Shown piece after piece: positions 1 to 64,000 of a stretch of DNA of 64,000 nucleotides; position 1 is the stretch's first letter, and each line of letters begins with the position of its first letter. The stretch lies in the NCBI RefSeq assembly GCF_017876495.1, contig NZ_JAGIOB010000001.1, positions 744,001 to 808,000 on the forward strand, in the 5' to 3' direction. A model generated the notes under the pieces. It searched no databases, was not told the DNA's origin, and worked only from the letters and a program-made list of their open reading frames with translations. The stretch comes from Microlunatus capsulatus. Lineage in GTDB: Bacteria; Actinomycetota; Actinomycetes; Propionibacteriales; Propionibacteriaceae. The translations under genes were made by a program, and so were the position numbers.

Positions 1-2
1 AG

Positions 3-431
3 CAGCTCGTCGCCGGCGGCGCCGTCCCGCCGCTGGTGCAGTCCCGGGTCCGCCGGGTCGTCGGCACGGTCCGCGACACGGTGCCGCGGCTGCGCAACCT
101 CGGTCCCGGCAGCGCGCAGGCCTACTCCGTCGTCGCCACCGCCACCGACTACCTGCCGCAGGCGCTCAGCAACTACACCCGGCTGCCCCGCGCCTGGGCC
201 GACTCCCGCCCCATCGAGGGCGGCAAGACCTCGCTGCTGCTGCTGGTCGACCAGCTCGACCTGCTGGCCGCGACGATGGACCAGGTCCTCGACGCCGTCG
301 TCCGGGTGGACGCCGACGCGCTGATCGCCCACGGCCGCTTCCTGCAGGAGAAGTTCGGCCACCTCGACGCCCCGGCCCCGCTCGACGCCCCGCCCGCCCC
401 GGGCCCGCGCAGCAGCCTGGACCTGCCGTGA
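3..431 (+). CDS. Unknown helical protein, C-terminal part (5' end outside window)
   Basis: The frame is open from the window edge, so this is the last ~142 residues of a longer protein; an internal GTG at 36 is unlikely to be the real start. I do not recognise the family. The visible part is mostly helical (AQAYSVVATATDYLPQAL, LLLLVDQLDLLAATMDQVLDAVV) and ends in a Pro/Ala-rich tail finishing SSLDLP. Its stop codon overlaps the GTG start of the next gene (GTGA), so it is co-transcribed and translationally coupled to the AAA ATPase. The ATPase N-terminus carries a similar SSLDLD string, which may be chance. Its place at the head of the glnX-glnH-pknG island suggests a role with that ATPase; this is inference only. 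Confidence 0.75.
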   Translation, partial: QLVAGGAVPPLVQSRVRRVVGTVRDTVPRLRNLGPGSAQAYSVVATATDYLPQALSNYTRLPRAWADSRPIEGGKTSLLLLVDQLDLLAATMDQVLDAVVRVDADALIAHGRFLQEKFGHLDAPAPLDAPPAPGPRSSLDLP

Positions 432-1687
432 GCGACGCCGGACGCCCCGACCCGGGCGGGCTGCGCGCCGTGCTGGCCGAGGCGCTGGACCGGATCGCGG
501 CCCTGCGCGCCCAGCAGGACGGCATCCGCGCCGCCGACCCGCGCGGCAGCAGCCTCGACCTCGACCCCCTCGCCCCCCTGCTCCCCGGCGCCTTCCCCGG
601 GATCGGCGGCCCTTCGACGGGCTCAGGGAGCGGGACCTCGGCACGGCCCGGGCCCGGGTCCCCCCGGCCTGAGCCTGGATCTCCGTGGCCTGAGCCTGGA
701 TCTCCGTGGCCTGAGCCTGTCGAAGGCCCGTCGACGGGCTCAGGGAGCGGGACCTCCGCGCAGCCCACCGCGGCGAGCGCACCCGGCCCCACCCCCACCA
801 CCCCTGAGCCACCCCCTGCTCGCCCGCTGGCCGAGCTGCTCGCCGAGCTGGACGCGCTGACCGGGCTGGCCGAGGTGAAGGCCGAGGTCCACCGCCAGGT
901 GGCGGTGCTGCGGGTCGAGAAGCTGCGTGCCGAGGCGGGCCTGCGGGCCCCGACGATCACCCGGCACCTGGTCTTCGTGGGCAACCCGGGCACCGGCAAG
1001 ACGACGGTCGCCCGGCTGGTGGGCGGCATCTACCGGGCGCTCGGGCTGCTGTCCACCGGGACCCTGGTCGAGGTCGACCGCTCCGAGCTGGTGGCCGGCT
1101 ACCTCGGCCAGACGGCGACCAAGACCGCCGAGGTCGTAGCCTCGGCCGCCGGCGGCGTGCTGTTCATCGACGAGGCGTACAGCCTGGCCGGGGACCAGTA
1201 CGGCCGCGAGGCCGTCGACACGCTGGTCAAGGAGATGGAGGACCGGCGCGACGACCTCGTCCTCATCGTCGCCGGCTACCCCGACCCGATGGTCGCCTTC
1301 ATCGCCCAGAACCCCGGCCTGGCCAGCCGGTTCCGGACCACCATCGAGTTCGCCGACTACAGCGACGACGAGCTGACCGCGATCCTGCGCGGGATGGCCG
1401 CCGGCGCCGACTACGACCTGGCCGACGGCTGCGTCGAGCGCTTCACCGCCCGGCTCGCCGCCACCCCGCGCGGGCCCTCCTTCGGCAACGGCCGCTTCGC
1501 CCGCAACCTGCTGGAGGCCGCCGTCGGCCGGCACGCCTGGCGGCTGCGGGAGGTCGAGGAGCCGACGCTGGAGCAGCTGCGCACGCTCGCGCCGGAGGAC
1601 TTCGACGACGTCGCGGCCGACGCGCTGCCCGACCTGGGGCACCCGGTCGACATCACCCTCGGGCCCGACCAGGAGGAGACGCCGTGA
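428..1687 (+). CDS. AAA ATPase of the CbbX/SpoVK type
   Basis: 419 residues. It has one AAA+ domain: Walker A GNPGTGKTT at about 185-193, Walker B VLFIDEA at about 244-250, then the AGYPDPM and LASRF segments typical of CbbX/SpoVK and of the ATPase domain of type VII secretion EccA. Such proteins remodel partner complexes; the partner here is unknown. The GTG start overlaps the upstream stop. Residues about 60-111 are a low-complexity insertion encoded by a dispersed palindromic repeat (605-760) that reads through in frame and gives two copies of PSTGSGSGTSA and tandem PEPGSPW units. It lies in the linker between a helical N-terminus and the AAA core, so the enzyme is probably intact. The stop overlaps the start of glnX. 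Confidence 0.85.
   Translation: MSDAGRPDPGGLRAVLAEALDRIAALRAQQDGIRAADPRGSSLDLDPLAPLLPGAFPGIGGPSTGSGSGTSARPGPGSPRPEPGSPWPEPGSPWPEPVEGPSTGSGSGTSAQPTAASAPGPTPTTPEPPPARPLAELLAELDALTGLAEVKAEVHRQVAVLRVEKLRAEAGLRAPTITRHLVFVGNPGTGKTTVARLVGGIYRALGLLSTGTLVEVDRSELVAGYLGQTATKTAEVVASAAGGVLFIDEAYSLAGDQYGREAVDTLVKEMEDRRDDLVLIVAGYPDPMVAFIAQNPGLASRFRTTIEFADYSDDELTAILRGMAAGADYDLADGCVERFTARLAATPRGPSFGNGRFARNLLEAAVGRHAWRLREVEEPTLEQLRTLAPEDFDDVAADALPDLGHPVDITLGPDQEETP
605..760 (+). repeat. Palindromic repeat cluster inside a coding sequence
   Basis: CCTTCGACGGGCTCAGG at 611-627, two degenerate CCTGAGCCTGGATCTCC units at about 668-705, then CCTGAGCCTGTCGAAGG (710-726) followed directly by its near-complement (727-744). 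The stretch GGGAGCGGGACCTC follows both CTCAGG arms, so about 30 bp is directly repeated. The same family occurs between genes at 8784-8818 and 12584-12618. Here the length keeps the AAA ATPase frame open. Confidence 0.85.
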
Positions 1688-3009
1688 GCCAGCCCAGCGC
1701 CGGGACCGTGACCGCCCCGGCCCCCGCCGTCCCGGCCCCGCCGGCGGCCACCCCGGCCGTCGGCCCCGGCACCGCGCCCGCGACGACGGCCGGGGCGGAG
1801 GCCCCCCGGACGTCGTCGCTCAGCACCCCCCGTCGGCTCCAGCTGCTCAGCGCCGGGACGGTCGTGGTCGGGGTGCTCGTCGCCCTGGTCGGGGTCGTCA
1901 CCTTCGGCCTGCTGGCGCTCGTGCTGGACCGCGCCGAGTCCGACACCGAGCAGCTGGTGCGGGTGCAGTCCATCCAGACGAACCTGCTCAGCGCCGACGC
2001 CACGGCCACCAACGCCTTCCTGGTGGGCGGCCTGGAGCCGGCCGCCCAGCGGGCCACCTACGACGAGGCCCTCAGCACCACCAGCGGCATGATCGCCGAG
2101 GCGGCCCGGGCCCAGCCGGCCGACGCGACGGCGCTCGCCGAGCTCAACCGGCAGCTCCTCGACTACGACGCGGCGATCGAGCAGGCGCGCGCCAACAACC
2201 GGCAGGGCTTCCCGGTGGGCGCCCAGTACCTCCGGGGGGCCAGCGCCCAGCTGCGCGCCTCCGCGCTGCCCGTGCTCGACGAGCTGGTGGCCGCCAACGC
2301 CGCGCGTGCCGGCAGCCGGATGCGGGTGGGCGCGGGCGCCGTCTTCCCGGTGGTCGTCGCGCTGTCGCTGGCCGCCCTGGTGCTGGCCCAGCTGTGGCTG
2401 GCCCGCCGCTTCCACCGCCGGGTCAACCCCGGCGTGCTGGCCGCCTCGGTCGTGCTGCTCGTCGCGCTGCTGGCCTCGGTCGTCGGCCTGGCCCGGCTCG
2501 CCGACGGGGTGCAGGGCGTGCGGTCCGGCCCGTTCGCCGACGTCAACGCCGCCGCCGGTGCCCGGATCGGCGCGAACGACGCCAAGGCCAACGAGAGCCT
2601 GACCCTCGTGGCCCGCGGCTCGGGCGGGACGTTCGAGCGGGCCTGGACCGCCTCCGCCGGCCGGGTGACCGAGCAGCTCGACGTCCTCGACCGACCTGCC
2701 CTGGACGACGCCTGGTCGGGCTACGCACGGACGCACGCCGAGATCCGCGCGCTCGACGACGGCGGCGGCTGGGACGAGGCGGTGGCGCTGGCCACCGGGA
2801 CCGGGGCCGAGCAGGCCAACGGCCGGTTCGCCGCCGTCGACAGCGGGCTCGCGGAGGAGCTGCAGACCTCCGGCGAGGCCACCGGGAACGCGCTCGCGGG
2901 CCGGACCCCCGGCCTGGTCGTCGCCGCCCTGCTCAGCCTGCTCGCCGGGGTCGCCGTCGCCCTGCTGGGTCGCCGCGGGGTGGCCGACCGGCTGCGGGAG
3001 TACCGGTGA
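1684..3009 (+). CDS. glnX: GlnX-like membrane protein (partner of GlnH and PknG)
   Basis: 441 residues, close to mycobacterial GlnX (Rv0412c). After a Pro/Ala-rich cytoplasmic N-terminus there are four hydrophobic segments at about 55-81, 220-238, 250-270 and 409-430, separated by two helical stretches (about 82-219 and 271-408) resembling four-helix sensor domains. In mycobacteria GlnX receives the amino-acid signal from lipoprotein GlnH and passes it to PknG. Identification rests on topology, length and the gene order glnX-glnH-pknG. The GTG start overlaps the ATPase stop and the stop overlaps the glnH start, so all are coupled. Sequence similarity was judged by eye only. Confidence 0.8.
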   Translation: MSQPSAGTVTAPAPAVPAPPAATPAVGPGTAPATTAGAEAPRTSSLSTPRRLQLLSAGTVVVGVLVALVGVVTFGLLALVLDRAESDTEQLVRVQSIQTNLLSADATATNAFLVGGLEPAAQRATYDEALSTTSGMIAEAARAQPADATALAELNRQLLDYDAAIEQARANNRQGFPVGAQYLRGASAQLRASALPVLDELVAANAARAGSRMRVGAGAVFPVVVALSLAALVLAQLWLARRFHRRVNPGVLAASVVLLVALLASVVGLARLADGVQGVRSGPFADVNAAAGARIGANDAKANESLTLVARGSGGTFERAWTASAGRVTEQLDVLDRPALDDAWSGYARTHAEIRALDDGGGWDEAVALATGTGAEQANGRFAAVDSGLAEELQTSGEATGNALAGRTPGLVVAALLSLLAGVAVALLGRRGVADRLREYR

Positions 3010-3986
3010 GCCGGGTGGGCCGGCTGCGCGCCGGGCTGGCGGCGGGCGTCCTGCTGGCGCTGCTGCCGGCCTGCGGGGTGCTGGCCGACGACCCGACGCC
3101 GCTGCCCGCGGCACCGCCGAGCACCGCGGCCCCGTCCGCGCCGCCCGCGGCCGCCCCGGCCACCTGCACCGACCGGCTGCAGTCCTACGCGCCGGACGGC
3201 CCGCTGCCCGCCCCCGACGACCTGCCCGCCGGCTCCACGATGGCGAAGATCCGCGAGCGCGGCCGGCTGGTGGCCGGCGTCTCGGCCGACACCTACCTGC
3301 TGGGCTCGCGCAACCCCCTCAACGGCCGCGTCGAGGGCTTCGACATCGACCTCGTCAAGGCGGTGGCGAAGGCCATCTTCGGCGACGAGGACCGCTACCA
3401 GCTGCGGGTGATCACCGCCGCCGACCGGATCCCGCTGCTGGAGAGCGGCGACGTCGACCTCGTCGCCCGCAACATGACGATCACCTGCGACCGGTGGACC
3501 CAGATCGCCTTCTCCAGCGAGTACTACCGCTCCGGGCAGAAGATCCTCGTCCGGCGGGGCTCCAAGGCGACGACGCTGGCCCAGCTGGGCGGCAGCCGCG
3601 TCTGCGCCCCGCGCGGCACCTCCAGCCTCTCCACCCTGCGGGAGAAGGCCCCCCAGGCCGTCGCCGTGGAGTCCGACAGCCACACCGGCTGCCTCGTGCT
3701 CTTCCAGCAGGGCCAGGTCGACGCGATCACCGGCGACGACACCGTGCTGGCCGGGCTGGCGGCGCAGGACCCCTACGCCGTCGTCCCCCGCCAGGACGCC
3801 TTCACCGAGGAGCCCTACGGGCTGGGCATGAACGCCGACGACGTCGACCTCGTCCGCTTCGTCAACGCCCGGCTGGCGCAGATGCGCGGCAACGGCGAGT
3901 GGGAGGCGATCTACGACCGGTGGCTGGCCGAGCCTCTGGGACCGGCGCCCGCCCCGCCGAAGGCCGTCTACGGCAGGCGGCCGTGA
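3006..3986 (+). CDS. glnH: GlnH-like amino-acid-binding lipoprotein
   Basis: 326 residues from the GTG at 3006, which overlaps the glnX stop; an upstream extension in this frame would run through glnX and has no support. The signal peptide ends at lipobox LPAC (Cys23), so the protein is an exported lipoprotein. A Pro/Ala linker precedes a type 3 periplasmic-binding (SBP_bac_3) domain: GRLVAGVSADTYLLG, GFDIDLVKAVAKAIFG, DLVARNMTIT, SEYYRSGQKILV and an ITGDD segment. In mycobacteria GlnH binds aspartate/glutamate-type ligands and signals through GlnX to PknG. No ABC permease or ATPase gene lies nearby, which supports a sensory rather than a transport role. Confidence 0.9.
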   Translation: MSRVGRLRAGLAAGVLLALLPACGVLADDPTPLPAAPPSTAAPSAPPAAAPATCTDRLQSYAPDGPLPAPDDLPAGSTMAKIRERGRLVAGVSADTYLLGSRNPLNGRVEGFDIDLVKAVAKAIFGDEDRYQLRVITAADRIPLLESGDVDLVARNMTITCDRWTQIAFSSEYYRSGQKILVRRGSKATTLAQLGGSRVCAPRGTSSLSTLREKAPQAVAVESDSHTGCLVLFQQGQVDAITGDDTVLAGLAAQDPYAVVPRQDAFTEEPYGLGMNADDVDLVRFVNARLAQMRGNGEWEAIYDRWLAEPLGPAPAPPKAVYGRRP

Positions 3987-5233
3987 GCCTCCCGGCGGCC
4001 GCCGCACCCCGCGGCGAGCCGGTGCCGGGCGACGCGGCGACGCTGGCCCCCGCGGCGCCGGGCCGGCTCGGCGTCGCCGTCACGGTCGAGGAGGCCGCCC
4101 GCTACCTGCCGGCGCTGGAGCGCTGGGTGGCGGCGCGGCGCACCGAGCTCGACGCGCTGGACCGGGCCGCGCTGGCCTCGCCGCACGGCGCGGGCGCCAC
4201 CGACGACCTGCTGCTCTCGATGGCGCTGTGGAAGTCGGTCGCCGACCGCACCGCTCTGCTGGGGGCCACCTGGGCGGGCGGCCGGGTGGGCCCGGTGGAG
4301 CGGGAGCGGCTCTCGACGCTGGTCTGGGGACGGCTCGACACCCGGGTCACCGCACCCGGCCCCTCGGGCGGGCTGGGCGAGACGGCGGCCGGGCTGGCCG
4401 TCTCGCTGCCCGAGGCCTGCCGGCTGTCCGACGCCCTGGTGGCCTCGTTGCGGGTCCGGCTCGGCCTGGACCTGTCCGCGGCCGAGGTGACGGCCCGGCT
4501 GCGGGCGCTGCGCGCGCAGCTCGAGCGGATCCGCGAGCAGGTGGGCACCGAGCCGCCCGGCACGCACCAGCAGCAGGGCTCCGCGACCGCCGCGCGGCTG
4601 GCCCGGCGGCTCGCCGAGGTCGGCGACAAGGCCGGCCGCGGCGGCGACGTGGACGGCCTGCTGGGACCCCTGGAGATCGAGGCCTCGACCGTCGAGCGCG
4701 ACCTCATCGTCGGCGCCGCCCGCCGCCGCGAGGCGGCCTCCCGGCTGGAGCGCGCCCGCGCCCTGCGCAGCCAGCTCGAGGCCCGCGAGGCGGCGCTGGA
4801 GCAGCTGGTCCGCGACTGCGTCGACGCCGTCGACCCGGCGCCGCGCTACGCCGTCCCCGACGTCTCGGCGCTGGGTCCCGTGCCGAACACCCCGGCGCTG
4901 CTGGAGACCTACCTCGGCCGGCTGGAGCAGGTGTCGCGGGCGATGGCCGTCGTCCAGGGCGCCTACGGCCAGGCGCTGCGCGACCACGAGGAGCTGGTCG
5001 CCCGGCTCGACGCCCTGCGGGCCAAGGCCGCCGCCCTCGGCGTCGCCGACCAGCCGGACCTGCGCCGCGCCCACGCGCTGGCCGCCGAGACGCTCGCCCG
5101 GCGGCCCTGCCCCAGCGCCATCGCCGCGCAGCTGGTCGCCCTCTACGTCAGCTACCTGGCCGCCGCCACCGACCCGCGGGAGCCCCGCGCCGTCCCGTCC
5201 GCCCCCCGCACCCCCGAGGAGCCGCACCCGTGA
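3983..5233 (+). CDS. Unknown helical protein between glnH and pknG
   Basis: 416 residues from the GTG at 3983 (overlapping the glnH stop). No known domain or motif is recognised. It is rich in Ala, Leu, Arg and Glu and is almost entirely helical, with likely coiled coils (LRALRAQLERIREQV, RLERARALRSQLEAREAALEQL). No signal peptide or membrane segment is visible, so it is probably cytoplasmic. The mycobacterial operon has no gene here, so this is an addition to the core glnX-glnH-pknG unit. Overlapping start and stop on both sides make co-translation likely. An adaptor linking GlnX to PknG is one possibility; that is speculation from context. Confidence 0.75.
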   Translation: MSLPAAAAPRGEPVPGDAATLAPAAPGRLGVAVTVEEAARYLPALERWVAARRTELDALDRAALASPHGAGATDDLLLSMALWKSVADRTALLGATWAGGRVGPVERERLSTLVWGRLDTRVTAPGPSGGLGETAAGLAVSLPEACRLSDALVASLRVRLGLDLSAAEVTARLRALRAQLERIREQVGTEPPGTHQQQGSATAARLARRLAEVGDKAGRGGDVDGLLGPLEIEASTVERDLIVGAARRREAASRLERARALRSQLEAREAALEQLVRDCVDAVDPAPRYAVPDVSALGPVPNTPALLETYLGRLEQVSRAMAVVQGAYGQALRDHEELVARLDALRAKAAALGVADQPDLRRAHALAAETLARRPCPSAIAAQLVALYVSYLAAATDPREPRAVPSAPRTPEEPHP

Positions 5234-7650
5234 GCGCCTGCACCGAGCCCGGCTGCACCGGCACCTACGTCGACGGCTACTGCGACGTCTGCGGCTCCCC
5301 CGCCGCCGCCACCACCCCCGCGAACCCGGCCCCGGTGGCCGCGCCGCCGACCGGCGCCGCACCCGTCGCCGTCGGCCTGGCCCCCGGCCGCTGCACCCAG
5401 CCGGGCTGCACGGGCAGCTACGCCGACGGCTACTGCGACGTCTGCGGCTCGCCCGCGCCCGCGGGTGTGGCGAGCGCCCCCGGGCCCGGCCCCCGCCCGG
5501 CGACCGCCGCCGGCCCGGAGCACCCCCTCGACGACGGCGGCGCCACCGGCCCGGCCGGCGCCGCCTCCAGCCGCACCCGCGGGTCCAGCCGTCTGGACTC
5601 GGCGGCACTGGGCTCGCGGCGGGCCGCCTCGTCGGGCTCGGTGGTGACCGCCCGCGTCCGCTCCGGCTCGGTCCGGATGCGCGCCGCCCGGCTGGGCGCC
5701 GGGCTGACCCGGGTGCCGCCCGCCCCCGTCGTCGACGCCTCGGCCGCGGTGATGCAGGACCCCGTGGTCCCCGAGGACAAGCGCAGCTGCTCGGTCTGCG
5801 GCAACGCCGTCGGCCGCTCCCGGGAGGGCCGGCCGGGACGCCCCGAGGGCTTCTGCCCCCGCTGCGGGAGCGCCTACTCCTTCACCCCCAAGCTCCGGTC
5901 CGGTGACGTCGTCGCCGGCCAGTACGAGGTGGCCGGCTGCCTCGCCCACGGCGGCCTCGGCTGGATCTACCTGGCCCGCGACCGCAACGTCTCCAACCGC
6001 TGGGTGGTGCTCAAGGGCCTGCTCAACACCGGCGACGCCGACGCGCTGGCCGTGGCCATCGTCGAGCAGCAGTTCCTGGCCCAGGTCGAGCACCCGCTGA
6101 TCGTCGAGATCTACAACTTCGTCACGCACGACGAGGCCGGCTACATCGTCATGGAGTACGTCGGCGGCGTCTCGCTCAAGCAGATCCTCAAGCAGCGGAT
6201 GCGCGACAACGGCGGCGTCTTCGACCCGCTGCCCGTCGACCAGGCGCTCGCCTACGTCCTCGAGGTGCTGCCCGCGTTCAGCTACCTGCACGAGCTGGGG
6301 CTGGTCTACTGCGACTTCAAGCCCGACAACCTCATCCAGGTGGGCGACGCGGTCAAGCTCATCGACCTCGGCGGCGTCCGGCGGCTCGACGACGACGAGT
6401 CCGCCATCTACGGCACGGTCGGCTACCAGGCGCCCGAGGTGGCCCGGCTGGGCACCAGCGTCGCCTCCGACATCTACACGATCGGCCGCACCCTCGTCGT
6501 GCTGATGACGGAGTTCCGCGGCTACCAGACCCGCTACGTCGCCACCCTCCCGCCGGTGGAGGAGACACCGCTGTTCGTGGAGCACGACTCGCTGTACCGG
6601 CTGGTGGCCAAGGCTTGCGCACCCGAGCCCGCCGACCGGTTCGCCTCGGTCGACGAGCTCCGGGTGCAGCTGCTGGGCGTGCTCCGCGAGGTCGTCGCGG
6701 CGCAGACGCCGGGCGCCGCGCTCACCTCGGCCGCCTCGGTGCTGTTCGAGGCCCCGGCGGTGCTCGGCGCCACCCTGGACTGGCAGGCGCTGCCGGCCCT
6801 GCGCGCCGACACCGGCGACGCGCAGCACGGCTGGCTCGCCAACCTGGCCGCGGCGGACCCGGCCGAGCGGCTGACGCTGCTGGCGGCCGCGCCCGCCGAC
6901 TCCCCCGAGGTGTGGCTGGCGCGCGGCCGGGCCGCGCTCGAGCTGCGCCGGACCGCCGACGTCGAGCAGGCCGTCGAGGCCATGCTGGCGGCCGACCCGT
7001 GGGAGTGGCGTGCGGTCTGGCTCAGCGGGCTGTCGGCGCTGCAGCGCGAGGACTTCCCCTCCGCGCAGGCGGCGTTCAACGCCGTCTACGGCCAGGTCCC
7101 CGGCGAGCTGGCGCCCAAGCTGGCCCTGGCGCTGGCCTGCGAGCGGGGCGGGGAGGCCGTCGTCGCCGAGAGCCTCTACCGGACCTGCGCCGGCACCGAC
7201 GCCACCTACGTCGCCCCGGCGGCGTTCGGGCTGGCCCGCATCCGCCGGGCCCGCGGCGACGTCACCGCCGCCGTGGCGGCGCTGGACCTGGTGCCCTCGA
7301 CCAGCCGTGGCTTCACCGACGCCCGCCGGCTGCGGGCCTCCTACCTGGCCGAGGACGGCGACGGCCTGCCCGCGCTGGGCCAGGCCATGGCCAGCCTCGG
7401 CGGGGTCCGGATCGACGCGCAGGAGGAGGCGCAGCTGAGCGTGCAGATCCTGTCCCGGGCCCTGACGCTGGTGGACCAGGGCGGACCCCGCGACGACGTC
7501 CGGATCGGCCCGCACGCCGCCCGGTCCGAGGAGCTCCGCGACGGCCTGGAGGCCGCCTACCGGCGGTGGGCGTCGACCGAGGCCGACGAGCAGCGCCGCT
7601 GGTCGCTGGTGGACCGGGCCAACGAGGTGCGAAGGTGGACCCTGCGATGA
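5230..7650 (+). CDS. pknG: Serine/threonine protein kinase PknG
   Basis: 806 residues from the GTG at 5230. Domain order: two tandem zinc-ribbon-like modules ending in DGYCDVCG (about 4-24 and 54-76), a Ser/Ala/Arg-rich linker, the PknG rubredoxin-like site (C187, C190, C209, C212), a kinase domain from about 230 (ATP lysine K262 in VVLKG, catalytic D362 in YCDFKPDN, metal D379 in IDLGG) and a C-terminal TPR region from about 480. PknG is a soluble kinase with no transmembrane helix. In mycobacteria it phosphorylates the FHA protein GarA and thereby releases glutamate dehydrogenase and 2-oxoglutarate flux from inhibition. The N-terminal doubled zinc ribbon is absent from mycobacterial PknG. 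The stop overlaps the phosphatase start. Confidence 0.95.
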   Translation: MSACTEPGCTGTYVDGYCDVCGSPAAATTPANPAPVAAPPTGAAPVAVGLAPGRCTQPGCTGSYADGYCDVCGSPAPAGVASAPGPGPRPATAAGPEHPLDDGGATGPAGAASSRTRGSSRLDSAALGSRRAASSGSVVTARVRSGSVRMRAARLGAGLTRVPPAPVVDASAAVMQDPVVPEDKRSCSVCGNAVGRSREGRPGRPEGFCPRCGSAYSFTPKLRSGDVVAGQYEVAGCLAHGGLGWIYLARDRNVSNRWVVLKGLLNTGDADALAVAIVEQQFLAQVEHPLIVEIYNFVTHDEAGYIVMEYVGGVSLKQILKQRMRDNGGVFDPLPVDQALAYVLEVLPAFSYLHELGLVYCDFKPDNLIQVGDAVKLIDLGGVRRLDDDESAIYGTVGYQAPEVARLGTSVASDIYTIGRTLVVLMTEFRGYQTRYVATLPPVEETPLFVEHDSLYRLVAKACAPEPADRFASVDELRVQLLGVLREVVAAQTPGAALTSAASVLFEAPAVLGATLDWQALPALRADTGDAQHGWLANLAAADPAERLTLLAAAPADSPEVWLARGRAALELRRTADVEQAVEAMLAADPWEWRAVWLSGLSALQREDFPSAQAAFNAVYGQVPGELAPKLALALACERGGEAVVAESLYRTCAGTDATYVAPAAFGLARIRRARGDVTAAVAALDLVPSTSRGFTDARRLRASYLAEDGDGLPALGQAMASLGGVRIDAQEEAQLSVQILSRALTLVDQGGPRDDVRIGPHAARSEELRDGLEAAYRRWASTEADEQRRWSLVDRANEVRRWTLR

Positions 7651-8774
7651 CCGAGACCTCTCCCCCGGCCCCCGCGCCGACCCCCGGCGCCCGGCTGACC
7701 TGCCCCTCCTGCGGGGCGGAGGTGACCGACGCCGAGCGCTTCTGCGAGGCCTGCGGAGCGCCGCTGAGCCCGACCACCGAGGCGGTGGCGCCGGGCGGCG
7801 CCGGCGCCGAGAGCCCGGTCGAGCTGAGCGGTCGGGTCGGCGCGACCGCGGTCGGCGCCGCCCCGGCCCCGCCCGCGCCGGCTGCCGGCCCGCCCTGCAC
7901 GAGCTGCGGCGGCGTGGTCGACGCCGACGGCTACTGCACCACCTGCGGGACCAAGGCCCCGAGCCCGCGCGACCACTACGTCGAGCAGCCCGCGACCTGG
8001 GTGGCCGCCGTCTGCGACCGCGGCATCCGGCACCACAAGAACGAGGACGCCACCGCCGTCGCCGCGGACCCCGAGCCGGGCTCGCGCGCGGTGCTGGTGG
8101 TCTGCGACGGCGTCTCGACCTCCACCGACTCCGACGTCGCCGCCCTGGCCGGCGCCCGCACCGCGCGCGACGTGCTCGTGGCCGCGCGGGCCTCCGGGCT
8201 CGGCGTCGCCGCCAGCCGGGCGGCCGCCCTGGCCCAGTCGCTCGGCGTGGCCTCCGCGCAGGCCAACGAGGCCGTCATCGCCAACACCGCCCCCGAGAGC
8301 GACAACGCCGCCTCCTGCACCTTCGCCGCCGCCGTCCTCGAGGGCGACCTCGTCGTCTTCGGCACCGTCGGCGACAGCCGGGTCTACTGGCTGCCCGACG
8401 CCGGGGCCGGCGACCCGCTCCAGCTGAGCGTCGACGACTCGATGGCCCAGGTGCGGATCGAGATGGGCGTCGACCGCGTCGAGGCCGAGAACGGCCCGCA
8501 GGCCCACGCCATCACCAAGTGGCTGGGCCGCGACAGCACCGACGTCGTGCCGCGCACCGGCTCGATCGCCCTCGGCGTGCCCGGCTGGCTCATGGTCTGC
8601 TCCGACGGCCTGTGGAACTACTGCTCCAGCGCCGCCGACCTCCAGGCCCTGGTCGCGACGACCCAGGCGGAGACGGGCGCCGACCCGCTGCCCCTGGCCC
8701 GGGCCCTGGTGGTCTGGGCCAACGCCCAGGGCGGCCGCGACAACATCAGCGTCGCCCTCGCCCGGCACGCCTGA
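7647..8774 (+). CDS. PP2C-family protein phosphatase with two zinc ribbons
   Basis: 375 residues; the ATG at 7647 overlaps the pknG stop (ATGA). Two small C4 ribbons come first (C19/C22/C33/C36 and C84/C87/C97/C100), then a PP2C domain with VCDRGIRHHKNED, VVCDGVSTS, VGDSRVY, CSDGLWNY and GGRDNISVA, which hold the metal-binding aspartates. It is the obvious counterpart of the adjacent kinase, removing phosphate from PknG or its targets. It has no transmembrane segment, unlike PstP. The second ribbon (ending DGYCTTCG) resembles those in PknG and in the FHA protein at 11304, which suggests a shared docking partner. Confidence 0.92.
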   Translation: MTETSPPAPAPTPGARLTCPSCGAEVTDAERFCEACGAPLSPTTEAVAPGGAGAESPVELSGRVGATAVGAAPAPPAPAAGPPCTSCGGVVDADGYCTTCGTKAPSPRDHYVEQPATWVAAVCDRGIRHHKNEDATAVAADPEPGSRAVLVVCDGVSTSTDSDVAALAGARTARDVLVAARASGLGVAASRAAALAQSLGVASAQANEAVIANTAPESDNAASCTFAAAVLEGDLVVFGTVGDSRVYWLPDAGAGDPLQLSVDDSMAQVRIEMGVDRVEAENGPQAHAITKWLGRDSTDVVPRTGSIALGVPGWLMVCSDGLWNYCSSAADLQALVATTQAETGADPLPLARALVVWANAQGGRDNISVALARHA

Positions 8775-8783
8775 GCGCTGCTG

Positions 8784-8818
8784 CCTGAGCCCGTCGAAGG
8801 CCCTTCGACGAGCTCAGG
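8784..8818. terminator. Palindromic repeat acting as bidirectional terminator
   Basis: CCTGAGCCCGTCGAAGG is followed after 1 nt by CCTTCGACGAGCTCAGG. The two pair over 17 bp with one mismatch. It lies between the convergent phosphatase and M48 protease genes and belongs to the same repeat family as 605-760 and 12584-12618. There is no T-tract. Confidence 0.7.
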
Positions 8819-8845
8819 GCGCGTGCGGCTCAGGAACGGGGTCGC

Positions 8846-9889
8846 TCAGGACGGCGGGCGCTGGCCCTGCCACCAGTCGCGGACGCGGTGGGCGGCGAAC
8901 CCGCCCACCGAGCCGACGGCCGACCCGATCTTGCCGACGAGTCCGACCAGCGGGTCGGAGGAGCTGGAGAACATCTGCTGGTACGACGCGGCCGCGGCCC
9001 GGACGTCGTCGCTGATCGGGGTCCGGGCGTCGTCCTCGCGGCGCAGGTAGTCCCCGGCCAGGATCTCGCGGTAGTCGCCCGTCGCCGCCCACTGCTGCAG
9101 CTCGGCCGCGCGCAGGGCGGCCATCGGGTGGGTCTGGCCCGAGATCTGCAGCAGCTTGAGGACCGAGTCGCGGACGTCGCCGCTGGACTGGTACTCCCGG
9201 GCCTGGTCGAGGAAGCCGGCGACGTCCATGTCGTCGGGGTGCAGGGCCCCGGCCAGCGCGGCGTGCACCTTGAGCGCGGCGGCGGGGTCCTGGGTGCAGA
9301 GCAGGCCCGCCCGGTCGGCCGAGAGCTCGGCCTTGCGGTACCACTCGTGCAGGGCCAGCACGATGGCGCGCAGCCCCCACGCGCCCAGCGGCAGCCACTG
9401 CACCGAGGCCGAGATCGCCACCAGCTGGGTGAGCACCATCCGGTACAGACCGTGCCCGGACAGCACGTGGCCGACCTCGTGGCCGATGACGAAGCGCATG
9501 CCGTCCGCGTCCAGCAGCTGCAGCATCCCGGTGGTGGTGACGATGACCGGCCGGTCGGTGCCGACGGTGAACGCATCGGGGTGCGGGTCCTGGGTGACGT
9601 AGAGCTCGGGCACCCGCGGCAGGTCCAGGGCGGTGGCGCACTCGGTGACCATCACGTGCAGCTCGGGGTACTGCCGCGCCGAGACCCGGACGGCGGTGGC
9701 CAGGTAGAGCAGCCGCTCGCTGCGCTCCCCGACGGCGCCGAGCACCGCCTTGAGGACGGCGTCGAAGCCCGGGATGGCCCGCAGTGCCACCAGCGCGCCG
9801 CGGTCGGCGGGGTGCTCGTAGGCGCGGGGGCTGATGCCGGCGAAGCGGATCCGGCCCGGGCGCAGGGCCCGGCTGTCGGCGTAGCTCAT
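8846..9889 (-). CDS. M48-family zinc metallopeptidase
   Basis: 347 residues. The zinc-binding motif HEVGH is at about 137-141 with the third ligand in ELSADRAG further on, as in M48 (HtpX/Ste24-like) peptidases. Weakly hydrophobic stretches follow the HEVGH region (QLVAISASVQWLPLGAWGL), but clear HtpX-style membrane helices are not evident, so it may be peripheral or soluble. The ATG lies 7 nt after a TACGAT -10 hexamer, pointing to leaderless transcription. It sits inside the pknG island but on the opposite strand, converging on the phosphatase gene and diverging from the vWA gene. A link to the signalling system is possible but not shown. Confidence 0.88.
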   Translation of the reverse strand: MSYADSRALRPGRIRFAGISPRAYEHPADRGALVALRAIPGFDAVLKAVLGAVGERSERLLYLATAVRVSARQYPELHVMVTECATALDLPRVPELYVTQDPHPDAFTVGTDRPVIVTTTGMLQLLDADGMRFVIGHEVGHVLSGHGLYRMVLTQLVAISASVQWLPLGAWGLRAIVLALHEWYRKAELSADRAGLLCTQDPAAALKVHAALAGALHPDDMDVAGFLDQAREYQSSGDVRDSVLKLLQISGQTHPMAALRAAELQQWAATGDYREILAGDYLRREDDARTPISDDVRAAAASYQQMFSSSSDPLVGLVGKIGSAVGSVGGFAAHRVRDWWQGQRPPS

Positions 9890-9896
9890 GGCCGCG

Positions 9897-9902
9897 ATCG
9901 TA
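9897..9902 (-). promoter_or_regulatory. -10 element, leaderless M48 gene
   Basis: TACGAT on the minus strand, 7 nt before the ATG at 9889. With usual -10 to +1 spacing, transcription would begin at or next to the A of the start codon. Confidence 0.6.
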
Positions 9903-10020
9903 GGCCCGGCGCGCCCGCGGCGGGAGGTCCCGCACCGGCTCCGCCGACCGCGTCGACCGGCATACTGAGGCTGACGAGCCGGACCGCGGTCCGGGACCCA
10001 GCCGAGGAGGACCCCACGCG

Positions 10021-11307
10021 ATGGCCGAGTTCAGCGCCAGCGTCTACCAGAACGAGTTCCTGCCCGACGGCGGCACGGACGTCAACGCGATCGTCACCCT
10101 GACCTGCTCCGGCGCGGGGGCCGCCGGTCAGACCGGCGGCGGGGACGCGGGCGAGATCATCATCGTCGACACCTCCGGCTCGATGGGCCGCACCAAGCTG
10201 GAGGCCGCCAAGACGGCCGCGGCCGCCGCCGTCGACCAGGTCATCGACGGCACCTGGTTCGCCGTCGTCGCCGGCAGCCACCAGGCCTACCTGGCCTATC
10301 CGCCGGTGCGCAGCGGCGCCGGCCTGGTCCGGATGGACGCGGCGGCCCGGCACGGCGCGCACCAGGCCATCGCCCAGTTCCGCGCCGACGGCGGCACGGC
10401 CATGGGCACCTGGCTGACGCTGGCCGGCCGGCTGTTCGACTCGGTGCCCGCGCTCGCGCAGCGGCACGCGATCCTGCTGACCGACGGCGAGAACCACAAC
10501 GAGACGCCCGAGCAGCTGAGCACCGCCATCGCCGGCGTCGCCGGCCGGTTCCAGTGCGACTGCCGCGGCGTCGGCGTGGACTGGCAGGTGGCGGAGGTGC
10601 GACGGATCGCGCAGGCCCTGCTGGGCAGCGTCGACATCATCCCGGACGCCGCGCAGATGCAGCAGGTCTTCGCCGAGCTGATGCAGCGCTCGATGGGCCG
10701 CGGCGTCGCCGAGGCGCAGCTGCGGGTGTGGGCGCCGCAGGGCGCCGAGGTGCTGTTCGTCCGCCAGGTCGCCCCCACGGTGGAGGACCTCTCCGCCCGC
10801 CGGACGCCGGTGAACGCGCTGACGTCGGGCTACCCCACCGGCTCCTGGGGCGACGAGTCCCGCGACTTCCACGTGAGCGTCCGGCTGGCCGCGAAGGGCC
10901 TGGGCCAGGAGCAGCTGGCCTCCCGCGTGCAGCTGGTCGTCGGCGAGCAGGTCGTGGCCCAGGGCCTGGTGAAGGCCCGCTGGTCCGACGACGACAGCCT
11001 CACCACCCGGATCAACCCCGAGGTCGCCCACTACACCGGCCAGACCGAGCTGGCCGAGGCCATCCAGGACGGGCTTGCCGCCAAGGCGGTCGGCGACGAG
11101 GAGACGGCGACGACCAAGCTCGGCCGCGCCGTCCAGCTCGCGGCCGCCACGGGCAACGACGAGGCGACCAGCAAGCTGCGCAAGGTCGTCGACATCGACG
11201 ACCCCGACACCGGGACCGTCCGGCTCCGGCGGGCCGTGGACAAGGCCGACGAGATGGCCCTGGACACCGCCTCGACCAAGACCACCCGCGTCCGGACGCA
11301 GGGATGA
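10021..11307 (+). CDS. vWA domain protein of the PknG island
   Basis: 428 residues. A von Willebrand A domain begins near residue 40, with the MIDAS metal site DTSGSMG at about D50-G56 and TDGENHN later. The second half is a beta-rich region followed by helical segments (TELAEAIQDGLAAKAVGD, TTKLGRAVQLAAATG). There is no signal peptide, so it is probably cytoplasmic. The start is supported by GAGGAGG 10 nt upstream. The stop overlaps the ATG of the FHA gene (ATGA). In other systems vWA proteins pair with AAA ATPases; the CbbX-like ATPase at 428 could be that partner here, which is inference. Confidence 0.88.
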   Translation: MAEFSASVYQNEFLPDGGTDVNAIVTLTCSGAGAAGQTGGGDAGEIIIVDTSGSMGRTKLEAAKTAAAAAVDQVIDGTWFAVVAGSHQAYLAYPPVRSGAGLVRMDAAARHGAHQAIAQFRADGGTAMGTWLTLAGRLFDSVPALAQRHAILLTDGENHNETPEQLSTAIAGVAGRFQCDCRGVGVDWQVAEVRRIAQALLGSVDIIPDAAQMQQVFAELMQRSMGRGVAEAQLRVWAPQGAEVLFVRQVAPTVEDLSARRTPVNALTSGYPTGSWGDESRDFHVSVRLAAKGLGQEQLASRVQLVVGEQVVAQGLVKARWSDDDSLTTRINPEVAHYTGQTELAEAIQDGLAAKAVGDEETATTKLGRAVQLAAATGNDEATSKLRKVVDIDDPDTGTVRLRRAVDKADEMALDTASTKTTRVRTQG

Positions 11308-12173
11308 GCGCGGTCTGCCCGGCCGGGCACCAGACGGTCTCCCAGGACTACTGCGACGTCTGCGGGCTCCCCGTCGGCGGCGCGCCGGCTCCCGCGGGGA
11401 CGGGCCCGGCCTGGGTCCGCGACGCCCCGACCGGTTCCCGGGTGCCCGTCTCCAGCTCGGCCCCCGGCGCCGCACAGGCGTGCCCGCACTGCAACGCCCC
11501 CAACCCCGAGGACGCGCTGTTCTGCGAGGCGTGCGGCTACGACTTCACGACCGGCGCCGCGCCGCGGCCGCTGACCCCGCCCGCCGCCGCCCTCGGTGAG
11601 GTCCCGCCGGCTCCCGGCGCGGACCAGGCCGACGCCGGCCGGCCGGCCGCCCCGCCGCCCGGCGCCCCGCCCGTCGCCGCGGCGCCCGAGGCCGGGGCCG
11701 ACGTGGCCCCGACGGCCGCTCCCGCCCACCTGCCAGACACCGCCGGCGGCGGCTCGGAGTTCGCCTGGGTGGTGGAGATCTGGGTCGACCCGTCCTGGTA
11801 CCAGGCGCAGGAGAGCCCCGACCCGCTGCCGTCCGCGGGGCTGCCGGTGGTGCGCCCGCTGCGCGGCCGCTCGCTGCTCGTCGGCCGGGTGTCGAAGAGC
11901 CGCAACATCCACCCTGACGTCGACTGCGGCACCGACTCCGGCGTCAGCCGGCGCCAGTGCCAGCTGACCACCGACGGCAGCCGCTGGTGGGTCGAGGACC
12001 TCGACTCGGCCAACGGCACCTTCGTCGGCCCGGCCAGCGGCGCGCTGCCCGAGGACCCCGTCCCCGTCGGCGCCCGCCAGGAGCTGCGGCCCGACGACCG
12101 GGTCTACGTCGGCGCCTGGACCCGGCTGGTGCTCCGGCCGGCCACCGACGAGGAGCTCGTCTCCCTCGGCTGA
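11304..12173 (+). CDS. FHA domain protein with N-terminal zinc ribbons
   Basis: 289 residues from the ATG at 11304. Two Cys-rich modules come first (C5/C17/C20 with H9, and C60/C63/C74/C77), then a Pro/Ala-rich linker, then an FHA domain from about 185 (LLVGR, SGVSRRQCQL, DLDSANGTFVG, LRPDDRVYVG). FHA domains bind phosphothreonine, so this is a good candidate reader or substrate of the kinase encoded upstream. In mycobacteria the PknG substrate GarA is also an FHA protein, but GarA is shorter and lacks the ribbons, so this is not called GarA. The first ribbon ends YCDVCG, as do those of PknG. It ends the island. Confidence 0.88.
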   Translation: MSAVCPAGHQTVSQDYCDVCGLPVGGAPAPAGTGPAWVRDAPTGSRVPVSSSAPGAAQACPHCNAPNPEDALFCEACGYDFTTGAAPRPLTPPAAALGEVPPAPGADQADAGRPAAPPPGAPPVAAAPEAGADVAPTAAPAHLPDTAGGGSEFAWVVEIWVDPSWYQAQESPDPLPSAGLPVVRPLRGRSLLVGRVSKSRNIHPDVDCGTDSGVSRRQCQLTTDGSRWWVEDLDSANGTFVGPASGALPEDPVPVGARQELRPDDRVYVGAWTRLVLRPATDEELVSLG

Positions 12174-12318
12174 GCGGTCACGGCACCGCCGCGTCCACGC
12201 TGTCGGCGAACACGGCGCGGCTGGCGCGGTGTCGTGTGGCACGGTGGAGGCGCACGCGCTGACCCCGCGTCCCGGGCACGTCCGGGGCGGGGAGGCAGCA
12301 GGACAACCAGGAGGATCT

Positions 12319-12543
12319 GTGGAGATCAAGGTCGGTATCCAGCACGTCAACCGCGAGGTCGTGGTGGAGACCACCGAGACGGCCGCCGACGTCGAGCGCG
12401 CCTTCAGCGAGGCCGTCGAGAACCAGGGCGTCTTCACGCTCTCCGACGAGCGCGGCCGCCGGGTGCTCATCCCCTCGACGAAGATCGCCTACGTCGACCT
12501 CGGCGAGGAGCACGCGCGCAAGGTGGGCTTCGGCACCCTCTGA
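12319..12543 (+). CDS. DUF3107 small protein (Rv3208A/TB9.4-like)
   Basis: 74 residues. The GTG at 12319 is chosen because CCAGGAGGA sits just upstream and the product then starts with the typical family N-terminus EIKVGIQHVNREVVVE. It ends RKVGFGTL. Function is unknown; the family is widespread in actinomycetes. In mycobacteria the homologue lies beside a ferritin-like gene and the RhlE helicase, as here. The protein is small, acidic and has no membrane segment. Confidence 0.88.
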   Translation: MEIKVGIQHVNREVVVETTETAADVERAFSEAVENQGVFTLSDERGRRVLIPSTKIAYVDLGEEHARKVGFGTL

Positions 12544-12563
12544 GGCCTCGCGCCCGCACAGCG

Positions 12564-12652
12564 CCCTGAGCCTGTCCTCGCGCCCTGAGCCCGTCGAAGG
12601 GCCTTCGACAGGCTCAGGCCGCGGGTCGGGCTCAGGCCGCGGGTCGGGCCAG
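12564..12652. terminator. Palindromic repeat and short tandem repeat, convergent terminator
   Basis: CCTGAGCCCGTCGAAGG (12584-12600) pairs with CCTTCGACAGGCTCAGG (12602-12618). A truncated CCTGAGCCTGTC precedes it, and two tandem copies of about 18 bp (CCGCGGGTCGGG) follow at 12619-12652. It lies between convergent DUF3107 and ferritin-like genes. Confidence 0.7.
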
Positions 12653-12669
12653 GACCGCAGGATCCCGGC

Positions 12670-13383
12670 TCAGGACTGCAGCCCCAGCGCGGCCATCCGG
12701 CGGGTGTGGTTCTCCACCAGCCGCGAGAACATCCGGCTGACGGCGGCGAGGTCCAGCCCCGGCCGGTCGACGGTGCCGGTGAGCAGGCTCGTCAGCGCGT
12801 CGCGGTCCGCGGCGACCCGCTGGGCCTGGCTCAGCGCCTCACCCACCAGCCGGCGGCCCCACAGCGCCAGCCGGCCCCCCACCTTCGGGTCGCTCTCGAT
12901 CGCCTGCCGCACCCGGCCGACGACGAAGTCGACGTGCCCGCTGTCGGCCAGCACCTCGTGCACCAGCGCGCGGGTGTCGGCGTCGACGAAGGCCGCGACC
13001 TCCCGGTAGAAGTCGGCGGCGATGCCGTCGCCGACGTAGGCCTTGACCAGCCCCTCGAGCCAGTCCTTCGGCCGGGTGTGGTCGTGGAAGCCGTTGAAGG
13101 GCTCGTGGAAGGGCCGCATGGCCGCCATCACGTCGATCCCGGAGTCGGCGAGCCGGCTGCGCAGCCGGCCGAAGTGCTCCACCTGCTGGCCGGCCATCAC
13201 CGCCAGCTGCACCTTGTCGGCCAGCCCCGGCGCCATCCGGGAGTCCTCGGCCAGGCGGTCGAAAGCCGTCAGCGCGCCGTAGGCCAGCAGGCCCAGGAGG
13301 TCGAGCGCACCCGCCCGGTACGCCGCGTCCGGCCCGTCCGCCGACGGACCCGTCCCCAGCCCCGCCGCGCTCTGCTCGTCCAC
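12670..13383 (-). CDS. Ferritin-like fold protein (Rv3210c-like)
   Basis: 237 residues. It corresponds in position and length to mycobacterial Rv3210c, a member of the ferritin-like group annotated near MiaE-type tRNA hydroxylases. The helices are clear (LLAYGALTAFDRLAEDSRM, AGQQVEHFGRLRSRLAD, DFYREVAAFVD). Some Glu/His residues suited to a di-iron site are visible (QVEHF, FHEPFNGF, HEVLADSGHVDF), but the full ligand set cannot be proved here, so the enzyme activity is open. The GTG start lies 6 nt after a TAGGCT hexamer (leaderless). Confidence 0.8.
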   Translation of the reverse strand: MDEQSAAGLGTGPSADGPDAAYRAGALDLLGLLAYGALTAFDRLAEDSRMAPGLADKVQLAVMAGQQVEHFGRLRSRLADSGIDVMAAMRPFHEPFNGFHDHTRPKDWLEGLVKAYVGDGIAADFYREVAAFVDADTRALVHEVLADSGHVDFVVGRVRQAIESDPKVGGRLALWGRRLVGEALSQAQRVAADRDALTSLLTGTVDRPGLDLAAVSRMFSRLVENHTRRMAALGLQS

Positions 13384-13389
13384 GTCGGC

Positions 13390-13395
13390 AGCCTA
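13390..13395 (-). promoter_or_regulatory. -10 element, leaderless ferritin-like gene
   Basis: TAGGCT on the minus strand, 6 nt before the GTG start at 13383. Confidence 0.55.
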
Positions 13396-13514
13396 GCCAG
13401 CGGGCCCGGCCGGCGGGCGCGACACGGTCCGGCGCGCGGACGGAGCCCGTGCAGCGCGCGGGCGAAGCCCGACGGCCCGCGCGCCGCTCATTCGGTCTGG
13501 GGGCCCCGCGGGTC

Positions 13515-13727
13515 TAGGATGGCCGCGTACGCATCAGGTGATGCGTCCCTGGTATGTCGTCCGTGCTCCTCGGCGCACCGCTCGGAAGCGGCGCGAGAGG
13601 CCTCGGCGTGGAGCGCCGCTCCAGCGCGCAGCGACCTTGACGGGTCGGGTCGCGCGACGCGGACCCCGCTCCTCGCAGGACGCGCGCACCGGGTCATCCC
13701 CAGTTTTGCTCAGCGAAGGCGACCATC
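13515..13727 (+). promoter_or_regulatory. Long structured 5' leader of rhlE
   Basis: About 200 nt without a supported gene. A -10-like TAGGAT lies at 13515-13520. Next comes a perfect 7-bp hairpin ACGCATC-AGGT-GATGCGT (13529-13546), then further stems (CCGCT-CGGA-AGCGG near 13579-13592; GGGTC/GACCC near 13646-13665). An ATG at 13554 opens a 28-codon reading frame in the rhlE frame that stops at 13640. Long leaders are common before cold-induced DEAD-box helicase genes, so regulation by RNA structure is plausible. The rest of the gap (13384-13514) shows GC-rich imperfect repeats only. Confidence 0.45.
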
Positions 13728-15395
13728 CTGACCAGCGACAGCACCGAGACGCCCACGGCGTCCACCGCTCCCGAGACCACCCCCACCGACGAGACCAGGG
13801 CGGCCGCGGCCGCGCTCGAGGACGTCGTCCTCGAGGGCACCGGCCCCACCACCGCCGCCGGCGACGGCGTCAGCGAGGACGAGGCGGCCGAGGAGCTCCC
13901 GGCCCCGGTCCCCCAGACCTTCCGCGACCTCGGCGTGCTCGACACCATCGCCGACGCGCTCGACGCGGTCGGCATCAGCCACCCGTTCCCCATCCAGGCG
14001 ATGGCCATCCCGATCGCGCTGACCGGGACCGACATGATCGGCCAGGCGCGCACCGGCACCGGCAAGACGCTGGCCTTCGGCATCCCGCTGCTGCAGCGGG
14101 TCGTCGTCCGCGAGGACCGCGACTTCGAGGCCCAGGCCAAGCCCGGCGCCCCGCAGGCCCTCGTGGTCGCCCCCACCCGTGAGCTGGCCAGCCAGGTCAG
14201 CAAGGACCTCAGCGTCGCCGCCGCCCAGCGCGGTGCCCGCGTCGTCACCCTCTACGGCGGCATGGGCTACGAGCCGCAGCTGGACGCCCTGGCCGCCGGC
14301 GTCGAGGTCGTCGTCGGCACCCCCGGCCGGCTCCTCGACCTGGCCGACCGCCGGGCGCTGGACCTCAGCCACATCAAGGTCCTCGTCCTGGACGAGGCCG
14401 ACGAGATGCTCGACCTGGGCTTCCTGCCCGACGTCGAGCGGATCCTGGCCAAGACCCCCGAGCTGCGCCAGACGATGCTGTTCTCGGCCACTATGCCCTC
14501 GGCCATCGTCACCCTGGCCCGCCGGCACCTGCGCCACCCGGTCAACATCCGCGCCGAGTCCGCCGAGGACTCCACGACGGTGCCCGCCACGGCGCAGTTC
14601 GTCTACCAGGCGCACGACCTGGACAAGCCCGAGATCGTCGCCCGCATCCTGCAGGCGGAGAACCGCAACCGGGTGATGATCTTCTGCCGCACCAAGCGCT
14701 CCGCGCAGCGGGTGTCGGACGACCTGGTGGAGCGGGGCTTCAACGCCACCTCCATCCACGGCGACCTGTCGCAGGTGCTGCGGGAGAAGGCGCTCAAGCG
14801 GTTCCGCGGCGGGGAGGCCGACGTCCTCGTCGCCACCGACGTCGCCGCCCGCGGGATCGACGTCACCGACGTCACCCACGTCATCAACTACGAGTGCCCC
14901 GAGGACGACAAGACCTACGTCCACCGGATCGGCCGCACCGGCCGGGCCGGCGCCTCGGGCATCGCGATCACCTTCGTCGACTGGGCCGACCAGACGCGCT
15001 GGAAGGTCATCAACAACACCCTGGGTCTGCCGTTCCCGGAGCCCCAGGAGACCTACTCGACCTCGGAGCACCTGTTCCACGACCTCGGGATCGACCCGGC
15101 CGCCAAGGGCCGGATCGTCGAGCCGAAGGCCGAGGAGAAGGTGGACGGCCCGTCGTGGGAGGAGCGTCGCAGCAAGCGCAAGAGCAGCGCTCCGCGGGAG
15201 CGTCGCCGCACCCGCAACGGCGCGACGACCGAGGGCGGGGCCCCGGCCCCGGCGCCGACCCGGATCAGCGAGCCCGTCGTGCACGAGGCTGCGGTCGGTG
15301 ACGGCGCGGCCGAGGGCAGCACGGGCGACGCCCCGCGCCGTCGTCGTCGCCGTCGTCGTTCGGGCAGCGCGGCCAGCACCGGCACCGCCGGCTGA
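13728..15395 (+). CDS. rhlE: DEAD-box RNA helicase RhlE
   Basis: About 555 residues from a CTG at 13728. Motifs: Q motif QTFRDLG...PFPIQAMAI, motif I ARTGTGKT, Ia PTRELA, II DEAD, III SAT, then ARGIDV and HRIGRTGRAG. The C-terminus is basic and Arg-rich (RRRRRRRSGS), as in cold-shock and ribosome-assembly helicases. The first in-frame ATG/GTG/TTG after the stop at 13640 is the GTG at 13935, which lies inside the Q motif and would remove its conserved Phe. CTG is the only NTG codon between 13640 and 13935, with GAAGG 8 nt upstream, so a CTG start is the best reading unless the sequence has an error. Position beside DUF3107 matches mycobacterial Rv3211. Confidence 0.92.
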   Translation: MTSDSTETPTASTAPETTPTDETRAAAAALEDVVLEGTGPTTAAGDGVSEDEAAEELPAPVPQTFRDLGVLDTIADALDAVGISHPFPIQAMAIPIALTGTDMIGQARTGTGKTLAFGIPLLQRVVVREDRDFEAQAKPGAPQALVVAPTRELASQVSKDLSVAAAQRGARVVTLYGGMGYEPQLDALAAGVEVVVGTPGRLLDLADRRALDLSHIKVLVLDEADEMLDLGFLPDVERILAKTPELRQTMLFSATMPSAIVTLARRHLRHPVNIRAESAEDSTTVPATAQFVYQAHDLDKPEIVARILQAENRNRVMIFCRTKRSAQRVSDDLVERGFNATSIHGDLSQVLREKALKRFRGGEADVLVATDVAARGIDVTDVTHVINYECPEDDKTYVHRIGRTGRAGASGIAITFVDWADQTRWKVINNTLGLPFPEPQETYSTSEHLFHDLGIDPAAKGRIVEPKAEEKVDGPSWEERRSKRKSSAPRERRRTRNGATTEGGAPAPAPTRISEPVVHEAAVGDGAAEGSTGDAPRRRRRRRRSGSAASTGTAG

Positions 15396-15418
15396 CCGCT
15401 CTCCACCCAGCAGCACCC

Positions 15419-15448
15419 CGGGCTCGTCCGCGTCAGCGGGCGAGCCCG
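15419..15448. terminator. Hairpin at rhlE/sortase 3' ends
   Basis: CGGGCTCG (15419-15426) pairs perfectly with CGAGCCCG (15441-15448). The loop contains the sortase stop codon. It lies between convergent genes; there is no T-tract. Confidence 0.6.
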
Positions 15449-16092
15449 ACTGCTTCCGCCGTCACGACGAGGTTGCTCTCGTAGCCGCCGCGCTCGGGGC
15501 GGTAGGCGCCGGTGCAGGTGATCAGCACCAGCCGGTGGTCGCCGGTCTGGTCGAACGCCGCGCTCCCGGTGGCCAGCGCCTGCTTGGCCACCGTGCGCAC
15601 CGACACCACCCGGTAGCGCTGCCGGTGCTCGTCGTCGCGGAGCGTCACGACGTCGCCGCGCTCGACGCGCAGCAGCCGGGCGAAGAAGCCCAGGCCCTCG
15701 GTCGCGGAGTCGACGTGACCGGCGACGACGGTGGTGCCGAAGGGGTCGCCGGCCCAGGCGCTGCCGTCCCACCAGCCGACGTGGCGGACCTCCTCGGGCA
15801 CGACCAGCTCGCCGTCGACCGTCGACGCGGGCTCGACCCGGGCGCGCGCGCCGCCGGGCAGCTCGACCGCCGTCGGCACGAAGTGCACCCGGCTGCTGGG
15901 AGCGGGCTCCCCCACCCGGGCGCTGGGCACGGGCTCCGCCGGCGCGGCCGGGCGGGTGGACGCGGCGGTCGCCGCCGGGGCGGGCGGTGCGGCCGGCGCG
16001 GCGACCGGTGCGGACCCGCAGCCGGTCAGGACCAGCGGCAGCAGCAGCCCCAGCAGGAGCGGCGCGCGGCGGGGCCGCGGACCCCCGGTCAG
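15433..16092 (-). CDS. Class F-like sortase lipoprotein
   Basis: 219 residues if started at CTG 16092. That start overlaps the stop of the upstream DUF4397 gene (CTGA) and gives a basic N-terminus, a Leu-rich core and lipobox LTGC with Cys25; no ATG/GTG/TTG in this frame gives a signal peptide. A Pro/Ala linker follows, then the sortase beta-barrel with catalytic His in VVAGHVDS, Cys in LITCTG and Arg in RPERGGYESN. Class F sortases are found in actinomycetes, often next to a DUF4397 gene, and their substrates are usually unknown. No LPxTG-type protein is visible nearby. If CTG is wrong, the GTG at about 15933 or ATG/GTG at 15930 would give a cytosolic form, which is unlikely. Confidence 0.82.
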   Translation of the reverse strand: MTGGPRPRRAPLLLGLLLPLVLTGCGSAPVAAPAAPPAPAATAASTRPAAPAEPVPSARVGEPAPSSRVHFVPTAVELPGGARARVEPASTVDGELVVPEEVRHVGWWDGSAWAGDPFGTTVVAGHVDSATEGLGFFARLLRVERGDVVTLRDDEHRQRYRVVSVRTVAKQALATGSAAFDQTGDHRLVLITCTGAYRPERGGYESNLVVTAEAVGLAR

Positions 16093-16862
16093 GACCAGAG
16101 CGCGGTCTCGGGGCGCTGCAGGCCGACGGCCTGCCCGCCCGTCCCCGTGTCGACCCGCGAGGGCTTCTCCGAGCCGGTGCTGCCGGTCTCGATCACGTGC
16201 ACCGCGACGTTCATCGTCTTCTTGGCCGGGTCGCCGATGGCGTAGACCCGGTTCAGGGCGCCGCCCTGCACGGTGAGGTCGACGGGGCCGAGCACCACGG
16301 GCGACGACTTGCCGGCGGGCACGATCGCGACCTCGTAGGTGGCGACGGGGACGACGAGGTTGAGCGACTCCCCGTTCTCGATGTCGGCGAAGAGGACCTT
16401 GCCGTCGACCCGGACGTCGGCGTCACCCACCCGGGCGGTGTGCGCGACGGTCAGCGAGGCCTTGCCGCGGGGGACGTCGGAGAGGTCGTTGCGGAAGACG
16501 GTGACGGCCGGCTCGGCGTCCGCGCCGCCGTCGGCGGGCAGGTGCAGCACGACGTCCCAGCTGGAACCGGCGCCGACCTTGAACATCCGCTCGAGCAGCA
16601 CGTCGCCGTCGTCGCTGAAGGTCACCTTGCGGGAGCCGGCCTTCACGGGGAAGGCCTTCGTCACCGCGGCGGTCTTGACGCCCTCGGCGACGGTCTTGCC
16701 GTCCACGGCCACGTCGACGGTGCGGCCGGGCAGGCCCTGCACGACGTAGATCTTGGCGTCGTCGGCGGCGGCCACCGGGGCGGCGGTCAGGCCGGCCAGG
16801 GTGAGGGCCGCGCTGACCAGCAGCACGAGCGCGGTCCAGCGACGGGCAACGGCAGTGTCCAC
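16089..16862 (-). CDS. Secreted DUF4397 protein
   Basis: 257 residues from the GTG at 16862, chosen because GGGGGATC precedes it and the product then begins with a Sec signal peptide (ARRWTALVLLVSAALTLAGL, cleavage near VAAADD). The body is two DUF4397 units: DAKIYVVQGLPGRTVDVAVDG and ASLTVAHTARVGDADVRVDG. Many such proteins are extracellular beta-sandwich repeats of unknown role. There is no LPxTG motif or C-terminal membrane helix, so it may be free in the cell envelope. It is coupled to the sortase gene downstream by a 4-base overlap. Confidence 0.88.
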   Translation of the reverse strand: MDTAVARRWTALVLLVSAALTLAGLTAAPVAAADDAKIYVVQGLPGRTVDVAVDGKTVAEGVKTAAVTKAFPVKAGSRKVTFSDDGDVLLERMFKVGAGSSWDVVLHLPADGGADAEPAVTVFRNDLSDVPRGKASLTVAHTARVGDADVRVDGKVLFADIENGESLNLVVPVATYEVAIVPAGKSSPVVLGPVDLTVQGGALNRVYAIGDPAKKTMNVAVHVIETGSTGSEKPSRVDTGTGGQAVGLQRPETALWS

Positions 16863-16906
16863 GAGATCCCCCGATCCGAGCTGCCCCTCCCCCGAGAGGC
16901 AGGAGC

Positions 16907-16912
16907 AGACTA
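16907..16912 (-). promoter_or_regulatory. -10 element for DUF4397-sortase operon
   Basis: TAGTCT on the minus strand, about 45 nt before the GTG at 16862. This would leave a short leader that includes the GGGGGATC ribosome-binding site. No good -35 is seen. Confidence 0.4.
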
Positions 16913-16966
16913 CCCCGGTCCCCGGGCGGCCACCGGGCGGACGCGGAACCCGTGGCCGGGCCGGCG

Positions 16967-17314
16967 TCAGCCGCCGTCGAGCTCGCGGCGCAGCCGGGCC
17001 GGCGCCTTGGTCCGCCACGCCTCGGTGACCAGCTCGGCCAGCTCGTCGACGTCGACCGCCTCCAGGCTCAGCAGCACGGCGGCGTACCCGTCGTAGTGCG
17101 GGGTCGTGGAGAAGACTTCCGGCCGGGCGGTGAGCAGGGCCTCCTTCTCGCCGAGGTCGGCCACCGGCAGCACGAGCCGCCCGTCGTCGTCCTCGGTGCG
17201 CACCCGCAGGAACCCCTTGCCGGCCACGAGGAAGCCGGGGGTGCCGTACCAGGTGCCCTCGGTGGTGCCGGGCAGGGCGAGCACGAGCCGCCGCAGGTCG
17301 TCGAGACTGGCCAC
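16967..17314 (-). CDS. MmcQ/YjbR-family protein
   Basis: 115 residues from the GTG at 17314, which lies 6 nt after a TACGGT hexamer; the open frame extends further upstream but runs antisense through the aldo/keto reductase. Family features are LVLALPGTTEGTWYGTPGF at the start, RPEVFSTTPHYDGYAAVLL in the middle and a C-terminal LVTEAWRTKAPARL. These small proteins have a CyaY-like fold and are described as DNA-binding or of unknown function. A second, divergent member lies at 58504. Confidence 0.85.
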   Translation of the reverse strand: MASLDDLRRLVLALPGTTEGTWYGTPGFLVAGKGFLRVRTEDDDGRLVLPVADLGEKEALLTARPEVFSTTPHYDGYAAVLLSLEAVDVDELAELVTEAWRTKAPARLRRELDGG

Positions 17315-17320
17315 CCGACC

Positions 17321-17326
17321 ACCGTA
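17321..17326 (-). promoter_or_regulatory. -10 element, leaderless YjbR-like gene
   Basis: TACGGT on the minus strand, 6 nt before the GTG at 17314. It is back-to-back with the +strand -10 at 17350-17355. Confidence 0.5.
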
Positions 17327-17349
17327 GACCCGGGGCTGGGGGCGGGCGC

Positions 17350-17355
17350 TAGGTT
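17350..17355 (+). promoter_or_regulatory. -10 element, leaderless aldo/keto reductase
   Basis: TAGGTT, 7 nt before the ATG at 17363. No ribosome-binding site lies between, consistent with a leaderless message. Confidence 0.6.
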
Positions 17356-17362
17356 CGGCGGC

Positions 17363-18244
17363 ATGACCGAGACCTCTTTCCCCGACGCCACCGTCGCCCT
17401 GGGCCCGTTCGCGGTGCACCGGCTGGGCTTCGGCGCGATGCAGCTGCCCGGCCCGGGTGTGATGGGCCCGCCGCGCGACCACGACGAGGCGGTGGCCGTC
17501 CTGCGGCGCGCCGTCGAGCTGGGCGTCGACCACATCGACACGGCGCAGTACTACGGCCCCGACGTCGCCAACGAGCTGATCCGCGAGGCGCTGCACCCCT
17601 ACCCCGAGGGCCTGGCCCTGGTCTCCAAGGTCGGCGCCGTCCGCGACGCCAAGGGCGGCTGGCCGCCCGCGCAGCAGCCGGCCGAGCTGCGGGCCGGCGT
17701 CGAGGACAACCTGCGGAGCCTCGGCGTCGAGCAGCTGGCCGCGGTCAACCTGCGGGTGCTGGACCCGATGCGCGGCTACACCCCGCCCCCGTTCGAGGAC
17801 CAGCTGGCCGAGATGGTGGCGCTGCGCGACGAGGGCAAGATCGCCGGCATCGGCGTCTCCAACGTCGACCTCGACCAGCTCGACACCGCGATCCGGCTGG
17901 CCGGCGTCGTCTGCGTGCAGAACGCCTACAGCCTGCTGGACCGCAGCTCCGAGCCGGTGCTGCAGCGCTGCGAGGCCGAGGGCATCGCCTTCGTGCCGTT
18001 CTTCCCCCTCGGCTCGGCCTTCCCCGGCACGCCGAAGGTGACCGAGAACGCCGCCGTGGTCGAGCTGGCCGACCAGCTGGGCGCCACCGAGGCCCAGGTC
18101 GGGCTGTCCTGGCTGCTGCACCACAGCCCGGTCATCCTGCTGATCCCCGGCACCAAGTCGCTGGCGCACCTGGAGGAGAACATGGCGACGCTGACGCTGC
18201 CGCTCACCGAGGACCAGGTCGCCGACCTGGAGAAGGCCGTCTGA
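17363..18244 (+). CDS. Aldo/keto reductase family oxidoreductase
   Basis: 293 residues from the ATG at 17363; the frame is open further upstream but that part overlaps the divergent gene. It has the TIM-barrel AKR pattern LGFGAMQLPG, DHIDTAQYYG (D59, Y64) and LVSKVG (K89). The fourth tetrad position, normally His, is Asn in AAVNLRVLD (about N129); VNLR-type members are known among E. coli YdbC-like reductases. NADPH-binding residues are expected in the C-terminal LIPGTKSLAHLEEN. It probably reduces aldehydes or ketones; the substrate is unknown. Its last 41 bases overlap, tail to tail, the end of the DksA-like gene. Confidence 0.9.
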   Translation: MTETSFPDATVALGPFAVHRLGFGAMQLPGPGVMGPPRDHDEAVAVLRRAVELGVDHIDTAQYYGPDVANELIREALHPYPEGLALVSKVGAVRDAKGGWPPAQQPAELRAGVEDNLRSLGVEQLAAVNLRVLDPMRGYTPPPFEDQLAEMVALRDEGKIAGIGVSNVDLDQLDTAIRLAGVVCVQNAYSLLDRSSEPVLQRCEAEGIAFVPFFPLGSAFPGTPKVTENAAVVELADQLGATEAQVGLSWLLHHSPVILLIPGTKSLAHLEENMATLTLPLTEDQVADLEKAV

Positions 18245-18596
18245 GCGCGGCGCACGCCACGCAGAGCCGCGCCTCGGGCCGGGCGCTCAGCCGCTCGTCG
18301 GGAATCGGCCGGCCGCACCGCTCGCAGACGCCGTAGCGGCCGGCCGCCAGCCGCTCCCCGGCGGCGGCGAGCTCGGCCAGCGTCTCCTCGACCCGGACCA
18401 GCAGGGCGTCGTCGCGGGCCTGGTCGAGGGAGACGGTGGAGCCCTCCGGGTCGTGCTCGTCGTCGGCGGAGGTGAGGCTGCGGGCGGTGCGCATCTGGTC
18501 GATCGCCGCCTCCAGGGCGTCGCGCTGCTCCTCCGCCTGCCGCCGGCGCTGCTCCAGCCGCTCGGCGGGCGACGGCTCGGGCCCGGGCTCGGTCAC
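18204..18596 (-). CDS. DksA/TraR-type zinc finger protein
   Basis: 130 residues from the GTG at 18596, 4 nt after the stop of the PHP gene. An N-terminal coiled coil (ERLEQRRRQAEEQRDALEAAI) precedes an acidic spacer and a C4 zinc finger with C91, C94, C112 and C115 (CERCGRPIPDERL, LCVACA), matching the dksA/traR zinc finger. Such proteins act in the RNA polymerase secondary channel or are of unknown role in actinomycetes. The tail is Arg/Pro-rich. The gene end overlaps the convergent reductase by 41 bp. It is co-transcribed with the PHP gene. Confidence 0.85.
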   Translation of the reverse strand: MTEPGPEPSPAERLEQRRRQAEEQRDALEAAIDQMRTARSLTSADDEHDPEGSTVSLDQARDDALLVRVEETLAELAAAGERLAAGRYGVCERCGRPIPDERLSARPEARLCVACAALRRPSPGRRPGPR

Positions 18597-18600
18597 GGCC

Positions 18601-19446
18601 TCAGGCCACCCGGGCGGCCATCCGGGCGCTGATCTCGGCGAACACCGACGGGTCGGTCGTGTTGACGCCGAGGTCGTGGTCGACCTTGCCGGTGCCGTGG
18701 TAGTCGCTGGAGCCGGTGGCCAGCAGGTCGAGCTCGCGGGCCAGCACCCGCAGCCGGTGCCGGGTGGCCCGGTCGTGGTCCTGGTGCTCGACCTCGAGCC
18801 CGTCGAGGTGGTGCTCGGCCGCCAGGTCGGCGAGGAGCGCGGGGGGCAGCACGTGCTCGCGCCCCCGGCCCCACGGGTGGGCGATGACGGCGACGCCACC
18901 CGCGCCGCGGACGAGGTCGATGCCCCGCGCCAGGTCGATGGCGTAGCGGTGGACGTGCGCCGGGCCGCCGTCGTAGAGGTAGCGGTCGAAGGCCTCGGTG
19001 CGGTCGTGCACGTGCCCCGCCTCGACGAGCGCGTCGGCGATGTGCGGGCGCCCGACCGAGGGGCTGTCCCCGACGAAGCGCATCACCGCCTCCTCGCTGA
19101 CGCCGACCCCCAGCGCGTCGAGCTTGGCCAGCACCCCCGCCAGCCGCCCGGTGCGGCCCTCCCGGACCCGCTCCATCTCCCGCGCCAGCTCCGGGTCCGC
19201 CGGGTCGACGCCGTACCCGAGCAGGTGCACGCTGCTGCCCGACTGCGCGCACGACAGCTCGAGCCCGCGGACCACCTGGATGCCGACCCGCTCCCCCGTC
19301 GCCACCGCCACGTCGAGCCCGTCGAAGGTGTCGTGGTCGGTCAGCGCGACGACGTCGAGCCGCGCCCGCACCGCCTGCTCGACGAGCTGCTCAGGGGTGT
19401 CGGTGCCGTCGGACGTCGAGGAGTGGGTGTGGAGGTCGATCCGCAT
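18601..19446 (-). CDS. PHP-domain metal-dependent phosphoesterase
   Basis: 281 residues from the ATG at 19446, 7 nt after a TAGGTC hexamer. PHP motifs: I DLHTHSSTSDGTDTPE, III LTDHDTFDG, then HPWGRGREH and GSSDYHGTGK. This matches the TrpH/YciV-like family (Rv0269-type), which hydrolyses 3',5'-bisphosphonucleotides or 5' ends of short RNA. Metal-binding His/Asp residues all appear intact. It heads a two-gene unit with the DksA-like protein. Confidence 0.88.
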   Translation of the reverse strand: MRIDLHTHSSTSDGTDTPEQLVEQAVRARLDVVALTDHDTFDGLDVAVATGERVGIQVVRGLELSCAQSGSSVHLLGYGVDPADPELAREMERVREGRTGRLAGVLAKLDALGVGVSEEAVMRFVGDSPSVGRPHIADALVEAGHVHDRTEAFDRYLYDGGPAHVHRYAIDLARGIDLVRGAGGVAVIAHPWGRGREHVLPPALLADLAAEHHLDGLEVEHQDHDRATRHRLRVLARELDLLATGSSDYHGTGKVDHDLGVNTTDPSVFAEISARMAARVA

Positions 19447-19764
19447 GCCCCCAGACCTACCATGGCGCGCTGACAAGCCCAGCCCTCACCAGTCTCGCGT
19501 CGGAAACGCTGACGGGCGCCAGCTGAGTCCCAGCCCACCCCTCAGCATTTCCCGACCCGGCACCCGGACCGCGCGCCGCCGGAGTGAGGAGGAGCCGGTG
19601 GACACGCTCTTCCTCCACCGGCGACGACGAAGCCGGCGGGTCAGAGCGCGGTCCGCGTCCGAGCGGAGCGAGGACAGACAAGGCGCGCGACGACGAACAC
19701 GGCGGACCCGAGCGCGGTCCGCGTCCGAGCGGAGCGAGGACCAACAACACAGCAGCGAGGACCG
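19447..19764. other. Intergenic region, 318 bp, carrying repeat copy A
   Basis: It lies between the PHP start and the glutamate dehydrogenase stop. The first ~115 bp show the PHP promoter and nothing else. The rest is structured repeat copy A plus an extra half module. Frames that read through (…EEPVDTLFLHRRRR…) are not conserved in frame with the other copies, so no gene is called. Confidence 0.7.
19566..19742 (+). repeat. Structured dispersed element, copy A plus tandem half-module
   Basis: Outer arms: GGACCGCGC (19566-19574) pairs with GCGCGGTCC at about 19646-19654; GCCGCCG pairs with CGGCGG. Between them lie TGAGGAGGAG, an apical hairpin GCCGGTGGA/TCCACCGGC (19594-19602 with 19614-19622) and GACGACGAA. 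CCGAGCGGAGCGAGG closes the unit. A second copy of the 3' half (19683-19742) follows without the hairpin. Three full sister copies are at 38765-38873, 38885-38994 (both minus) and 48837-48944. Confidence 0.85.
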
Positions 19765-22700
19765 TCACACAGCCGGCAAGAGAGCCCGCGCCACCCTCAG
19801 CCCGACGGAGACCCGGGCCAGGTCGGCCCGCCCGCTGCAGATCTGCCGCAGCGTGGTGACCGAGGTGGCGACCCCGGGCACCGAGCGCTCCCAGTCCCGG
19901 ACGACCTGCTCCGGGTCGCGGGCCGGGCCCTCGCCGCGCGGCCCGGCGTGGCCGAGCGCCTCGGCGGTCAGCCCGGCGTGCACGGCGTGCAGGTCGTCGC
20001 GCAGGGCGGCGCGGGCCATCGTCTGCCAGCGGTCGGCGCGGGGCAGCTCCAGCACCCGGCCCAGCAGCCGGTCGAGGCCGAGCCGCTGGCCGAGGGTGAA
20101 GTGCACCGCGGCCACCTCCAGCAGGTCCTGCCCGGTGCGCGCGGTCGTCTGCACCACCGACAGCGCGGCGTAGGCCGGGGGCAGCACCGCGATCCGCAGC
20201 GCCAGCTCCTCGGGCACGCCGGCGTCGCGGTAGCGCCGCAGCCGCTTCTCGAAGGCCTCCCGCTCCCGGCCCGCCAGCACCTGCGGGAGGACGGCGCGGA
20301 CCTCGGTGACCCCGGCCGCCAGCTCGTCGACGGCCGCCTGGACGTCGACGCGGCGGCGCCGGTTGAGCAGCCAGCGGGTGGCCCGCTCGACGAGGGTCCG
20401 GACCTCCAGCCGCAGCGTCGTCTGGACCGCGGCGTCGACCTGGTGGTCCAGGCCGGCGACGGCCTCGTCCAGCTCGGCGGCGCCGAAGACCGCCCGGGCC
20501 GCGGCGTGGGCCAGGATCACCTCCGCCGCCGTCGCGCCGTTCTCCCCGGACAGCCGGTGGAAGCAGGTGATGCCGGCGGTGTCGACGAAGCGGTTGACCG
20601 CGACGGTGGTGATGATCTCGCGGTGCAGCCGGTGGCTCCGCATCTGCTCGGCGTACCTCTCGCGCAGGGGGCGGGGGAAGTAGCCGACGAGGTCGCGGGC
20701 GAGGTAGGGGTCGTCGGGCAGGTCGGAGCGCTCGACCTCGCTCTCCAGCACGATCTTGGTGTAGGCCAGCAGGGTCGCGAGCTCCGGCGCGGTCAGCCCG
20801 GCCTTGTTCTGCCGCCGCTGCTCCAGCTCCTCCTCCCCGGGCAGCGCCTCCAGCGCGCGGTCCAGCAGCCCCTGGTCCTCCAGCCGCTCGATCCAGTCCT
20901 CGTGCACGCCGGCCATCGAGTGGGCCTGCTGCACGCTGTTGGCCAGCGCGAGGTTCTGGGTGCGGTTGTGGGCCAGCACCAGCCGGGCGACCTCGTCGGT
21001 CATGGACGCCAGCAGCGCGTCCCGGTCGGGCAGGCTCAGCCGACCGGCGGCGACGTCGGCGGCCAGCAGGACCTTGATGTTGACCTCGTGGTCGGAGGTG
21101 TCGACGCCGGCGGAGTTGTCGATGAAGTCGGTGTTGATCCGGCCGCCCGCCGCGGCGTACTCGATCCGGCCGCGCTGGGTGAGCCCCAGGTTGCCGCCCT
21201 CGCCGACGCAGCGGGCCCGCAGCTCCCCGCCGTCGACGCGCAGGCCGTCGTTGGCCTTGTCCCCCACCTGGGCGTGGGTCTCCTGCGCCGACTTCACGTA
21301 GGTGCCGATGCCGCCGTTCCAGAGCAGGTCGACCGGCGCCTTGAGGCAGGCGCTGATCAGCTCCTGCGGGGGCAGCGCGGTGACGTCGTCGGCCAGCCCC
21401 AGCACCTCCCGGACCTGGGGGCTGACCGGGATCGACTTCAGCGTCCGCGGGTAGATCCCGCCGCCCTCGCTGAGCAGGCCTGCGTCGTAGTCGGCCCAGC
21501 TGGAGCGCGGCAGGGCGAACAGCCGCTCCCGCTCGGCGAAGCCGCGCTCGGGGTCCGGCTGCGGGTCGAGGAAGACGTGCCGGTGGTCGAAGGCGGCGAC
21601 CAGCCGGGTGTGCCGGCTCAGCAGCATGCCGTTGCCGAAGACGTCGCCGCTCATGTCGCCGATGCCGACGCAGGTGAAGTCGTCGACGGCCGGGTCGAGG
21701 CCCAGCTCGCGGAAGTGCCGAGTGACCGACTCCCAGGCGCCCCGCGCGGTGATGCCCATCGCCTTGTGGTCATAGCCGGCCGAGCCGCCGGAGGCGAAGG
21801 CGTCACCCAGCCAGAAGCCCGACTCGACCGAGATGGCGTTGGCGATGTCGGAGAACGTCGCCGTGCCCTTGTCGGCGGCTACGACGAGGTAGGGGTCGTC
21901 GCCGTCGTAGCGGACCACGTGCTCCGGGTGCACGACGGCGCCGTCGACGAGGTTGTCGGTGAGGTCCAGCAGGCTGGTGATGAACAGCTGGTAGCAGGCG
22001 ATCCCCTCGGCCAGCCAGGCGTCGCGGTCGCTGCCCGGGTCGGGCAGCTGCTTGGGGTAGAAGCCGCCCTTCGCCCCGACGGGGACGATCACGGTGTTCT
22101 TGACCATCTGCGCCTTGACCAGGCCGAGCACCTCGGTGCGGAAGTCCTCGGCGCGGTCGGACCAGCGCAGCCCGCCGCGGGCGACGGCGCCGAAGCGCAG
22201 GTGAACGCCCTCGACCCGGGGGGAGTAGACGAAGATCTCGAACTGCGGGCGGGGCTCGGGCAGGTCGGGGATCTGCCGCGGGGCCAGCTTGACCGCCAGC
22301 GCCTGCCGGCCGGGGACGTAGTGGTTGGTCCGCAGCGCCGCGGCGAGGACGGCGAGGTAGGAGCGGACGATCCGGTCGTGGTCGAGGCTGGCCACGTCGT
22401 CCAGGGCCGCGGTGACCTCGGCCGTGACGGCCTCGACGCGGGCGGCGCGGCGCTCGTCGGAGAGCTCCAGCCGCGGGTCGAAGCGGGCCTCGAACAGCGC
22501 CACCAGCCGGCGGGCCAGGTCGGTGTTGGCCGACAGCGCCTGCGCCAGGTAGGCCTGGCTGTAGGGGCTGCCGGCCTGCTGCAGGTAGCGCCCGACCGCG
22601 CGCAGGATGCTCACCTGCCGCCAGTCCAGCCCCGCGCCGAGGACGAGGGCGTTGAAGCCGTCGGACTCGCTCCGCCCGGCGTAGGAGGCGGCGAAGGCGT

Positions 22701-24639
22701 CGGTGAAGCGCTCGCGGGCCTCCAGCGTCCAGTCCCGGCGGACGGCGTCGCGGCCGCCCGGCACGCTGAGGCCGAAGTCGTAGACGAAGGCCCGGTCCCC
22801 GCGCAGGCTCAGCTCGTAGGGCCGCTCGTCGATGACGTCGACGCCCAGCCGGGTGAGGTGCGGCAGGATCTTCGACAGCGACATGGAGGCGTCGCGGCGG
22901 AAGATCTTGAGCCGCAGGTCGGCCTCGTCGTCGGTGCGGACCGGCCGGTGCACCGCCATGGACATGCCGTCGCGCTCGCCGAGGGCGCCCAGCGCGGTGA
23001 GGTCGTCGAGGGCCTGCCCGGGGGCGTAGTCCTCCTTGTAGGACTCCGGCAGCGCGCTGGCCAGCAGGCTCAGCCGCTCCGCCTGCTCCGAGGCCCCGAC
23101 GAGGTCGGCGAAGGCGTCGTCCCAGGAGCGGGTGGCCAGCGTCAGCTCCTTCTCCAGGCCCCGGACGTCGATCGCGCCGAGCGGCTGGCCGACCGGCATC
23201 CGCAGCACGAAGTGCAGCCGGGCCAGCACCGACTCGGTGACGCGCGCGGTGTAGTCGACGGTGCCGCCGCCGAGCCGGGCCAGCAGCAGGTCCTCCATCC
23301 GCCGGCGGACCGCGGTGGTGTAGCGGTCGCGGGGCAGGAAGACGAGGCAGGAGAGGTAGCGGCCGTAGGGGTCGGGCCGGACGAACATCCGGACCTGGCG
23401 GCGCTCCTTGAGGTGCGCGATCTTCTCCACCGTGCTGGCCAGCTCGTCCAGCGGGGTCTGGAACAGCTCGTCGCGGGGGTAGGTCTCCAGCACGTCGACG
23501 ACGGCCTTCCCGCCGTGGCTCTGCTCGTCGTAGCCGGTCAGCCGGAGGACGGCCTCGGTCTTCTGCCGCAGCACCGGCACCCGCGCGATGCTCTCGGAGT
23601 AGGCGCTGGAGGCGAACAGCCCGAGGAACCGGCGCTCGCCGACCACCCGGCCCTGGGCGTCGAAGGTCCGCAGGCCCAGGTAGTCCAGGTAGGCCGGCCG
23701 GTGCACCCGGGAGCGCGCGTTGTCCTTGGTGATGATCATCAGCAGGTGGTGGGTGCCGGGCTGCGGGAGCGCGTGGAAGGTGTCGGGCGCGTCCTCGTCC
23801 CCGCGCAGGATCCCCAGCCCGGTGCCGGGCACGACGGCGTAGCGCAGGTCGTCGCCCTCGCCCACGGCCACGTGCTCGCGGTAGCCGAGGAAGGTGAAGT
23901 GGTTGGCGTTGAGCCAGCCGATCAGCTCCTGGGCCAGCGCCGCCTCCTCGGTGCGGCCGCCGGTCAGCGCCGGGTCGCCGAGCAGCTCGGCGGTCTCGGC
24001 GGAGCGCTCGATCATCGGCCGCCAGTCCTCGACGGCGGCCCGGACCAGCGCGAGCACCTCCCGCAGGCCGCGGTCGAGGGCCGGGACGAGGCCATCGGGG
24101 TCCTCGGGCCGGGCGGGCGGCAGGATCTCCAGGTGCATCCAGGACTCGGCCAGCACGCCGGGCTGGGCGGCGGCCTCGCCCCGCTCGACGGCGACCAGCC
24201 CCCCGTCGGCGTCGCGGCGGACCAGGTACTGGGGGTGGAACACCTCGCGGACGCTCCAGCCCTGCCGGAGCACCTCCATGGTCAGGGAGTCGACGAGGAA
24301 GGGCTGGTCGTCGGTGACGACCTGGACGACGGTGGCGCCGCCCGCGGTCCAGCCGTCGTCGCCCTGCCGGGGGGTGCGGATGGTGACGACCGGCTCGCCG
24401 GGGCGGCGCTGCAGGGCCGCCCGGTAGTGGCTGGCGACCAGCCCCAGCAGGTCCTCGACGCTGCGGGAGTCGACGTCGACGGCATCCACGTGCCGGAAGT
24501 AGTGGTGCAGGAACACCTCGACCTGCTCCGGGTCCTGCCCCAGCTCGGCGGCCAGGGCCGCCCCGCGGGAGGCCACCGAGGCGATCTTGTCGTTCTTGTC
24601 CTGCTCGAGCTCCACGTCCGCCACCGTCACGTCCACCAT
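19765..24639 (-). CDS. gdh: NAD-specific glutamate dehydrogenase, large 180-kDa class
   Basis: About 1,624 residues, the usual size for this class (Rv2476c, Streptomyces GDH180). It oxidises glutamate to 2-oxoglutarate and ammonia with NAD. An ACT-like regulatory N-terminal half leads to the catalytic core with MVKNTVIVPVGAKGGFYPK (K about 857), GIGDMSGDVFGNGM and NGGIGTYVK, then a helical C-terminal domain. The start is ambiguous: ATG 24639 directly abuts GACGAGG, while GTG 24636 or 24630 has better spacing. In mycobacteria GarA inhibits this enzyme and PknG relieves it, and pknG is 12 kb away in this window. The gene stands alone on the minus strand. Confidence 0.95.
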   Translation of the reverse strand: MVDVTVADVELEQDKNDKIASVASRGAALAAELGQDPEQVEVFLHHYFRHVDAVDVDSRSVEDLLGLVASHYRAALQRRPGEPVVTIRTPRQGDDGWTAGGATVVQVVTDDQPFLVDSLTMEVLRQGWSVREVFHPQYLVRRDADGGLVAVERGEAAAQPGVLAESWMHLEILPPARPEDPDGLVPALDRGLREVLALVRAAVEDWRPMIERSAETAELLGDPALTGGRTEEAALAQELIGWLNANHFTFLGYREHVAVGEGDDLRYAVVPGTGLGILRGDEDAPDTFHALPQPGTHHLLMIITKDNARSRVHRPAYLDYLGLRTFDAQGRVVGERRFLGLFASSAYSESIARVPVLRQKTEAVLRLTGYDEQSHGGKAVVDVLETYPRDELFQTPLDELASTVEKIAHLKERRQVRMFVRPDPYGRYLSCLVFLPRDRYTTAVRRRMEDLLLARLGGGTVDYTARVTESVLARLHFVLRMPVGQPLGAIDVRGLEKELTLATRSWDDAFADLVGASEQAERLSLLASALPESYKEDYAPGQALDDLTALGALGERDGMSMAVHRPVRTDDEADLRLKIFRRDASMSLSKILPHLTRLGVDVIDERPYELSLRGDRAFVYDFGLSVPGGRDAVRRDWTLEARERFTDAFAASYAGRSESDGFNALVLGAGLDWRQVSILRAVGRYLQQAGSPYSQAYLAQALSANTDLARRLVALFEARFDPRLELSDERRAARVEAVTAEVTAALDDVASLDHDRIVRSYLAVLAAALRTNHYVPGRQALAVKLAPRQIPDLPEPRPQFEIFVYSPRVEGVHLRFGAVARGGLRWSDRAEDFRTEVLGLVKAQMVKNTVIVPVGAKGGFYPKQLPDPGSDRDAWLAEGIACYQLFITSLLDLTDNLVDGAVVHPEHVVRYDGDDPYLVVAADKGTATFSDIANAISVESGFWLGDAFASGGSAGYDHKAMGITARGAWESVTRHFRELGLDPAVDDFTCVGIGDMSGDVFGNGMLLSRHTRLVAAFDHRHVFLDPQPDPERGFAERERLFALPRSSWADYDAGLLSEGGGIYPRTLKSIPVSPQVREVLGLADDVTALPPQELISACLKAPVDLLWNGGIGTYVKSAQETHAQVGDKANDGLRVDGGELRARCVGEGGNLGLTQRGRIEYAAAGGRINTDFIDNSAGVDTSDHEVNIKVLLAADVAAGRLSLPDRDALLASMTDEVARLVLAHNRTQNLALANSVQQAHSMAGVHEDWIERLEDQGLLDRALEALPGEEELEQRRQNKAGLTAPELATLLAYTKIVLESEVERSDLPDDPYLARDLVGYFPRPLRERYAEQMRSHRLHREIITTVAVNRFVDTAGITCFHRLSGENGATAAEVILAHAAARAVFGAAELDEAVAGLDHQVDAAVQTTLRLEVRTLVERATRWLLNRRRRVDVQAAVDELAAGVTEVRAVLPQVLAGREREAFEKRLRRYRDAGVPEELALRIAVLPPAYAALSVVQTTARTGQDLLEVAAVHFTLGQRLGLDRLLGRVLELPRADRWQTMARAALRDDLHAVHAGLTAEALGHAGPRGEGPARDPEQVVRDWERSVPGVATSVTTLRQICSGRADLARVSVGLRVARALLPAV

Positions 24640-24680
24640 CCTCGTCGGGCGGCGCACGCCGCTGTGCGCCGGCCCTGCCG

Positions 24681-24686
24681 ACCCTA
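24681..24686 (-). promoter_or_regulatory. -10 element for glutamate dehydrogenase
   Basis: TAGGGT on the minus strand, about 42 nt before the start region, with a GACGAGG ribosome-binding site between. The region 24640-24774 is a divergent promoter region shared with the DUF2505 gene. Confidence 0.45.
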
Positions 24687-24774
24687 GTACCGCGCGGTGC
24701 GCGCGGGGCCCCTCGGCGCGGGTCGGCGGGCGGCGCAGCGGGGCAGCGCGGGGGTCGCTGCCATCATGGGGCGC

Positions 24775-25245
24775 ATGGACATCACCACGCGCCTCGAGTT
24801 CGCGGCCGCCCCGCCCGAGGTCTACGCCATGCTGACCGACGCCCAGTACCTCGACGAGGTGTGCCGGGCCACGGAGTCGACCAGCTACGACGTCGACGTC
24901 GAGGGCTCCACCACCCGCACCACCCGCTCCTTCCCGGCGCCGGACGCGGTGGCCCGCTTCGTGGGCGGCACGCTGACGGTGAGCGAGCAGACGGTCTGGG
25001 GCGCGGCCGGACCCGACGGCGCCCGCACCGGGGACCTCGAGATGACGGTCAAGGGCCAGCCCGTGAGCATGAAGGGCCGGCTGTCGCTGGCCCCCAGCGG
25101 CGCCGGCACCGTCGTCCAGCTGACCGGGGACCTCAAGGTCTCCATCCCGCTGCTGGGCAAGAAGCTGGAGCAGTCGTCCGCGCCCGCCGTGCTGGCCGGT
25201 TTCGGCAAGCAGCAGGAGGTCGGCAGCCGCTGGCTGGCCCGATGA
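24775..25245 (+). CDS. DUF2505 protein (SRPBCC-like fold)
   Basis: 156 residues from the ATG at 24775; ATG 24766 in the same frame is possible, but a CATCAT hexamer at 24762-24767 favours leaderless use of 24775. It starts DITTRLEFAAAPPEVYAMLTD and has TVKGQPVSMKGRLSL and a C-terminal ISIPLLGKK-type segment, the pattern of DUF2505. These have a START/Bet v1-like lipid-binding fold of unknown ligand. It is probably co-transcribed with corA 13 nt downstream. Confidence 0.85.
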   Translation: MDITTRLEFAAAPPEVYAMLTDAQYLDEVCRATESTSYDVDVEGSTTRTTRSFPAPDAVARFVGGTLTVSEQTVWGAAGPDGARTGDLEMTVKGQPVSMKGRLSLAPSGAGTVVQLTGDLKVSIPLLGKKLEQSSAPAVLAGFGKQQEVGSRWLAR

Positions 25246-25258
25246 CGGGACCGCTGGC

Positions 25259-26305
25259 GTGAGCGCGGTCCAGGCCGACGGCCCCCTGCACGGGGTGGTG
25301 GACAACGCCGTCTACGTCGGGGGCCGGCGCACCGACACCCCCGTCGACCTGGAGTCGACCTTCGCGCTGATGCGGGAGCGGCAGGGGATGGCCTGGATCG
25401 GGCTCTACCGGCCTTCGGCCGAGGACATCCGCTCCGTCGCCGCCGAGTTCGACGTGCACCCGCTGGCCGTCGAGGACGCCATCGCCGCGCACCAGCGCCC
25501 GAAGCTGGAGCGCTACGGGGACCTGCTGTTCGCCGTGCTCCGGCCCGCCCGCTACCTCGACGCCGTCGAGAAGGTGGAGTTCGGCGAGCTGCACGTCTTC
25601 CTCGGGGCCGACTTCGTCGTCACCATCCGACACGCCGAGTCCCCCGACCTCGCCACGGTGCGGCACCGGCTGGAGGCCAGCCCGGAGCTGCTGGCGCTGG
25701 GGCCCGAGGCCGTGCTCTACGCGATCCTCGACCAGGTCGTCGACGAGTACGCCCCCGTCGTCGCCGGCCTGGAGAACGACGTCGACGAGATCGAGGACCA
25801 GCTCTTCAACAACGACCCGTCGGTGTCGCGCCGCATCTACGAGCTGAGCCGGGAGGTCATCGCCTTCCAGCGCGCCACCCGGCCGCTGCTGGAGATGCTG
25901 ACCTCGCTCAAGGGCGGCTTCGCCCACCGCGAGGTCGACGTCGAGCTGCAGCGCCTGCTGCGCGACGTCGCCGACCACGTCATCCGGATCGCCGAGCGCG
26001 CCGACGGCTTCCGCACGCTGCTGCAGAACGCGCTGACCGTGCACAGCACGCTGGTCGGCCAGCAGCAGAACGAGGAGATGCGGGCCCTCACCCAGACCAG
26101 CCTCAACCAGAACGAGGAGGTCAAGCGCATCTCCGGCTGGGCGGCGATCCTCTTCGCCCCCACCCTGGTCGGCGGCATCTACGGGATGAACTTCGACCAC
26201 ATGCCCGAGCTGCACTGGCGCTACGGCTACCCGCTGGCGCTGCTGGCCATGCTGGCCATGGGCCTGACCCTCTACCTCGTCTTCAAGCGCAAGCGCTGGC
26301 TCTAG
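25259..26305 (+). CDS. corA: Magnesium/cobalt transporter CorA
   Basis: 348 residues. A large cytoplasmic N-terminal domain (GMAWIGLYRPS, HPLAVEDAIAAHQRPKLERY) is followed by a long stalk helix and two C-terminal membrane helices (about 288-312 and 320-341). The signature YGMNFDHMPEL begins at about Y308-N311 and the short basic tail is KRKRWL. CorA forms pentameric channels for Mg2+ or Co2+. The GTG start has only a weak ribosome-binding site and lies 13 nt after the DUF2505 stop. Confidence 0.95.
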   Translation: MSAVQADGPLHGVVDNAVYVGGRRTDTPVDLESTFALMRERQGMAWIGLYRPSAEDIRSVAAEFDVHPLAVEDAIAAHQRPKLERYGDLLFAVLRPARYLDAVEKVEFGELHVFLGADFVVTIRHAESPDLATVRHRLEASPELLALGPEAVLYAILDQVVDEYAPVVAGLENDVDEIEDQLFNNDPSVSRRIYELSREVIAFQRATRPLLEMLTSLKGGFAHREVDVELQRLLRDVADHVIRIAERADGFRTLLQNALTVHSTLVGQQQNEEMRALTQTSLNQNEEVKRISGWAAILFAPTLVGGIYGMNFDHMPELHWRYGYPLALLAMLAMGLTLYLVFKRKRWL

Positions 26306-26318
26306 CCGCGGTGAGCGC

Positions 26319-26377
26319 GCGAGTGCTGAGGAACCGCACGTCCGGGGCTCCCGGGACGACGGGTTCTCAGCACTCGC
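26319..26377. terminator. Bidirectional terminator between corA and ku
   Basis: GCGAGTGCTGAG-g-AACC (26319-26335) pairs with GGTT-CTCAGCACTCGC (26362-26377): 16 pairs with one bulge and a 26-nt loop. It is the only structure between these convergent genes; there is no T-tract. Confidence 0.75.
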
Positions 26378-26387
26378 CGCTCAGGCG

Positions 26388-27194
26388 TCAGCCGGTCTTG
26401 GCCTGGGCGGCGGCCTCGCGACGCTTCTTGGCCGCGTCGACCGACGCGCGCAGGGCGGCGACCAGGTCGACGACCTCGGCCTCCTTGGGCGCCTCGGTCT
26501 CCTCGGGCGGGGCGACGCCCTCGGCCTTGCTCTGCACCAGGGCCTCGACGGCCTCGCGGTAGGAGTCGGTGAAGTCCTCGGGGGCGAAGTCGCCGGAGAG
26601 GGCGTCGATGAAGGACTGGGCCATCGTCACCTCGGCGTCGGAGACGGTGACGCTGTCCGGCGGCGCGGCGAAGGAGCCGTCGCGCAGCTCGTCGGGCCAG
26701 AGCATCGTGTGCATGACGAGGACGCCGTCCTTGGGCCGGATCAGCGCCAGGGCCTCCCGCGAGCGCAGCGCGACCTTGACCACCGCGCACTGCTGGCTCT
26801 TGCTCAGCGCGTCGCGCAGCAGCACGTACGGCTTGACGCCGGGGCCGTCGGCCTGCAGGAAGTAGCTCTTGTTGAAGTAGGCCGGGTCGACCTCGTCCTC
26901 GTCGACGAACTGCACGACCTCCACCGACTTGGTGGTGGCCAGCGGCAGCTGGTCCATGTCGTCCTTGTCCAGGACGACCATCCGGCCGTCGGCCATCTCG
27001 TACCCCTTGGCGATGTCGCCGTAGGGCACCTCCTCGCCGTCCAGCTCGCAGACGCGCTTGTACTTGATCCGTCCGCCGTCCTCGGCGTGCACCTGCCGGA
27101 AGCTGATGTCCTTCTCCTCCGTGGCGGAGTACAGCTTCACCGGGATGGTGACGAGCCCGAAGGAGATGGCTCCCTTCCAGATGGAACGTGGCAT
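26388..27194 (-). CDS. ku: Ku DNA end-binding protein (NHEJ)
   Basis: 268 residues. It is the bacterial homodimeric Ku that rings broken DNA ends and recruits LigD: start PRSIWKGAISFGLVTIPVKLYSA, then HAEDGGRIKYKRVC, a core beta-barrel and a C-terminal Lys/Ala tail (ASVDAAKKRREAAA) used for end sliding and LigD contact. Length and order are normal. No ligD is present within 20 kb on either side. The ATG lies 6 nt after a CAGACT hexamer on the minus strand (27201-27206), consistent with a leaderless message. Confidence 0.95.
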   Translation of the reverse strand: MPRSIWKGAISFGLVTIPVKLYSATEEKDISFRQVHAEDGGRIKYKRVCELDGEEVPYGDIAKGYEMADGRMVVLDKDDMDQLPLATTKSVEVVQFVDEDEVDPAYFNKSYFLQADGPGVKPYVLLRDALSKSQQCAVVKVALRSREALALIRPKDGVLVMHTMLWPDELRDGSFAAPPDSVTVSDAEVTMAQSFIDALSGDFAPEDFTDSYREAVEALVQSKAEGVAPPEETEAPKEAEVVDLVAALRASVDAAKKRREAAAQAKTG

Positions 27195-27305
27195 GGGCTC
27201 AGTCTGCCCGATCCCGCCGCCGGGGGAACCGCCCCTGGCCAGGGGAGTTGCGGCGGGACGGCGCCCGGGCCGCTCCGGGGCCGCCGGAGGACTCAGCCGG
27301 AGGGC

Positions 27306-27770
27306 TCAGCCGAGAGCGTCCAGCTCTTCCGGGGCGAACCACAGCAGGTCGTGCGCGTCGGCGAGCGCGGCGACGGCGGGCAGGTCATAGGCCTGCTCCA
27401 GGGCGACGCCGGAGGCGGCCCCGGCGGCGGCGCGGACGGCCGGACCGGCGACCTCCTCGTCGGCGAACAGGGACCGGACCTGGGCCCAGGTCAGGCCCGT
27501 CACCTCGACCTCGCCGGACGGCCCGCGGTGGTCGGCCACCTGCGCGTCGGCCACCTCGGCGGCGAGGACGAGCCGCCGCTCCCCCACCAGGCCGTCGAGC
27601 GCGGCCACGCCGGCGGCGTTCAGGGCGGCGTAGTCGCCCTCCTCGTCGTCGGGCGTCAGGTCCAGGGCCCGGCGCAGCGACGCGGTGGCGGCGTGCCCGG
27701 CCAGGGCCGACGGCGTGTCGCCGTCGCGCAGGGCCGCCGCGCGGGTGTGCGGGAGCGGGACGTAGACCAT
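27306..27770 (-). CDS. DUF6912-like protein
   Basis: 154 residues from the ATG at 27770, which overlaps the upstream stop (TGATG). It begins VYVPLPHTRAAALRDGDTPSALAGHAATASLRRAL and has a DEEGDYAALNAAGVAAL segment; the pattern fits the actinobacterial family annotated DUF6912. Function is unknown. It is acidic, Ala-rich, has no membrane segment, and is translationally coupled to the acyltransferase-like gene. Confidence 0.75.
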   Translation of the reverse strand: MVYVPLPHTRAAALRDGDTPSALAGHAATASLRRALDLTPDDEEGDYAALNAAGVAALDGLVGERRLVLAAEVADAQVADHRGPSGEVEVTGLTWAQVRSLFADEEVAGPAVRAAAGAASGVALEQAYDLPAVAALADAHDLLWFAPEELDALG

Positions 27771-29488
27771 CACGGGGTGACCTCCGGGTCGTCGGGGAGC
27801 ACGGGCGGCGGGGCTGTCGGGCGGGGCCGGGGTGGACGGGGTCCGGGGCCGCCGGCGGGCCGCTCGGCGCGCCCGGCGGCACCCAGCTCGGCGGCGCGGG
27901 CGGCCAGCAGCCGGACGGCGGCCCGGCGCTGGCCGGCGACCCGGCGGGAGGCCTCCTGGCGCTGGGCGGCCTTGCGCGCGGCGGCCCGCTGCGCGGCCGC
28001 GGAAGCCTTGCGGGTCGGCTGCCGCACCACCGAGCCCCGGCCGGCGGTGGTGTCCAGCAGCTCGTCGAGGCTGTCGGCGACGCAGCCGGCGAGCACGTCG
28101 AGGTCGCGGACGGCGTCCCGGTCGGCGAGCAGGCCGACGAACACCTCGCCGTCGTAGGAGGTGACGCCGATGCTCAGCAGGTGGCCCGCCGCCAGCGGCA
28201 GCAGCGGGTAGCTGGCGACCAGCCGCGCCCCGTCTGCGGCCAGCGCGTGCTGCGGCCCGGGCCCGTTGGTGACCAGCAGGTCGCTGGGCCGGCGACCGGC
28301 GGTCAGCGACGCCCGGACCCCCAGCGCGTGCAGCGTGCTGGGGGCGAAGCCCGCCAGGTCGGCGAGCGAGCGGGCGGCCACGGAGCGGCCCGTGTCCTTG
28401 TGGGCACGGGTGCCGTAGGCGACCTGGTGCAGCCGGACCAGCGGGTTGGCCTCGCCGATCGGCAGCCGCTGGCGGTGCGGGGCGACGCCGCTGCCGAGGG
28501 CGCTCGGCTCGCCGCCGTCGTCGGTGACGCTCATCGGCACCAGCGCCGTCAGCCCGCTGCTGCCGCTCAGCGACTCCCCACGGGTCAGCAGCCAGGCCCG
28601 CAGCGCGCCGGTGAGCACGGCCAGGACGACGTCGTTGACGGTGTGCCCGTGCTCGTCGCGGACCGCGCGCAGGTCGGCGAGCGGCAGCGCGACGGTGGCC
28701 ACCCGGCGCTGCTCCGACACCTCGCCCGCGAGGAGTCCGGACGGGTCGGGCCGCCGCCCCCGCAGCGCGTCGCCGGCGATGCCGCCCACCAGCCCCGGGA
28801 CGCCGCCGACGGTCTCGCCGACGGCCAGCGCCACCCCGAGGGCGTCGGCGAGCGCCCCGCGGAGGTTGTCGACCGCCTGCACGGGATCGGTGACGTTCTC
28901 CCAGATCGCCCCGACGGCCAGCTCGGCCGGCGTCGGCGCGGGCTCGGGGTGCCAACTGCTCCCGCCGGCGCCGGAGCGCAGCGCCGGCAGCCGGTCGTCC
29001 GTCCCGCCGGCGCCGGCCACCGGGTCGAAGAGCAGCTGGTCGAGGGCGACGGTGTCGACGCCGTCGACCAGGGCCAGCGAGGTCTTGGTCACCAGGGCCA
29101 CCCGGCCGTCCGCCAGGCCCTCCACCAGGTAGAGCTCCCACAGCGGGCGGGAGCGGTCGAGCCGTCGGGCCAGCACCCGGCCGGCGAGCTCGCGCAGCTG
29201 CTCCTCGGTGCCCGGCCGCGGCAGGGCGGCGCGGCGGACGTGGAAGGCGAGGTCGAAGTCCTCGTCGTCGACCCAGACGGGGCCGGCCAGCCGGGCGGGC
29301 ACCGACCGGACGCGCTGCCGGTAGCGGGGGGCGAGGGCGATCCGCTGGCCGACGAGGGCGAGCAGCCGCTCGTGGTCGAACCCGGCCGACCCGGGTTCCA
29401 GGACGTCGACACCGCCGACGTGCCCCGGCGTCCGCGCGGTGTCCAGGGCCAGCACCGAGACCTCGAGCGGTGTCAGGCGCTGCGGCAC
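27770..29488 (-). CDS. WS/DGAT-like acyltransferase with altered active site
   Basis: 572 residues from the GTG at 29488, chosen because GAGAGGGG precedes it and the product starts with the family's usual PQRLTPLEVSVLALD; a GTG at 29536 overlaps the likely -10. It has the wax ester synthase/diacylglycerol acyltransferase fold with a DUF1298 C-terminal half (NDVVLAVLTGALRAWL, LVTNGPGP). The catalytic HHxxxDG should lie at 137-143 but reads SLALVDG: both histidines are gone while Asp-Gly remain. An Ala/Arg/Lys-rich coiled tail plus a Pro-rich end extend past the family end. It may be a catalytically dead or regulatory member. Confidence 0.85.
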   Translation of the reverse strand: MPQRLTPLEVSVLALDTARTPGHVGGVDVLEPGSAGFDHERLLALVGQRIALAPRYRQRVRSVPARLAGPVWVDDEDFDLAFHVRRAALPRPGTEEQLRELAGRVLARRLDRSRPLWELYLVEGLADGRVALVTKTSLALVDGVDTVALDQLLFDPVAGAGGTDDRLPALRSGAGGSSWHPEPAPTPAELAVGAIWENVTDPVQAVDNLRGALADALGVALAVGETVGGVPGLVGGIAGDALRGRRPDPSGLLAGEVSEQRRVATVALPLADLRAVRDEHGHTVNDVVLAVLTGALRAWLLTRGESLSGSSGLTALVPMSVTDDGGEPSALGSGVAPHRQRLPIGEANPLVRLHQVAYGTRAHKDTGRSVAARSLADLAGFAPSTLHALGVRASLTAGRRPSDLLVTNGPGPQHALAADGARLVASYPLLPLAAGHLLSIGVTSYDGEVFVGLLADRDAVRDLDVLAGCVADSLDELLDTTAGRGSVVRQPTRKASAAAQRAAARKAAQRQEASRRVAGQRRAAVRLLAARAAELGAAGRAERPAGGPGPRPPRPRPTAPPPVLPDDPEVTP

Positions 29489-29534
29489 GCGTCGCCCCTC
29501 TCCTCCGTCGGGCTCCTCGGCGGATCCGGTGCTC

Positions 29535-29540
29535 ACCGTA
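29535..29540 (-). promoter_or_regulatory. -10 element for WS/DGAT-like gene
   Basis: TACGGT on the minus strand, 46 nt before the GTG at 29488. It fits a short leader with the GAGAGGGG site and argues against the GTG at 29536, which it overlaps. Confidence 0.45.
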
Positions 29541-29595
29541 GCGTGGCGCGGCCCGCCGACGGCCCGCGAGGGACGGCCGCGCCGGCTCCCGCACG

Positions 29596-29601
29596 TACGG
29601 T
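29596..29601 (+). promoter_or_regulatory. -10 element for cupredoxin gene
   Basis: TACGGT, followed by a small hairpin GTGGGAG/CTCCCCCAC and the GTG start at 29641. Confidence 0.4.
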
Positions 29602-29640
29602 GGGAGGGACGACTCCCCCACCCGAGAGCGAGAGCAGCAC

Positions 29641-30117
29641 GTGAGCAGCACCCAGCCGAACCGCCGTCCCGGCGCCCCGACCTCGGCCCGACGGCCCTCC
29701 CACCGGGCGGCGGCCCTGCTGGCCGCGGCCCTGCTCGGCCTGGGCCTGAGCGCCTGCACCAGCAGCGCGGAGCCGGCCGGCCCGGCGACCTCGGCCCCGG
29801 CGGGCGGCGCCAGCAGCGCGGCGTCGACCCCGGCCGCGCCGGCCGCGGACGCGCTGACGGTCGACATCACCATCGCCGGCGGCGACGTGACGCCGAACGG
29901 TCAGAAGCTGGACGTCGCGGTGGGCCAGGAGGTCGTCCTCAACGTCACCTCCGACGAGGACGACGAGATCCACGCGCACACCGGCGGCGACGGCTACGAG
30001 CTCGAGGTGGAGGCCGGGCAGCCGGCCACCGGCAGCTTCACCCTGGGCAGCGCCGGCAGCTTCGAGGTCGAGTCGCACCACCTCGAGAAGGTCATCGTCG
30101 TCCTCAACGCGCGCTGA
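29641..30117 (+). CDS. Cupredoxin-like lipoprotein
   Basis: 158 residues. The signal peptide ends in lipobox LSAC (Cys39). A Ser/Ala/Pro linker is followed by a cupredoxin fold: DALTVDITIAGGDVTPNGQKL, EVVLNVTSDEDDEIHAHT and ESHHLEKVIVVL. The His residues in IHAHT and SHHLEKV are possible copper ligands, but the usual C-terminal Cys-His-Met set is not seen, so metal binding is uncertain. It lies 8 nt before a multi-pass membrane protein, so the two likely work together at the membrane. Confidence 0.85.
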   Translation: MSSTQPNRRPGAPTSARRPSHRAAALLAAALLGLGLSACTSSAEPAGPATSAPAGGASSAASTPAAPAADALTVDITIAGGDVTPNGQKLDVAVGQEVVLNVTSDEDDEIHAHTGGDGYELEVEAGQPATGSFTLGSAGSFEVESHHLEKVIVVLNAR

Positions 30118-30125
30118 GCCGCGCC

Positions 30126-31436
30126 GTGCTCATCCCCCTCCACGGCATCGCGTCCCGGCACGACCTGCCGCTGCCGTTCTCCTACGTGGTGACGGGGGCG
30201 GCGCTGGCCCTGGCCGTCTCGTTCGTGGTGCTCCTGCTGGCCTGGCGGCGCCCCCGGTTCACCCGGGTGGGCGGCGTCGAGCTGCCCCGGCTGACCCGCG
30301 TCGTCGACGCCCCGGTCACCCGGGTGGTGGCCCAGGTCGTCGTGCTGGCGGCGTACGCCTGGGCCGCGCTGGCCCTGATGGCCGGGCAGGACCTGCTGAC
30401 CAACCCCGTGTTCGGGTTCGTCTACGTCTGGGTGTGGGTGGGCCTGATCCCTGTCTCGCTGCTGCTGGGCCAGTTCTGGCGGGCGACCAACCCGCTGCGG
30501 ACCGTGCACCGGCTGCTGTGCGCGCTCGCCCGGGTCGACCCCGAGGTCGGCCTGCTCCCGCTGCCCCGGCGGCTGGGGGTGTGGCCCGCGGCGCTCGGGC
30601 TCTTCGCCTTCACCTGGCTGGAGCTGGTGCAGCCCGACCGCACCACGCTGGCCGTCCTGCGGGTCTGGGCGCTGGCCTGGTTCGTCCTGCTGGTCCTCGG
30701 CGCGATCCTGTTCGGCGCCCGGTGGATCGGCGCCGCCGACCCCTTCGAGGCCTACGCCCGCAGCGTCGCTCAGCTCTCGCCGTGGCGGCGGGTCGGCGAC
30801 ACGCTGCGGCTGGTCAACCCGCTCGCCGGGCTGACGGCGTGGCGGCCGCCGCCCGGTGCGGTGGGGGTGGTCGCCGCCCTGCTGGGCAGCACGGCCTTCG
30901 ACAGCTTCGCCAACACGTCCTGGTGGATCTCGACGGTGCAGAGCTCCGACGTCGTGACGGTGGTCTGGGCGACCGGGGGGCTCGCCGTGATGATCCTCGT
31001 CGTGCTCGTCACCTTCGCCCTCGCGGCCGCCTGGATGGGCCGCTACGGCGACCGGCCCGCCCGCGAGTACCCCCGGCTGATGGCCGGCTCCGTGGTGCCC
31101 ATCGTCATCGGCTACGCCGTCGCCCACTACCTGACGCTGCTGGTCAGCGAGGGCCAGCGGACGGCGATCCTGTGGTCCGACCCGCTGGGCCGCGGCTGGG
31201 ACGTCTTCGGCTCGGCCGGGATGGGCGTGAACAACGCGATCTTCGCCCACCCGACGGCCATCGCCGTCGTCCAGGCCGGAGCGATCGTCCTCGGCCACGT
31301 CGTCGGCATCGTCTGCGCGCACGAGAAGGCGGTGGCCCTGCTGCCCGAGCGGGCGGCGCTGCGCGGCCAGTGGCCGATGCTCGTGATGATGGTGGGCTAC
31401 ACCTGCGCCGGCCTGCTGCTGCTCTTCTCGCCCTGA
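30126..31436 (+). CDS. Multi-pass membrane protein, cupredoxin partner
   Basis: 436 residues from the GTG at 30126, 8 nt after the cupredoxin stop. About ten hydrophobic helices are visible (FSYVVTGAALALAVSFVVLLL, VVAQVVVLAAYAWAALALM, WALAWFVLLVLGAILF and others). Conserved-looking polar spots are HGIASRHDLPLPF at the start, DSFANTSWW, HYLTLLVSEGQ and HEKAVALL near the end. I recall homologues carrying the label fenitrothion hydrolase-like, but no hydrolase motif is visible. A role in metal or redox handling with the copper-type lipoprotein is inferred from context only. Confidence 0.75.
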   Translation: MLIPLHGIASRHDLPLPFSYVVTGAALALAVSFVVLLLAWRRPRFTRVGGVELPRLTRVVDAPVTRVVAQVVVLAAYAWAALALMAGQDLLTNPVFGFVYVWVWVGLIPVSLLLGQFWRATNPLRTVHRLLCALARVDPEVGLLPLPRRLGVWPAALGLFAFTWLELVQPDRTTLAVLRVWALAWFVLLVLGAILFGARWIGAADPFEAYARSVAQLSPWRRVGDTLRLVNPLAGLTAWRPPPGAVGVVAALLGSTAFDSFANTSWWISTVQSSDVVTVVWATGGLAVMILVVLVTFALAAAWMGRYGDRPAREYPRLMAGSVVPIVIGYAVAHYLTLLVSEGQRTAILWSDPLGRGWDVFGSAGMGVNNAIFAHPTAIAVVQAGAIVLGHVVGIVCAHEKAVALLPERAALRGQWPMLVMMVGYTCAGLLLLFSP

Positions 31437-31489
31437 GCCCGTCGCCGGGAGGCATGTGCGGACAACCGGACCAGCCCCGGGCCGGGACC

Positions 31490-31495
31490 TATGCT
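31490..31495 (+). promoter_or_regulatory. -10 element, leaderless gntR
   Basis: TATGCT, the best -10 match in the window, 6 nt before the ATG at 31502. Confidence 0.65.
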
Positions 31496-31501
31496 GCGGG
31501 G

Positions 31502-32257
31502 ATGAGCGAGGCCCCCGTCATGCGCGAGCTCGACATCACGCTGGACCGCAACTCCCCGGTGCCGCTCTACCACCAGCTGTCCCAGGCCATCGAGCACGCG
31601 ATCAGCACGGGCCTGCTCGCCCCGGGCGACCGGTTGGAGAACGAGCTGTCGCTGACGCACCGGCTGGGGCTGTCCCGGCCGACGGCGCGGCAGGCGATCC
31701 AGGAGCTCGTGAAGAAGGGCCTGCTGGTCCGCAAGCGCGGCGTCGGCACCCAGGTCGTCCGCTCCCAGTTCCGCCGTGACGAGCGGCTCAGCAGCCTCAA
31801 CGAGGACCTGGCCCAGGCGGGTCGTCGGCCCGGCACCCGGCTGCTCGAGCTCAGCGTCGGGGAGCTGGACGCCGACGTGCACGCCGCCATCGACGCCGTG
31901 GAGGTCACCGACCGGCCGTTCACCAAGATCCGCCGCCTGCGGCTGGCCGACGACGTCCCGCTGGCCATCCTCACCAACTACCTGCCGGCGCACCTGCAGA
32001 TCGACGAGGCCGAGCTGCAGCGCCGCGGCCTCTACGCCTGCCTGCGCGGGCTCGGCATCAACCTCAAGATCGCCCACCAGCGCATCTCAGCCCGGCTGAT
32101 GACCGAGGAGGAGGCCGAGCTGCTGGACGTCGAGACGCCGGCGGCCTGCCTCACGGTGGACCGGCTGGCCTACGACGACGTCGGCCAGTTCGTCGAGTTC
32201 GGGCGGCACGTCTACCACGCCGCGCACTACTCGATCCAGAGCTCGCTCGTCGTCTGA
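31502..32257 (+). CDS. GntR-family regulator (HutC type, UTRA domain)
   Basis: 251 residues from the ATG at 31502. The N-terminal winged helix has the GntR pattern SPVPLYHQLSQAIEHAI, LAPGDRLENELSLTHRLGLS and RPTARQAIQELVKKGLL. The rest is a UTRA ligand domain (RPFTKIRRLRLADDVPLAIL, a final QFVEFGRHVYHAAHYSIQ). HutC-type regulators usually respond to sugars or amino-sugar phosphates. No adjacent transporter or catabolic operon identifies the ligand. The clear -10 with 6-nt spacing implies leaderless transcription. Confidence 0.92.
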   Translation: MSEAPVMRELDITLDRNSPVPLYHQLSQAIEHAISTGLLAPGDRLENELSLTHRLGLSRPTARQAIQELVKKGLLVRKRGVGTQVVRSQFRRDERLSSLNEDLAQAGRRPGTRLLELSVGELDADVHAAIDAVEVTDRPFTKIRRLRLADDVPLAILTNYLPAHLQIDEAELQRRGLYACLRGLGINLKIAHQRISARLMTEEEAELLDVETPAACLTVDRLAYDDVGQFVEFGRHVYHAAHYSIQSSLVV

Positions 32258-32296
32258 GCGCGCCCCGCGCCCCCGCGCCCGGTCGGCGGGGACGGG

Positions 32297-32788
32297 TCAG
32301 GCGTCGCGGACGCCGCTGCGCCGGACCACCGGCTCCTCGGTCGACCAGGGGAAGTTGATCCACCGGTCGGTGCGCCGCCACGCGAAGTCGGCCTTGATGA
32401 TCGAGTGCGGCTTCTCGTAGAGGACCGCCGTCCGCGCCTCGGCGACGTGCCCGCCGCAGAAGTCGTTGACCAGCTCGAGGGTCTTGCCGGTGTCGGCCAC
32501 GTCGTCGACGACGAGCACCTTGGCCTGGTCGAGGTCGCGGGCGTCGAGGAACGGCGGCAGCATCACCGGGACGTCCAGCCGGGCGTCGACGCCGGTGTAG
32601 AACTCCACGCTGATGGTGAAGAGGTTCTTGCAGTCGAGGGCGTAGGCCAGCGCGCCGGCCGGCACCAGGCCCCCGCGGGCGATGCCCAGCAGGATGTCGG
32701 GCTCGAAGTCGCTGTCGGCGACCTGCTGGGCGAGCTCCCGGATGCCCTGGCCGAACAGCTCGTAGGTCAAGATCTCCCGCGTCGTCAT
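32297..32788 (-). CDS. Phosphoribosyltransferase
   Basis: 163 residues. The PRPP loop VLVVDDVADTGKT is at about 91-103. The N-terminal ILLGIARGGLVPAGALAYAL and the FTISVEFYTG segment resemble xanthine/guanine phosphoribosyltransferase-like proteins. It probably salvages a purine base, though the base cannot be told from sequence; an NCS2 permease for bases lies 31 kb away. GAGGGGG precedes the ATG. Confidence 0.88.
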   Translation of the reverse strand: MTTREILTYELFGQGIRELAQQVADSDFEPDILLGIARGGLVPAGALAYALDCKNLFTISVEFYTGVDARLDVPVMLPPFLDARDLDQAKVLVVDDVADTGKTLELVNDFCGGHVAEARTAVLYEKPHSIIKADFAWRRTDRWINFPWSTEEPVVRRSGVRDA

Positions 32789-32903
32789 GCCGCCCCCTCG
32801 TGTCCCGTGGTCGACGGAGCCGTTGCGCCGACGGCCTCATCATCGCGGTCCGGGCGCCGCCCGCTCGCCCCCACCCCCGCCCGCGGACACCGGCGGACGG
32901 CCC

Positions 32904-33404
32904 TCAGCGGAGTGGGGCCAGCTCCAGCGCCGTCCCCAGCCAGCGGCCCTGCCGGGACTCCAGCCGCAGGGCGACCGGCACCGGGCGGTCGTCCAGGCGG
33001 CCGTGCACCGTCACCTCGGCCACCCCCGGCGCCGGCTGCTGCACGCGCACCGAGCGGAGCGCCGGGGTGGGGGCGGTCTGACCGGCCCGCCGGCGCGGGG
33101 CCCGGCCGGTCAGGACGGCCAGCACGTCGGCCTCCAGCCACCGGCTGAGCTGGGCCACGGACCGCCGGCCCGCCAGCACCTCCAGCACGGTGACGGCGAG
33201 CGCCGCGCTCCAGGCGTGCGGGTCGGGCAGGCCGGACGGGAGCGCCGGGGGCTCCGGACCGCCGACGACCACCGCGACGAGCGGGCGGAGGTCCAGCGCC
33301 GGCTGGGCGTGCGGAGCCCCCAGCAGGGGCGCCGGCCAGGGCCGGGGCGCGGGCCGGCTCTCCGGGACGGCGGTGACGAGGGGGCGGGTCAGGGTGAGCG
33401 GCAC
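32904..33404 (-). CDS. Rv3235-family protein
   Basis: 166 residues from the GTG at 33404, supported by GAGGAG 7 nt upstream; the open frame extends further but is not needed. The N-terminus is Pro/Arg-rich. The rest has WSAALAVTVLEVLAGRRSVAQLSRWL, then VLTGRAPRRR and a C-terminal beta region ending RQGRWLGTALELAPL. This matches the small Ala/Arg/Pro-rich actinobacterial family named for Rv3235, which is also near secA in mycobacteria. Function is unknown. Confidence 0.8.
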   Translation of the reverse strand: MPLTLTRPLVTAVPESRPAPRPWPAPLLGAPHAQPALDLRPLVAVVVGGPEPPALPSGLPDPHAWSAALAVTVLEVLAGRRSVAQLSRWLEADVLAVLTGRAPRRRAGQTAPTPALRSVRVQQPAPGVAEVTVHGRLDDRPVPVALRLESRQGRWLGTALELAPLR

Positions 33405-33547
33405 GAGAGCTCCTCGGCTGGTCGGGACGACGAGGGGTCCAGCCTGACGCCCAGGCGGGCGTCCGGACCGGGTGCGGAGCACATCTGTGGACGACGGCCC
33501 GGGTCCGCTGCCGTCCGCGGGCTTGGGCCCGGGGGAAGACTGGCGCG

Positions 33548-34283
33548 GTGAGCACCGCCACCACCGAGGACCTGCTGGCCGCGCTCGACGCCCGGCTCGC
33601 CCGGCTGCCCGCCGACCAGGCGCACCTCGCGACCTTCCTCGGCACGTACCGGCGCACGACGGCGGCGGTCGGGGCCGCCGTCGGCCGCGGGCTGTTCGAG
33701 GACCCGGACTGGGTGCTGCACTGGACCGACGTCTTCGGCCCGCTACTGCACCGACGCCGTCGACGCCCACCTGGCCGGCGGCGTCGTGCCCCGACCGTGG
33801 CGGCTGGCGTTCGCCGTCGCCCCGGAGGTGCACCCGCTGGGCCACCTGCTGGTGGGGATCAGCACGCACATCAACTACGACCTGCCGCAGGCGATGCTGG
33901 ACGTCATCTCCGACGAGGACTTCGCCGACGCCGAGGTGCTGGCGGCCCGGGTGCGCGACCACGACCGGGTCGACGACGTGCTGGCCGCACGGGTGGCGGC
34001 GGAGGACGCGGCCCTGGGCGGCGCCCGGCGGGTCGTCGACCGGGTGCTGACCCCTGCCAACCGGTGGGCGTCGCGGAGCTTCCTGGCCGAGTCGCGCCGC
34101 AAGGTGTGGGACAACGTCCTCGCGCTGCAGGCCGCCCGTTCCTCGGGCCCCGAGACCTACCGGCGCCGGCTGGCCGAGCTGGAGGTGCTGGCGTCGGCGA
34201 AGGTGGTCGACGTCCTCACCCCGGGCCTGGTGCTCCCCCGGCTCGCGGTGGCCGGCTTCGGCGTCCGGCTGCCCCCGGCCTGA
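33548..34283 (+). pseudogene. DUF5995-like gene with a single-base frameshift
   Basis: Two overlapping frames make one DUF5995-like protein. The first, from the GTG at 33548, gives STATTEDLLAALDARL to DPDWVLHWTDVFGP. Near 33740 homology passes to the next frame as RYCTDAVDAHLAGGVVPRPW, then HPLGHLLVGISTHINYDLPQAM to the end. One extra base, most simply a C in the GGCCCGC run at about 33738-33742, explains the shift. It could be a true pseudogene, a sequencing error or, less likely, recoding. The rest is well conserved, so the damage is recent if real. AAGACT lies 6 nt before the GTG. Confidence 0.8.
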
Positions 34284-34310
34284 CGGAGCCGCCGACCCTG
34301 GGGACGACGA

Positions 34311-34356
34311 CGCCGCCGGCCCTGGCGCGCGGGTGGCGACGTCAGGACCGGCGGCG
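34311..34356. terminator. Hairpin between DUF5995 and secA
   Basis: CGCCGCCGG (34311-34319) pairs with CCGGCGGCG (34348-34356), extended by CCTG/CAGG. It is shared by the two convergent genes. Confidence 0.6.
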
Positions 34357-34384
34357 AGGTGTCGGCCGGCTCAGCGGGTGAGGA

Positions 34385-37306
<2,922 letters not shown>

Positions 37307-37440
37307 GGAACTGGCTCCCTCACCTCGTCGTCACCCACATGCACGCTCAGCGCCGTCCGGTCGTTCCCGGACCCGCTCGCCCGCGGTCTCCCCCTCGACC
37401 GCTCCGGGGCAGGACCCCTGGGGAGCAGACGCACCGACCC

Positions 37441-37446
37441 ATCGTA
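37441..37446 (-). promoter_or_regulatory. -10 element for secA
   Basis: TACGAT on the minus strand. It would give a leader of about 130 nt before the secA GTG. No convincing -35. Confidence 0.35.
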
Positions 37447-37501
37447 GGCCAGAGCCACGGCGGCCACCCCGACCGCGAGCGCCGCGGCCGCCGCGCCGTG
37501 C

Positions 37502-38725
37502 TCAGCCCGCCTGCCGCAGGGCCGGACCCAGCAGGTCCGCGAGGTCCCCGACCGCAGGCGCGGCGACGCCGCCCAGACCGAGCCAGCCGGCCAGCGCCAC
37601 CAGCTCGGCGGCCAGCTCCTCGGCCACCTCCGGCGTGCCCTGCCCCGGCTCGGCCCAGGCCCCGTGGACGCGGAGCACCCCGGCGGCCCGGTCGGCCTTG
37701 AGGTCCACCCGGGCGACGAAGGCGTCGTCGAGGAGGAACGGGTAGACGTAGTAGCCGTGCACCCGCTTCGCCTGCGGCACGTAGATCTCGATGCGGTAGC
37801 GGAAGCCGAACAGCTCCTCCAGCCGGGCCCGCTCGAAGACCATCGAGTCGAACGGGCTGAGCAGCGCCCGGGCCCGGACCCGGCGGGGCACCCGAGCCTC
37901 GTGCCACAGGTACAGCGGACGACCGGTCCCGCCGCGCACCGTCACCGGCAGCAGCCGGCCCTCCTCGACCAGCTCGGCCACCGCTTGCCGCGTCATCTCC
38001 GGCCGGGTGCGGAAGTAGTCGCGCAGGCTCAGCTCGCTGGCCACGCCGAGGGCCTGCGCCGCCCGGGCGACCAGGCCGCGCACCGACTCCTCGGGCGTGG
38101 GCGTCGGCCGGGCCAGCACGGCAGCTGGCAGCACCCGCTCGGGCAGGTCGTAGACCCGCTCGAACTGGCTGTTGCGCCACGCCGAGGTGACCTCGCCGCA
38201 GTAGAACAACCACTCCAGCACCGTCTTCACCGAGGACCAGTTCCACCCCCACTGGCTGCGGTCCCGCTCCTCGGCCACCTCCAGCTGGCGCGCGCTGACC
38301 GGCCCCCGGTCGGCGACCTGCTGCCGGACGTGCTCGACGAGGCCGGGCTGCTCCCGCGCCGCGCGCTCCACGTTCGACCAGACGTCGCGGTAGGCCGCCT
38401 GCGCCCGGAACCGGAGCAGCGGCTGGAGGTTCACGTCGAGCAGGCTCGCCGCGTGCCCCCAGTACTCGTAGAGCCGGCGCGGGGCGCGGTGCGCCGCCCG
38501 TTCCAGCAGCGTCGTGTCGTAGCCGCCCAGCCGGGAGTACAGCGGCACGAAGTGCGCCCGGGTGACGACGTTGACGGAGTCGATCTGGAACTGGCCCAGC
38601 CGGGTGGTGACGGCCTGGACGTCGCGCACCCCCACCGGCCGCTCCGGGCGCGGGACCGCCAGCCCCTGCGCCGCCACGGCGACACGGCGGGCCTCGGCGG
38701 CGGTGAGGGTCTCGCGGACGGCCAT
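37502..38725 (-). CDS. YcaQ/AlkX-like winged-helix DNA glycosylase
   Basis: 407 residues. It belongs to the HTH_42 family of DNA glycosylases that unhook crosslinks and remove bulky alkyl bases. The catalytic QxD-type motif is seen in GQFQIDSVNVVTRAHFVPLYSRLG (QID). Other family marks are YEYWGHAASLL and a C-terminal LLSPFDSMVFERARLEELFGF...YYVYPFLL. The ATG lies 6 nt after TACCGT. The gene and its repeat-laden upstream region sit between secA and hpf, which are closer in other actinomycetes, so this may be an insertion. Confidence 0.88.
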   Translation of the reverse strand: MAVRETLTAAEARRVAVAAQGLAVPRPERPVGVRDVQAVTTRLGQFQIDSVNVVTRAHFVPLYSRLGGYDTTLLERAAHRAPRRLYEYWGHAASLLDVNLQPLLRFRAQAAYRDVWSNVERAAREQPGLVEHVRQQVADRGPVSARQLEVAEERDRSQWGWNWSSVKTVLEWLFYCGEVTSAWRNSQFERVYDLPERVLPAAVLARPTPTPEESVRGLVARAAQALGVASELSLRDYFRTRPEMTRQAVAELVEEGRLLPVTVRGGTGRPLYLWHEARVPRRVRARALLSPFDSMVFERARLEELFGFRYRIEIYVPQAKRVHGYYVYPFLLDDAFVARVDLKADRAAGVLRVHGAWAEPGQGTPEVAEELAAELVALAGWLGLGGVAAPAVGDLADLLGPALRQAG

Positions 38726-38731
38726 GACGCG

Positions 38732-38737
38732 ACGGTA
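38732..38737 (-). promoter_or_regulatory. -10 element, leaderless glycosylase
   Basis: TACCGT on the minus strand, 6 nt before the ATG at 38725. Confidence 0.55.
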
Positions 38738-38764
38738 GCGGGAGGGACTGACAGGTTTGTCTGC

Positions 38765-38873
38765 CCTCGCTCCGCTCGGACGCGGACCGCGCGCTGGCCC
38801 GCCGCTTTCGTCGTCGCCCGCGAACGAAAGAACGTGTTCGCGGGCTCCTCCTCAACGCGGCGGCGCGCGGTCC
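38765..38873 (-). repeat. Structured dispersed element, copy C
   Basis: Read on the minus strand: GGACCGCGC...GCGCGGTCC outer arms, TGAGGAGGAG, apical 10-bp hairpin GCCCGCGAAC/GTTCGCGGGC with loop ACGTTCTTTC (plus coordinates 38816-38845), GACGACGAA, then CCGAGCGGAGCGAGG. The apical stem sequence differs wholly from copy A but is perfectly paired. Confidence 0.85.
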
Positions 38874-38884
38874 GTTCTGATGGC

Positions 38885-38994
38885 CCTCGCTCCGCTCGGG
38901 CTGCGGACCGCGCTCTAGCCCGCCGTGTTCGTCGTCGCGGGCAGACGGAGAAGCGTGTCTGCCCGCTCCTCCTCATCACGGCGGCGCGCGGTCC
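38885..38994 (-). repeat. Structured dispersed element, copy D
   Basis: Same plan as copy C on the minus strand. Apical 10-bp hairpin GCGGGCAGAC/GTCTGCCCGC with loop ACGCTTCTCC (plus coordinates 38937-38966). It ends with the tail GGCCATCAGAAC, which is also seen after copy B. Confidence 0.85.
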
Positions 38995-39087
38995 GGGTGC
39001 CCCTCGAGATGGAGCGCCCCCTCCCACCGGCTCCCCCGTCCCCGGCTCCCGTTCCCCGCAGGGCGCGTCGCGCGGGATGCTGAGGTG

Positions 39088-40044
39088 GTGCCCCCTCCTC
39101 TCCAGCTCCCGGTCGTCCCGCGGATGCGCGTCGTGGTCGACAACGACTTCTCCGGCGACCCGGACGGGCTGGTGCAGCTGGCGCACCACGCGCTGTCGCC
39201 GTCGGTGGACCTGCGCGGGGTGATCGGGTCGCACCTCAGCCCGGGCGACCCGTTCGACCCCTCCGACGCGACGGCCGACCACGCGGCCGCGGCGGCCCGG
39301 GAGGTGCTGGCGCTGGCCGGGCGGGAGGACGTGCCCGTGGTGGCCGGCAGCAACCGGGCACTGGTCGACGAGCGGACGCCGCGGCCGTCGGCGGGGGTCG
39401 AGCTGCTGCTGGCCGAGGCGCGGCGCACGGACACCGACCTGCCGCTCTACCTGGCCTGCGGGGCCGGGCTCACCGAGGTCGCGTCGGCCTGGCTGACGGA
39501 CCCGGCGGCCCTGGAGCGGGCGACGCTGGTCTGGATCGGCGGTCCCGAGCACCCGGATCTGGCCGAGGCGCCGCCCGGGGCGTCGGAGGTCGAGTACAAC
39601 CTGGCCATCGACCTGCGGGCGGCGCAGGTGGTCTTCGGCGCGTCGGCGGTCCCGGTCTGGCAGGTGCCCCGGGACCGCTACCGGCAGACGCTGGCCTCGG
39701 CCGCCGAGCTGCTCACCCGGGTCGCGCCGCACGGGGCGCTCGGCGCCCACCTGGCCGCGGCCGTGCTCGGCGTCGGGGAGCAGGCGGCCTCCCGCGGGGT
39801 GCTGCTCGGGGAGACCTACGCCCTCGGCGACAGCCCGCTGGTCCTGCTGACGGCGCTGCAGTCGGCCTTCCAGCCCGACCCGTCGTCCAGCCGGAGCGCC
39901 ACCCGGCCGACCCCGCGGATCGACGGGCGGGGGCAGTACGTCGAGCGCCCCGACGGTCGGCCGCTGCGGGTGTTCACCGACCTCGACGTGCGGCTGATGC
40001 TCGAGGACCTGTACGCCAAGCTGCAGCTGCCCGCGGAGGCCTGA
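39088..40044 (+). CDS. Nucleoside hydrolase-like protein
   Basis: 318 residues from the GTG at 39088 (39085 and ATG 39124 are alternatives); GATGCT lies 6 nt upstream. The N-terminal MRVVVDNDFSGDPDGLVQLAHHA replaces the classic DTDxGxDDA of inosine-uridine nucleoside hydrolases, keeping acidic residues that could bind Ca2+. Later ATLVWIGGPEHPD and EVEYNLAIDLRAAQVVF match the family's second half. It probably cleaves an N-glycosidic bond; the substrate is unknown. It ends in a strong hairpin. Confidence 0.82.
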   Translation: MPPPLQLPVVPRMRVVVDNDFSGDPDGLVQLAHHALSPSVDLRGVIGSHLSPGDPFDPSDATADHAAAAAREVLALAGREDVPVVAGSNRALVDERTPRPSAGVELLLAEARRTDTDLPLYLACGAGLTEVASAWLTDPAALERATLVWIGGPEHPDLAEAPPGASEVEYNLAIDLRAAQVVFGASAVPVWQVPRDRYRQTLASAAELLTRVAPHGALGAHLAAAVLGVGEQAASRGVLLGETYALGDSPLVLLTALQSAFQPDPSSSRSATRPTPRIDGRGQYVERPDGRPLRVFTDLDVRLMLEDLYAKLQLPAEA

Positions 40045-40060
40045 GCCGGTCCCCGGACGC

Positions 40061-40097
40061 GCCAGGACCCGCCGAGCGGTGCTCGACGGGCCCTGGC
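40061..40097. terminator. Bidirectional terminator before hpf
   Basis: GCCAGGACCCGCCGAGC (40061-40077) pairs with GCTCGACGGGCCCTGGC (40081-40097) with two small mismatches and a 3-nt loop. Confidence 0.75.
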
Positions 40098-40110
40098 GGT
40101 CAGGTCGGGA

Positions 40111-40746
40111 TCAGCTGCGGGCGTCCGCCAGCTCCTCGGCGGCGGTGAGCCGGATGACGCCGTAGTCGTAGGCGCGCCGCCGGTAGACGACGCTCGGCGT
40201 CTGGTGCTCGGAGTCGATGTAGAGGAAGAAGTCGTGGCCCACGAGCTCCATCTCCATCAGCGCCTGGTCCAGCGTCATCGGGACGGCCGCGTGGCTCTTC
40301 TCGCGGACCACCAGGGGTCCGTCCCCCTGCACCTCCATGCCGGCGACGGTGTGGCTGCCGTTGGTCTCGGCGTCCGCGTCGACCGCCTGCGGCTCGCCGA
40401 CGTCCACGCCGCTCTTGAGCGACTGCGGCGCCCGCTGGCCGTGGTGGACGCGCTTGCGGTCCGCAGCCCGGCGCAGCTGGGCCATCAGCCGGTCCAGGGC
40501 GACGTCGAAGGCCGCCCCCTTCTCCTCGGCCGCGGCCTCGGCCCGGACGACGGGACCCTTGGTGCGCAGGGTGATCTCGACGCGGGCGGCCTGGTCGTGC
40601 TGTCGCTTGTTCCGCTCCGCCGACACCTCGACCTCGACCCGGATGACCCGGTCGTCGAGCTTCTCGAGGCGGTTGATCTTCTCGTCGACGTACGTCCGGA
40701 ACTGGTCGGACACCGTGCAGTGCCGGCCTTTGACGACAACATCCAT
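40111..40746 (-). CDS. hpf: Ribosome hibernation-promoting factor, long form
   Basis: 211 residues from the ATG at 40746: GGAGG sits 5 nt upstream, whereas the ATG at 40758 lies upstream of that site and is unlikely. The N-terminal S30AE domain (DVVVKGRHCTVSDQFRTYVD, DRVIRVEVEVSAE) blocks the decoding centre. A linker leads to the C-terminal dimerisation domain (FFLYIDSEHQTPSVVYRRRAYDYGVIRL), which joins two 70S ribosomes. Expression in stationary phase or hypoxia is known for the family. A TAACGT hexamer at 40941-40946 (minus) would give a leader of about 190 nt. Confidence 0.93.
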   Translation of the reverse strand: MDVVVKGRHCTVSDQFRTYVDEKINRLEKLDDRVIRVEVEVSAERNKRQHDQAARVEITLRTKGPVVRAEAAAEEKGAAFDVALDRLMAQLRRAADRKRVHHGQRAPQSLKSGVDVGEPQAVDADAETNGSHTVAGMEVQGDGPLVVREKSHAAVPMTLDQALMEMELVGHDFFLYIDSEHQTPSVVYRRRAYDYGVIRLTAAEELADARS

Positions 40747-40997
40747 CAGATCCTCCATCGGTGGTGGTGGGCCCGCCCCGCGGAACTCAGGGACCGGGCC
40801 GGTGCACCAGGCCCGGGACCTCCGACCGGCTGCCGCCCCGATCGGCAGCGGTCGGGCGGAGCGGAGACGACAACGGCGCCGGCCGCGCCCGGACCCGGTG
40901 TTCCCGGGTCCGAGGGTGCTCGCGGTGGCGCCATGACGTGACGTTAGTCCTGCCTCCCGGCGGCCGGAAGGGCGGGGGTCGGACCTTCACGGACTTA

Positions 40998-41756
40998 TCA
41001 GGGAGCCGGCCGCACCGAGCCGCCGACGCCGCCGGCGGACCCGTCCGGACGTCGGCGCGCCGGGCCGCGCGGGTCGGCCGCGGCCGCCACGGTGGCCGCG
41101 CCGAGGAGCACCAGGCCCGCCGCCTCGACCGCCCGGGCGGCCTCGGCCAGCGTCGCCCCGGTGGTCACCACGTCGTCGACGAGCACGACGACGGCACCGG
41201 GCGGCAGCGCCCTCCGAGGGCCGTGCCGCAGCCGGAGCGCGCCGTCGAGGTTGGCGCTGCGGGCGGCCGCCCCGAGCCCGGCCTGGTCCTGCACGCCGCG
41301 CCGCTGGGCGAGCAGCCGCCGGACGACCACCCGGTGCGCCGGCCGCAGCCGGCGGGCGGCGCCCCGGGCGAGCGTGGCGGTGGCGTCGTAACCGCGGCGT
41401 CGAACAGCGGCGGCCGCGGAGGGCACCGGCACCAGCACGACCGGACCCGTCCAGGCGCAGCCGCGGAGCAGCACGTGCACGGCGACGGCGAGCCGCCCGG
41501 CCAGCACCGGCGCCAGGCCGAGCGCCCCGTGGTCCTTGTGCGCGGTGACGAGGTGGCTGAGCAGCGCGTCGTAGGGGCAGCAGGCCACCGTCACCGGCCC
41601 GGTGCCGGTCGGCGCGAGCGCCGGTCGGGAAACGGTGAGCGCAGCCCGGCAACCCGGGCACAGACCCCAGCCCGGCTCACGGCAGCCCGGGCAGACCGCA
41701 CCCAGCAGCAGGTCACCGGCGGCCGACCGACCGGCCCGCCACGCGTTCGTGCCCAC
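40998..41756 (-). CDS. comF: ComF-family phosphoribosyltransferase-like protein
   Basis: 252 residues. An N-terminal C4 zinc site (C22, C25, C33, C36) is followed by a PRT fold with the PRPP motif VVVLVDDVVTTGATL. ComF proteins act in DNA uptake in competent bacteria; in actinomycetes the role is unproved. The position between lpqB and hpf is conserved in the phylum. The GTG lies 6 nt after GAGACT (minus, 41763-41768), so it may have its own leaderless promoter. Confidence 0.9.
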   Translation of the reverse strand: MGTNAWRAGRSAAGDLLLGAVCPGCREPGWGLCPGCRAALTVSRPALAPTGTGPVTVACCPYDALLSHLVTAHKDHGALGLAPVLAGRLAVAVHVLLRGCAWTGPVVLVPVPSAAAAVRRRGYDATATLARGAARRLRPAHRVVVRRLLAQRRGVQDQAGLGAAARSANLDGALRLRHGPRRALPPGAVVVLVDDVVTTGATLAEAARAVEAAGLVLLGAATVAAAADPRGPARRRPDGSAGGVGGSVRPAP

Positions 41757-41819
41757 CGGACCAGTCTCCGGCGCCGGGCGGGTGGCCGGGTGGACCGGCG
41801 GGCGATCTGTGGACGGCGG

Positions 41820-43595
41820 TCAGCCCGGGTAGGCGATCGCCTGGGTGTCGTCGAGGATCTCCAGCCACCGGTTGCCCTCGTCGCGGTACGCCGCCCCGTC
41901 GCGGGCCAGGACGAGCGTGATCGCCGTCTGGGTCCGCAGCAGCACCGCGAGCTCGACCGCCTCCCAGTCGCTGGTCTTAAGCTGGGTCTGCACCGTCGAG
42001 GCGTCCACGCTGACCGCGGTCTGGCCGTACGAGCCGTCCGCCCGGTCCGCGCCGAGCACCACGAGCTCGGTCGCGCTCGTCCACGCCAGGTCGCGGGCGT
42101 CGATCACCGCCGCGTCGGTCAGCGGGGAGTCCGTCTCGAGCAGCCGCCAGCCGTCGACCACCAGCTTCGGCGAGCGGACGACGCGCGCCGTCGCCAGCTG
42201 CGTCTTGCCGGCGGACTTCATGATGAGGGCCATCCGGGCCCCGTCGGGGGAGATGCGGAAGGCCACGACGCGGCCGTGGGAGAAGACGTCCGAGGCGCTG
42301 ATCGCCCGGGTCTCGCCGTCCGGGTTCGTCACCCACATCCGCTGCTGACCGTTCTGCACGCCCACCGCGAACAGCTCGCCGGCCCGCGTGAACTGCGGCC
42401 GGAGCAGGCTGGTCACCCCGTCCAGGACGGTGGTCAGCCTCCCGCCCGTCACCGCGGTGCGGCGCAGCACCGTGTCCTCGTCGGTGACCACGGCGACCTC
42501 GGTGTTGGTCACGGTGGCGGCCAAGGAGGAGATGGAGTAACGGCCCTCGCCCAGCGGACCCGGGAAGGGGTCCATCGCGGGCACGTCGGTGTTGACGGTG
42601 ACCTTCTGCAGGACGCTCTTCGGGCCGCGCACGGCGTAGAGCTGCTCGGACGGCACGAAGGGCACGGGGTTGAGCTCGCTGCTGATGCTCTCCAGGGGTA
42701 CGGCCAGGTCGGTGGAGTCGCTCTGCGGGACGCGGAAGGGCTGACCTCCCACCTGCAGGAGCACCTTCTTGACCCCGGTCACCTGCTGCAGCGTGTAGAC
42801 CAGCTGGGCGGCGAGGCTGGCCCGCTCCGGGTCGGTGGTGCGCTGGACCTCGTCGCTCAGCGGCACCTGCGCGACCCCGTTGACGATGGTCACCGAGTCG
42901 ACGCTCAGCTTGGTGCCCGAGGGCACGGCGGTCTGGACCGCCGGGGAGAGCCAGTCGGACGGACCCGCCAGCAGTGCCTGCACGAGGGCCGAGGCGATGT
43001 TGCCCGGCGCCCGCAGGTCAGGGAGGTAGATGGGCTCGGGCACCAGGGCCCCGGTCCCGCCCGGGTAGTAGAGGTTGTAGCTCCGGTAGAGCCGCTCGAA
43101 GGAGCTGTCCCGGACGAGCAGACCGGGCAGCGGGTTCGAGATCCGCCACTCACCGCCCTCGCGCACCAGCTCGAAGGTGTAGTCCAGCGGGAGCTTGGCA
43201 GCCTTGAAGGTGTTCCTCTTGTCGAGACTGCCGACGCGCTGCCCCTGCAGGCGGACCGAGCCCTCGACGTCGGGGCGCTTGTTCGGCTTCACGGAGTAGA
43301 TGACGACGCCCTGGTCGGTGGTCCACGTGCTGGCGGCGTCGCGGGTCAGGAACTGCCGCGCGACGGCATAGCCGGACTGGTAGTTGGCGTTGGCCCGGAG
43401 GAACCCCTCGACCACCTCGCGGCCGGTGTCCCCGGGGTACGGCGGGGCGACCTCGACGTTCACGCAGCTCTGGCAGGTGGGCTGCTGGCCCTCCACCTTG
43501 TCGACCGGACCCGAGGTCGGGATGCTGACGCAGCCGGTCAGGGCGGCCAGCAGCAGGACCAGGAGGAGCGCGGCCGGCCCGCGGCGGGTGCTCAC
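41820..43595 (-). CDS. lpqB: Lipoprotein LpqB of the MtrAB system
   Basis: 591 residues. Signal peptide with lipobox LTGC (Cys22). A GerMN domain lies in the middle (LLAGPSDWLSPAVQTAVPSGTKL...VNGVAQVPLSDEV) and a beta-propeller-like C-terminal half follows (AAVTNTEVAVVTDEDTVLRRT, HGRVVAFRISPDGARMALI). LpqB binds the extracellular part of MtrB and tunes MtrA phosphorylation. The GTG start overlaps the mtrB stop by 4 bases. Confidence 0.95.
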   Translation of the reverse strand: MSTRRGPAALLLVLLLAALTGCVSIPTSGPVDKVEGQQPTCQSCVNVEVAPPYPGDTGREVVEGFLRANANYQSGYAVARQFLTRDAASTWTTDQGVVIYSVKPNKRPDVEGSVRLQGQRVGSLDKRNTFKAAKLPLDYTFELVREGGEWRISNPLPGLLVRDSSFERLYRSYNLYYPGGTGALVPEPIYLPDLRAPGNIASALVQALLAGPSDWLSPAVQTAVPSGTKLSVDSVTIVNGVAQVPLSDEVQRTTDPERASLAAQLVYTLQQVTGVKKVLLQVGGQPFRVPQSDSTDLAVPLESISSELNPVPFVPSEQLYAVRGPKSVLQKVTVNTDVPAMDPFPGPLGEGRYSISSLAATVTNTEVAVVTDEDTVLRRTAVTGGRLTTVLDGVTSLLRPQFTRAGELFAVGVQNGQQRMWVTNPDGETRAISASDVFSHGRVVAFRISPDGARMALIMKSAGKTQLATARVVRSPKLVVDGWRLLETDSPLTDAAVIDARDLAWTSATELVVLGADRADGSYGQTAVSVDASTVQTQLKTSDWEAVELAVLLRTQTAITLVLARDGAAYRDEGNRWLEILDDTQAIAYPG

Positions 43596-45325
43596 GAACC
43601 GCTCCGGCCCTGGTCGGCGCCGGTGGAGGCGAGCGGGCCGCCCAGCACGAGGGTCTCGACGGTGCTGCTGTCCCCGACCTCGAGGGCACCGGTGGTGTCA
43701 GCCGACACCGCCTCAGCCTCGGCGCGGGCCGGGTCGCTGGGCCCGAGGTAGTCGCGGGGCACCATGGGCAGCGGGGAGCTCTGCAGGATGGTGCCGGCCT
43801 TCCGGGGCAGGGTGAGCCGGAACTGCGCGCCCTGGCCCGGCCGGCCCCAGGCCGTCAGCCAGCCGCCGTGCAGGTTGGCGTCCTCCATCGAGATCGACAG
43901 CCCGAGCCCGGTCCCGCCGACGGTGCGGGCCCGCGCCGGGTCGGCGCGCCAGAAGCGGTGGAACACCTGCTTGGCCTGGCTGGCCTCGAACCCGACGCCG
44001 TGGTCGCGGACGGCCACCGCGACAGCGTCGTCGTCGCTGGCGACCAGGATCTCGATCGGCTGCGTCTCCGCGTGCTCGATGGCGTTGACGAGCAGGTTCC
44101 GCAGGATGCGCTCGATCCGCCGGACGTCCACCTCCGCAGTGGCCTCCGCGGGCGCGAGGATCACGACCGTCGTCCGGTTCGCGGTGGCCAGCGGGGCGTT
44201 CGCCTCGACGACCCGGGCGACGACGTCGCGCAGGTCGACCGCGCTGAGCGCCAGCTCGGCGGCACCGGCGTCGAAGCGGGAGATCTCCAGCAGGTCAGTC
44301 AGCAGGGCCTCGAAGCGGTCCAGCTCGTTCTGCAGCAGCTCGGTGGAGCGGGCGGCGATGGGGTCGAAGTCCTCGCGTGCGTCGTGCAGCACCTCGGCGG
44401 CCATCCGCACGGTGGTCAGCGGGGTGCGCAGCTCGTGCGAGACGTCGGAGACGAAGCGCTGCTGGACAGCGGACAGCTCCTCGAGGGTGTTGATCTGCTT
44501 CTGCAGCTCGCTGGCCATGTAGTTCATCGAGACGGCCAGCCGGGCCAGGTCGTCGGTGCCGCGGACCTGCATCCGGTCGTGCAGGTTGCCCGACGCCAGG
44601 CTCTCCGCCGCCCGCCGGGCCGCCCGCACCGGCGTCACCACCTGCCGGCTGACCAGCGCGGCGATGAGGGTGAGCAGCACGATGAGGATCGCCCCCGTGG
44701 TGACGACCGCGTTCCGCAGCACCTGGAGCGTCTGCACCTCCTGGGTGAGCGGGAAGACCAGGTACATCTGGTAACGACCGGCGCCCGGCAGGGTGAGCGT
44801 CGCTCCGGCTGCGAGCCCGGGCTCGGGAGCCTCGTCGTCGAGGTAGACCACCTCGGTCGGGGTGATCAGCAGGTCGCTGCTCCGCTCCACCTGGCGCTGC
44901 AGGGCGGCCGGGATGCTCTCCCGGGCGACGGTGTCGGCCGAGAAGGTGAGCCCTCGGCCGAGGATCACCACCTCGTACTGGTTCGTCCCGCCCGTGCGGT
45001 TGGCGAAGCCGTCGGCCAGGTCGTACAGCAGCTTGTAGACGTCCGCCTCGTCACCGCTGAGGTTGGCGTTGTTCAGCGTCTGCTGCGCGCGGTCCACCGC
45101 CTGCCGAGCCTCGTTCTCCGCCACCTCCTGCTTGCTGCGCATCACCCCGGAGGTGGCCTGCTGCATGAGCAGGAACCCGCTGAGCACCAGCACCACGAGC
45201 GAGGCGACCAGCACCGAGGCGATCACCCGGAACGGCAGAGAACGCCACCACAGGGCGGCCGGCAGCCTCCACCAGGCCTCGGCGGGCTGACGGCTGGGGA
45301 CGGCGGACGGACCCGGCGCGCTCAC
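43592..45325 (-). CDS. mtrB: Sensor histidine kinase MtrB
   Basis: 577 residues. Two membrane helices (about 28-54 and 205-230) flank an extracellular sensor of about 150 residues. HAMP, H-box SHELRTPLTTV (His about 297), N-box NLLVNAIEHAE and G-box DHGVGFE follow, with a C-terminal tail rich in Ala/Ser/Asp. It controls cell division, wall metabolism and osmotic response through MtrA. It begins 32 nt after mtrA and overlaps lpqB. Confidence 0.96.
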   Translation of the reverse strand: MSAPGPSAVPSRQPAEAWWRLPAALWWRSLPFRVIASVLVASLVVLVLSGFLLMQQATSGVMRSKQEVAENEARQAVDRAQQTLNNANLSGDEADVYKLLYDLADGFANRTGGTNQYEVVILGRGLTFSADTVARESIPAALQRQVERSSDLLITPTEVVYLDDEAPEPGLAAGATLTLPGAGRYQMYLVFPLTQEVQTLQVLRNAVVTTGAILIVLLTLIAALVSRQVVTPVRAARRAAESLASGNLHDRMQVRGTDDLARLAVSMNYMASELQKQINTLEELSAVQQRFVSDVSHELRTPLTTVRMAAEVLHDAREDFDPIAARSTELLQNELDRFEALLTDLLEISRFDAGAAELALSAVDLRDVVARVVEANAPLATANRTTVVILAPAEATAEVDVRRIERILRNLLVNAIEHAETQPIEILVASDDDAVAVAVRDHGVGFEASQAKQVFHRFWRADPARARTVGGTGLGLSISMEDANLHGGWLTAWGRPGQGAQFRLTLPRKAGTILQSSPLPMVPRDYLGPSDPARAEAEAVSADTTGALEVGDSSTVETLVLGGPLASTGADQGRSGS

Positions 45326-45357
45326 GCCGTCAGGCCGCCCTCGGGACGTGGGTCATC

Positions 45358-46080
45358 TCAGGCCCGGACGGTCTCGCCGGCCTTGTAGCCGATGCCGCGC
45401 ACGGTGACGACGATCTCCGGGTGCTCCGGGTCGCGCTCGATCTTGGAGCGCAGCCGCTGCACGTGGACGTTGACCAAGCGGGTGTCGGCGGCGTGCCGGT
45501 AGCCCCAGACCTGCTCCAGCAGCACCTCGCGGCTGAAGACCTGCCAGGGCCGGCGGGCCAGCGCCAGCAGGAGGTCGAACTCCAGCGGCGTCAGCTGGAT
45601 CGGCGTCCCGTCACGCTTGACCGAGTGGCCGTCAACGCTGATCGAGAGGTCGCCGATCTGCAGCGTCTCGGTCTCGGTCTCCTCGGGCGTGGGCACCCGG
45701 CGCAGCCGCGTCTTGATCCGGGCGACGAGCTCCTTGGCCTTGAAGGGCTTGGCCACGTAGTCGTCGGCCCCGGCCTCGAGGCCCTCGACGACGTCGATGG
45801 TGTCGGTCTTGGCCGTCAGCATGATGATCGGGACGCCGGAGTCCTGGCGGATGTCGCGGCACACGTCGACGCCGTCGCGGCCCGGCAGCATGAGGTCGAG
45901 CAGCACGAGGTCGGGCCGGGACTCGCGGAAGATGGCGAGAGCCTTGTCCCCGTAGGCGCACCAGATGGGCTCGTAGCCCTCGTTGCGCAGGACGATGGAC
46001 AGCATCTCGGCGAGCGCCGCGTCGTCGTCCACCACGAGCACCCGGCTCCGCGTGCCCGTATTCCTGGCCGTTTCCGACAC
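45358..46080 (-). CDS. mtrA: Response regulator MtrA (OmpR family)
   Basis: 240 residues. The receiver has acidic pocket VVDDD, phospho-acceptor D62 (LLDLMLPG), LTAKTD and PFKAKELVARIK. The C-terminal winged helix is QLTPLEFDLLLALARRPWQVFSREVLLEQVWGY...DTRLVNVHVQRLRSKIE. It controls division and cell-wall genes. The GTG start has AGGA upstream and a TAAGAT -10 about 56 nt away. A perfect 16-bp palindrome lies in the leader. Confidence 0.97.
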   Translation of the reverse strand: MSETARNTGTRSRVLVVDDDAALAEMLSIVLRNEGYEPIWCAYGDKALAIFRESRPDLVLLDLMLPGRDGVDVCRDIRQDSGVPIIMLTAKTDTIDVVEGLEAGADDYVAKPFKAKELVARIKTRLRRVPTPEETETETLQIGDLSISVDGHSVKRDGTPIQLTPLEFDLLLALARRPWQVFSREVLLEQVWGYRHAADTRLVNVHVQRLRSKIERDPEHPEIVVTVRGIGYKAGETVRA

Positions 46081-46100
46081 GATTTCCTGCCCTCCGTCTT

Positions 46101-46141
46101 ACCGGCCGCGGCCGGTGCTTTCCCCGCGCGCCCTGATCTTA
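46101..46141 (-). promoter_or_regulatory. mtrA promoter and palindrome
   Basis: -10 TAAGAT (minus, 46136-46141) with TGACCC 17 nt upstream. In the leader lies the perfect palindrome ACCGGCCGCGGCCGGT (46101-46116), an operator or a hairpin in the message. Confidence 0.5.
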
Positions 46142-46222
46142 TGCAATGGCTGTTCACCGGGTCACGGATCGGGCGGCGCGGCGGCTGCTCCCCACCCCCG
46201 TGAGGACGAGCGGGAGACCCGC

Positions 46223-46792
46223 TCAGTTCAGGTCCGGGTCCTCCACCCAGGTCGAGAAGAAGGCCGTCTCCCCCGGCTGACGGCGCAGCACCGTGCGCCA
46301 CAGATCCAGCGGCCGACGGCCGAAGACGTCGTCGTAGCGGGCCTCGGCGAGGTGCCAGCGGCCCTGGGCGATCTCGGTCTGCAGCTGCCCGGCGGACCAG
46401 CCCGCGTAGCCCGCGAAGATCCGCAGGTCGCGGTAGGCGCCGGAGACGATCTCGATCGGCGTGTCGAGGTGCAGCAGCCCCACGGTGTCGAAGAGCGGCC
46501 GCCAGCCCGGGGGCTCCTCGCCGGGCTCGTCGACGCTGGCCAGGCAGATGGCCCCGTTGGGCGAGACGGGGCCGCCGTGGAACAGCAGCCGGGGCTCCGA
46601 CACCGAGCCGACCCAGTCGGGCAGCACCGAGGCCAAGGGGGTCTGGGAGATCTCGTTGAGGATGACGCCGAGCGCGCCGTCCTCGTCGCAGTCCAGGACC
46701 AGCACCACGGTCTGGTCGAAGACGCCGTCGGAGATCAGCACGCTGGAGACCAGCAGGCTGCCGGGGCTCGGGCTGCCCGGGGGCCGCGTCAC
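46223..46792 (-). CDS. YqgE/AlgH-family protein (DUF179)
   Basis: 189 residues from the GTG at 46792, overlapping the VanZ-like stop. It has SPSPGSLLVSSVLISDGVFDQTVVLVLDCDEDGALGVILNEIS, HGGPVSPN and a late FAGYAGWSAGQLQTEIAQGRWHL, all typical of DUF179. Function is unknown in actinomycetes. It is the last gene of the malic enzyme-VanZ-YqgE unit and precedes mtrA. Confidence 0.9.
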   Translation of the reverse strand: MTRPPGSPSPGSLLVSSVLISDGVFDQTVVLVLDCDEDGALGVILNEISQTPLASVLPDWVGSVSEPRLLFHGGPVSPNGAICLASVDEPGEEPPGWRPLFDTVGLLHLDTPIEIVSGAYRDLRIFAGYAGWSAGQLQTEIAQGRWHLAEARYDDVFGRRPLDLWRTVLRRQPGETAFFSTWVEDPDLN

Positions 46793-47289
46793 GTCGCCTC
46801 CGCCGGGGTCGGGCGTCGCCCGTCGCCGTGCCCCGCGCGGGACCGGCGCACCGCGCGGCGGAGCAGCGCCGTCGCGACCACCACGCCGAGGGCGATCCCG
46901 ACGGCGTCGGCCAGCACGTCCCGCGGGTCGCCGCTGCGGCCGGTGTAGAAGAGGTGCTGCACGACCTCGCTGAGCACGGCGTGCGCGCCGAACACCGCCA
47001 CGACCACCACCAGCGTCGGCCGCGACGGCGACCGGCCCTGCGCCAGGCGTCGCAGCCCCAGCGCCAGCACGAGCAGCCCGACCGGCAGCGCGAACCCGGC
47101 GGCGTGCTCCAGCTTGTCGGCGTTCGGGAACCAGCCCGGGGTGGGCGGGCCGGTCACCCGGTAGAGACCCCACAGCTGCGCCGCGACCGCGAGCCCGGCC
47201 AGCACGGCCACCACCCGCCAGCTCGACCCGGCCCGCGTCCCCCGGTCGGCCCCCACCCGGGAGCCGGCCCCCGTCCAACGGTCAGACAT
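46789..47289 (-). CDS. VanZ-family membrane protein
   Basis: 166 residues. Four hydrophobic segments (VVAVLAGLAVAAQLWGLY, AAGFALPVGLLVLALGL, TLVVVVAVFGAHAVLSE, LADAVGIALGVVVATALL) carry the VanZ pattern NADKLEHAAGF and SEVVQHLFYTGRSGDPRDVLADAVG. VanZ itself gives low-level teicoplanin resistance; most members are of unknown role. Its start overlaps the malic enzyme stop by 8 bases, and its stop overlaps the YqgE start by 4. Confidence 0.88.
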   Translation of the reverse strand: MSDRWTGAGSRVGADRGTRAGSSWRVVAVLAGLAVAAQLWGLYRVTGPPTPGWFPNADKLEHAAGFALPVGLLVLALGLRRLAQGRSPSRPTLVVVVAVFGAHAVLSEVVQHLFYTGRSGDPRDVLADAVGIALGVVVATALLRRAVRRSRAGHGDGRRPTPAEAT

Positions 47290-48715
47290 CGTCCTGGACG
47301 GCGACGTCGGGGTCGACGGGCAGCTCGGCGGGGCCGCCGGCGGCCCGCCGGACGGCGGTGGCGACGGCGGTGTGCACGTCGGCGTTGAAGACGCTGGGGG
47401 TGATGTAGGCGGCGTTCAGCTGGTCGTCGGTGACGACGCCGGCCAGCGCGCGGGCGGCGGCCAGCAGCATCGTCGTGGTGATCTCCTTCGACCGGGCGTC
47501 GATGAGGCCGCGGAACACCCCCGGGAAGGCGAGCACGTTGTTGATCTGGTTCGGGAAGTCCGAGCGGCCGGTGGCGACCACGGCGGCGTGCTTCATCGCC
47601 TCCATGGGGTCGACCTCGGGCTCGGGGTTGGCCAGGGCGAAGACGATCGCGTCGTCGGCCATCCCGGCGATGTCGTCGCCGGTCAGCAGGTTGGGCGCCG
47701 ACACCCCGATGAAGACGTCGGCGCCGACGACGGCCTCGGTCAGCGAGCCGGTGACATCGAGGGCGTTGGTGTGCTCGGCCAGCCAGGCCAGCTCGCCGCT
47801 GAGCCCGGCGCGGCCGCGGTGGACGACGCCGTCGATGTCGGAGACGACGATGTGCTGCACGCCGGCGGCCAGCAGCAGCTTGATGATCGCGGTGCCGGCC
47901 GCGCCGGCCCCGGACATCACGACGCGGACCTCGGCGATGCTCTTGTCGACGACCCGGAGCGCGTTGTAGAGCGCGGCGAGCACGACGATGGCGGTGCCGT
48001 GCTGGTCGTCGTGGAAGACGGGGATGTCCAGCTGCTCGCGCAGCCGGGCCTCCACCTCGAAGCAGCGGGGCGCCGAGATGTCCTCGAGGTTGATGCCGGC
48101 GAAGCCGGGCGCGACGGCCTTGACCACGGCGACGATCTCGTCGACGTCCTGGGTGTCCAGGCACAGCGGCCAGGCGTCGATGTCGCCGAACCGCTTGAAC
48201 AGCGCGGCCTTGCCCTCCATCACCGGCAGCGCGGCCTCCGGGCCGATGTTGCCCAGCCCGAGGACGGCCGACCCGTCGGTGACGACGGCGATCGAGTTCC
48301 GCTTGGAGGTCAGCCGGCGGGCGTCCTCCTTGTTCTTGGCGATCGCCAGGCACACCCGCGCGACACCCGGGGTGTAGACCATCGAGAGGTCGTCGCGGTT
48401 GCGGATCGGGTGCTTGGAGCGCATCTCGATCTTGCCGCCGAGGTGCATGAGGAAGGTGCGGTCGGAGACCTTGCCGATGGTGACGCCGGGCACGGCGCGC
48501 ATGATCTCGACGAGCTCGTCGGCGTGGTCGGTGTCCCGCGCCGCGCAGGTCACGTCGATCTGCAGGCGCTCATGGCCGGACGCGGTGACGTCGAGGGCTG
48601 TGACGCTGCCACCCGCGCCTTCGACGGCCGAGGTCAGGGCGGAGACCGAGCCGCCGCCGGCGGGGACCTCCAGCCGCACCGTGATCGAGTACGAGACGGA
48701 CGGGAGGGCGCTCAC
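47282..48715 (-). CDS. NAD-dependent malic enzyme
   Basis: 477 residues from the GTG at 48715, which is 10 nt after GAGAGG; the ATG at 48724 abuts that site. An N-terminal ACT-like domain (SVSYSITVRLEVPAGGGSVSALTSAV) precedes the malic enzyme domains: YTPGVARVCLAIAKN, SAVLGLGNIGPEAALPVMEGKAALFK, FHDDQHGTAIVVLAALYNAL, the nucleotide fold VVMSGAGAAGTAI and SDFPNQINNVLAFPGVFRG. It converts malate to pyruvate and CO2. The order malic enzyme-vanZ-yqgE forms an overlapping operon. Confidence 0.95.
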   Translation of the reverse strand: MSALPSVSYSITVRLEVPAGGGSVSALTSAVEGAGGSVTALDVTASGHERLQIDVTCAARDTDHADELVEIMRAVPGVTIGKVSDRTFLMHLGGKIEMRSKHPIRNRDDLSMVYTPGVARVCLAIAKNKEDARRLTSKRNSIAVVTDGSAVLGLGNIGPEAALPVMEGKAALFKRFGDIDAWPLCLDTQDVDEIVAVVKAVAPGFAGINLEDISAPRCFEVEARLREQLDIPVFHDDQHGTAIVVLAALYNALRVVDKSIAEVRVVMSGAGAAGTAIIKLLLAAGVQHIVVSDIDGVVHRGRAGLSGELAWLAEHTNALDVTGSLTEAVVGADVFIGVSAPNLLTGDDIAGMADDAIVFALANPEPEVDPMEAMKHAAVVATGRSDFPNQINNVLAFPGVFRGLIDARSKEITTTMLLAAARALAGVVTDDQLNAAYITPSVFNADVHTAVATAVRRAAGGPAELPVDPDVAVQDDV

Positions 48716-48959
48716 GCCCCGCATCCTCTCACGGTCCTCCCCGGACGCACCCCCCGTGACAGCACGGGACCGGCGTGGCCGCCCCGTACCTGCGGTGGGC
48801 CGGTCCTGACGCGACGAACAGCCCGACCCGGCGCCCGGACCGCGCGCCGCCGGAGTGAGGAGGAGCCGGTGGACACGCTCTTCGTCCACCGGCGACTACG
48901 AAGCCGGCGGGCCGGAGCGCGGTCCGCGGCCGAGCGGAGCGAGGCCCATCAGAACCTGC
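48716..48959. other. Intergenic region, 244 bp, repeat copy B
   Basis: It lies between malic enzyme and the vWA gene stop. GC-rich promoter region of malic enzyme, then repeat copy B, which ends 5 nt before the vWA stop codon. Confidence 0.7.
48837..48944 (+). repeat. Structured dispersed element, copy B
   Basis: GGACCGCGC/GCGCGGTCC outer arms, TGAGGAGGAG, apical 10-bp hairpin GCCGGTGGAC/GTCCACCGGC (48865-48874 with 48884-48893; loop ACGCTCTTC), GACTACGAA, CCGAGCGGAGCGAGG. The tail CCCATCAGAAC matches copy D. Confidence 0.85.
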
Positions 48960-50165
48960 TCAGGCTGGTGCCGCCTGCTCGCGGGCGGCGGTCTCGGCCC
49001 ACCGGCCGATGTCGCCGCGGCCGAGGGCGACGGCGAGCAGGTCGGGGAACTGGTCCGGCGTGCAGGCGAAGGCCGGGACGCCGAGGGCGGCGAGCGCGGC
49101 GGCGTGCTCGTGGTCGTAGGCGGGCGCCCCGGAGTCGGACAGGGCGAGCAGCACGACGACGGTGACGCCGTCGGCCAGCAGCTGGTGGACGCGGCGCAGC
49201 ATCTCCTCGGCGATCCCGCCCTCGAACAGGTCGGAGATGAGGACGAGCACCGTCTCCTCCGGCCGGGTGACGAGGCCCTGGCAGTAGGCCAGCGCCCGGT
49301 TGATGTCGGTGCCGCCGCCCAGCTGGCAGCCGAAGAGGACGTCGACGGGGTCGGCGAGCTGCTCGGTGAGGTCGACGACCTCGGTGTCGAAGACCACCAG
49401 CGAGGTCCGCACCGTGCGGATCGAGGCGAGGGTGGCGGCGAAGACGGCCGCGTAGACCACGGACTCGGCCATCGACCCCGACTGGTCGAGCGCCACGACG
49501 ACGTCGCGGGAGACCGTCCGCGACGCCCGCCGGTAGCCGACCAGCCGCTCGGGCACCACCGTCTGGTGCTCGGGCAGGTAGTTCCGCAGGTTGGCGCTGA
49601 TCGTCGCCGGCCAGTCGATGTCCGCCGGGCGGGGGCGGCGGGTGCGGTCGGCCCGGCTCACCGCGCCGTTCACCGCCGCCGTGGTCCGGGTGGCGATCCG
49701 TCGCTCGATCTCGGCGACCACCTTCCCGACCACCAGCCGGGCGGTCCGCCGCGTCGTCTCGGGCATCACCCGGTTGAGGCCCAGCAGGGTGCTGGCCAGG
49801 TGGACGTCGGGCTGCACCGAGTCCAGCAGCTCCGGCTCCAGCAGCATCGACGTGAGCTGGAGCCGGTCGATGGCGTCGCGCTGCATGACCTGGACGACGC
49901 TCGTCGGGAAGTAGGTGCGGATGTCGCCCAACCAGCGCGCGACGCCGGGGGCCGAGGAGCCCAGTCCCCCGGCCCGGCGTGCCCGGGTGCCGCCGTCGCC
50001 CGCGTCGTCGCCGTCGTAGAGCGCGGCGAGGGTGCGGTCCATCGCCAGCTCGTCGGTCGTCAGCGTTGCGTCCAGCTCCTCCTCGGCCGCCCCGCCGAGC
50101 AGCAGCCGCCAGCGGCGCCGGGCCTCGTCGTCGCCCGGGGTGCCCGCGGGGCGGTCCCCGCTCAC
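48960..50165 (-). CDS. vWA protein of MoxR-type operon (CoxE-like)
   Basis: 401 residues from the GTG at 50165 (overlaps the DUF5682 stop). The N-terminal helical region (WRLLLGGAAEEELDATLTTDELAMDRTLAALY) is followed by a vWA domain with MIDAS VALDQSGSMAES and LGGGTDINRALAYC. Such vWA proteins act with a MoxR ATPase to deliver or mature a substrate. It is the last gene of the five-gene operon 48960-55974. No cofactor enzyme that could be the usual client is present. Confidence 0.9.
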   Translation of the reverse strand: MSGDRPAGTPGDDEARRRWRLLLGGAAEEELDATLTTDELAMDRTLAALYDGDDAGDGGTRARRAGGLGSSAPGVARWLGDIRTYFPTSVVQVMQRDAIDRLQLTSMLLEPELLDSVQPDVHLASTLLGLNRVMPETTRRTARLVVGKVVAEIERRIATRTTAAVNGAVSRADRTRRPRPADIDWPATISANLRNYLPEHQTVVPERLVGYRRASRTVSRDVVVALDQSGSMAESVVYAAVFAATLASIRTVRTSLVVFDTEVVDLTEQLADPVDVLFGCQLGGGTDINRALAYCQGLVTRPEETVLVLISDLFEGGIAEEMLRRVHQLLADGVTVVVLLALSDSGAPAYDHEHAAALAALGVPAFACTPDQFPDLLAVALGRGDIGRWAETAAREQAAPA

Positions 50166-52633
50166 CGGGAGCCGCCCAGGATCAGGTCGACGGTGCCCAG
50201 GGCCGCCCGGGCCAGCTCGTCGTCGAGGTCGACGGGCTCCACGGCCGCCGGCTCCCCACCCCGCGCGGCCAGCCGCCCGGCCAGCGCGCGCCGCTCGGCC
50301 GGGGTGAAGGTGCCGAAGGTGCGCCGGACCAGCGGCAGCAGGTCGGTGAACTCCCGCTCGTCGAGGGTGGTGACCCAGCCGTCGAGCAGGTCGCGCAGCT
50401 GGGTGTCGTGCAGGAGCAGCAGCGCCCCGTCGGAGAAGAAGCCCTCGACCCACGCCGCCTTCGCGGCGGCGTCGACGCCGTGGGAGAGCGCGCGCTCGAC
50501 GCGGGCGGGGGCGTCGTCGATCCGGTCGGCGTCCACCAGCAGCCGGACGGTCCGGCCCACCAGCAGCCCGTGCACGTCGCGCCGGTCGACGACGGCGGCC
50601 AGGGCGGCGAACCAGCGCTCGCGCAGCCCCGACCCGGCCGGCACGGGGGCGTCCTCGGCGGGCTCGGTCGCCTCGGCGAGCAGCCCGACCGCGCTCCCGA
50701 CCTGGTCGACCAGCCCGCGCAGGGTGGCGGCGCTGTCGTCGTCGAGGCCGCCGACCGCCTGCGGCAGCCCGGCGCAGATCCGCAGCACGAGGACCTCGGC
50801 CACCTGGCGCAGCGCGCGGGTGTCGGTGCCGCGGACGTCGCCGTAGCGCTGGGCGCGGGCCAGCGGCGGCAGGGCCTCCATCAGGTGGACGACGTCGGCG
50901 TCGAGCGCGGCCCGGTCGGCCAGCACCTCGAGCAGCCGCTGCAGGGCGTCCGGCAGCCCGGCGAGCAGGCAGTGCTCCACGGTGCGGGTCAGCTCGACGA
51001 GGCTGCCGCCGGCGAGCCGGTCCTGCACCCGCGCGGTCGCCGCCGACTCGACGGTCGTGCCCCACACCGCCGCGCGGACCAGCGCGACGGCGAGCGCCGG
51101 CCGCCACGTCGCCGACCAGGTCTCGCGGAAGGTGCCCTGGCTCTGCACCCCGCTCTCGGCCGGGGTCACCCAGTCGATCCCCAGCAGCCGCAGGCGGTGG
51201 AACAGCTGGGATCGCTCCTGGTCGATGCGCCGCCGCAGGTCGAGGTCCAGCACCCGGGCCTTCGGCTCGCGGCGGACCCGCAGCCGGCGGCAGGTGGCGA
51301 CCAGGTCGGCCTCCAGCGGCACCATCGGCACCGACGGGTCGACCGCTCCCAGGGCCTCCCCCACGACGAGGTCGGCGGTGACCATCCGCGCGGCCCGGTC
51401 GTCGCCGTCGCAGAGCACGGCCCGGGTGGCCTCCTGCACCTCGGCCAGCCCGGCCAGCGGTCGCAGCCGCAGCGCCGCCAGGGTCTCGGCCAGCCGGACG
51501 GCCTCGATGACGTGCGCGCTGGAGACGACGAGGTCGTGCGCGCGCAGGGTCCGCGCGACCTTCGTGAGCCAGCGCACCACCGGGGCGTCGGGGGCGGTCC
51601 ACAGGTGCTCGTACCAGCCGGGCGAGGCGATGCCGGCGCCGTAGCCGCTGGTGCTCGCGAGGTGGCCGTGCGTCCACGGCACCCAGGTCAGCGTCACCTT
51701 CCGCTTGGGTGCGCCGCGCAGCACCCGGGTGTCGGCGACGGCGGGCGGCAGCGGCCAGGTGAGCGCGGGGGCGTGCCAGGCCCCGCAGACGACGGCGACC
51801 CGGCGCCGGCCGCGCTTCACCGCGGCGCGGATCGTCTGGCGCATGTGCGCCTCCCGCCGCTCCTCGCGGAGGGCGTCCCGGCCGGCCGGGCGGCCGGGGT
51901 CGCGGCGCAGCTCCGCCATCGCCTCGGTCAGCAGGGGGAAGGGCGAGGACCCGTCCAGCCGGGACTCGACGACGTCGTCCCACCACCGCTCGGGGTCGTC
52001 GTAGCCCGCGGCCTCGGCCAGCGCGCGCAGCGGGTCGACCCGGGCCCAGCGGCGCGGGTCCAGCGGGGCGTCGGGGTCGACGGGCTCCGCGGCGACGACG
52101 CCCTCCGCCGGCTCCGGCTCGTCGGCCGCTCCCGGCCCGGCACCCTCGTCCACGCGGCCCCCGTCGGGCTCGTCCTCGTCGGCGGTGTCGAAGAGGTCGG
52201 GCTTCGGCGGGGCCAGCACCTGGGCGGCGGGCAGGTCGCACATCCCCACCTCGACGTCCGCGGCGAGGGCCCAGCGCAGGGCCTGCCACTCCGGGGAGAA
52301 GACGGCGAAGGGCCAGAAGGCCGAGACGGCCGGGTCGTCGGCGGCGTAGGCCAGCAGCGCGACCGGCGGCACCGTCCCGGCCGCGGCGGCGAAGTGCAGC
52401 AGCGGGTCCGCGTCGGCGGGTCCCTCGATCAGCACGACGTCGGGCCGGAACGCCTCGAGCGCGGCCAGCAGCGAGCGAGCCGAGCCCGGGCCGTGGTGGC
52501 GGATGCCGTAGACCTCGACCTGCGGCTCGACGGGCGCGGCCAGCTCCTCGACGGCTAGCTCCTCGACGGCCGCCGCCGCGACGCCCGTCTCCTCCGCCAC
52601 CGGCGCGGCGGGCTCCGGCGGGGCCGTGGTCAC
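50162..52633 (-). CDS. DUF5682 protein
   Basis: 823 residues from the GTG at 52633. The N-terminal part after an Ala/Glu linker has VYGIRHHGPGSARSLLAALEAF, VVLIEGPADADPL and later VVCGAWHAPALT. This pattern recalls the TraB/EreA/TIKI superfamily, whose His and Glu residues bind metal, but that is my inference. The long C-terminal half is helical, Ala/Arg-rich. DUF5682 proteins occur with MoxR, vWA and SWIM genes. Function is unknown. Start and stop overlap the neighbouring genes. Confidence 0.82.
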   Translation of the reverse strand: MTTAPPEPAAPVAEETGVAAAAVEELAVEELAAPVEPQVEVYGIRHHGPGSARSLLAALEAFRPDVVLIEGPADADPLLHFAAAAGTVPPVALLAYAADDPAVSAFWPFAVFSPEWQALRWALAADVEVGMCDLPAAQVLAPPKPDLFDTADEDEPDGGRVDEGAGPGAADEPEPAEGVVAAEPVDPDAPLDPRRWARVDPLRALAEAAGYDDPERWWDDVVESRLDGSSPFPLLTEAMAELRRDPGRPAGRDALREERREAHMRQTIRAAVKRGRRRVAVVCGAWHAPALTWPLPPAVADTRVLRGAPKRKVTLTWVPWTHGHLASTSGYGAGIASPGWYEHLWTAPDAPVVRWLTKVARTLRAHDLVVSSAHVIEAVRLAETLAALRLRPLAGLAEVQEATRAVLCDGDDRAARMVTADLVVGEALGAVDPSVPMVPLEADLVATCRRLRVRREPKARVLDLDLRRRIDQERSQLFHRLRLLGIDWVTPAESGVQSQGTFRETWSATWRPALAVALVRAAVWGTTVESAATARVQDRLAGGSLVELTRTVEHCLLAGLPDALQRLLEVLADRAALDADVVHLMEALPPLARAQRYGDVRGTDTRALRQVAEVLVLRICAGLPQAVGGLDDDSAATLRGLVDQVGSAVGLLAEATEPAEDAPVPAGSGLRERWFAALAAVVDRRDVHGLLVGRTVRLLVDADRIDDAPARVERALSHGVDAAAKAAWVEGFFSDGALLLLHDTQLRDLLDGWVTTLDEREFTDLLPLVRRTFGTFTPAERRALAGRLAARGGEPAAVEPVDLDDELARAALGTVDLILGGSR

Positions 52634-53748
52634 CCGACCTCCCGGCAGGCGCGGTAGAACTCGGCCCAGTCCTCCCGCGGCCGGACGACGACCTCGAGGT
52701 ACTCGTCCCAGGCCACCTGGTCCGAGACCGGGTCCTTGACGACGGCGCCGACCAGGCCGGCGGCGACGTCGGCGGGCCGCAGCCGGCCGTCGCCGAAGTG
52801 CGCCGAGAGCGCCATCCCGCTGGTCACGACCGAGATCGCCTCCGCCGTCGACAGGGTGGCCGACGGGCTCTTCACCCGGGTGCGGCCGTCGGCGGTCAGC
52901 CCGGAGCGCAGCTCGCGGAACACCGTCACCACCCGGCGGATCTCCTCCAGCGCCGCGGGCACGGCGGGCAGCTCCAGCGACGACGCGAGCTCGGCCACCC
53001 GGGTGGCGACGATGGCGACCTCGTCCTCCTCGCGCGCCGGCAGCGGGAGCACGACGGTGTTGAAGCGGCGGCGCAGCGCCGAGGAGAGGTCGTTGATCCC
53101 CTTGTCGCGGTCGTTGGCGGTCGCGATGACGTTGAACCCCTTGAGCGCCTGCACCTCCTCGCCCAGCTCGGGCACCGGCAGCGTCTTCTCCGAGAGCACG
53201 GTGATGAGCGCGTCCTGCACGTCGGCGGGGATGCGGGTGAGCTCCTCGATGCGGGCGATCGCCCCGGTCCGCATGGCCACCATCACCGGGGAGGCCACCA
53301 GCGCCGCGGCGCTCGGGCCCTCGGCCAGCAGCCGGGCGTAGTTCCAGCCGTAGCGGATGGCGTCCTCGGTGGTGCCGGAGGTGCCCTGGACCAGCAGCGT
53401 CGAGCGGCCGGAGACGGCGGCGGCCAGGTGCTCCGAGACCCACGACTTGGCCGTGCCCGGGACGCCGAGCAGCAGCAGCGCGCGGTCGGTGGCGAGGGTG
53501 GCCACGGCGACCTCGACGAGGCGGCGCGAGCCCACGTACTTCGCGCTCACCGGCGTCCCGTCGGGCAGCACGCCGCCCAGCAGGTAGGTGACGACGGCCC
53601 AGGGCGACAGCCGCCAGTGCGGGGGGCGGGGCCGGTCGTCCGCCGCCTCGAGGGCGGCCAGCTCGGCGGCGTAGACCTGCTCGGCGTGCGGGCGCAGCGG
53701 CTCGCCGGGCGCCGTCGGGGTGAGGACGGTCTCGGGCGTGCTGGTCAT
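52630..53748 (-). CDS. MoxR-family AAA ATPase
   Basis: 372 residues from the ATG at 53748, with AGGAG 7 nt upstream. Walker A LLLGVPGTAKS; Walker B is IARIEEL with Glu in place of the usual Asp; sensor 1 VIATANDRDKG; then SALRRRFNTVVLPLP. MoxR ATPases work as rings with vWA partners. The Walker B change is unusual and could slow hydrolysis. It sits in the middle of the five-gene operon. Confidence 0.92.
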   Translation of the reverse strand: MTSTPETVLTPTAPGEPLRPHAEQVYAAELAALEAADDRPRPPHWRLSPWAVVTYLLGGVLPDGTPVSAKYVGSRRLVEVAVATLATDRALLLLGVPGTAKSWVSEHLAAAVSGRSTLLVQGTSGTTEDAIRYGWNYARLLAEGPSAAALVASPVMVAMRTGAIARIEELTRIPADVQDALITVLSEKTLPVPELGEEVQALKGFNVIATANDRDKGINDLSSALRRRFNTVVLPLPAREEDEVAIVATRVAELASSLELPAVPAALEEIRRVVTVFRELRSGLTADGRTRVKSPSATLSTAEAISVVTSGMALSAHFGDGRLRPADVAAGLVGAVVKDPVSDQVAWDEYLEVVVRPREDWAEFYRACREVG

Positions 53749-54611
53749 GCCTGCTCCTGGGGAGGTGCTGCGGGGGTGGGGGCGTCGTCGTCGTCGTCGA
53801 AGGCCTGGTCGACCGAGGCGCGGTCCGCGGCGGCCGCGGCGGCGACGGCCACGGCCTCCTGCAGCAGCCGGAGCCCCGGCTGGCCGCGGCCCGCCCCCTC
53901 GGGCAGGGCGGCGGCGGCCTGGTCCAGCAGGTCGAGGTCGTCGGCGGAGAGCCGGGCGCCGACGGCGGCCCCGTAGCGGCTGGCGCGCCAGCCCAGCTGG
54001 CCGCCCAGCAGCACCCGCAGGGCGGCGACGGCCAGCTCGCGCGGCCACGGCGCCGGGACGTCCAGGGCCAGCTCGGGCCGGGCGCGGACGGCCGTCTCGT
54101 CCGGGACGGGTCCGGCGGGGGCGGCCGGACGCCCGGGGACGGGACGGGCCAGCACGTCCGCCAGCCGGGACCAGGCCAGGTTCTGGGCCACGAACCAGAC
54201 GCCCTGGGGGCCGAGGGCCTGGGCCAGCACCCCGCGGTCGAGGTCGGGTCGGGTGGCGGCCAGGGCCGCGAGGTCGGTCCAGTGCTCCGGCGCCGGTCGC
54301 ACGCCGCGGGCGGCGGCCGCGGCCAGCCAGGCGTTGAGCAGCTCGGGCACGGGGCGGGCGAGCAGGCGGCCGAGCAGCTCCTGGGCCGCCGGTGGCGCCC
54401 AGGGCGCCGGGTCGTCGGGGGCGGCCGCTGGCGCGTCGCACCGGCCGAGCGGCCGGGCTGCGCGGTGCCGGGCCCGCTGCCGGACGGCGTGCTCCAGCAG
54501 CGCGGTGGGGGCGGGGGCGTCGGGGTCGGCGGCGGTCAGGTCCGCGGGCAGCGGCCGCCGGTCGGTGCCCAGCAGCGCCGTCGTCACCACCTCGTCCCAG
54601 GGGGCGCTCAC
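53745..54611 (-). CDS. DUF5691 protein
   Basis: 288 residues from the GTG at 54611 (54614 is equally possible). It starts SAPWDEVVTTALLGTDRRPLP, the usual opening for this family, then runs as Ala/Leu-rich helices, with WVAAQ-like repeats (GVWFVAQNLAWSRL) and an acidic end DDDDDAPTP. The family is found next to SWIM and MoxR genes. Function is unknown; HEAT-like scaffolding is possible. Its end overlaps the MoxR start. Confidence 0.8.
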   Translation of the reverse strand: MSAPWDEVVTTALLGTDRRPLPADLTAADPDAPAPTALLEHAVRQRARHRAARPLGRCDAPAAAPDDPAPWAPPAAQELLGRLLARPVPELLNAWLAAAAARGVRPAPEHWTDLAALAATRPDLDRGVLAQALGPQGVWFVAQNLAWSRLADVLARPVPGRPAAPAGPVPDETAVRARPELALDVPAPWPRELAVAALRVLLGGQLGWRASRYGAAVGARLSADDLDLLDQAAAALPEGAGRGQPGLRLLQEAVAVAAAAAADRASVDQAFDDDDDAPTPAAPPQEQA

Positions 54612-54624
54612 CACGGCCGGCTCC

Positions 54625-55974
54625 TCACGCGGCCTGCAGCACGTCGGCGCCGGTGCCCGCGGCCCCCAGCACGGCCAGCGGACGGACGCCGTCGGTCGAC
54701 CACTCGGCGACGACGGGGACCTCGCGGCCGCGCGCCTGCGCCACCAGCGGCCAGGGCTCGCCGCCGCCGCCGGTGACGGGGCAGCACCGCCCGTCGACGT
54801 CGCGGAGACGCCAGCCCGCGTCCTCGGCGGGCGGGACGGGCGCGGCCCGCAGCAGCACCGGCAGCCGGGTGGCCCAGGGGTCGGCGGCGAGCAGGTCGGC
54901 GAAGCGGCGGCGGGCGGTCGCCAGGTCGTCCTCGGGCGGCCACGGCTCTCCGAGGTGGTCGCGGGCGCCCGCCGGTCCGCTCGCGGGCTCACCGACGACG
55001 GCCCGCAGCTGCCCGGCGCCCGGGTAGAAGTGCAGGGAGCCGGCGAACCGGTCGCCGAGGACGACGGTGGTGTCCGGGGCCCCACCCGGCGGCACGAAGG
55101 TCAGCCACAGCGCCCACCGCCGGCTGTGCCGGCCCCAGAGCCAGACCCGGCGGCTCTCCAGCCGGGACTCGACGGTGTCGACCTGGCCGACCGCCCACCA
55201 GTCGTCCTCGACGCCGGGCCGGGCCAGCACGTCAGCGCGGCTCACCGGGTAGCCGACGTGGCTGCGGACCGTCGCCGCGAGGTCGGCGGGCAGGGCGTCC
55301 AGCCGGCGGTGCGCCTGGACCAGCAGGTGCAGCCCGGCGAGCTGCTCGAGCACCCGCTCGGGCCAGCCCTCGCGGCCCAGCTCGGCCGGGACGCGGCGCA
55401 GCAGGGTGGCGACGCCGGGAGCCTGGGCGTCGACCATCCGGGCGGCGACGGCGTCGACCGCGCCCCAGCCCCCGCGCTCGAGGCCGGCCAGGCCGGTGCG
55501 GACCTGGTCCTCGATCCAGGTGCTCAGCTCCTCCAGCCCACCGGCGACCCGCTCGGCCCGGGCGGCGACCCGGGCGGCGGCCGCGGCCGGGTCGGCCACC
55601 TCCCCGGCCGGTCGGGTGGCCCGGGTGGTCGCCGTCCGTCCCACCAGCCGCCGCTCCACGAACGCCGGCGGCTCGTGCTCGTCGAGCAGCCCGTCGCTCC
55701 AGGCCAGCAGCAGCGCCAGGGCGTGCTTGCAGGGCGACTTCCGGCTGGGGCAGGTGCACGTCCAGGCCTCGGTGGCCACGTCCAGGGCGACGTCGTAGGG
55801 CGTCGCCCCGCTGCCCTGGTAGCGGCCCCACAGCCGGGTGCCGCCGCGACCGGTGCCGACCCAGCCGGAGCCGGCGAGCCGGAGCGCCGCCTGCCGGGCC
55901 GCGGTGTCGGCGGCGAGCCGGAGCACGCGGGGGCGGTCCCACGCCACCGCCGCCTCCGTCGGGCCGCTCACCAT
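54625..55974 (-). CDS. SWIM zinc-finger protein
   Basis: 449 residues from the ATG at 55974. The SWIM motif CxCx(n)CxH is seen as CTCPSRKSPCKHALALLLAW at about 73-92. An N-terminal RYQGSGATPYDVALDV segment precedes it, and the C-terminal half is helical then beta-rich. SWIM domains bind DNA or protein. The ATG lies 7 nt after TACGCT, so the five-gene operon starts here with a leaderless message. Confidence 0.88.
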   Translation of the reverse strand: MVSGPTEAAVAWDRPRVLRLAADTAARQAALRLAGSGWVGTGRGGTRLWGRYQGSGATPYDVALDVATEAWTCTCPSRKSPCKHALALLLAWSDGLLDEHEPPAFVERRLVGRTATTRATRPAGEVADPAAAAARVAARAERVAGGLEELSTWIEDQVRTGLAGLERGGWGAVDAVAARMVDAQAPGVATLLRRVPAELGREGWPERVLEQLAGLHLLVQAHRRLDALPADLAATVRSHVGYPVSRADVLARPGVEDDWWAVGQVDTVESRLESRRVWLWGRHSRRWALWLTFVPPGGAPDTTVVLGDRFAGSLHFYPGAGQLRAVVGEPASGPAGARDHLGEPWPPEDDLATARRRFADLLAADPWATRLPVLLRAAPVPPAEDAGWRLRDVDGRCCPVTGGGGEPWPLVAQARGREVPVVAEWSTDGVRPLAVLGAAGTGADVLQAA

Positions 55975-55981
55975 GGCCAGG

Positions 55982-55987
55982 AGCGTA
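55982..55987 (-). promoter_or_regulatory. -10 element of the SWIM-MoxR-vWA operon
   Basis: TACGCT on the minus strand, 7 nt before the ATG at 55974; no ribosome-binding site between. All five genes downstream overlap or nearly touch. Confidence 0.6.
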
Positions 55988-56039
55988 GTTCGGAGGGCTG
56001 ACAGCGCCCTCGCCTCCTCCGCCGGCGGACCGTCCGGGC

Positions 56040-56939
56040 TCAGTCGACGTTGTGCCGGAGCCCGGTCGGCACCCGCAGCCCGAGCAGCGCCTCCGTCATC
56101 CGGGCGGCCGCGACGGCGGGGCCGACCTCGTGCATCCGCCACAGACGCGCCCCGCCCAGGGCGCAGGCGGTGGCCGCAGCCAGCGACGGGGCGAGCCGCT
56201 CGGGCTTCGCCAGCCCCGTCGACTCCCCCACGAAGTCCTTGTTGGACACCGCCGCCAGCAGCGGCAGGCCGAGGTCGGCGATCTCGGAGAGCCGGCGGGT
56301 GAGCTCCAGGGTGTGCAGGGTCGTCTTGTTGAGGTCGTGGCCGGGGTCGATGACGACCTGCTCCTCGCGGACGCCGTGGTCCAGTGCCCGCTGCACCCGC
56401 GTCTCCAGGAAGTGCTTCACCTCCGCCACCACGTCGTCGTAGCGGGGCCGGCGCAGGTGCTGGCGGGGCTCGGCGAGGCTGTGCGCGACGACCACGGTGG
56501 CGTCCGTGCCGGCGACGACGTCGGCCATCTCCGGGTGGTGCAGACCGGTCGTGTCGTTGACGACGGCCGCCCCGGCGGCGATGCTGCGGGCCGCCACCTC
56601 GGGGCGGAAGGTGTCGACGGAGATGACGACGTCGGTCGCGGCGGCGACGGCCTCCACCACCGGCAGCACCCGGTCCAGCTCCTCGGCCTCGGTCACCTCG
56701 GGCGTGTCCGGGGAGAACGGCACGCCGCCGACGTCCACCCAGCCGGCCCCGGCCGCCGCGGCGGCGAGGGCTGCCTGCACGGCCCGGTCCAGCGCGTAGG
56801 TGCGGCCCTGGTCGTAGAAGGAGTCCGGGGTCCGGTTGACGATGCCCATGACGACGATCTCGGCCGAGAAGTCGAAGGTCCGGCGGCCGATCGTGCGGAC
56901 GGGGTGCCGCAGCGGCGGCAGGTAGGGCGGGGCGCTCAC
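56040..56939 (-). CDS. folP: Dihydropteroate synthase-like protein
   Basis: 299 residues. It has the FolP TIM barrel: MGIVNRTPDSFYDQG, VDVGGVPFSPDTPEV, VISVDTFRPEV, VNDTTG, IDPGHDLNKTTLHTLEL and SNKDFVGES. The N-terminal pattern and GHDLNK resemble mycobacterial FolP2 more than FolP1; FolP2 there lacks proven synthase activity, so a role in folate synthesis is likely but not certain. The GTG start follows an MFS gene stop by 28 nt. Confidence 0.88.
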   Translation of the reverse strand: MSAPPYLPPLRHPVRTIGRRTFDFSAEIVVMGIVNRTPDSFYDQGRTYALDRAVQAALAAAAAGAGWVDVGGVPFSPDTPEVTEAEELDRVLPVVEAVAAATDVVISVDTFRPEVAARSIAAGAAVVNDTTGLHHPEMADVVAGTDATVVVAHSLAEPRQHLRRPRYDDVVAEVKHFLETRVQRALDHGVREEQVVIDPGHDLNKTTLHTLELTRRLSEIADLGLPLLAAVSNKDFVGESTGLAKPERLAPSLAAATACALGGARLWRMHEVGPAVAAARMTEALLGLRVPTGLRHNVD

Positions 56940-56967
56940 CGGGCCAGTGTTCCCCCTGGCACTGCCG

Positions 56968-58398
56968 TCAGCGTCCGGCGACCTCGTCGCCGGCGCTGCG
57001 GTGCAGCACGACGGCCTCGACCAGGGGCGCCAGCATGAGGACGGCCAGGACCACGAAGGCGACGGCGTAGGGCGTCACCGGTCCGGTCGCGCCCGGACCC
57101 GCCGTCAGGTCGACGACGCGCAGGATGACGGCGCCGACAGCCACGCCCAGCCCGACGGCCACCTGCTGCAGCGTCGAGGCGAGGGTGTTGGCGTCGGTCA
57201 TGTCGGCGGGCTCGAGGTCGGCGAACTGGAGGGAGTTGTAGGCGCTGAAGCCGACGGAGCGGAAGACGCCGCTGAGCAGCAGGACCGCGCCGATGACCAC
57301 GAGCGGGGTGCCGGGCCGGAGCGCGGCGATGGCCAGGAAGACGAGCAGGCCGCCGGCGACGCTGGCGATGAGCACGCTGCGGAAGCCGAACCGCCGGATC
57401 AGCGGGCTGGTCGCGGGCTTGATGCCGACGTTGCCGAGGAACAGCAGCAGGACGAGCAGGCCGGCCTGCACCGGTGACCACCCGAAGCCCACCTGGAACA
57501 TCAGCGGCAGCAGGAACGGCACCGCGCTGATCACCATCCGGTAGACGCCGCCGCCGACGTTGCTCACCCGGAAGGACTGCAGCCGCAGAGCCCCGAACCG
57601 CAGCAGCGGGTGCGCGGCGCGCCGCAGCCAGACCGCGGTGAGCACCCCCAGCAGGACGGCGCCGACGAGGGTGCCGAGCGGGGCGAGCGGGCCGCCCCCG
57701 TGCTGGGGCCCCAGCAGCTCCAGCCCGACGAGCAGGGCGGCCAGCGTGCCGGCGCAGAGCGAGAAGCCGACGAGGTCCAGCGGGGGCACGGCGGGCGCGG
57801 TGTCCACGGCCGGGACGACCCGGGCCGCGACCACGAGGGCCACCACCCCCAGGGGCAGGTTGATGAGGAAGATCCAGTGCCAGCTGGCCACGCCGACGAT
57901 CCAGCCGCCCAGCGCCGGCGCGATCACCGGGGCGACCAGCGCCGGCCAGGTGAGGTAGGCGACGGCGTCCAGCAGGTCCTTCTTCGTGGTGGCCCGCAGC
58001 ACCACCAGCCGGCCGACGGGGACCATCAGCGCGCCGCCGACGCCCTGCAGGACGCGCATCCCGACGAGCATCGGCAGGTTGACGCTGAGCGCGCACAGCA
58101 GCGAGGCGACGGTGAAGATCGCGATGGCGCTCATCAGCACGCGCCGGCCGCCGTAGCGGTCGGTCAGCCAGCCGCTGATCGGGATGCCGACGGCGATGGT
58201 GACCAGGTAGGCGGTCATGGCGAGGTTGACGTCGACGGGGGCGACGCCGAGGTCCCCGGCGATCGCGGGCGCGGCCGTGGCGATGATCGTGCCGTCCAGG
58301 TTCTCCATGAAGAACGTGCCCGCCACCAGCAGCGCGAGCGGCCGGTTGAGGGTCGCCGAGCGCCGTCGGGCGGGCCGGGAGGGGGCGGGCGCGGTCAC
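56968..58398 (-). CDS. MFS drug exporter (DHA2, EmrB/QacA type)
   Basis: 476 residues, about 14 membrane helices. Motif D1 LDGTIIATAAPAIAGDLG, motif A GWLTDRYGGRRVL and motif B LQGVGGALMVPVGRL-type are in place. The family exports hydrophobic drugs by proton antiport. GTG start; TAGGGT at 58407-58412 (minus) lies 8 nt upstream, and the palindrome GAACCGGTTC (58415-58424) sits just upstream of that -10. No regulator gene is adjacent. Confidence 0.93.
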   Translation of the reverse strand: MTAPAPSRPARRRSATLNRPLALLVAGTFFMENLDGTIIATAAPAIAGDLGVAPVDVNLAMTAYLVTIAVGIPISGWLTDRYGGRRVLMSAIAIFTVASLLCALSVNLPMLVGMRVLQGVGGALMVPVGRLVVLRATTKKDLLDAVAYLTWPALVAPVIAPALGGWIVGVASWHWIFLINLPLGVVALVVAARVVPAVDTAPAVPPLDLVGFSLCAGTLAALLVGLELLGPQHGGGPLAPLGTLVGAVLLGVLTAVWLRRAAHPLLRFGALRLQSFRVSNVGGGVYRMVISAVPFLLPLMFQVGFGWSPVQAGLLVLLLFLGNVGIKPATSPLIRRFGFRSVLIASVAGGLLVFLAIAALRPGTPLVVIGAVLLLSGVFRSVGFSAYNSLQFADLEPADMTDANTLASTLQQVAVGLGVAVGAVILRVVDLTAGPGATGPVTPYAVAFVVLAVLMLAPLVEAVVLHRSAGDEVAGR

Positions 58399-58406
58399 GG
58401 GCCCTG

Positions 58407-58424
58407 ACCCTACCGAACCGGTTC
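58407..58424 (-). promoter_or_regulatory. MFS promoter with palindromic operator candidate
   Basis: -10 TAGGGT (58407-58412), then GAACCGGTTC, a perfect 10-bp palindrome (58415-58424), in the -35/-10 spacer. This is where a TetR/MarR-type repressor would bind. Confidence 0.5.
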
Positions 58425-58503
58425 AGGTCGGCCCGTGCGGCGAGCGGGGGCGGACCGCGGGCGACGGCTGCGGGCTGTCGGCGGTCGGTGGTTCGATGAG
58501 CGG

Positions 58504-58854
58504 GTGGGGGCGAGCAGCGACGACTTCTGGGACCTGGCCCGGCAGCTCGACGGCGTCGAGCAGGTCGACCACGGCCGCTACGTGCACGTCCTCACGCACG
58601 GCCACGGCTTCGGCTACCTGTGGCTGCCCACCCAGACGGTGGGGCTCAAGCAGGAGCTCAGCGAGCAGATCGCCCTGGTGGCCGAGAGGCCGGACGTGTT
58701 CGAGGTCCAGTTCACGACCGGCGCTTTCGGCTGGGTCGTCGTCCACCTCGCCGGCGTCGAGCGCGGTGAGCTCGCCGAGCTGACGTACGAGGCCTGGCGG
58801 CTGACGGCGCCGGCCTCCGTGGTCGCCGAGCGGGGTGACCGGCTGCCGCTCTGA
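58504..58854 (+). CDS. MmcQ/YjbR-like protein
   Basis: 116 residues from the GTG at 58504, 6 nt after TTCGAT (58492-58497). The pattern is SDDFWDLARQLDGVEQVDHGRYVHVLTHGHGFGYLWL...FGWVVVHLAGVERGELAELTYEAWRLTAP. It is a diverged relative of the YjbR-like gene at 16967 with the same C-terminal EAWR. Function is unknown. It diverges from the MFS gene. Confidence 0.78.
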   Translation: MGASSDDFWDLARQLDGVEQVDHGRYVHVLTHGHGFGYLWLPTQTVGLKQELSEQIALVAERPDVFEVQFTTGAFGWVVVHLAGVERGELAELTYEAWRLTAPASVVAERGDRLPL

Positions 58855-58939
58855 CGGTGCCGCCGCGCCGGTCCGCCGGTCCGCCGCCCCGACCCGGCCG
58901 TCGGCGACGATGGCAGCCCCGACCTCCCCAGGAGCCCCC

Positions 58940-59560
58940 GTGTCCTTCCCCCCTCCCGGTCCGCCGCCCGGCGCCCGGACCGCGCCCCCGCCGCCCGGCC
59001 CGGCCCCGCTGCACCTGCCGCAGCACGACGCCACGCCCCGTCAGGCCGCCGAGCGGTTCTTCCGCAAGTACGCCGACTTCTCCGGCCGGGCCACCCGCAG
59101 CGAGTACTGGTGGTGGACGCTGATCGCCTCCGTGATCTCCGCGGTCCTGCAGGTGGGCGGCACCCTCGCCCTGGGCGGCACCCTGCTCCCGGGCCTGGAC
59201 GGGACGCTGCCCGACCTCCGCACGTTCCTGGTGCCGCTCATCCCCAGCCTGGTCTGGTCCCTGGCCGTGCTCGTCCCCGGCATCGCCCTGACCGTCCGCC
59301 GGCTGCACGACGGCAACCGCTCGGGCTGGTGGTACCTCGCGGTCCTGCCCAGCCTGGCCGGCAGCGTCCTGCAGCTGGTGGCGGTCAGCTCGATGGACGA
59401 GCAGCGGCTGGCGGCCGGCGACCTGGGCGGGCTCGCGCTGGGACCGCTGATCGGCGGCGGGGTGCTGAGCCTGGTCGGGCTCGTCGGCTCCATCGCGGTG
59501 CTCGTGTTCCTCATCCTCGGCCCCGACCCGCGCGGCGTCCGGTTCGACCGCCGCGGCTGA
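58940..59560 (+). CDS. DUF805 membrane protein
   Basis: 206 residues from the GTG at 58940, with AGGAG 6 nt upstream; ATG 58910 is less likely. A Pro-rich N-terminus precedes the DUF805 core: FFRKYADFSGRATRSEYWWW, then four hydrophobic helices and the conserved ALTVRRLHDGNRSGWWYL. Function is unknown; many are small inner-membrane proteins. Ends in LGPDPRGVRFDRRG. Confidence 0.9.
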   Translation: MSFPPPGPPPGARTAPPPPGPAPLHLPQHDATPRQAAERFFRKYADFSGRATRSEYWWWTLIASVISAVLQVGGTLALGGTLLPGLDGTLPDLRTFLVPLIPSLVWSLAVLVPGIALTVRRLHDGNRSGWWYLAVLPSLAGSVLQLVAVSSMDEQRLAAGDLGGLALGPLIGGGVLSLVGLVGSIAVLVFLILGPDPRGVRFDRRG

Positions 59561-59644
59561 GGTCACGAGCGGGGCACGACGCGCGGTGACCGCGCCGTCC
59601 GCCACGTCCGAGCGCCTACGATCCGACGGCCGCCGTCCTGCGAC

Positions 59645-60190
59645 GTGGCGTCGGCGAGGACGGAGCGCGTGGTGAGGTCGGCCCTGGTCCCGGTCGTCGG
59701 GGTGGTGACGGCGGCGGCCGTCGTCCTCGGCGCGGTCGTGGCGTTCACGGGCTCCGACGACGACCGCCAGCGGGCCACCGTCGTGCGGGTCGTCGACGGC
59801 GACACCCTCGTCGTCGACTACGACGACGCGCAGCACCGGGTCCGGCTGCTCAACGTCGACACCCCGGAGACGGTCGCCCCGGGCCAGCCCGTGCAGTGCC
59901 TCGGGCCCGAGGCCACGGCCTTCCTGGAGACCCGGCTGCCCGTCGGCGCGCCGGTCGTCCTGCGTTTCGACGAGGACCGTCTGGACCGCTACGACCGCGA
60001 GCTGGCCGGTGTGTTCGACGCCGACGACGTGCTGGTCAACGCCGAGATCGCCCGCGCCGGGCTCGGCGTCGCCGTCGTCCACGAGCCCAACCGCCGCTTC
60101 TACGCGCAGGTGCGCGACGCCCAGGAGCAGGCCGAGGCGCACCAGGTCGGCCGCTTCTCCCCGACGCTGGCCTGCACCCCGGCCGGGTAG
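59645..60190 (+). CDS. Membrane-anchored thermonuclease-like (SNase) protein
   Basis: 181 residues from the GTG at 59645, or 173 from GTG 59669, which has GGAG nearby. An N-terminal helix (SALVPVVGVVTAAAVVLGAVVAF) anchors or exports it. The SNase fold: VVRVVDGDTLVVDYDD, HRVRLLNVDTPETV, DRYDRELAGVF and VNAEIARAGLGVAVV, with the active Arg/Glu residues in their usual places. It probably cleaves DNA or RNA outside the cell. TACGAT at 59617-59622 is a likely -10. Confidence 0.9.
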   Translation: MASARTERVVRSALVPVVGVVTAAAVVLGAVVAFTGSDDDRQRATVVRVVDGDTLVVDYDDAQHRVRLLNVDTPETVAPGQPVQCLGPEATAFLETRLPVGAPVVLRFDEDRLDRYDRELAGVFDADDVLVNAEIARAGLGVAVVHEPNRRFYAQVRDAQEQAEAHQVGRFSPTLACTPAG

Positions 60191-60216
60191 CGCTGCTGCA
60201 CCCCGAGGTGCTCGCC

Positions 60217-60236
60217 GCACCCCGACGCCGGGGTGC
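60217..60236. terminator. Convergent terminator hairpin
   Basis: GCACCCCG/CGGGGTGC with a 4-nt loop, between the SNase and methyltransferase genes. Two more CACCCCG/CCGGGGTG units flank it and can pair in other ways. Confidence 0.65.
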
Positions 60237-60275
60237 AGGAGCGACCCCGGGGTGCGGGAGCGAGGGCGCGCGGCC

Positions 60276-60887
60276 TCAGGCCGTGGCCCGGCCCTCGTAG
60301 AAGTAGCGCGCCGCGCGCGGCAGCCCGGGCTCGTAGGAGCGGTCGAGGACGGTCCAGGTGAGGCCCGCCCGCTCGACGAGGTCGGCCACGTCGCGGTCGA
60401 GGACGCAGCCGGCGACGGCGCGGTTGAGCCCGCTCCAGCGGCGCTGGGCCCGGGCGACGCCCCCGTCGGGGGCCAGACCGTGCTCGACGAGGTGCAGGAC
60501 CGCCCCCGGCCGGAGGACGCGCCGGACCTCGCGGAGCGCGGCCAGCGGGTCGGGCACCGCGCAGAGGCTCCACGTGCAGAGGGCGGCGTCGAAGCGGTCG
60601 TCGGGCAGCGGGAGCCGCTGGGCGTCGTCGCCGACCACGGCGACCGGCACGGCGGACGCGGCACGCCGTCCCGCGGCCAGCTCCAGCGCCACGGCGGAGG
60701 GCTCGACGGCCGCCACCGCTGTCACGGCCGCCGGCAGGTGGGGCTGGTTGAGGCCCGAGCCGTAGCCCACCTCGAGGACCTCCCCCACCAGGCCGGCGCA
60801 CACCCGCCGCCGGATCGCCGCGGTCTGGGCGTCGCCCAGCGCGGCGGCCAGCAGCCGCGGCTGCAGGTGGCGGCGGTAGAGGCCCAT
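60276..60887 (-). CDS. SAM-dependent class I methyltransferase
   Basis: 203 residues from the ATG at 60887, with GGTGAG upstream. SAM motif VLEVGYGSGLNQPHLP (motif I), then VVGDDAQRLPLPDDRFDAALC and a LREVRRVLRPGAVLHLVEHGL segment. It is of the methyltransferase 11 (UbiE/COQ5-like) group; the substrate is unknown. It stands alone between convergent and divergent neighbours. Confidence 0.88.
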   Translation of the reverse strand: MGLYRRHLQPRLLAAALGDAQTAAIRRRVCAGLVGEVLEVGYGSGLNQPHLPAAVTAVAAVEPSAVALELAAGRRAASAVPVAVVGDDAQRLPLPDDRFDAALCTWSLCAVPDPLAALREVRRVLRPGAVLHLVEHGLAPDGGVARAQRRWSGLNRAVAGCVLDRDVADLVERAGLTWTVLDRSYEPGLPRAARYFYEGRATA

Positions 60888-60945
60888 GCGCTCACCCTGG
60901 CCGGACGGGCCCGACCCGGCAAGAGGTGCCGGGCCGGGTCGCGGC

Positions 60946-61539
60946 TCAGCTGAAGGCGGTGAACCGGTTGAGCTTGTTCCAGGCCACGACGTCGTCAGCG
61001 CCGAACCAGACGCCCTTGCGCGTCGGCTCGTCGGGGTCGGCGATCTTGTACGCGCCGTCGCGGTAGCCGACGATCGCCACGTAGTGGCCGGCCGAGTAGG
61101 TGTCACCGGCGACCCGGTCCATGTTGATCACCACCGCGTGGCCCGCGTCGATGCTCGCGACCACCCGCATCCGGAGGCGCTCCTTCAGCGTGCCGGCGGG
61201 CGGCTGGCGGAACACGTAGCGGTGCGCCGCTCCGGTCAGGCCGAGCCGCTGGTTCAGCACGGCCGCGATCCGCAGCGGGTCCTGCAGCCCGGACCCGCCC
61301 GACAGGCCGAGGTCGCGCGCGAGGCCGGCCTGCGTCGGGTTCCGCCGCGAGCTCAGGGCGATGAAGCTGCTGGCCGCCGAGCACCACGACTGGGTCTGCT
61401 GGCGGACGTACTCGTAGGCCACGGTGCGCTGCGCACCGGCCTGCGCCGTCGTGGCCGGCAGCACGCCGACGAGGGTGCCGGCACCGAGGCCGACGCCGAG
61501 GCCGAGAGCCTGACGACGGGAGAGCGAGGGGTTCTGCAT
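60946..61539 (-). CDS. Tat-exported C39-like cysteine peptidase
   Basis: 197 residues from the ATG at 61539, with CAGGAGGAA just upstream. The signal SRRQALGLGVGLGAG has a twin-arginine motif. The papain-like core has QTQSWCSAASSFIAL (Cys), SAGHYVAIVGYRDGAYKIADP (His, then Asp). It is close to C39-like families that trim peptides or cleave bacteriocin leaders, but here there is no ABC transporter. It is likely a secreted peptidase. Confidence 0.85.
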   Translation of the reverse strand: MQNPSLSRRQALGLGVGLGAGTLVGVLPATTAQAGAQRTVAYEYVRQQTQSWCSAASSFIALSSRRNPTQAGLARDLGLSGGSGLQDPLRIAAVLNQRLGLTGAAHRYVFRQPPAGTLKERLRMRVVASIDAGHAVVINMDRVAGDTYSAGHYVAIVGYRDGAYKIADPDEPTRKGVWFGADDVVAWNKLNRFTAFS

Positions 61540-61820
61540 GGTTCCTCCTGAGGGGATCGGGTGCGCCCACGCAACCACGGCAGCGGGTCACCCCGACCCC
61601 GTCCGCCGACGCCCCGGGAGCCCCGCGTCAGGCCCCCGCCGACCGATGGTCGGCGAGCGGTCGACGCCGTCGCCTTGACCGTTCACCCGGTCCACCGACG
61701 GTCGCCGAGCCTCCGCGCCGCGTTCACCCGAGCGCCGTCGGGGCGCGGTCTGCGGCTGGGAGGAAGGGGGTGCCCCCGCCCGCACCCGCGGGCCCCGTTC
61801 CCCCCGAGACGGAGATCCCG

Positions 61821-63410
61821 ATGGCCCCCACCCCCACCCTGTCCCGCCGCCGGCTGCTGGGCGGCGCCGGAGCCGGCGCGCTGCTGCTCGGCACCGGCCT
61901 GGTCGACGTCGGCGACGCCGGCGCCGCAGTCCGCCTGCGCCGCAACCCCTTCACCCTCGGCGTCGCCTCCGGGGACCCACGCCCCGACGGCGTCGTCCTC
62001 TGGACGCGGCTGGCGCCCGAGCCCTTCGAGCCCGACGGCCGCGGCGGCATGGGGAAGAAGTCCGTCCGCGTCCGCTGGGAGGTCGCGGCCGACGAGCGGT
62101 TCCGCCGGGTGGTCCGGCGCGGCAGCGCCGTGGCCAGCGCGGAGCTCGGCCACTCGGTGCACCCCGAGGTCGACGGCCTGGAGCCGGACCGGCGCTACTG
62201 GTACCGCTTCCGCGTCGGCGACCACCTCTCCCCCGTCGGCCGCACCCGCACCTTCCCCCGCCGCGGCAGCGCGCCGAAGGACCTGCGCTTCGCCTTCGCC
62301 TCCTGCCAGGCCTGGCACGACGGCTACTACACGGCCTACGACCACATGGCCGAGGAGGACCTCGACCTCGTCGTGCACCTGGGCGACTACCTCTACGAGA
62401 AGGGGCTGAAGTCGAACAAGCGCGGGGTGGACCTGCCCGCGCACTTCGACCCCGAGACCTTCAGCCTGGCCCGCTACCGGCTGCAGTACGCGCTGTACAA
62501 GGCCGAGCGGCCGCTGCAGCGGGCGCACGCGGCCTTCCCCTGGATCCAAACCATCGACGACCACGAGGTCGAGAACAACTTCGCCGACGACCGCTCCCAG
62601 GCCGACACGGGCTCCGACCAGGACCCCGCCGTCTTCCGCCGCCGTCGGGCCCGGGCCTTCCAGGCGATGTACGAGAACATGCCGCTGCGCCGCAGCCAGC
62701 TGCCCGACGGCCCGGACGTGCGGCTCCATCGCCGGCTCCCCTACGGCACCCTCGCCGACTTCACCATGCTCGACACCCGGCAGTACCGCAGCGACCAGCC
62801 GTGCGGCGACGGCGAGTCCGCGAGCTGCGACGAGCGCTACGACCCCGACCAGACCATGCTGGGCGGCAAGCAGAAGCGCTGGCTGCTCGACGGCTTCTCC
62901 AGCTCGCGCGCGCAGTGGCAGGTGCTGGGCAACCAGGCGCCGATGGGCCAGACCGACCTCACCCCCGGCGGCGACGAGACGCGGGTGTACCTCGACCCCT
63001 GGGACGGGTACGTCGCCGAGCGCAACCAGGTCCTCGGCGAGGCGCAGGACCGCGGGGTGCGCAACCTCGTCGTCATCACCGGCGACCGGCACCAGAACTA
63101 CGCCCTGGACCTCAAGCGGGACTACGACGACGCCCGCTCCGCCGTCGTCGGGACCGAGTTCGTCGGCACCTCGATCACCAGCGGGGGCGACGGCGGCGAC
63201 CGGACGCCCGAGATCGCGAACCTGCTGGCCGCCAACCCGCACTTCCGGTTCGCCAACTCCCAGCGGGGCTACGTCCGCGTGCACGTCGACCGGGAGCGCT
63301 GGCGGAGCGACTTCCGGGTGGTGCCCTACGTGCTGCGGAAGGGTGCGCCGGTCAGCACCCGGGCCAGCCTCGTCGTCCAGGACGGGCGTCCCGGCGTGCA
63401 GACCAGCTGA
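61821..63410 (+). CDS. phoD: Tat-exported alkaline phosphatase D
   Basis: 529 residues from the ATG at 61821, GGAG 8 nt upstream. Tat signal SRRRLLGGAGAG. PhoD core: PFTLGVASGDPRPDGVVLWTRLAP, FASCQAWHDG, VVHLGDYLYEKG, TIDDHEVENNF and the C-terminal ITGDRHQN, giving the Fe/Ca ligands. It hydrolyses phosphodiesters and monoesters and is usually induced at low phosphate by PhoP; no clear PHO box is seen just upstream. Confidence 0.94.
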   Translation: MAPTPTLSRRRLLGGAGAGALLLGTGLVDVGDAGAAVRLRRNPFTLGVASGDPRPDGVVLWTRLAPEPFEPDGRGGMGKKSVRVRWEVAADERFRRVVRRGSAVASAELGHSVHPEVDGLEPDRRYWYRFRVGDHLSPVGRTRTFPRRGSAPKDLRFAFASCQAWHDGYYTAYDHMAEEDLDLVVHLGDYLYEKGLKSNKRGVDLPAHFDPETFSLARYRLQYALYKAERPLQRAHAAFPWIQTIDDHEVENNFADDRSQADTGSDQDPAVFRRRRARAFQAMYENMPLRRSQLPDGPDVRLHRRLPYGTLADFTMLDTRQYRSDQPCGDGESASCDERYDPDQTMLGGKQKRWLLDGFSSSRAQWQVLGNQAPMGQTDLTPGGDETRVYLDPWDGYVAERNQVLGEAQDRGVRNLVVITGDRHQNYALDLKRDYDDARSAVVGTEFVGTSITSGGDGGDRTPEIANLLAANPHFRFANSQRGYVRVHVDRERWRSDFRVVPYVLRKGAPVSTRASLVVQDGRPGVQTS

Positions 63411-63424
63411 GCCAGACCGCCCGG

Positions 63425-63443
63425 CCCGCGGGCTCCCCGCGGG
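63425..63443. terminator. phoD/permease terminator hairpin
   Basis: CCCGCGG/CCGCGGG with a 5-nt loop, directly before the permease stop codon; convergent genes. Confidence 0.65.
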
Positions 63444-64000
63444 TCAGGCGGTGCCGCGGGCCCGCGCGACGGCGTTCATCACGTGGTAGACCACGATCGC
63501 CGCGACGGTGCCCAGCGCGATGCCGTTGAACGACACGGTGCCCACGGTGAAGGTGAACGGGGCGATGGCCACGACCAGCGCAGTCGCCGCCGTCAGCTGG
63601 TTGGTCGGCTTGGCGAAGTCGACCCGGTTGTCCATCCAGATCTTGACGCCGATGATGCCGATCAGCCCGTAGAGGGCCGTCGTCACCCCGCCCAGCACGC
63701 CAGCGGGGATGGTGTTGATGACCGCGCCGACCTTCGGGGAGAGGCCGAGCAGCACCGCGAACGCCCCGGCCACCCAGTAGGCCGCCGTCGAGTAGACCCG
63801 CGTCGCCGCCATCACGCCGATGTTCTCCCCGTAGGTCGTGGTGCCCGAGCCGCCGCCGAGCCCGGCCAGCGTGGTGGCCAGGCCGTCGGCGAGGAGCGCC
63901 CGACCGGTCAGTTTGTTGACAGCAGGGTCGGTCATCTGGGCGACGCCGCGGATGTGGCCGACGTTCTCGGCCACCAGCACCAGGACGACGGGCAGGAACG
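63444..64000 (-). CDS. NCS2 xanthine/uracil permease, C-terminal part (5' end outside window)
   Basis: The frame stays open to the window edge, so only about 185 residues are seen. The NCS2 signature GGSGTTTYGENIGVMAATRVYS is present, followed by several membrane helices ending VVYHVMNAVARARG. Such permeases bring in uracil, xanthine or uric acid by proton symport. The base cannot be told from this part. It converges on phoD. Confidence 0.9.
   Translation of the reverse strand, partial: FLPVVLVLVAENVGHIRGVAQMTDPAVNKLTGRALLADGLATTLAGLGGGSGTTTYGENIGVMAATRVYSTAAYWVAGAFAVLLGLSPKVGAVINTIPAGVLGGVTTALYGLIGIIGVKIWMDNRVDFAKPTNQLTAATALVVAIAPFTFTVGTVSFNGIALGTVAAIVVYHVMNAVARARGTA

What the first reader, a model, noticed from the sequence alone, without database searches (positions are those of the whole stretch)
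19566..48944. A dispersed structured element with compensatory stem changes (four copies)
Copies lie at 19566-19675 (+), 38765-38873 (-), 38885-38994 (-) and 48837-48944 (+). All share outer arms GGACCGCGC/GCGCGGTCC, a TGAGGAGGAG stretch, an apical hairpin, GACNACGAA and CCGAGCGGAGCGAGG. The apical stem has three quite different sequences (GCCGGTGGAC, GCCCGCGAAC, GCGGGCAGAC), each with its exact complement on the other side, while the loop start ACGYT and the flanks stay fixed. This is what selection for RNA or cruciform structure looks like. Reading frames differ between copies, so it is not a conserved peptide. Two tails (CATCAGAAC and GGCAGACAA) recur. It may be a novel REP-like mobile hairpin or a structured RNA family.
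Basis: seen in the sequence. Interest (0 to 1): 0.85.

Follow-up and report, generated by a model that had tools for sequence, protein, structure and literature searches.

The report
Mobile hairpin repeats at gene ends
About 45 copies of a folded DNA element of roughly 110 bases are scattered through this bacterium's genome, often right beside the ends of genes; their letters change but the folded shape, including unusual G-A pairings, is kept, so the shape itself seems to matter, though what moves or uses it is unknown.

Summary
The four copies are real, and a fifth, truncated one lies at 19683-19739. They belong to a family with 45 model hits in this genome, found in 13 of 20 sampled genomes of the genus (Microlunatus group) and, much diverged, in another family of the same order. 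Pairing is kept while letters change: in 88 distinct rows, 32 of 34 pairs have changes on both sides and 94.9% of cells pair, against 70.2% when shuffled. The 3' tail is a mini-hairpin CC-GA-GC-GNA-GC-GA-GG, often a few bases from a stop codon. Some sites are empty, or filled in the opposite orientation, in a relative. No Y1 transposase was found in any of 20 genus genomes; Rfam has no match; there is no U-tract. Best reading: a new lineage-specific family of non-autonomous, REP-like hairpin repeats kept foldable by selection. The mobiliser, and whether DNA or RNA is the folded form, remain unknown.

The parts
19566..19673 (+). copy 1, full length (hairpin plus tail mini-hairpin)
   Evidence: model hit 19558-19682, 126.4 bits
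19566..19574 (+). copy 1 outer stem, 5' arm; 3' arm 19646-19654
   Evidence: covariation of helix 1
19576..19582 (+). copy 1 middle stem, 5' arm; 3' arm 19633-19639
   Evidence: helix 2
19586..19594 (+). copy 1 tandem G.A helix, 5' strand (GAGGAGGAG); 3' strand 19623-19631 (GACGACGAA)
   Evidence: spacer pairs are helices 3 and 4
19594..19622 (+). copy 1 apical stem and pyrimidine-rich loop ACGCTCTTC (loop 19604-19612); the loop-closing pair is C-C in this copy
   Evidence: helix 5
19658..19674 (+). copy 1 tail mini-hairpin T-CC-GA-GC-GGA-GC-GA-GG-A
   Evidence: helices 6-7, helix 6
19683..19739 (+). fifth copy, 5'-truncated
   Evidence: (763687-763746 of the genome)
38765..38873 (-). copy 2, full length, in tandem with copy 3 (period about 120 bp)
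38885..38994 (-). copy 3, full length
   Evidence: (genome 782876-783002); not listed separately
48837..48944 (+). copy 4, full length; tail 15 nt from the stop codon of the gene at 48960-50165 (-); no recognisable copy at this site in relative G011
48960..50165 (-). neighbour: VWA/CoxE-like protein gene, 3' end facing the tail of copy 4
19765..24639 (-). neighbour: NAD-glutamate dehydrogenase gene, 3' end facing the tail of copy 1 and the truncated copy
37502..38725 (-). neighbour: AlkZ-like DNA glycosylase gene; its start faces the tail of copy 2

Best explanation
A lineage-specific family of small, non-coding, non-autonomous interspersed repeats of the REP/MITE-like kind. Each unit is one about 90-nt imperfect hairpin (outer stem, middle stem, a helix of up to three tandem G.A/A.G mismatch steps, apical stem, 9-10 nt pyrimidine-rich loop) followed by a GNA-loop mini-hairpin tail. 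Shown: dispersal, patchy copy number, conservation of the fold with changing letters, the tandem-GA helix, frequent placement of the tail end next to stop codons, tandem and truncated copies, and some empty or oppositely oriented sites in a relative. Inferred: only copies that fold are recognised, probably as a single strand of DNA, by an unidentified enzyme or binding protein supplied in trans. That keeps the fold under selection while the letters drift. Insertions survive where they do not break genes, chiefly just past stop codons.
For: 45 hits in own genome, 26-117 in six relatives of the genus, 16 in one, 2-5 in five, none in seven. 32 of 34 pairs with double changes in 88 distinct rows, 0 of 500 shuffles reaching any of the five measures, slid controls 28-41% paired against 94.9%. 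Tandem GA steps: 58 of 81 rows have three, against 1.1 in letter shuffles; the GAGGA/GACGA and GACGA/GAGGA types swap together in 45 and 24 of 81, same type on both sides in 1, other in 11. Folded strand = GA strand: G-T 64 against A-C 25 of 2859 cells; the + strand is more stable in 77 of 80 (RNA parameters) and 75 of 80 (DNA). In relative G011, of 14 sites queried (picked because no shared copy had been seen), 3 have no recognisable copy (L066, L080, L082) and 3 carry an oppositely oriented copy or tail (L077, L079, L094); a further opposite copy faces L087. Tandem arrays and truncated copies. The GNA mini-hairpin is exceptionally stable as DNA (PMC4686876, passages read).
Against: No mobilising enzyme was found: Y1 transposase in 0 of 20 genomes, and reverse transcriptase presence does not follow copy number. 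No general target-site duplication in 69 copies (the excess over shuffles comes from tandem arrays plus one 14-bp case that the orthologue lacks). Whether the G011 empty sites are losses or never-filled is not decided by an outgroup; 7 of the 14 sites queried are unclear and 1 is shared. Thirteen of 21 G011 stretches examined match an own-genome locus of the family, and one site (rplK-rplA) is shared by G000, G005, G014 and G019, so many copies are old. The stop-codon adjacency is not explained by survival alone. Shared ancestry, and alignment to the model's own structure, inflate the covariation counts.
Confidence: 0.5

Rival explanations
1. The element works at the RNA or transcription level at gene ends: as a terminator, a shield against antisense read-through, or an mRNA 3'-end stabiliser. 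It was spread by recombination and kept for that use.
For: Tail 17 nt or less from a stop codon in 19 of 24 own copies whose right-hand gene ends towards it and in 16 of 25 in other genomes. In another bacterial family, inverted pairs sit between convergent genes with outward tails near stop codons, for example 5 and 22 nt at L203, 1 (weakly called gene) and 0 nt at L213. A copy lies between rplK and rplA in four species.
Against: No U-tract on either strand, 0 of 78. In the mRNA of the gene whose stop abuts the tail, the element is read as the weaker strand, with U-C instead of G-A mismatches. Simple terminators would not need the tandem-GA helix, the constant loop and the tail. Some copies lie upstream of genes.
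Confidence: 0.22
2. A DNA-architecture or protein-binding element (as BIMEs are for gyrase, recalled): a host protein binds the extruded hairpin, and selection maintains the fold.
For: Conserved non-Watson-Crick features (GA helix, GNA tail, loop) look like a binding surface. Median spacing about 100 kb, intergenic, strand-specific.
Against: Seven of 20 genomes of the same genus have no hit, so no essential chromosome function. Orientation relative to replication is not significant (26 anti, 14 co, 3 skipped, P 0.08, origin assumed at recF).
Confidence: 0.15
3. A dispersed family of trans-acting structured RNAs (small RNAs), each copy transcribed from the + strand.
For: Fold conserved on one strand with some G-U; constant pyrimidine-rich loop.
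Against: No Rfam match; few G-U cells (64 of 2859); truncated copies. Promoters were not tested.
Confidence: 0.06
4. Pairing is maintained by a mutational process (one arm copied from the other by template switching, plus gene conversion between copies), not by selection.
For: Three of six G000 copies, and three of six G011 copies, are closer to a paralogue than to the orthologue. One copy, L029, has replaced its GA helix by a perfect stem.
Against: Template switching would erase the G.A mismatches, yet 74 of 81 rows keep two or three tandem GA steps, with the spacer pairs swapped in register.
Confidence: 0.07

Closest known systems
REP/BIME and REPIN sequences (GTAG and CGTC superfamilies), PMC3733652 (abstract and passages read)
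   Same: Dispersed extragenic palindromes, mostly downstream of genes, also as dimers in opposite orientation; CGTC REPs likewise lack a dedicated transposase
   Different: About 110 bp two-hairpin unit with a tandem-GA helix; no GTAG/CGTC tag; no Y1 transposase in the 20 genus genomes searched
CIR, ERIC, RUP, Correia and YPAL small mobile repeats, PMC2229807 (passages read)
   Same: About 100-170 bp, mostly intergenic, folded; CIR and YPAL without a known mover in the passages read; YPAL mobility inferred from empty and filled sites
   Different: No regular duplication found here; strand-specific tandem-GA helix. Sequence comparison with these families was not run
bcr1 of the Bacillus cereus group (search listing only; length and compensatory changes recalled, not read)
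   Same: Dispersed repeat with conserved secondary structure (recalled)
   Different: Different host phylum and architecture
Integron attC sites (recalled; IS1111 targeting of attC read in passages of PMC11187229)
   Same: Sit just after stop codons, and the strand antisense to the gene folds as a hairpin (recalled)
   Different: No pair of RYYYAAC/GTTRRRY boxes in the end profiles, although many right ends read ..AAC; neighbours examined are ordinary chromosomal genes, not cassettes
d(GCGNAGC) GNA-loop mini-hairpin (PMC4686876, passages read)
   Same: Tail core GC-GNA-GC is this motif
   Different: Here extended by a tandem G.A step and C-G pairs, in a genomic repeat

Membership tests
REP mobilised by RAYT (Y1 transposase) | Y1_Tnp (PF01797) in the genome | tested here: not met
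   0 of 20 genomes of the genus, own included; 5 of 14 control genomes positive
REP mobilised by RAYT (Y1 transposase) | GTAG or CGTC tag at one end, 20-40 bp palindrome | tested here: not met
   no such conserved tag in the end profiles of 79 copies; length about 110
MITE | terminal inverted repeats and short target-site duplication | tested here: inconclusive
   outer arms are inverted repeats but part of the hairpin; no general duplication in 69 copies
Rfam families | match at gathering score or better than chance | tested here: not met
   0 in the window; the only match for copy 4 up to E 10 is MIR8622, E 3
Intrinsic terminator | hairpin followed by U-tract | tested here: not met
   0 of 78 copies with TTTT in the 12 nt after the structure on either strand
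Integron attC | pair of RYYYAAC / GTTRRRY end boxes | tested here: not met
   end profiles of 79 copies..AAC common at the right end, no GTT box at the left; integrase not searched
Retroelement | reverse transcriptase tracking copy number | tested here: not met
   PF00078 in 12 of 20; absent from G018 (60 copies), present in copy-free G006, G009, G010, G012, G013
Structured RNA family | transcript from the folded strand | not testable with these tools
   no expression data

The most novel reading that the evidence does not exclude
A new class of mobile nucleic-acid element: a triple tandem-G.A hairpin with a GNA mini-hairpin tail, recognised as folded single-stranded DNA (or RNA) by an unknown, non-Y1 enzyme, and delivered in a fixed orientation to the very ends of genes, next to stop codons.
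Probability: 0.2. Interest if true: 0.82.

Novelty: new variant of a known kind. Interest (0 to 1): 0.58.

Why it matters
Dispersed palindromic repeats usually have either a Y1 transposase or no known mover. This family keeps an elaborate, testable fold across two bacterial families while most stem letters change, lacks the usual enzyme in the genus, and often ends almost at a stop codon in a fixed orientation. If the reading is right, it offers a clean system for asking what selects for a folded repeat and how such repeats find gene ends. The tandem-GA helix and GNA tail also give a structural signature that can be searched for in other genomes.

Tried and rejected
Y1/RAYT mobilisation: rejected for the genus, 0 of 20. 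Retrotransposition, suggested by 5'-truncated copies: not supported, because reverse transcriptase does not follow copy number and several 'truncated' copies are internal deletions that keep both outer arms. Target-site duplications: none general in 69 copies. Viral origin: the four IMG/VR pattern matches are not elements (0 model hits); no match in the phage collection; on plasmids one 36-base match only, and none for the f3 form. An 'autonomous' 2-kb form in G224 proved to be an IS110-family insertion sequence between the two arms of the repeat: a user of the repeat, not shown to be its mover. Replication-strand bias: 26 anti, 14 co, 3 skipped, P 0.08, origin assumed at recF; confounded by gene strand. 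The phylum sample gave 1 of 396, the own genome only, with strict filters, so absence there is weak. The one scan of the named genome collection used a strict pattern and gave 3 stretches. Literature, judged from titles and abstract starts in the listings: tail motif, 25 of 28 papers listed, unrelated; Nocardioides and REP, 1 paper, unrelated; tandem G-A and repeats, 15 of 164 listed; Friedmanniella/Microlunatus, 8 of 2523 listed, nothing relevant. So 'not in print' is not claimed.

Full report
What is there. BLAST with copy 4 finds 44 matches in the 4.41-Mb genome; a covariance model from 23 copies finds 43 at E 0.1 or better, and a second model from 102 rows finds 45 at E 0.001 or better. 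The window lies at 744001-808000 of that genome.

Anatomy. Reading the + strand of an element: outer stem of 9-10 bp; one unpaired base on the 5' side and about 6 on the 3' side (RYCAGA); middle stem of about 7 bp; a one-base bulge; a helix in which 5' GAGGAGGAG lies opposite 3' GACGACGAA, that is, three G.A/A.G tandem steps separated by single G-C pairs; a 10-bp apical stem; the loop ACGYTYTTC; then a short linker and the tail mini-hairpin N-CC-GA-GC-GNA-GC-GA-GG-N, whose outer N:N pair covaries (T-A, C-G, A-T, G-C). After the tail comes CAGA, fairly well kept, then letters that are only weakly kept. The G.A pairing itself is inferred from sequence; no tool used here models it.

Covariation. 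In alignment A1 (23 rows), 20 of 34 pairs change on both sides and 96.3% of cells pair. In A2 (102 rows, 88 distinct), 32 of 34 change on both sides; 583 cells have a double change against 146.4 in shuffles; sliding the 3' partner by 1-3 columns drops pairing from 94.9% to 28-41%. A3 (72 rows, 70 distinct, overlapping with A2) agrees: 28 of 34, 95.0%. A2 and A3 were aligned to the model's own structure, which favours it, and related copies are counted many times, so the shuffle result is not a probability. Six orthologous pairs of copies between G000 and G011, whose flanks are about 82-94% identical, give a view closer to events. Of 204 pair comparisons, 167 are unchanged, 21 changed on both sides and still pair, 3 changed on one side and still pair, 11 changed so that one species lacks the pair, and 2 have gaps. 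Three of the six G000 copies and three of the six G011 copies are closer to a paralogue than to the orthologue, so ectopic copying probably also takes place.

The tandem-GA helix. Of 81 distinct long rows, 58 have three tandem GA steps, 16 two and 7 one; letter shuffles give 1.1, 15.0 and 42.2, with 22.8 having none. The spacer pairs flip together: GAGGA/GACGA in 45, GACGA/GAGGA in 24, same type on both sides in 1, other in 11. Related rows, including array members, are counted apart. L021 has an extra step on both strands and L027 a two-pair spacer on both (my reading). One copy, L029, has replaced the helix by a perfect stem. Five of the seven one-step rows come from low-copy genomes G005, G014 and G017. 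The GA strand is the folded one: G-T mispairs 64 against A-C 25, and the + strand is more stable in 77 of 80 with RNA and 75 of 80 with DNA parameters. G-T cells are only 2% of cells, which seems few for an RNA (my judgement, no control run).

Distribution. With model R1, 13 of 57 genomes have hits, all of them among the 20 of the same genus (own included), and 0 of 37 others. With R2, copy numbers in the 20 are 117, 74, 65, 60, 45 (own), 43, 26, 16, then 2-5 in five and none in seven. In an order-wide sample with strict filters, 14 of 293 genomes have hits, 9 in the genus and 5 in another family, f3. In those five genomes there are 2-8 hits each at E 0.01 or better; the 19 printed mostly show the same plan: outer stem, middle stem, GA steps, GNA tail. 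By a simple motif test 16 of 24 f3 copies have an inverted partner; in G224 and G288 the two arms of a pair are of different types, with tails facing outward. A phylum sample gave 1 of 396, the own genome.

Place relative to genes. Genes were called with a simple codon-score finder trained on the window. For the 30 best-scoring own-genome copies, the right-hand gene runs towards the element in 24 (P 0.0014 for an even split), and in 19 of these 24 the tail hairpin ends 17 nt or less from its stop codon; left-hand genes running towards the element number 16, none closer than 28 nt to the outer stem. Measured from the outer stem, the right-hand minimum is about 24, so the two minima are alike, but 19 of 24 right-hand against 3 of 16 left-hand stops lie within about 37 nt. 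Of 40 copies in other genomes of the genus that I held, 25 of 35 with a called right-hand gene show the same orientation (P 0.017), 16 of 25 at 17 nt or less (counts include orthologues and array members). In 24 f3 copies, 19 have a right-hand gene ending towards them: 5 at 0-7 nt (L170, L205, L208, L210, L213) and 14 at 22-105 nt; on the other side, 11 of the 16 copies with an inverted partner have a left-hand stop 1-11 nt from the partner's tail motif (G224 and G288 share orthologous sites). Some copies abut start codons instead (L077 before recF, L044, L117).

Turnover. Of 21 G011 stretches examined, 13 match an own-genome locus of the family. Fourteen own-genome sites, picked because no shared copy had been seen, were queried in G011, so no rate can be drawn from them. 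No recognisable copy: L066, L080 (copy 4), L082. Opposite-orientation copy or tail next to the other gene's stop: L077, L079, L094. Shared: L086. Not clear: L054, L071, L081, L091 (possible opposite tail remnant), L095, L096, L097 (part of its output was cut). At the L087 site G011 has an opposite, shortened copy. A copy between rplK and rplA is present in G000, G005, G014 and G019. So the family holds old and younger copies; whether the empty sites are unfilled or emptied was not polarised. Tandem arrays occur (window pair, about 120 bp apart; five copies at 135 bp in G011). No general target-site duplication was found.

What it is not. No Rfam match. No Y1 transposase in any of 20 genus genomes. 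No U-tract in 78 of 78. No reverse-transcriptase correlation. An IS110-family element sits between the arms of two repeat pairs in G224 that are uninterrupted in G288; IS1111-family elements are reported to target REPs and attC sites (PMC11187229, passages), so this looks like the same habit.

How it most likely works. I read the family as non-autonomous repeats whose foldability is selected because a trans-acting factor must recognise the folded GA strand. The GNA mini-hairpin core is exceptionally stable as DNA (PMC4686876, passages), which with the scarcity of G-U favours a DNA fold; this is inference. The stop-codon rule is the least explained fact: survival of harmless insertions explains intergenic placement but not the fixed orientation and near-contact. 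The main rival is a function at gene ends in transcription or RNA. Closest known kinds are REPs without a known transposase (PMC3733652, abstract and passages) and small repeats such as CIR and YPAL (PMC2229807, passages).

Noticed in passing
window 611-627, 710-744, 8784-8818, 12584-12618; also flanks of L095, L096, L077: A second repeat, CCTTCGACRRGCTCAGG, 7 matches with up to 1 mismatch against 0.00 expected, often as close inverted pairs; read from the other strand it can also form a mini-hairpin with a tandem GA step (my reading). Short G011 matches to the L095 flank appear to be further copies.
   Followed up: partly
L256 about 872-2517 and L257 about 952-2538 (G224): A 99% identical IS110-family insertion sequence (PF01548, PF02371) between the arms of two inverted repeat pairs; uninterrupted in G288. 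It may use the repeat as its target.
   Followed up: partly
G011 3298477-3299140 (L098), and L043: Five tandem copies with 135-bp period, and short arrays of the 3' tail alone.
   Followed up: no
L090, L051, L052, L065 (G000, G019, G014, G005): A copy in the rplK-rplA spacer of the nusG-rplK-rplA operon in four species, with very different letters but the same general fold.
   Followed up: partly
L029 (G000 981364-981493): A copy whose GA helix has become a long perfect stem, as template-switch correction would produce.
   Followed up: no
L084 (G000 1053767-1053895): A 14-bp direct repeat AGCCCCGCCCCCGC flanks this copy, but the orthologous copy in G011 lacks it.
   Followed up: partly
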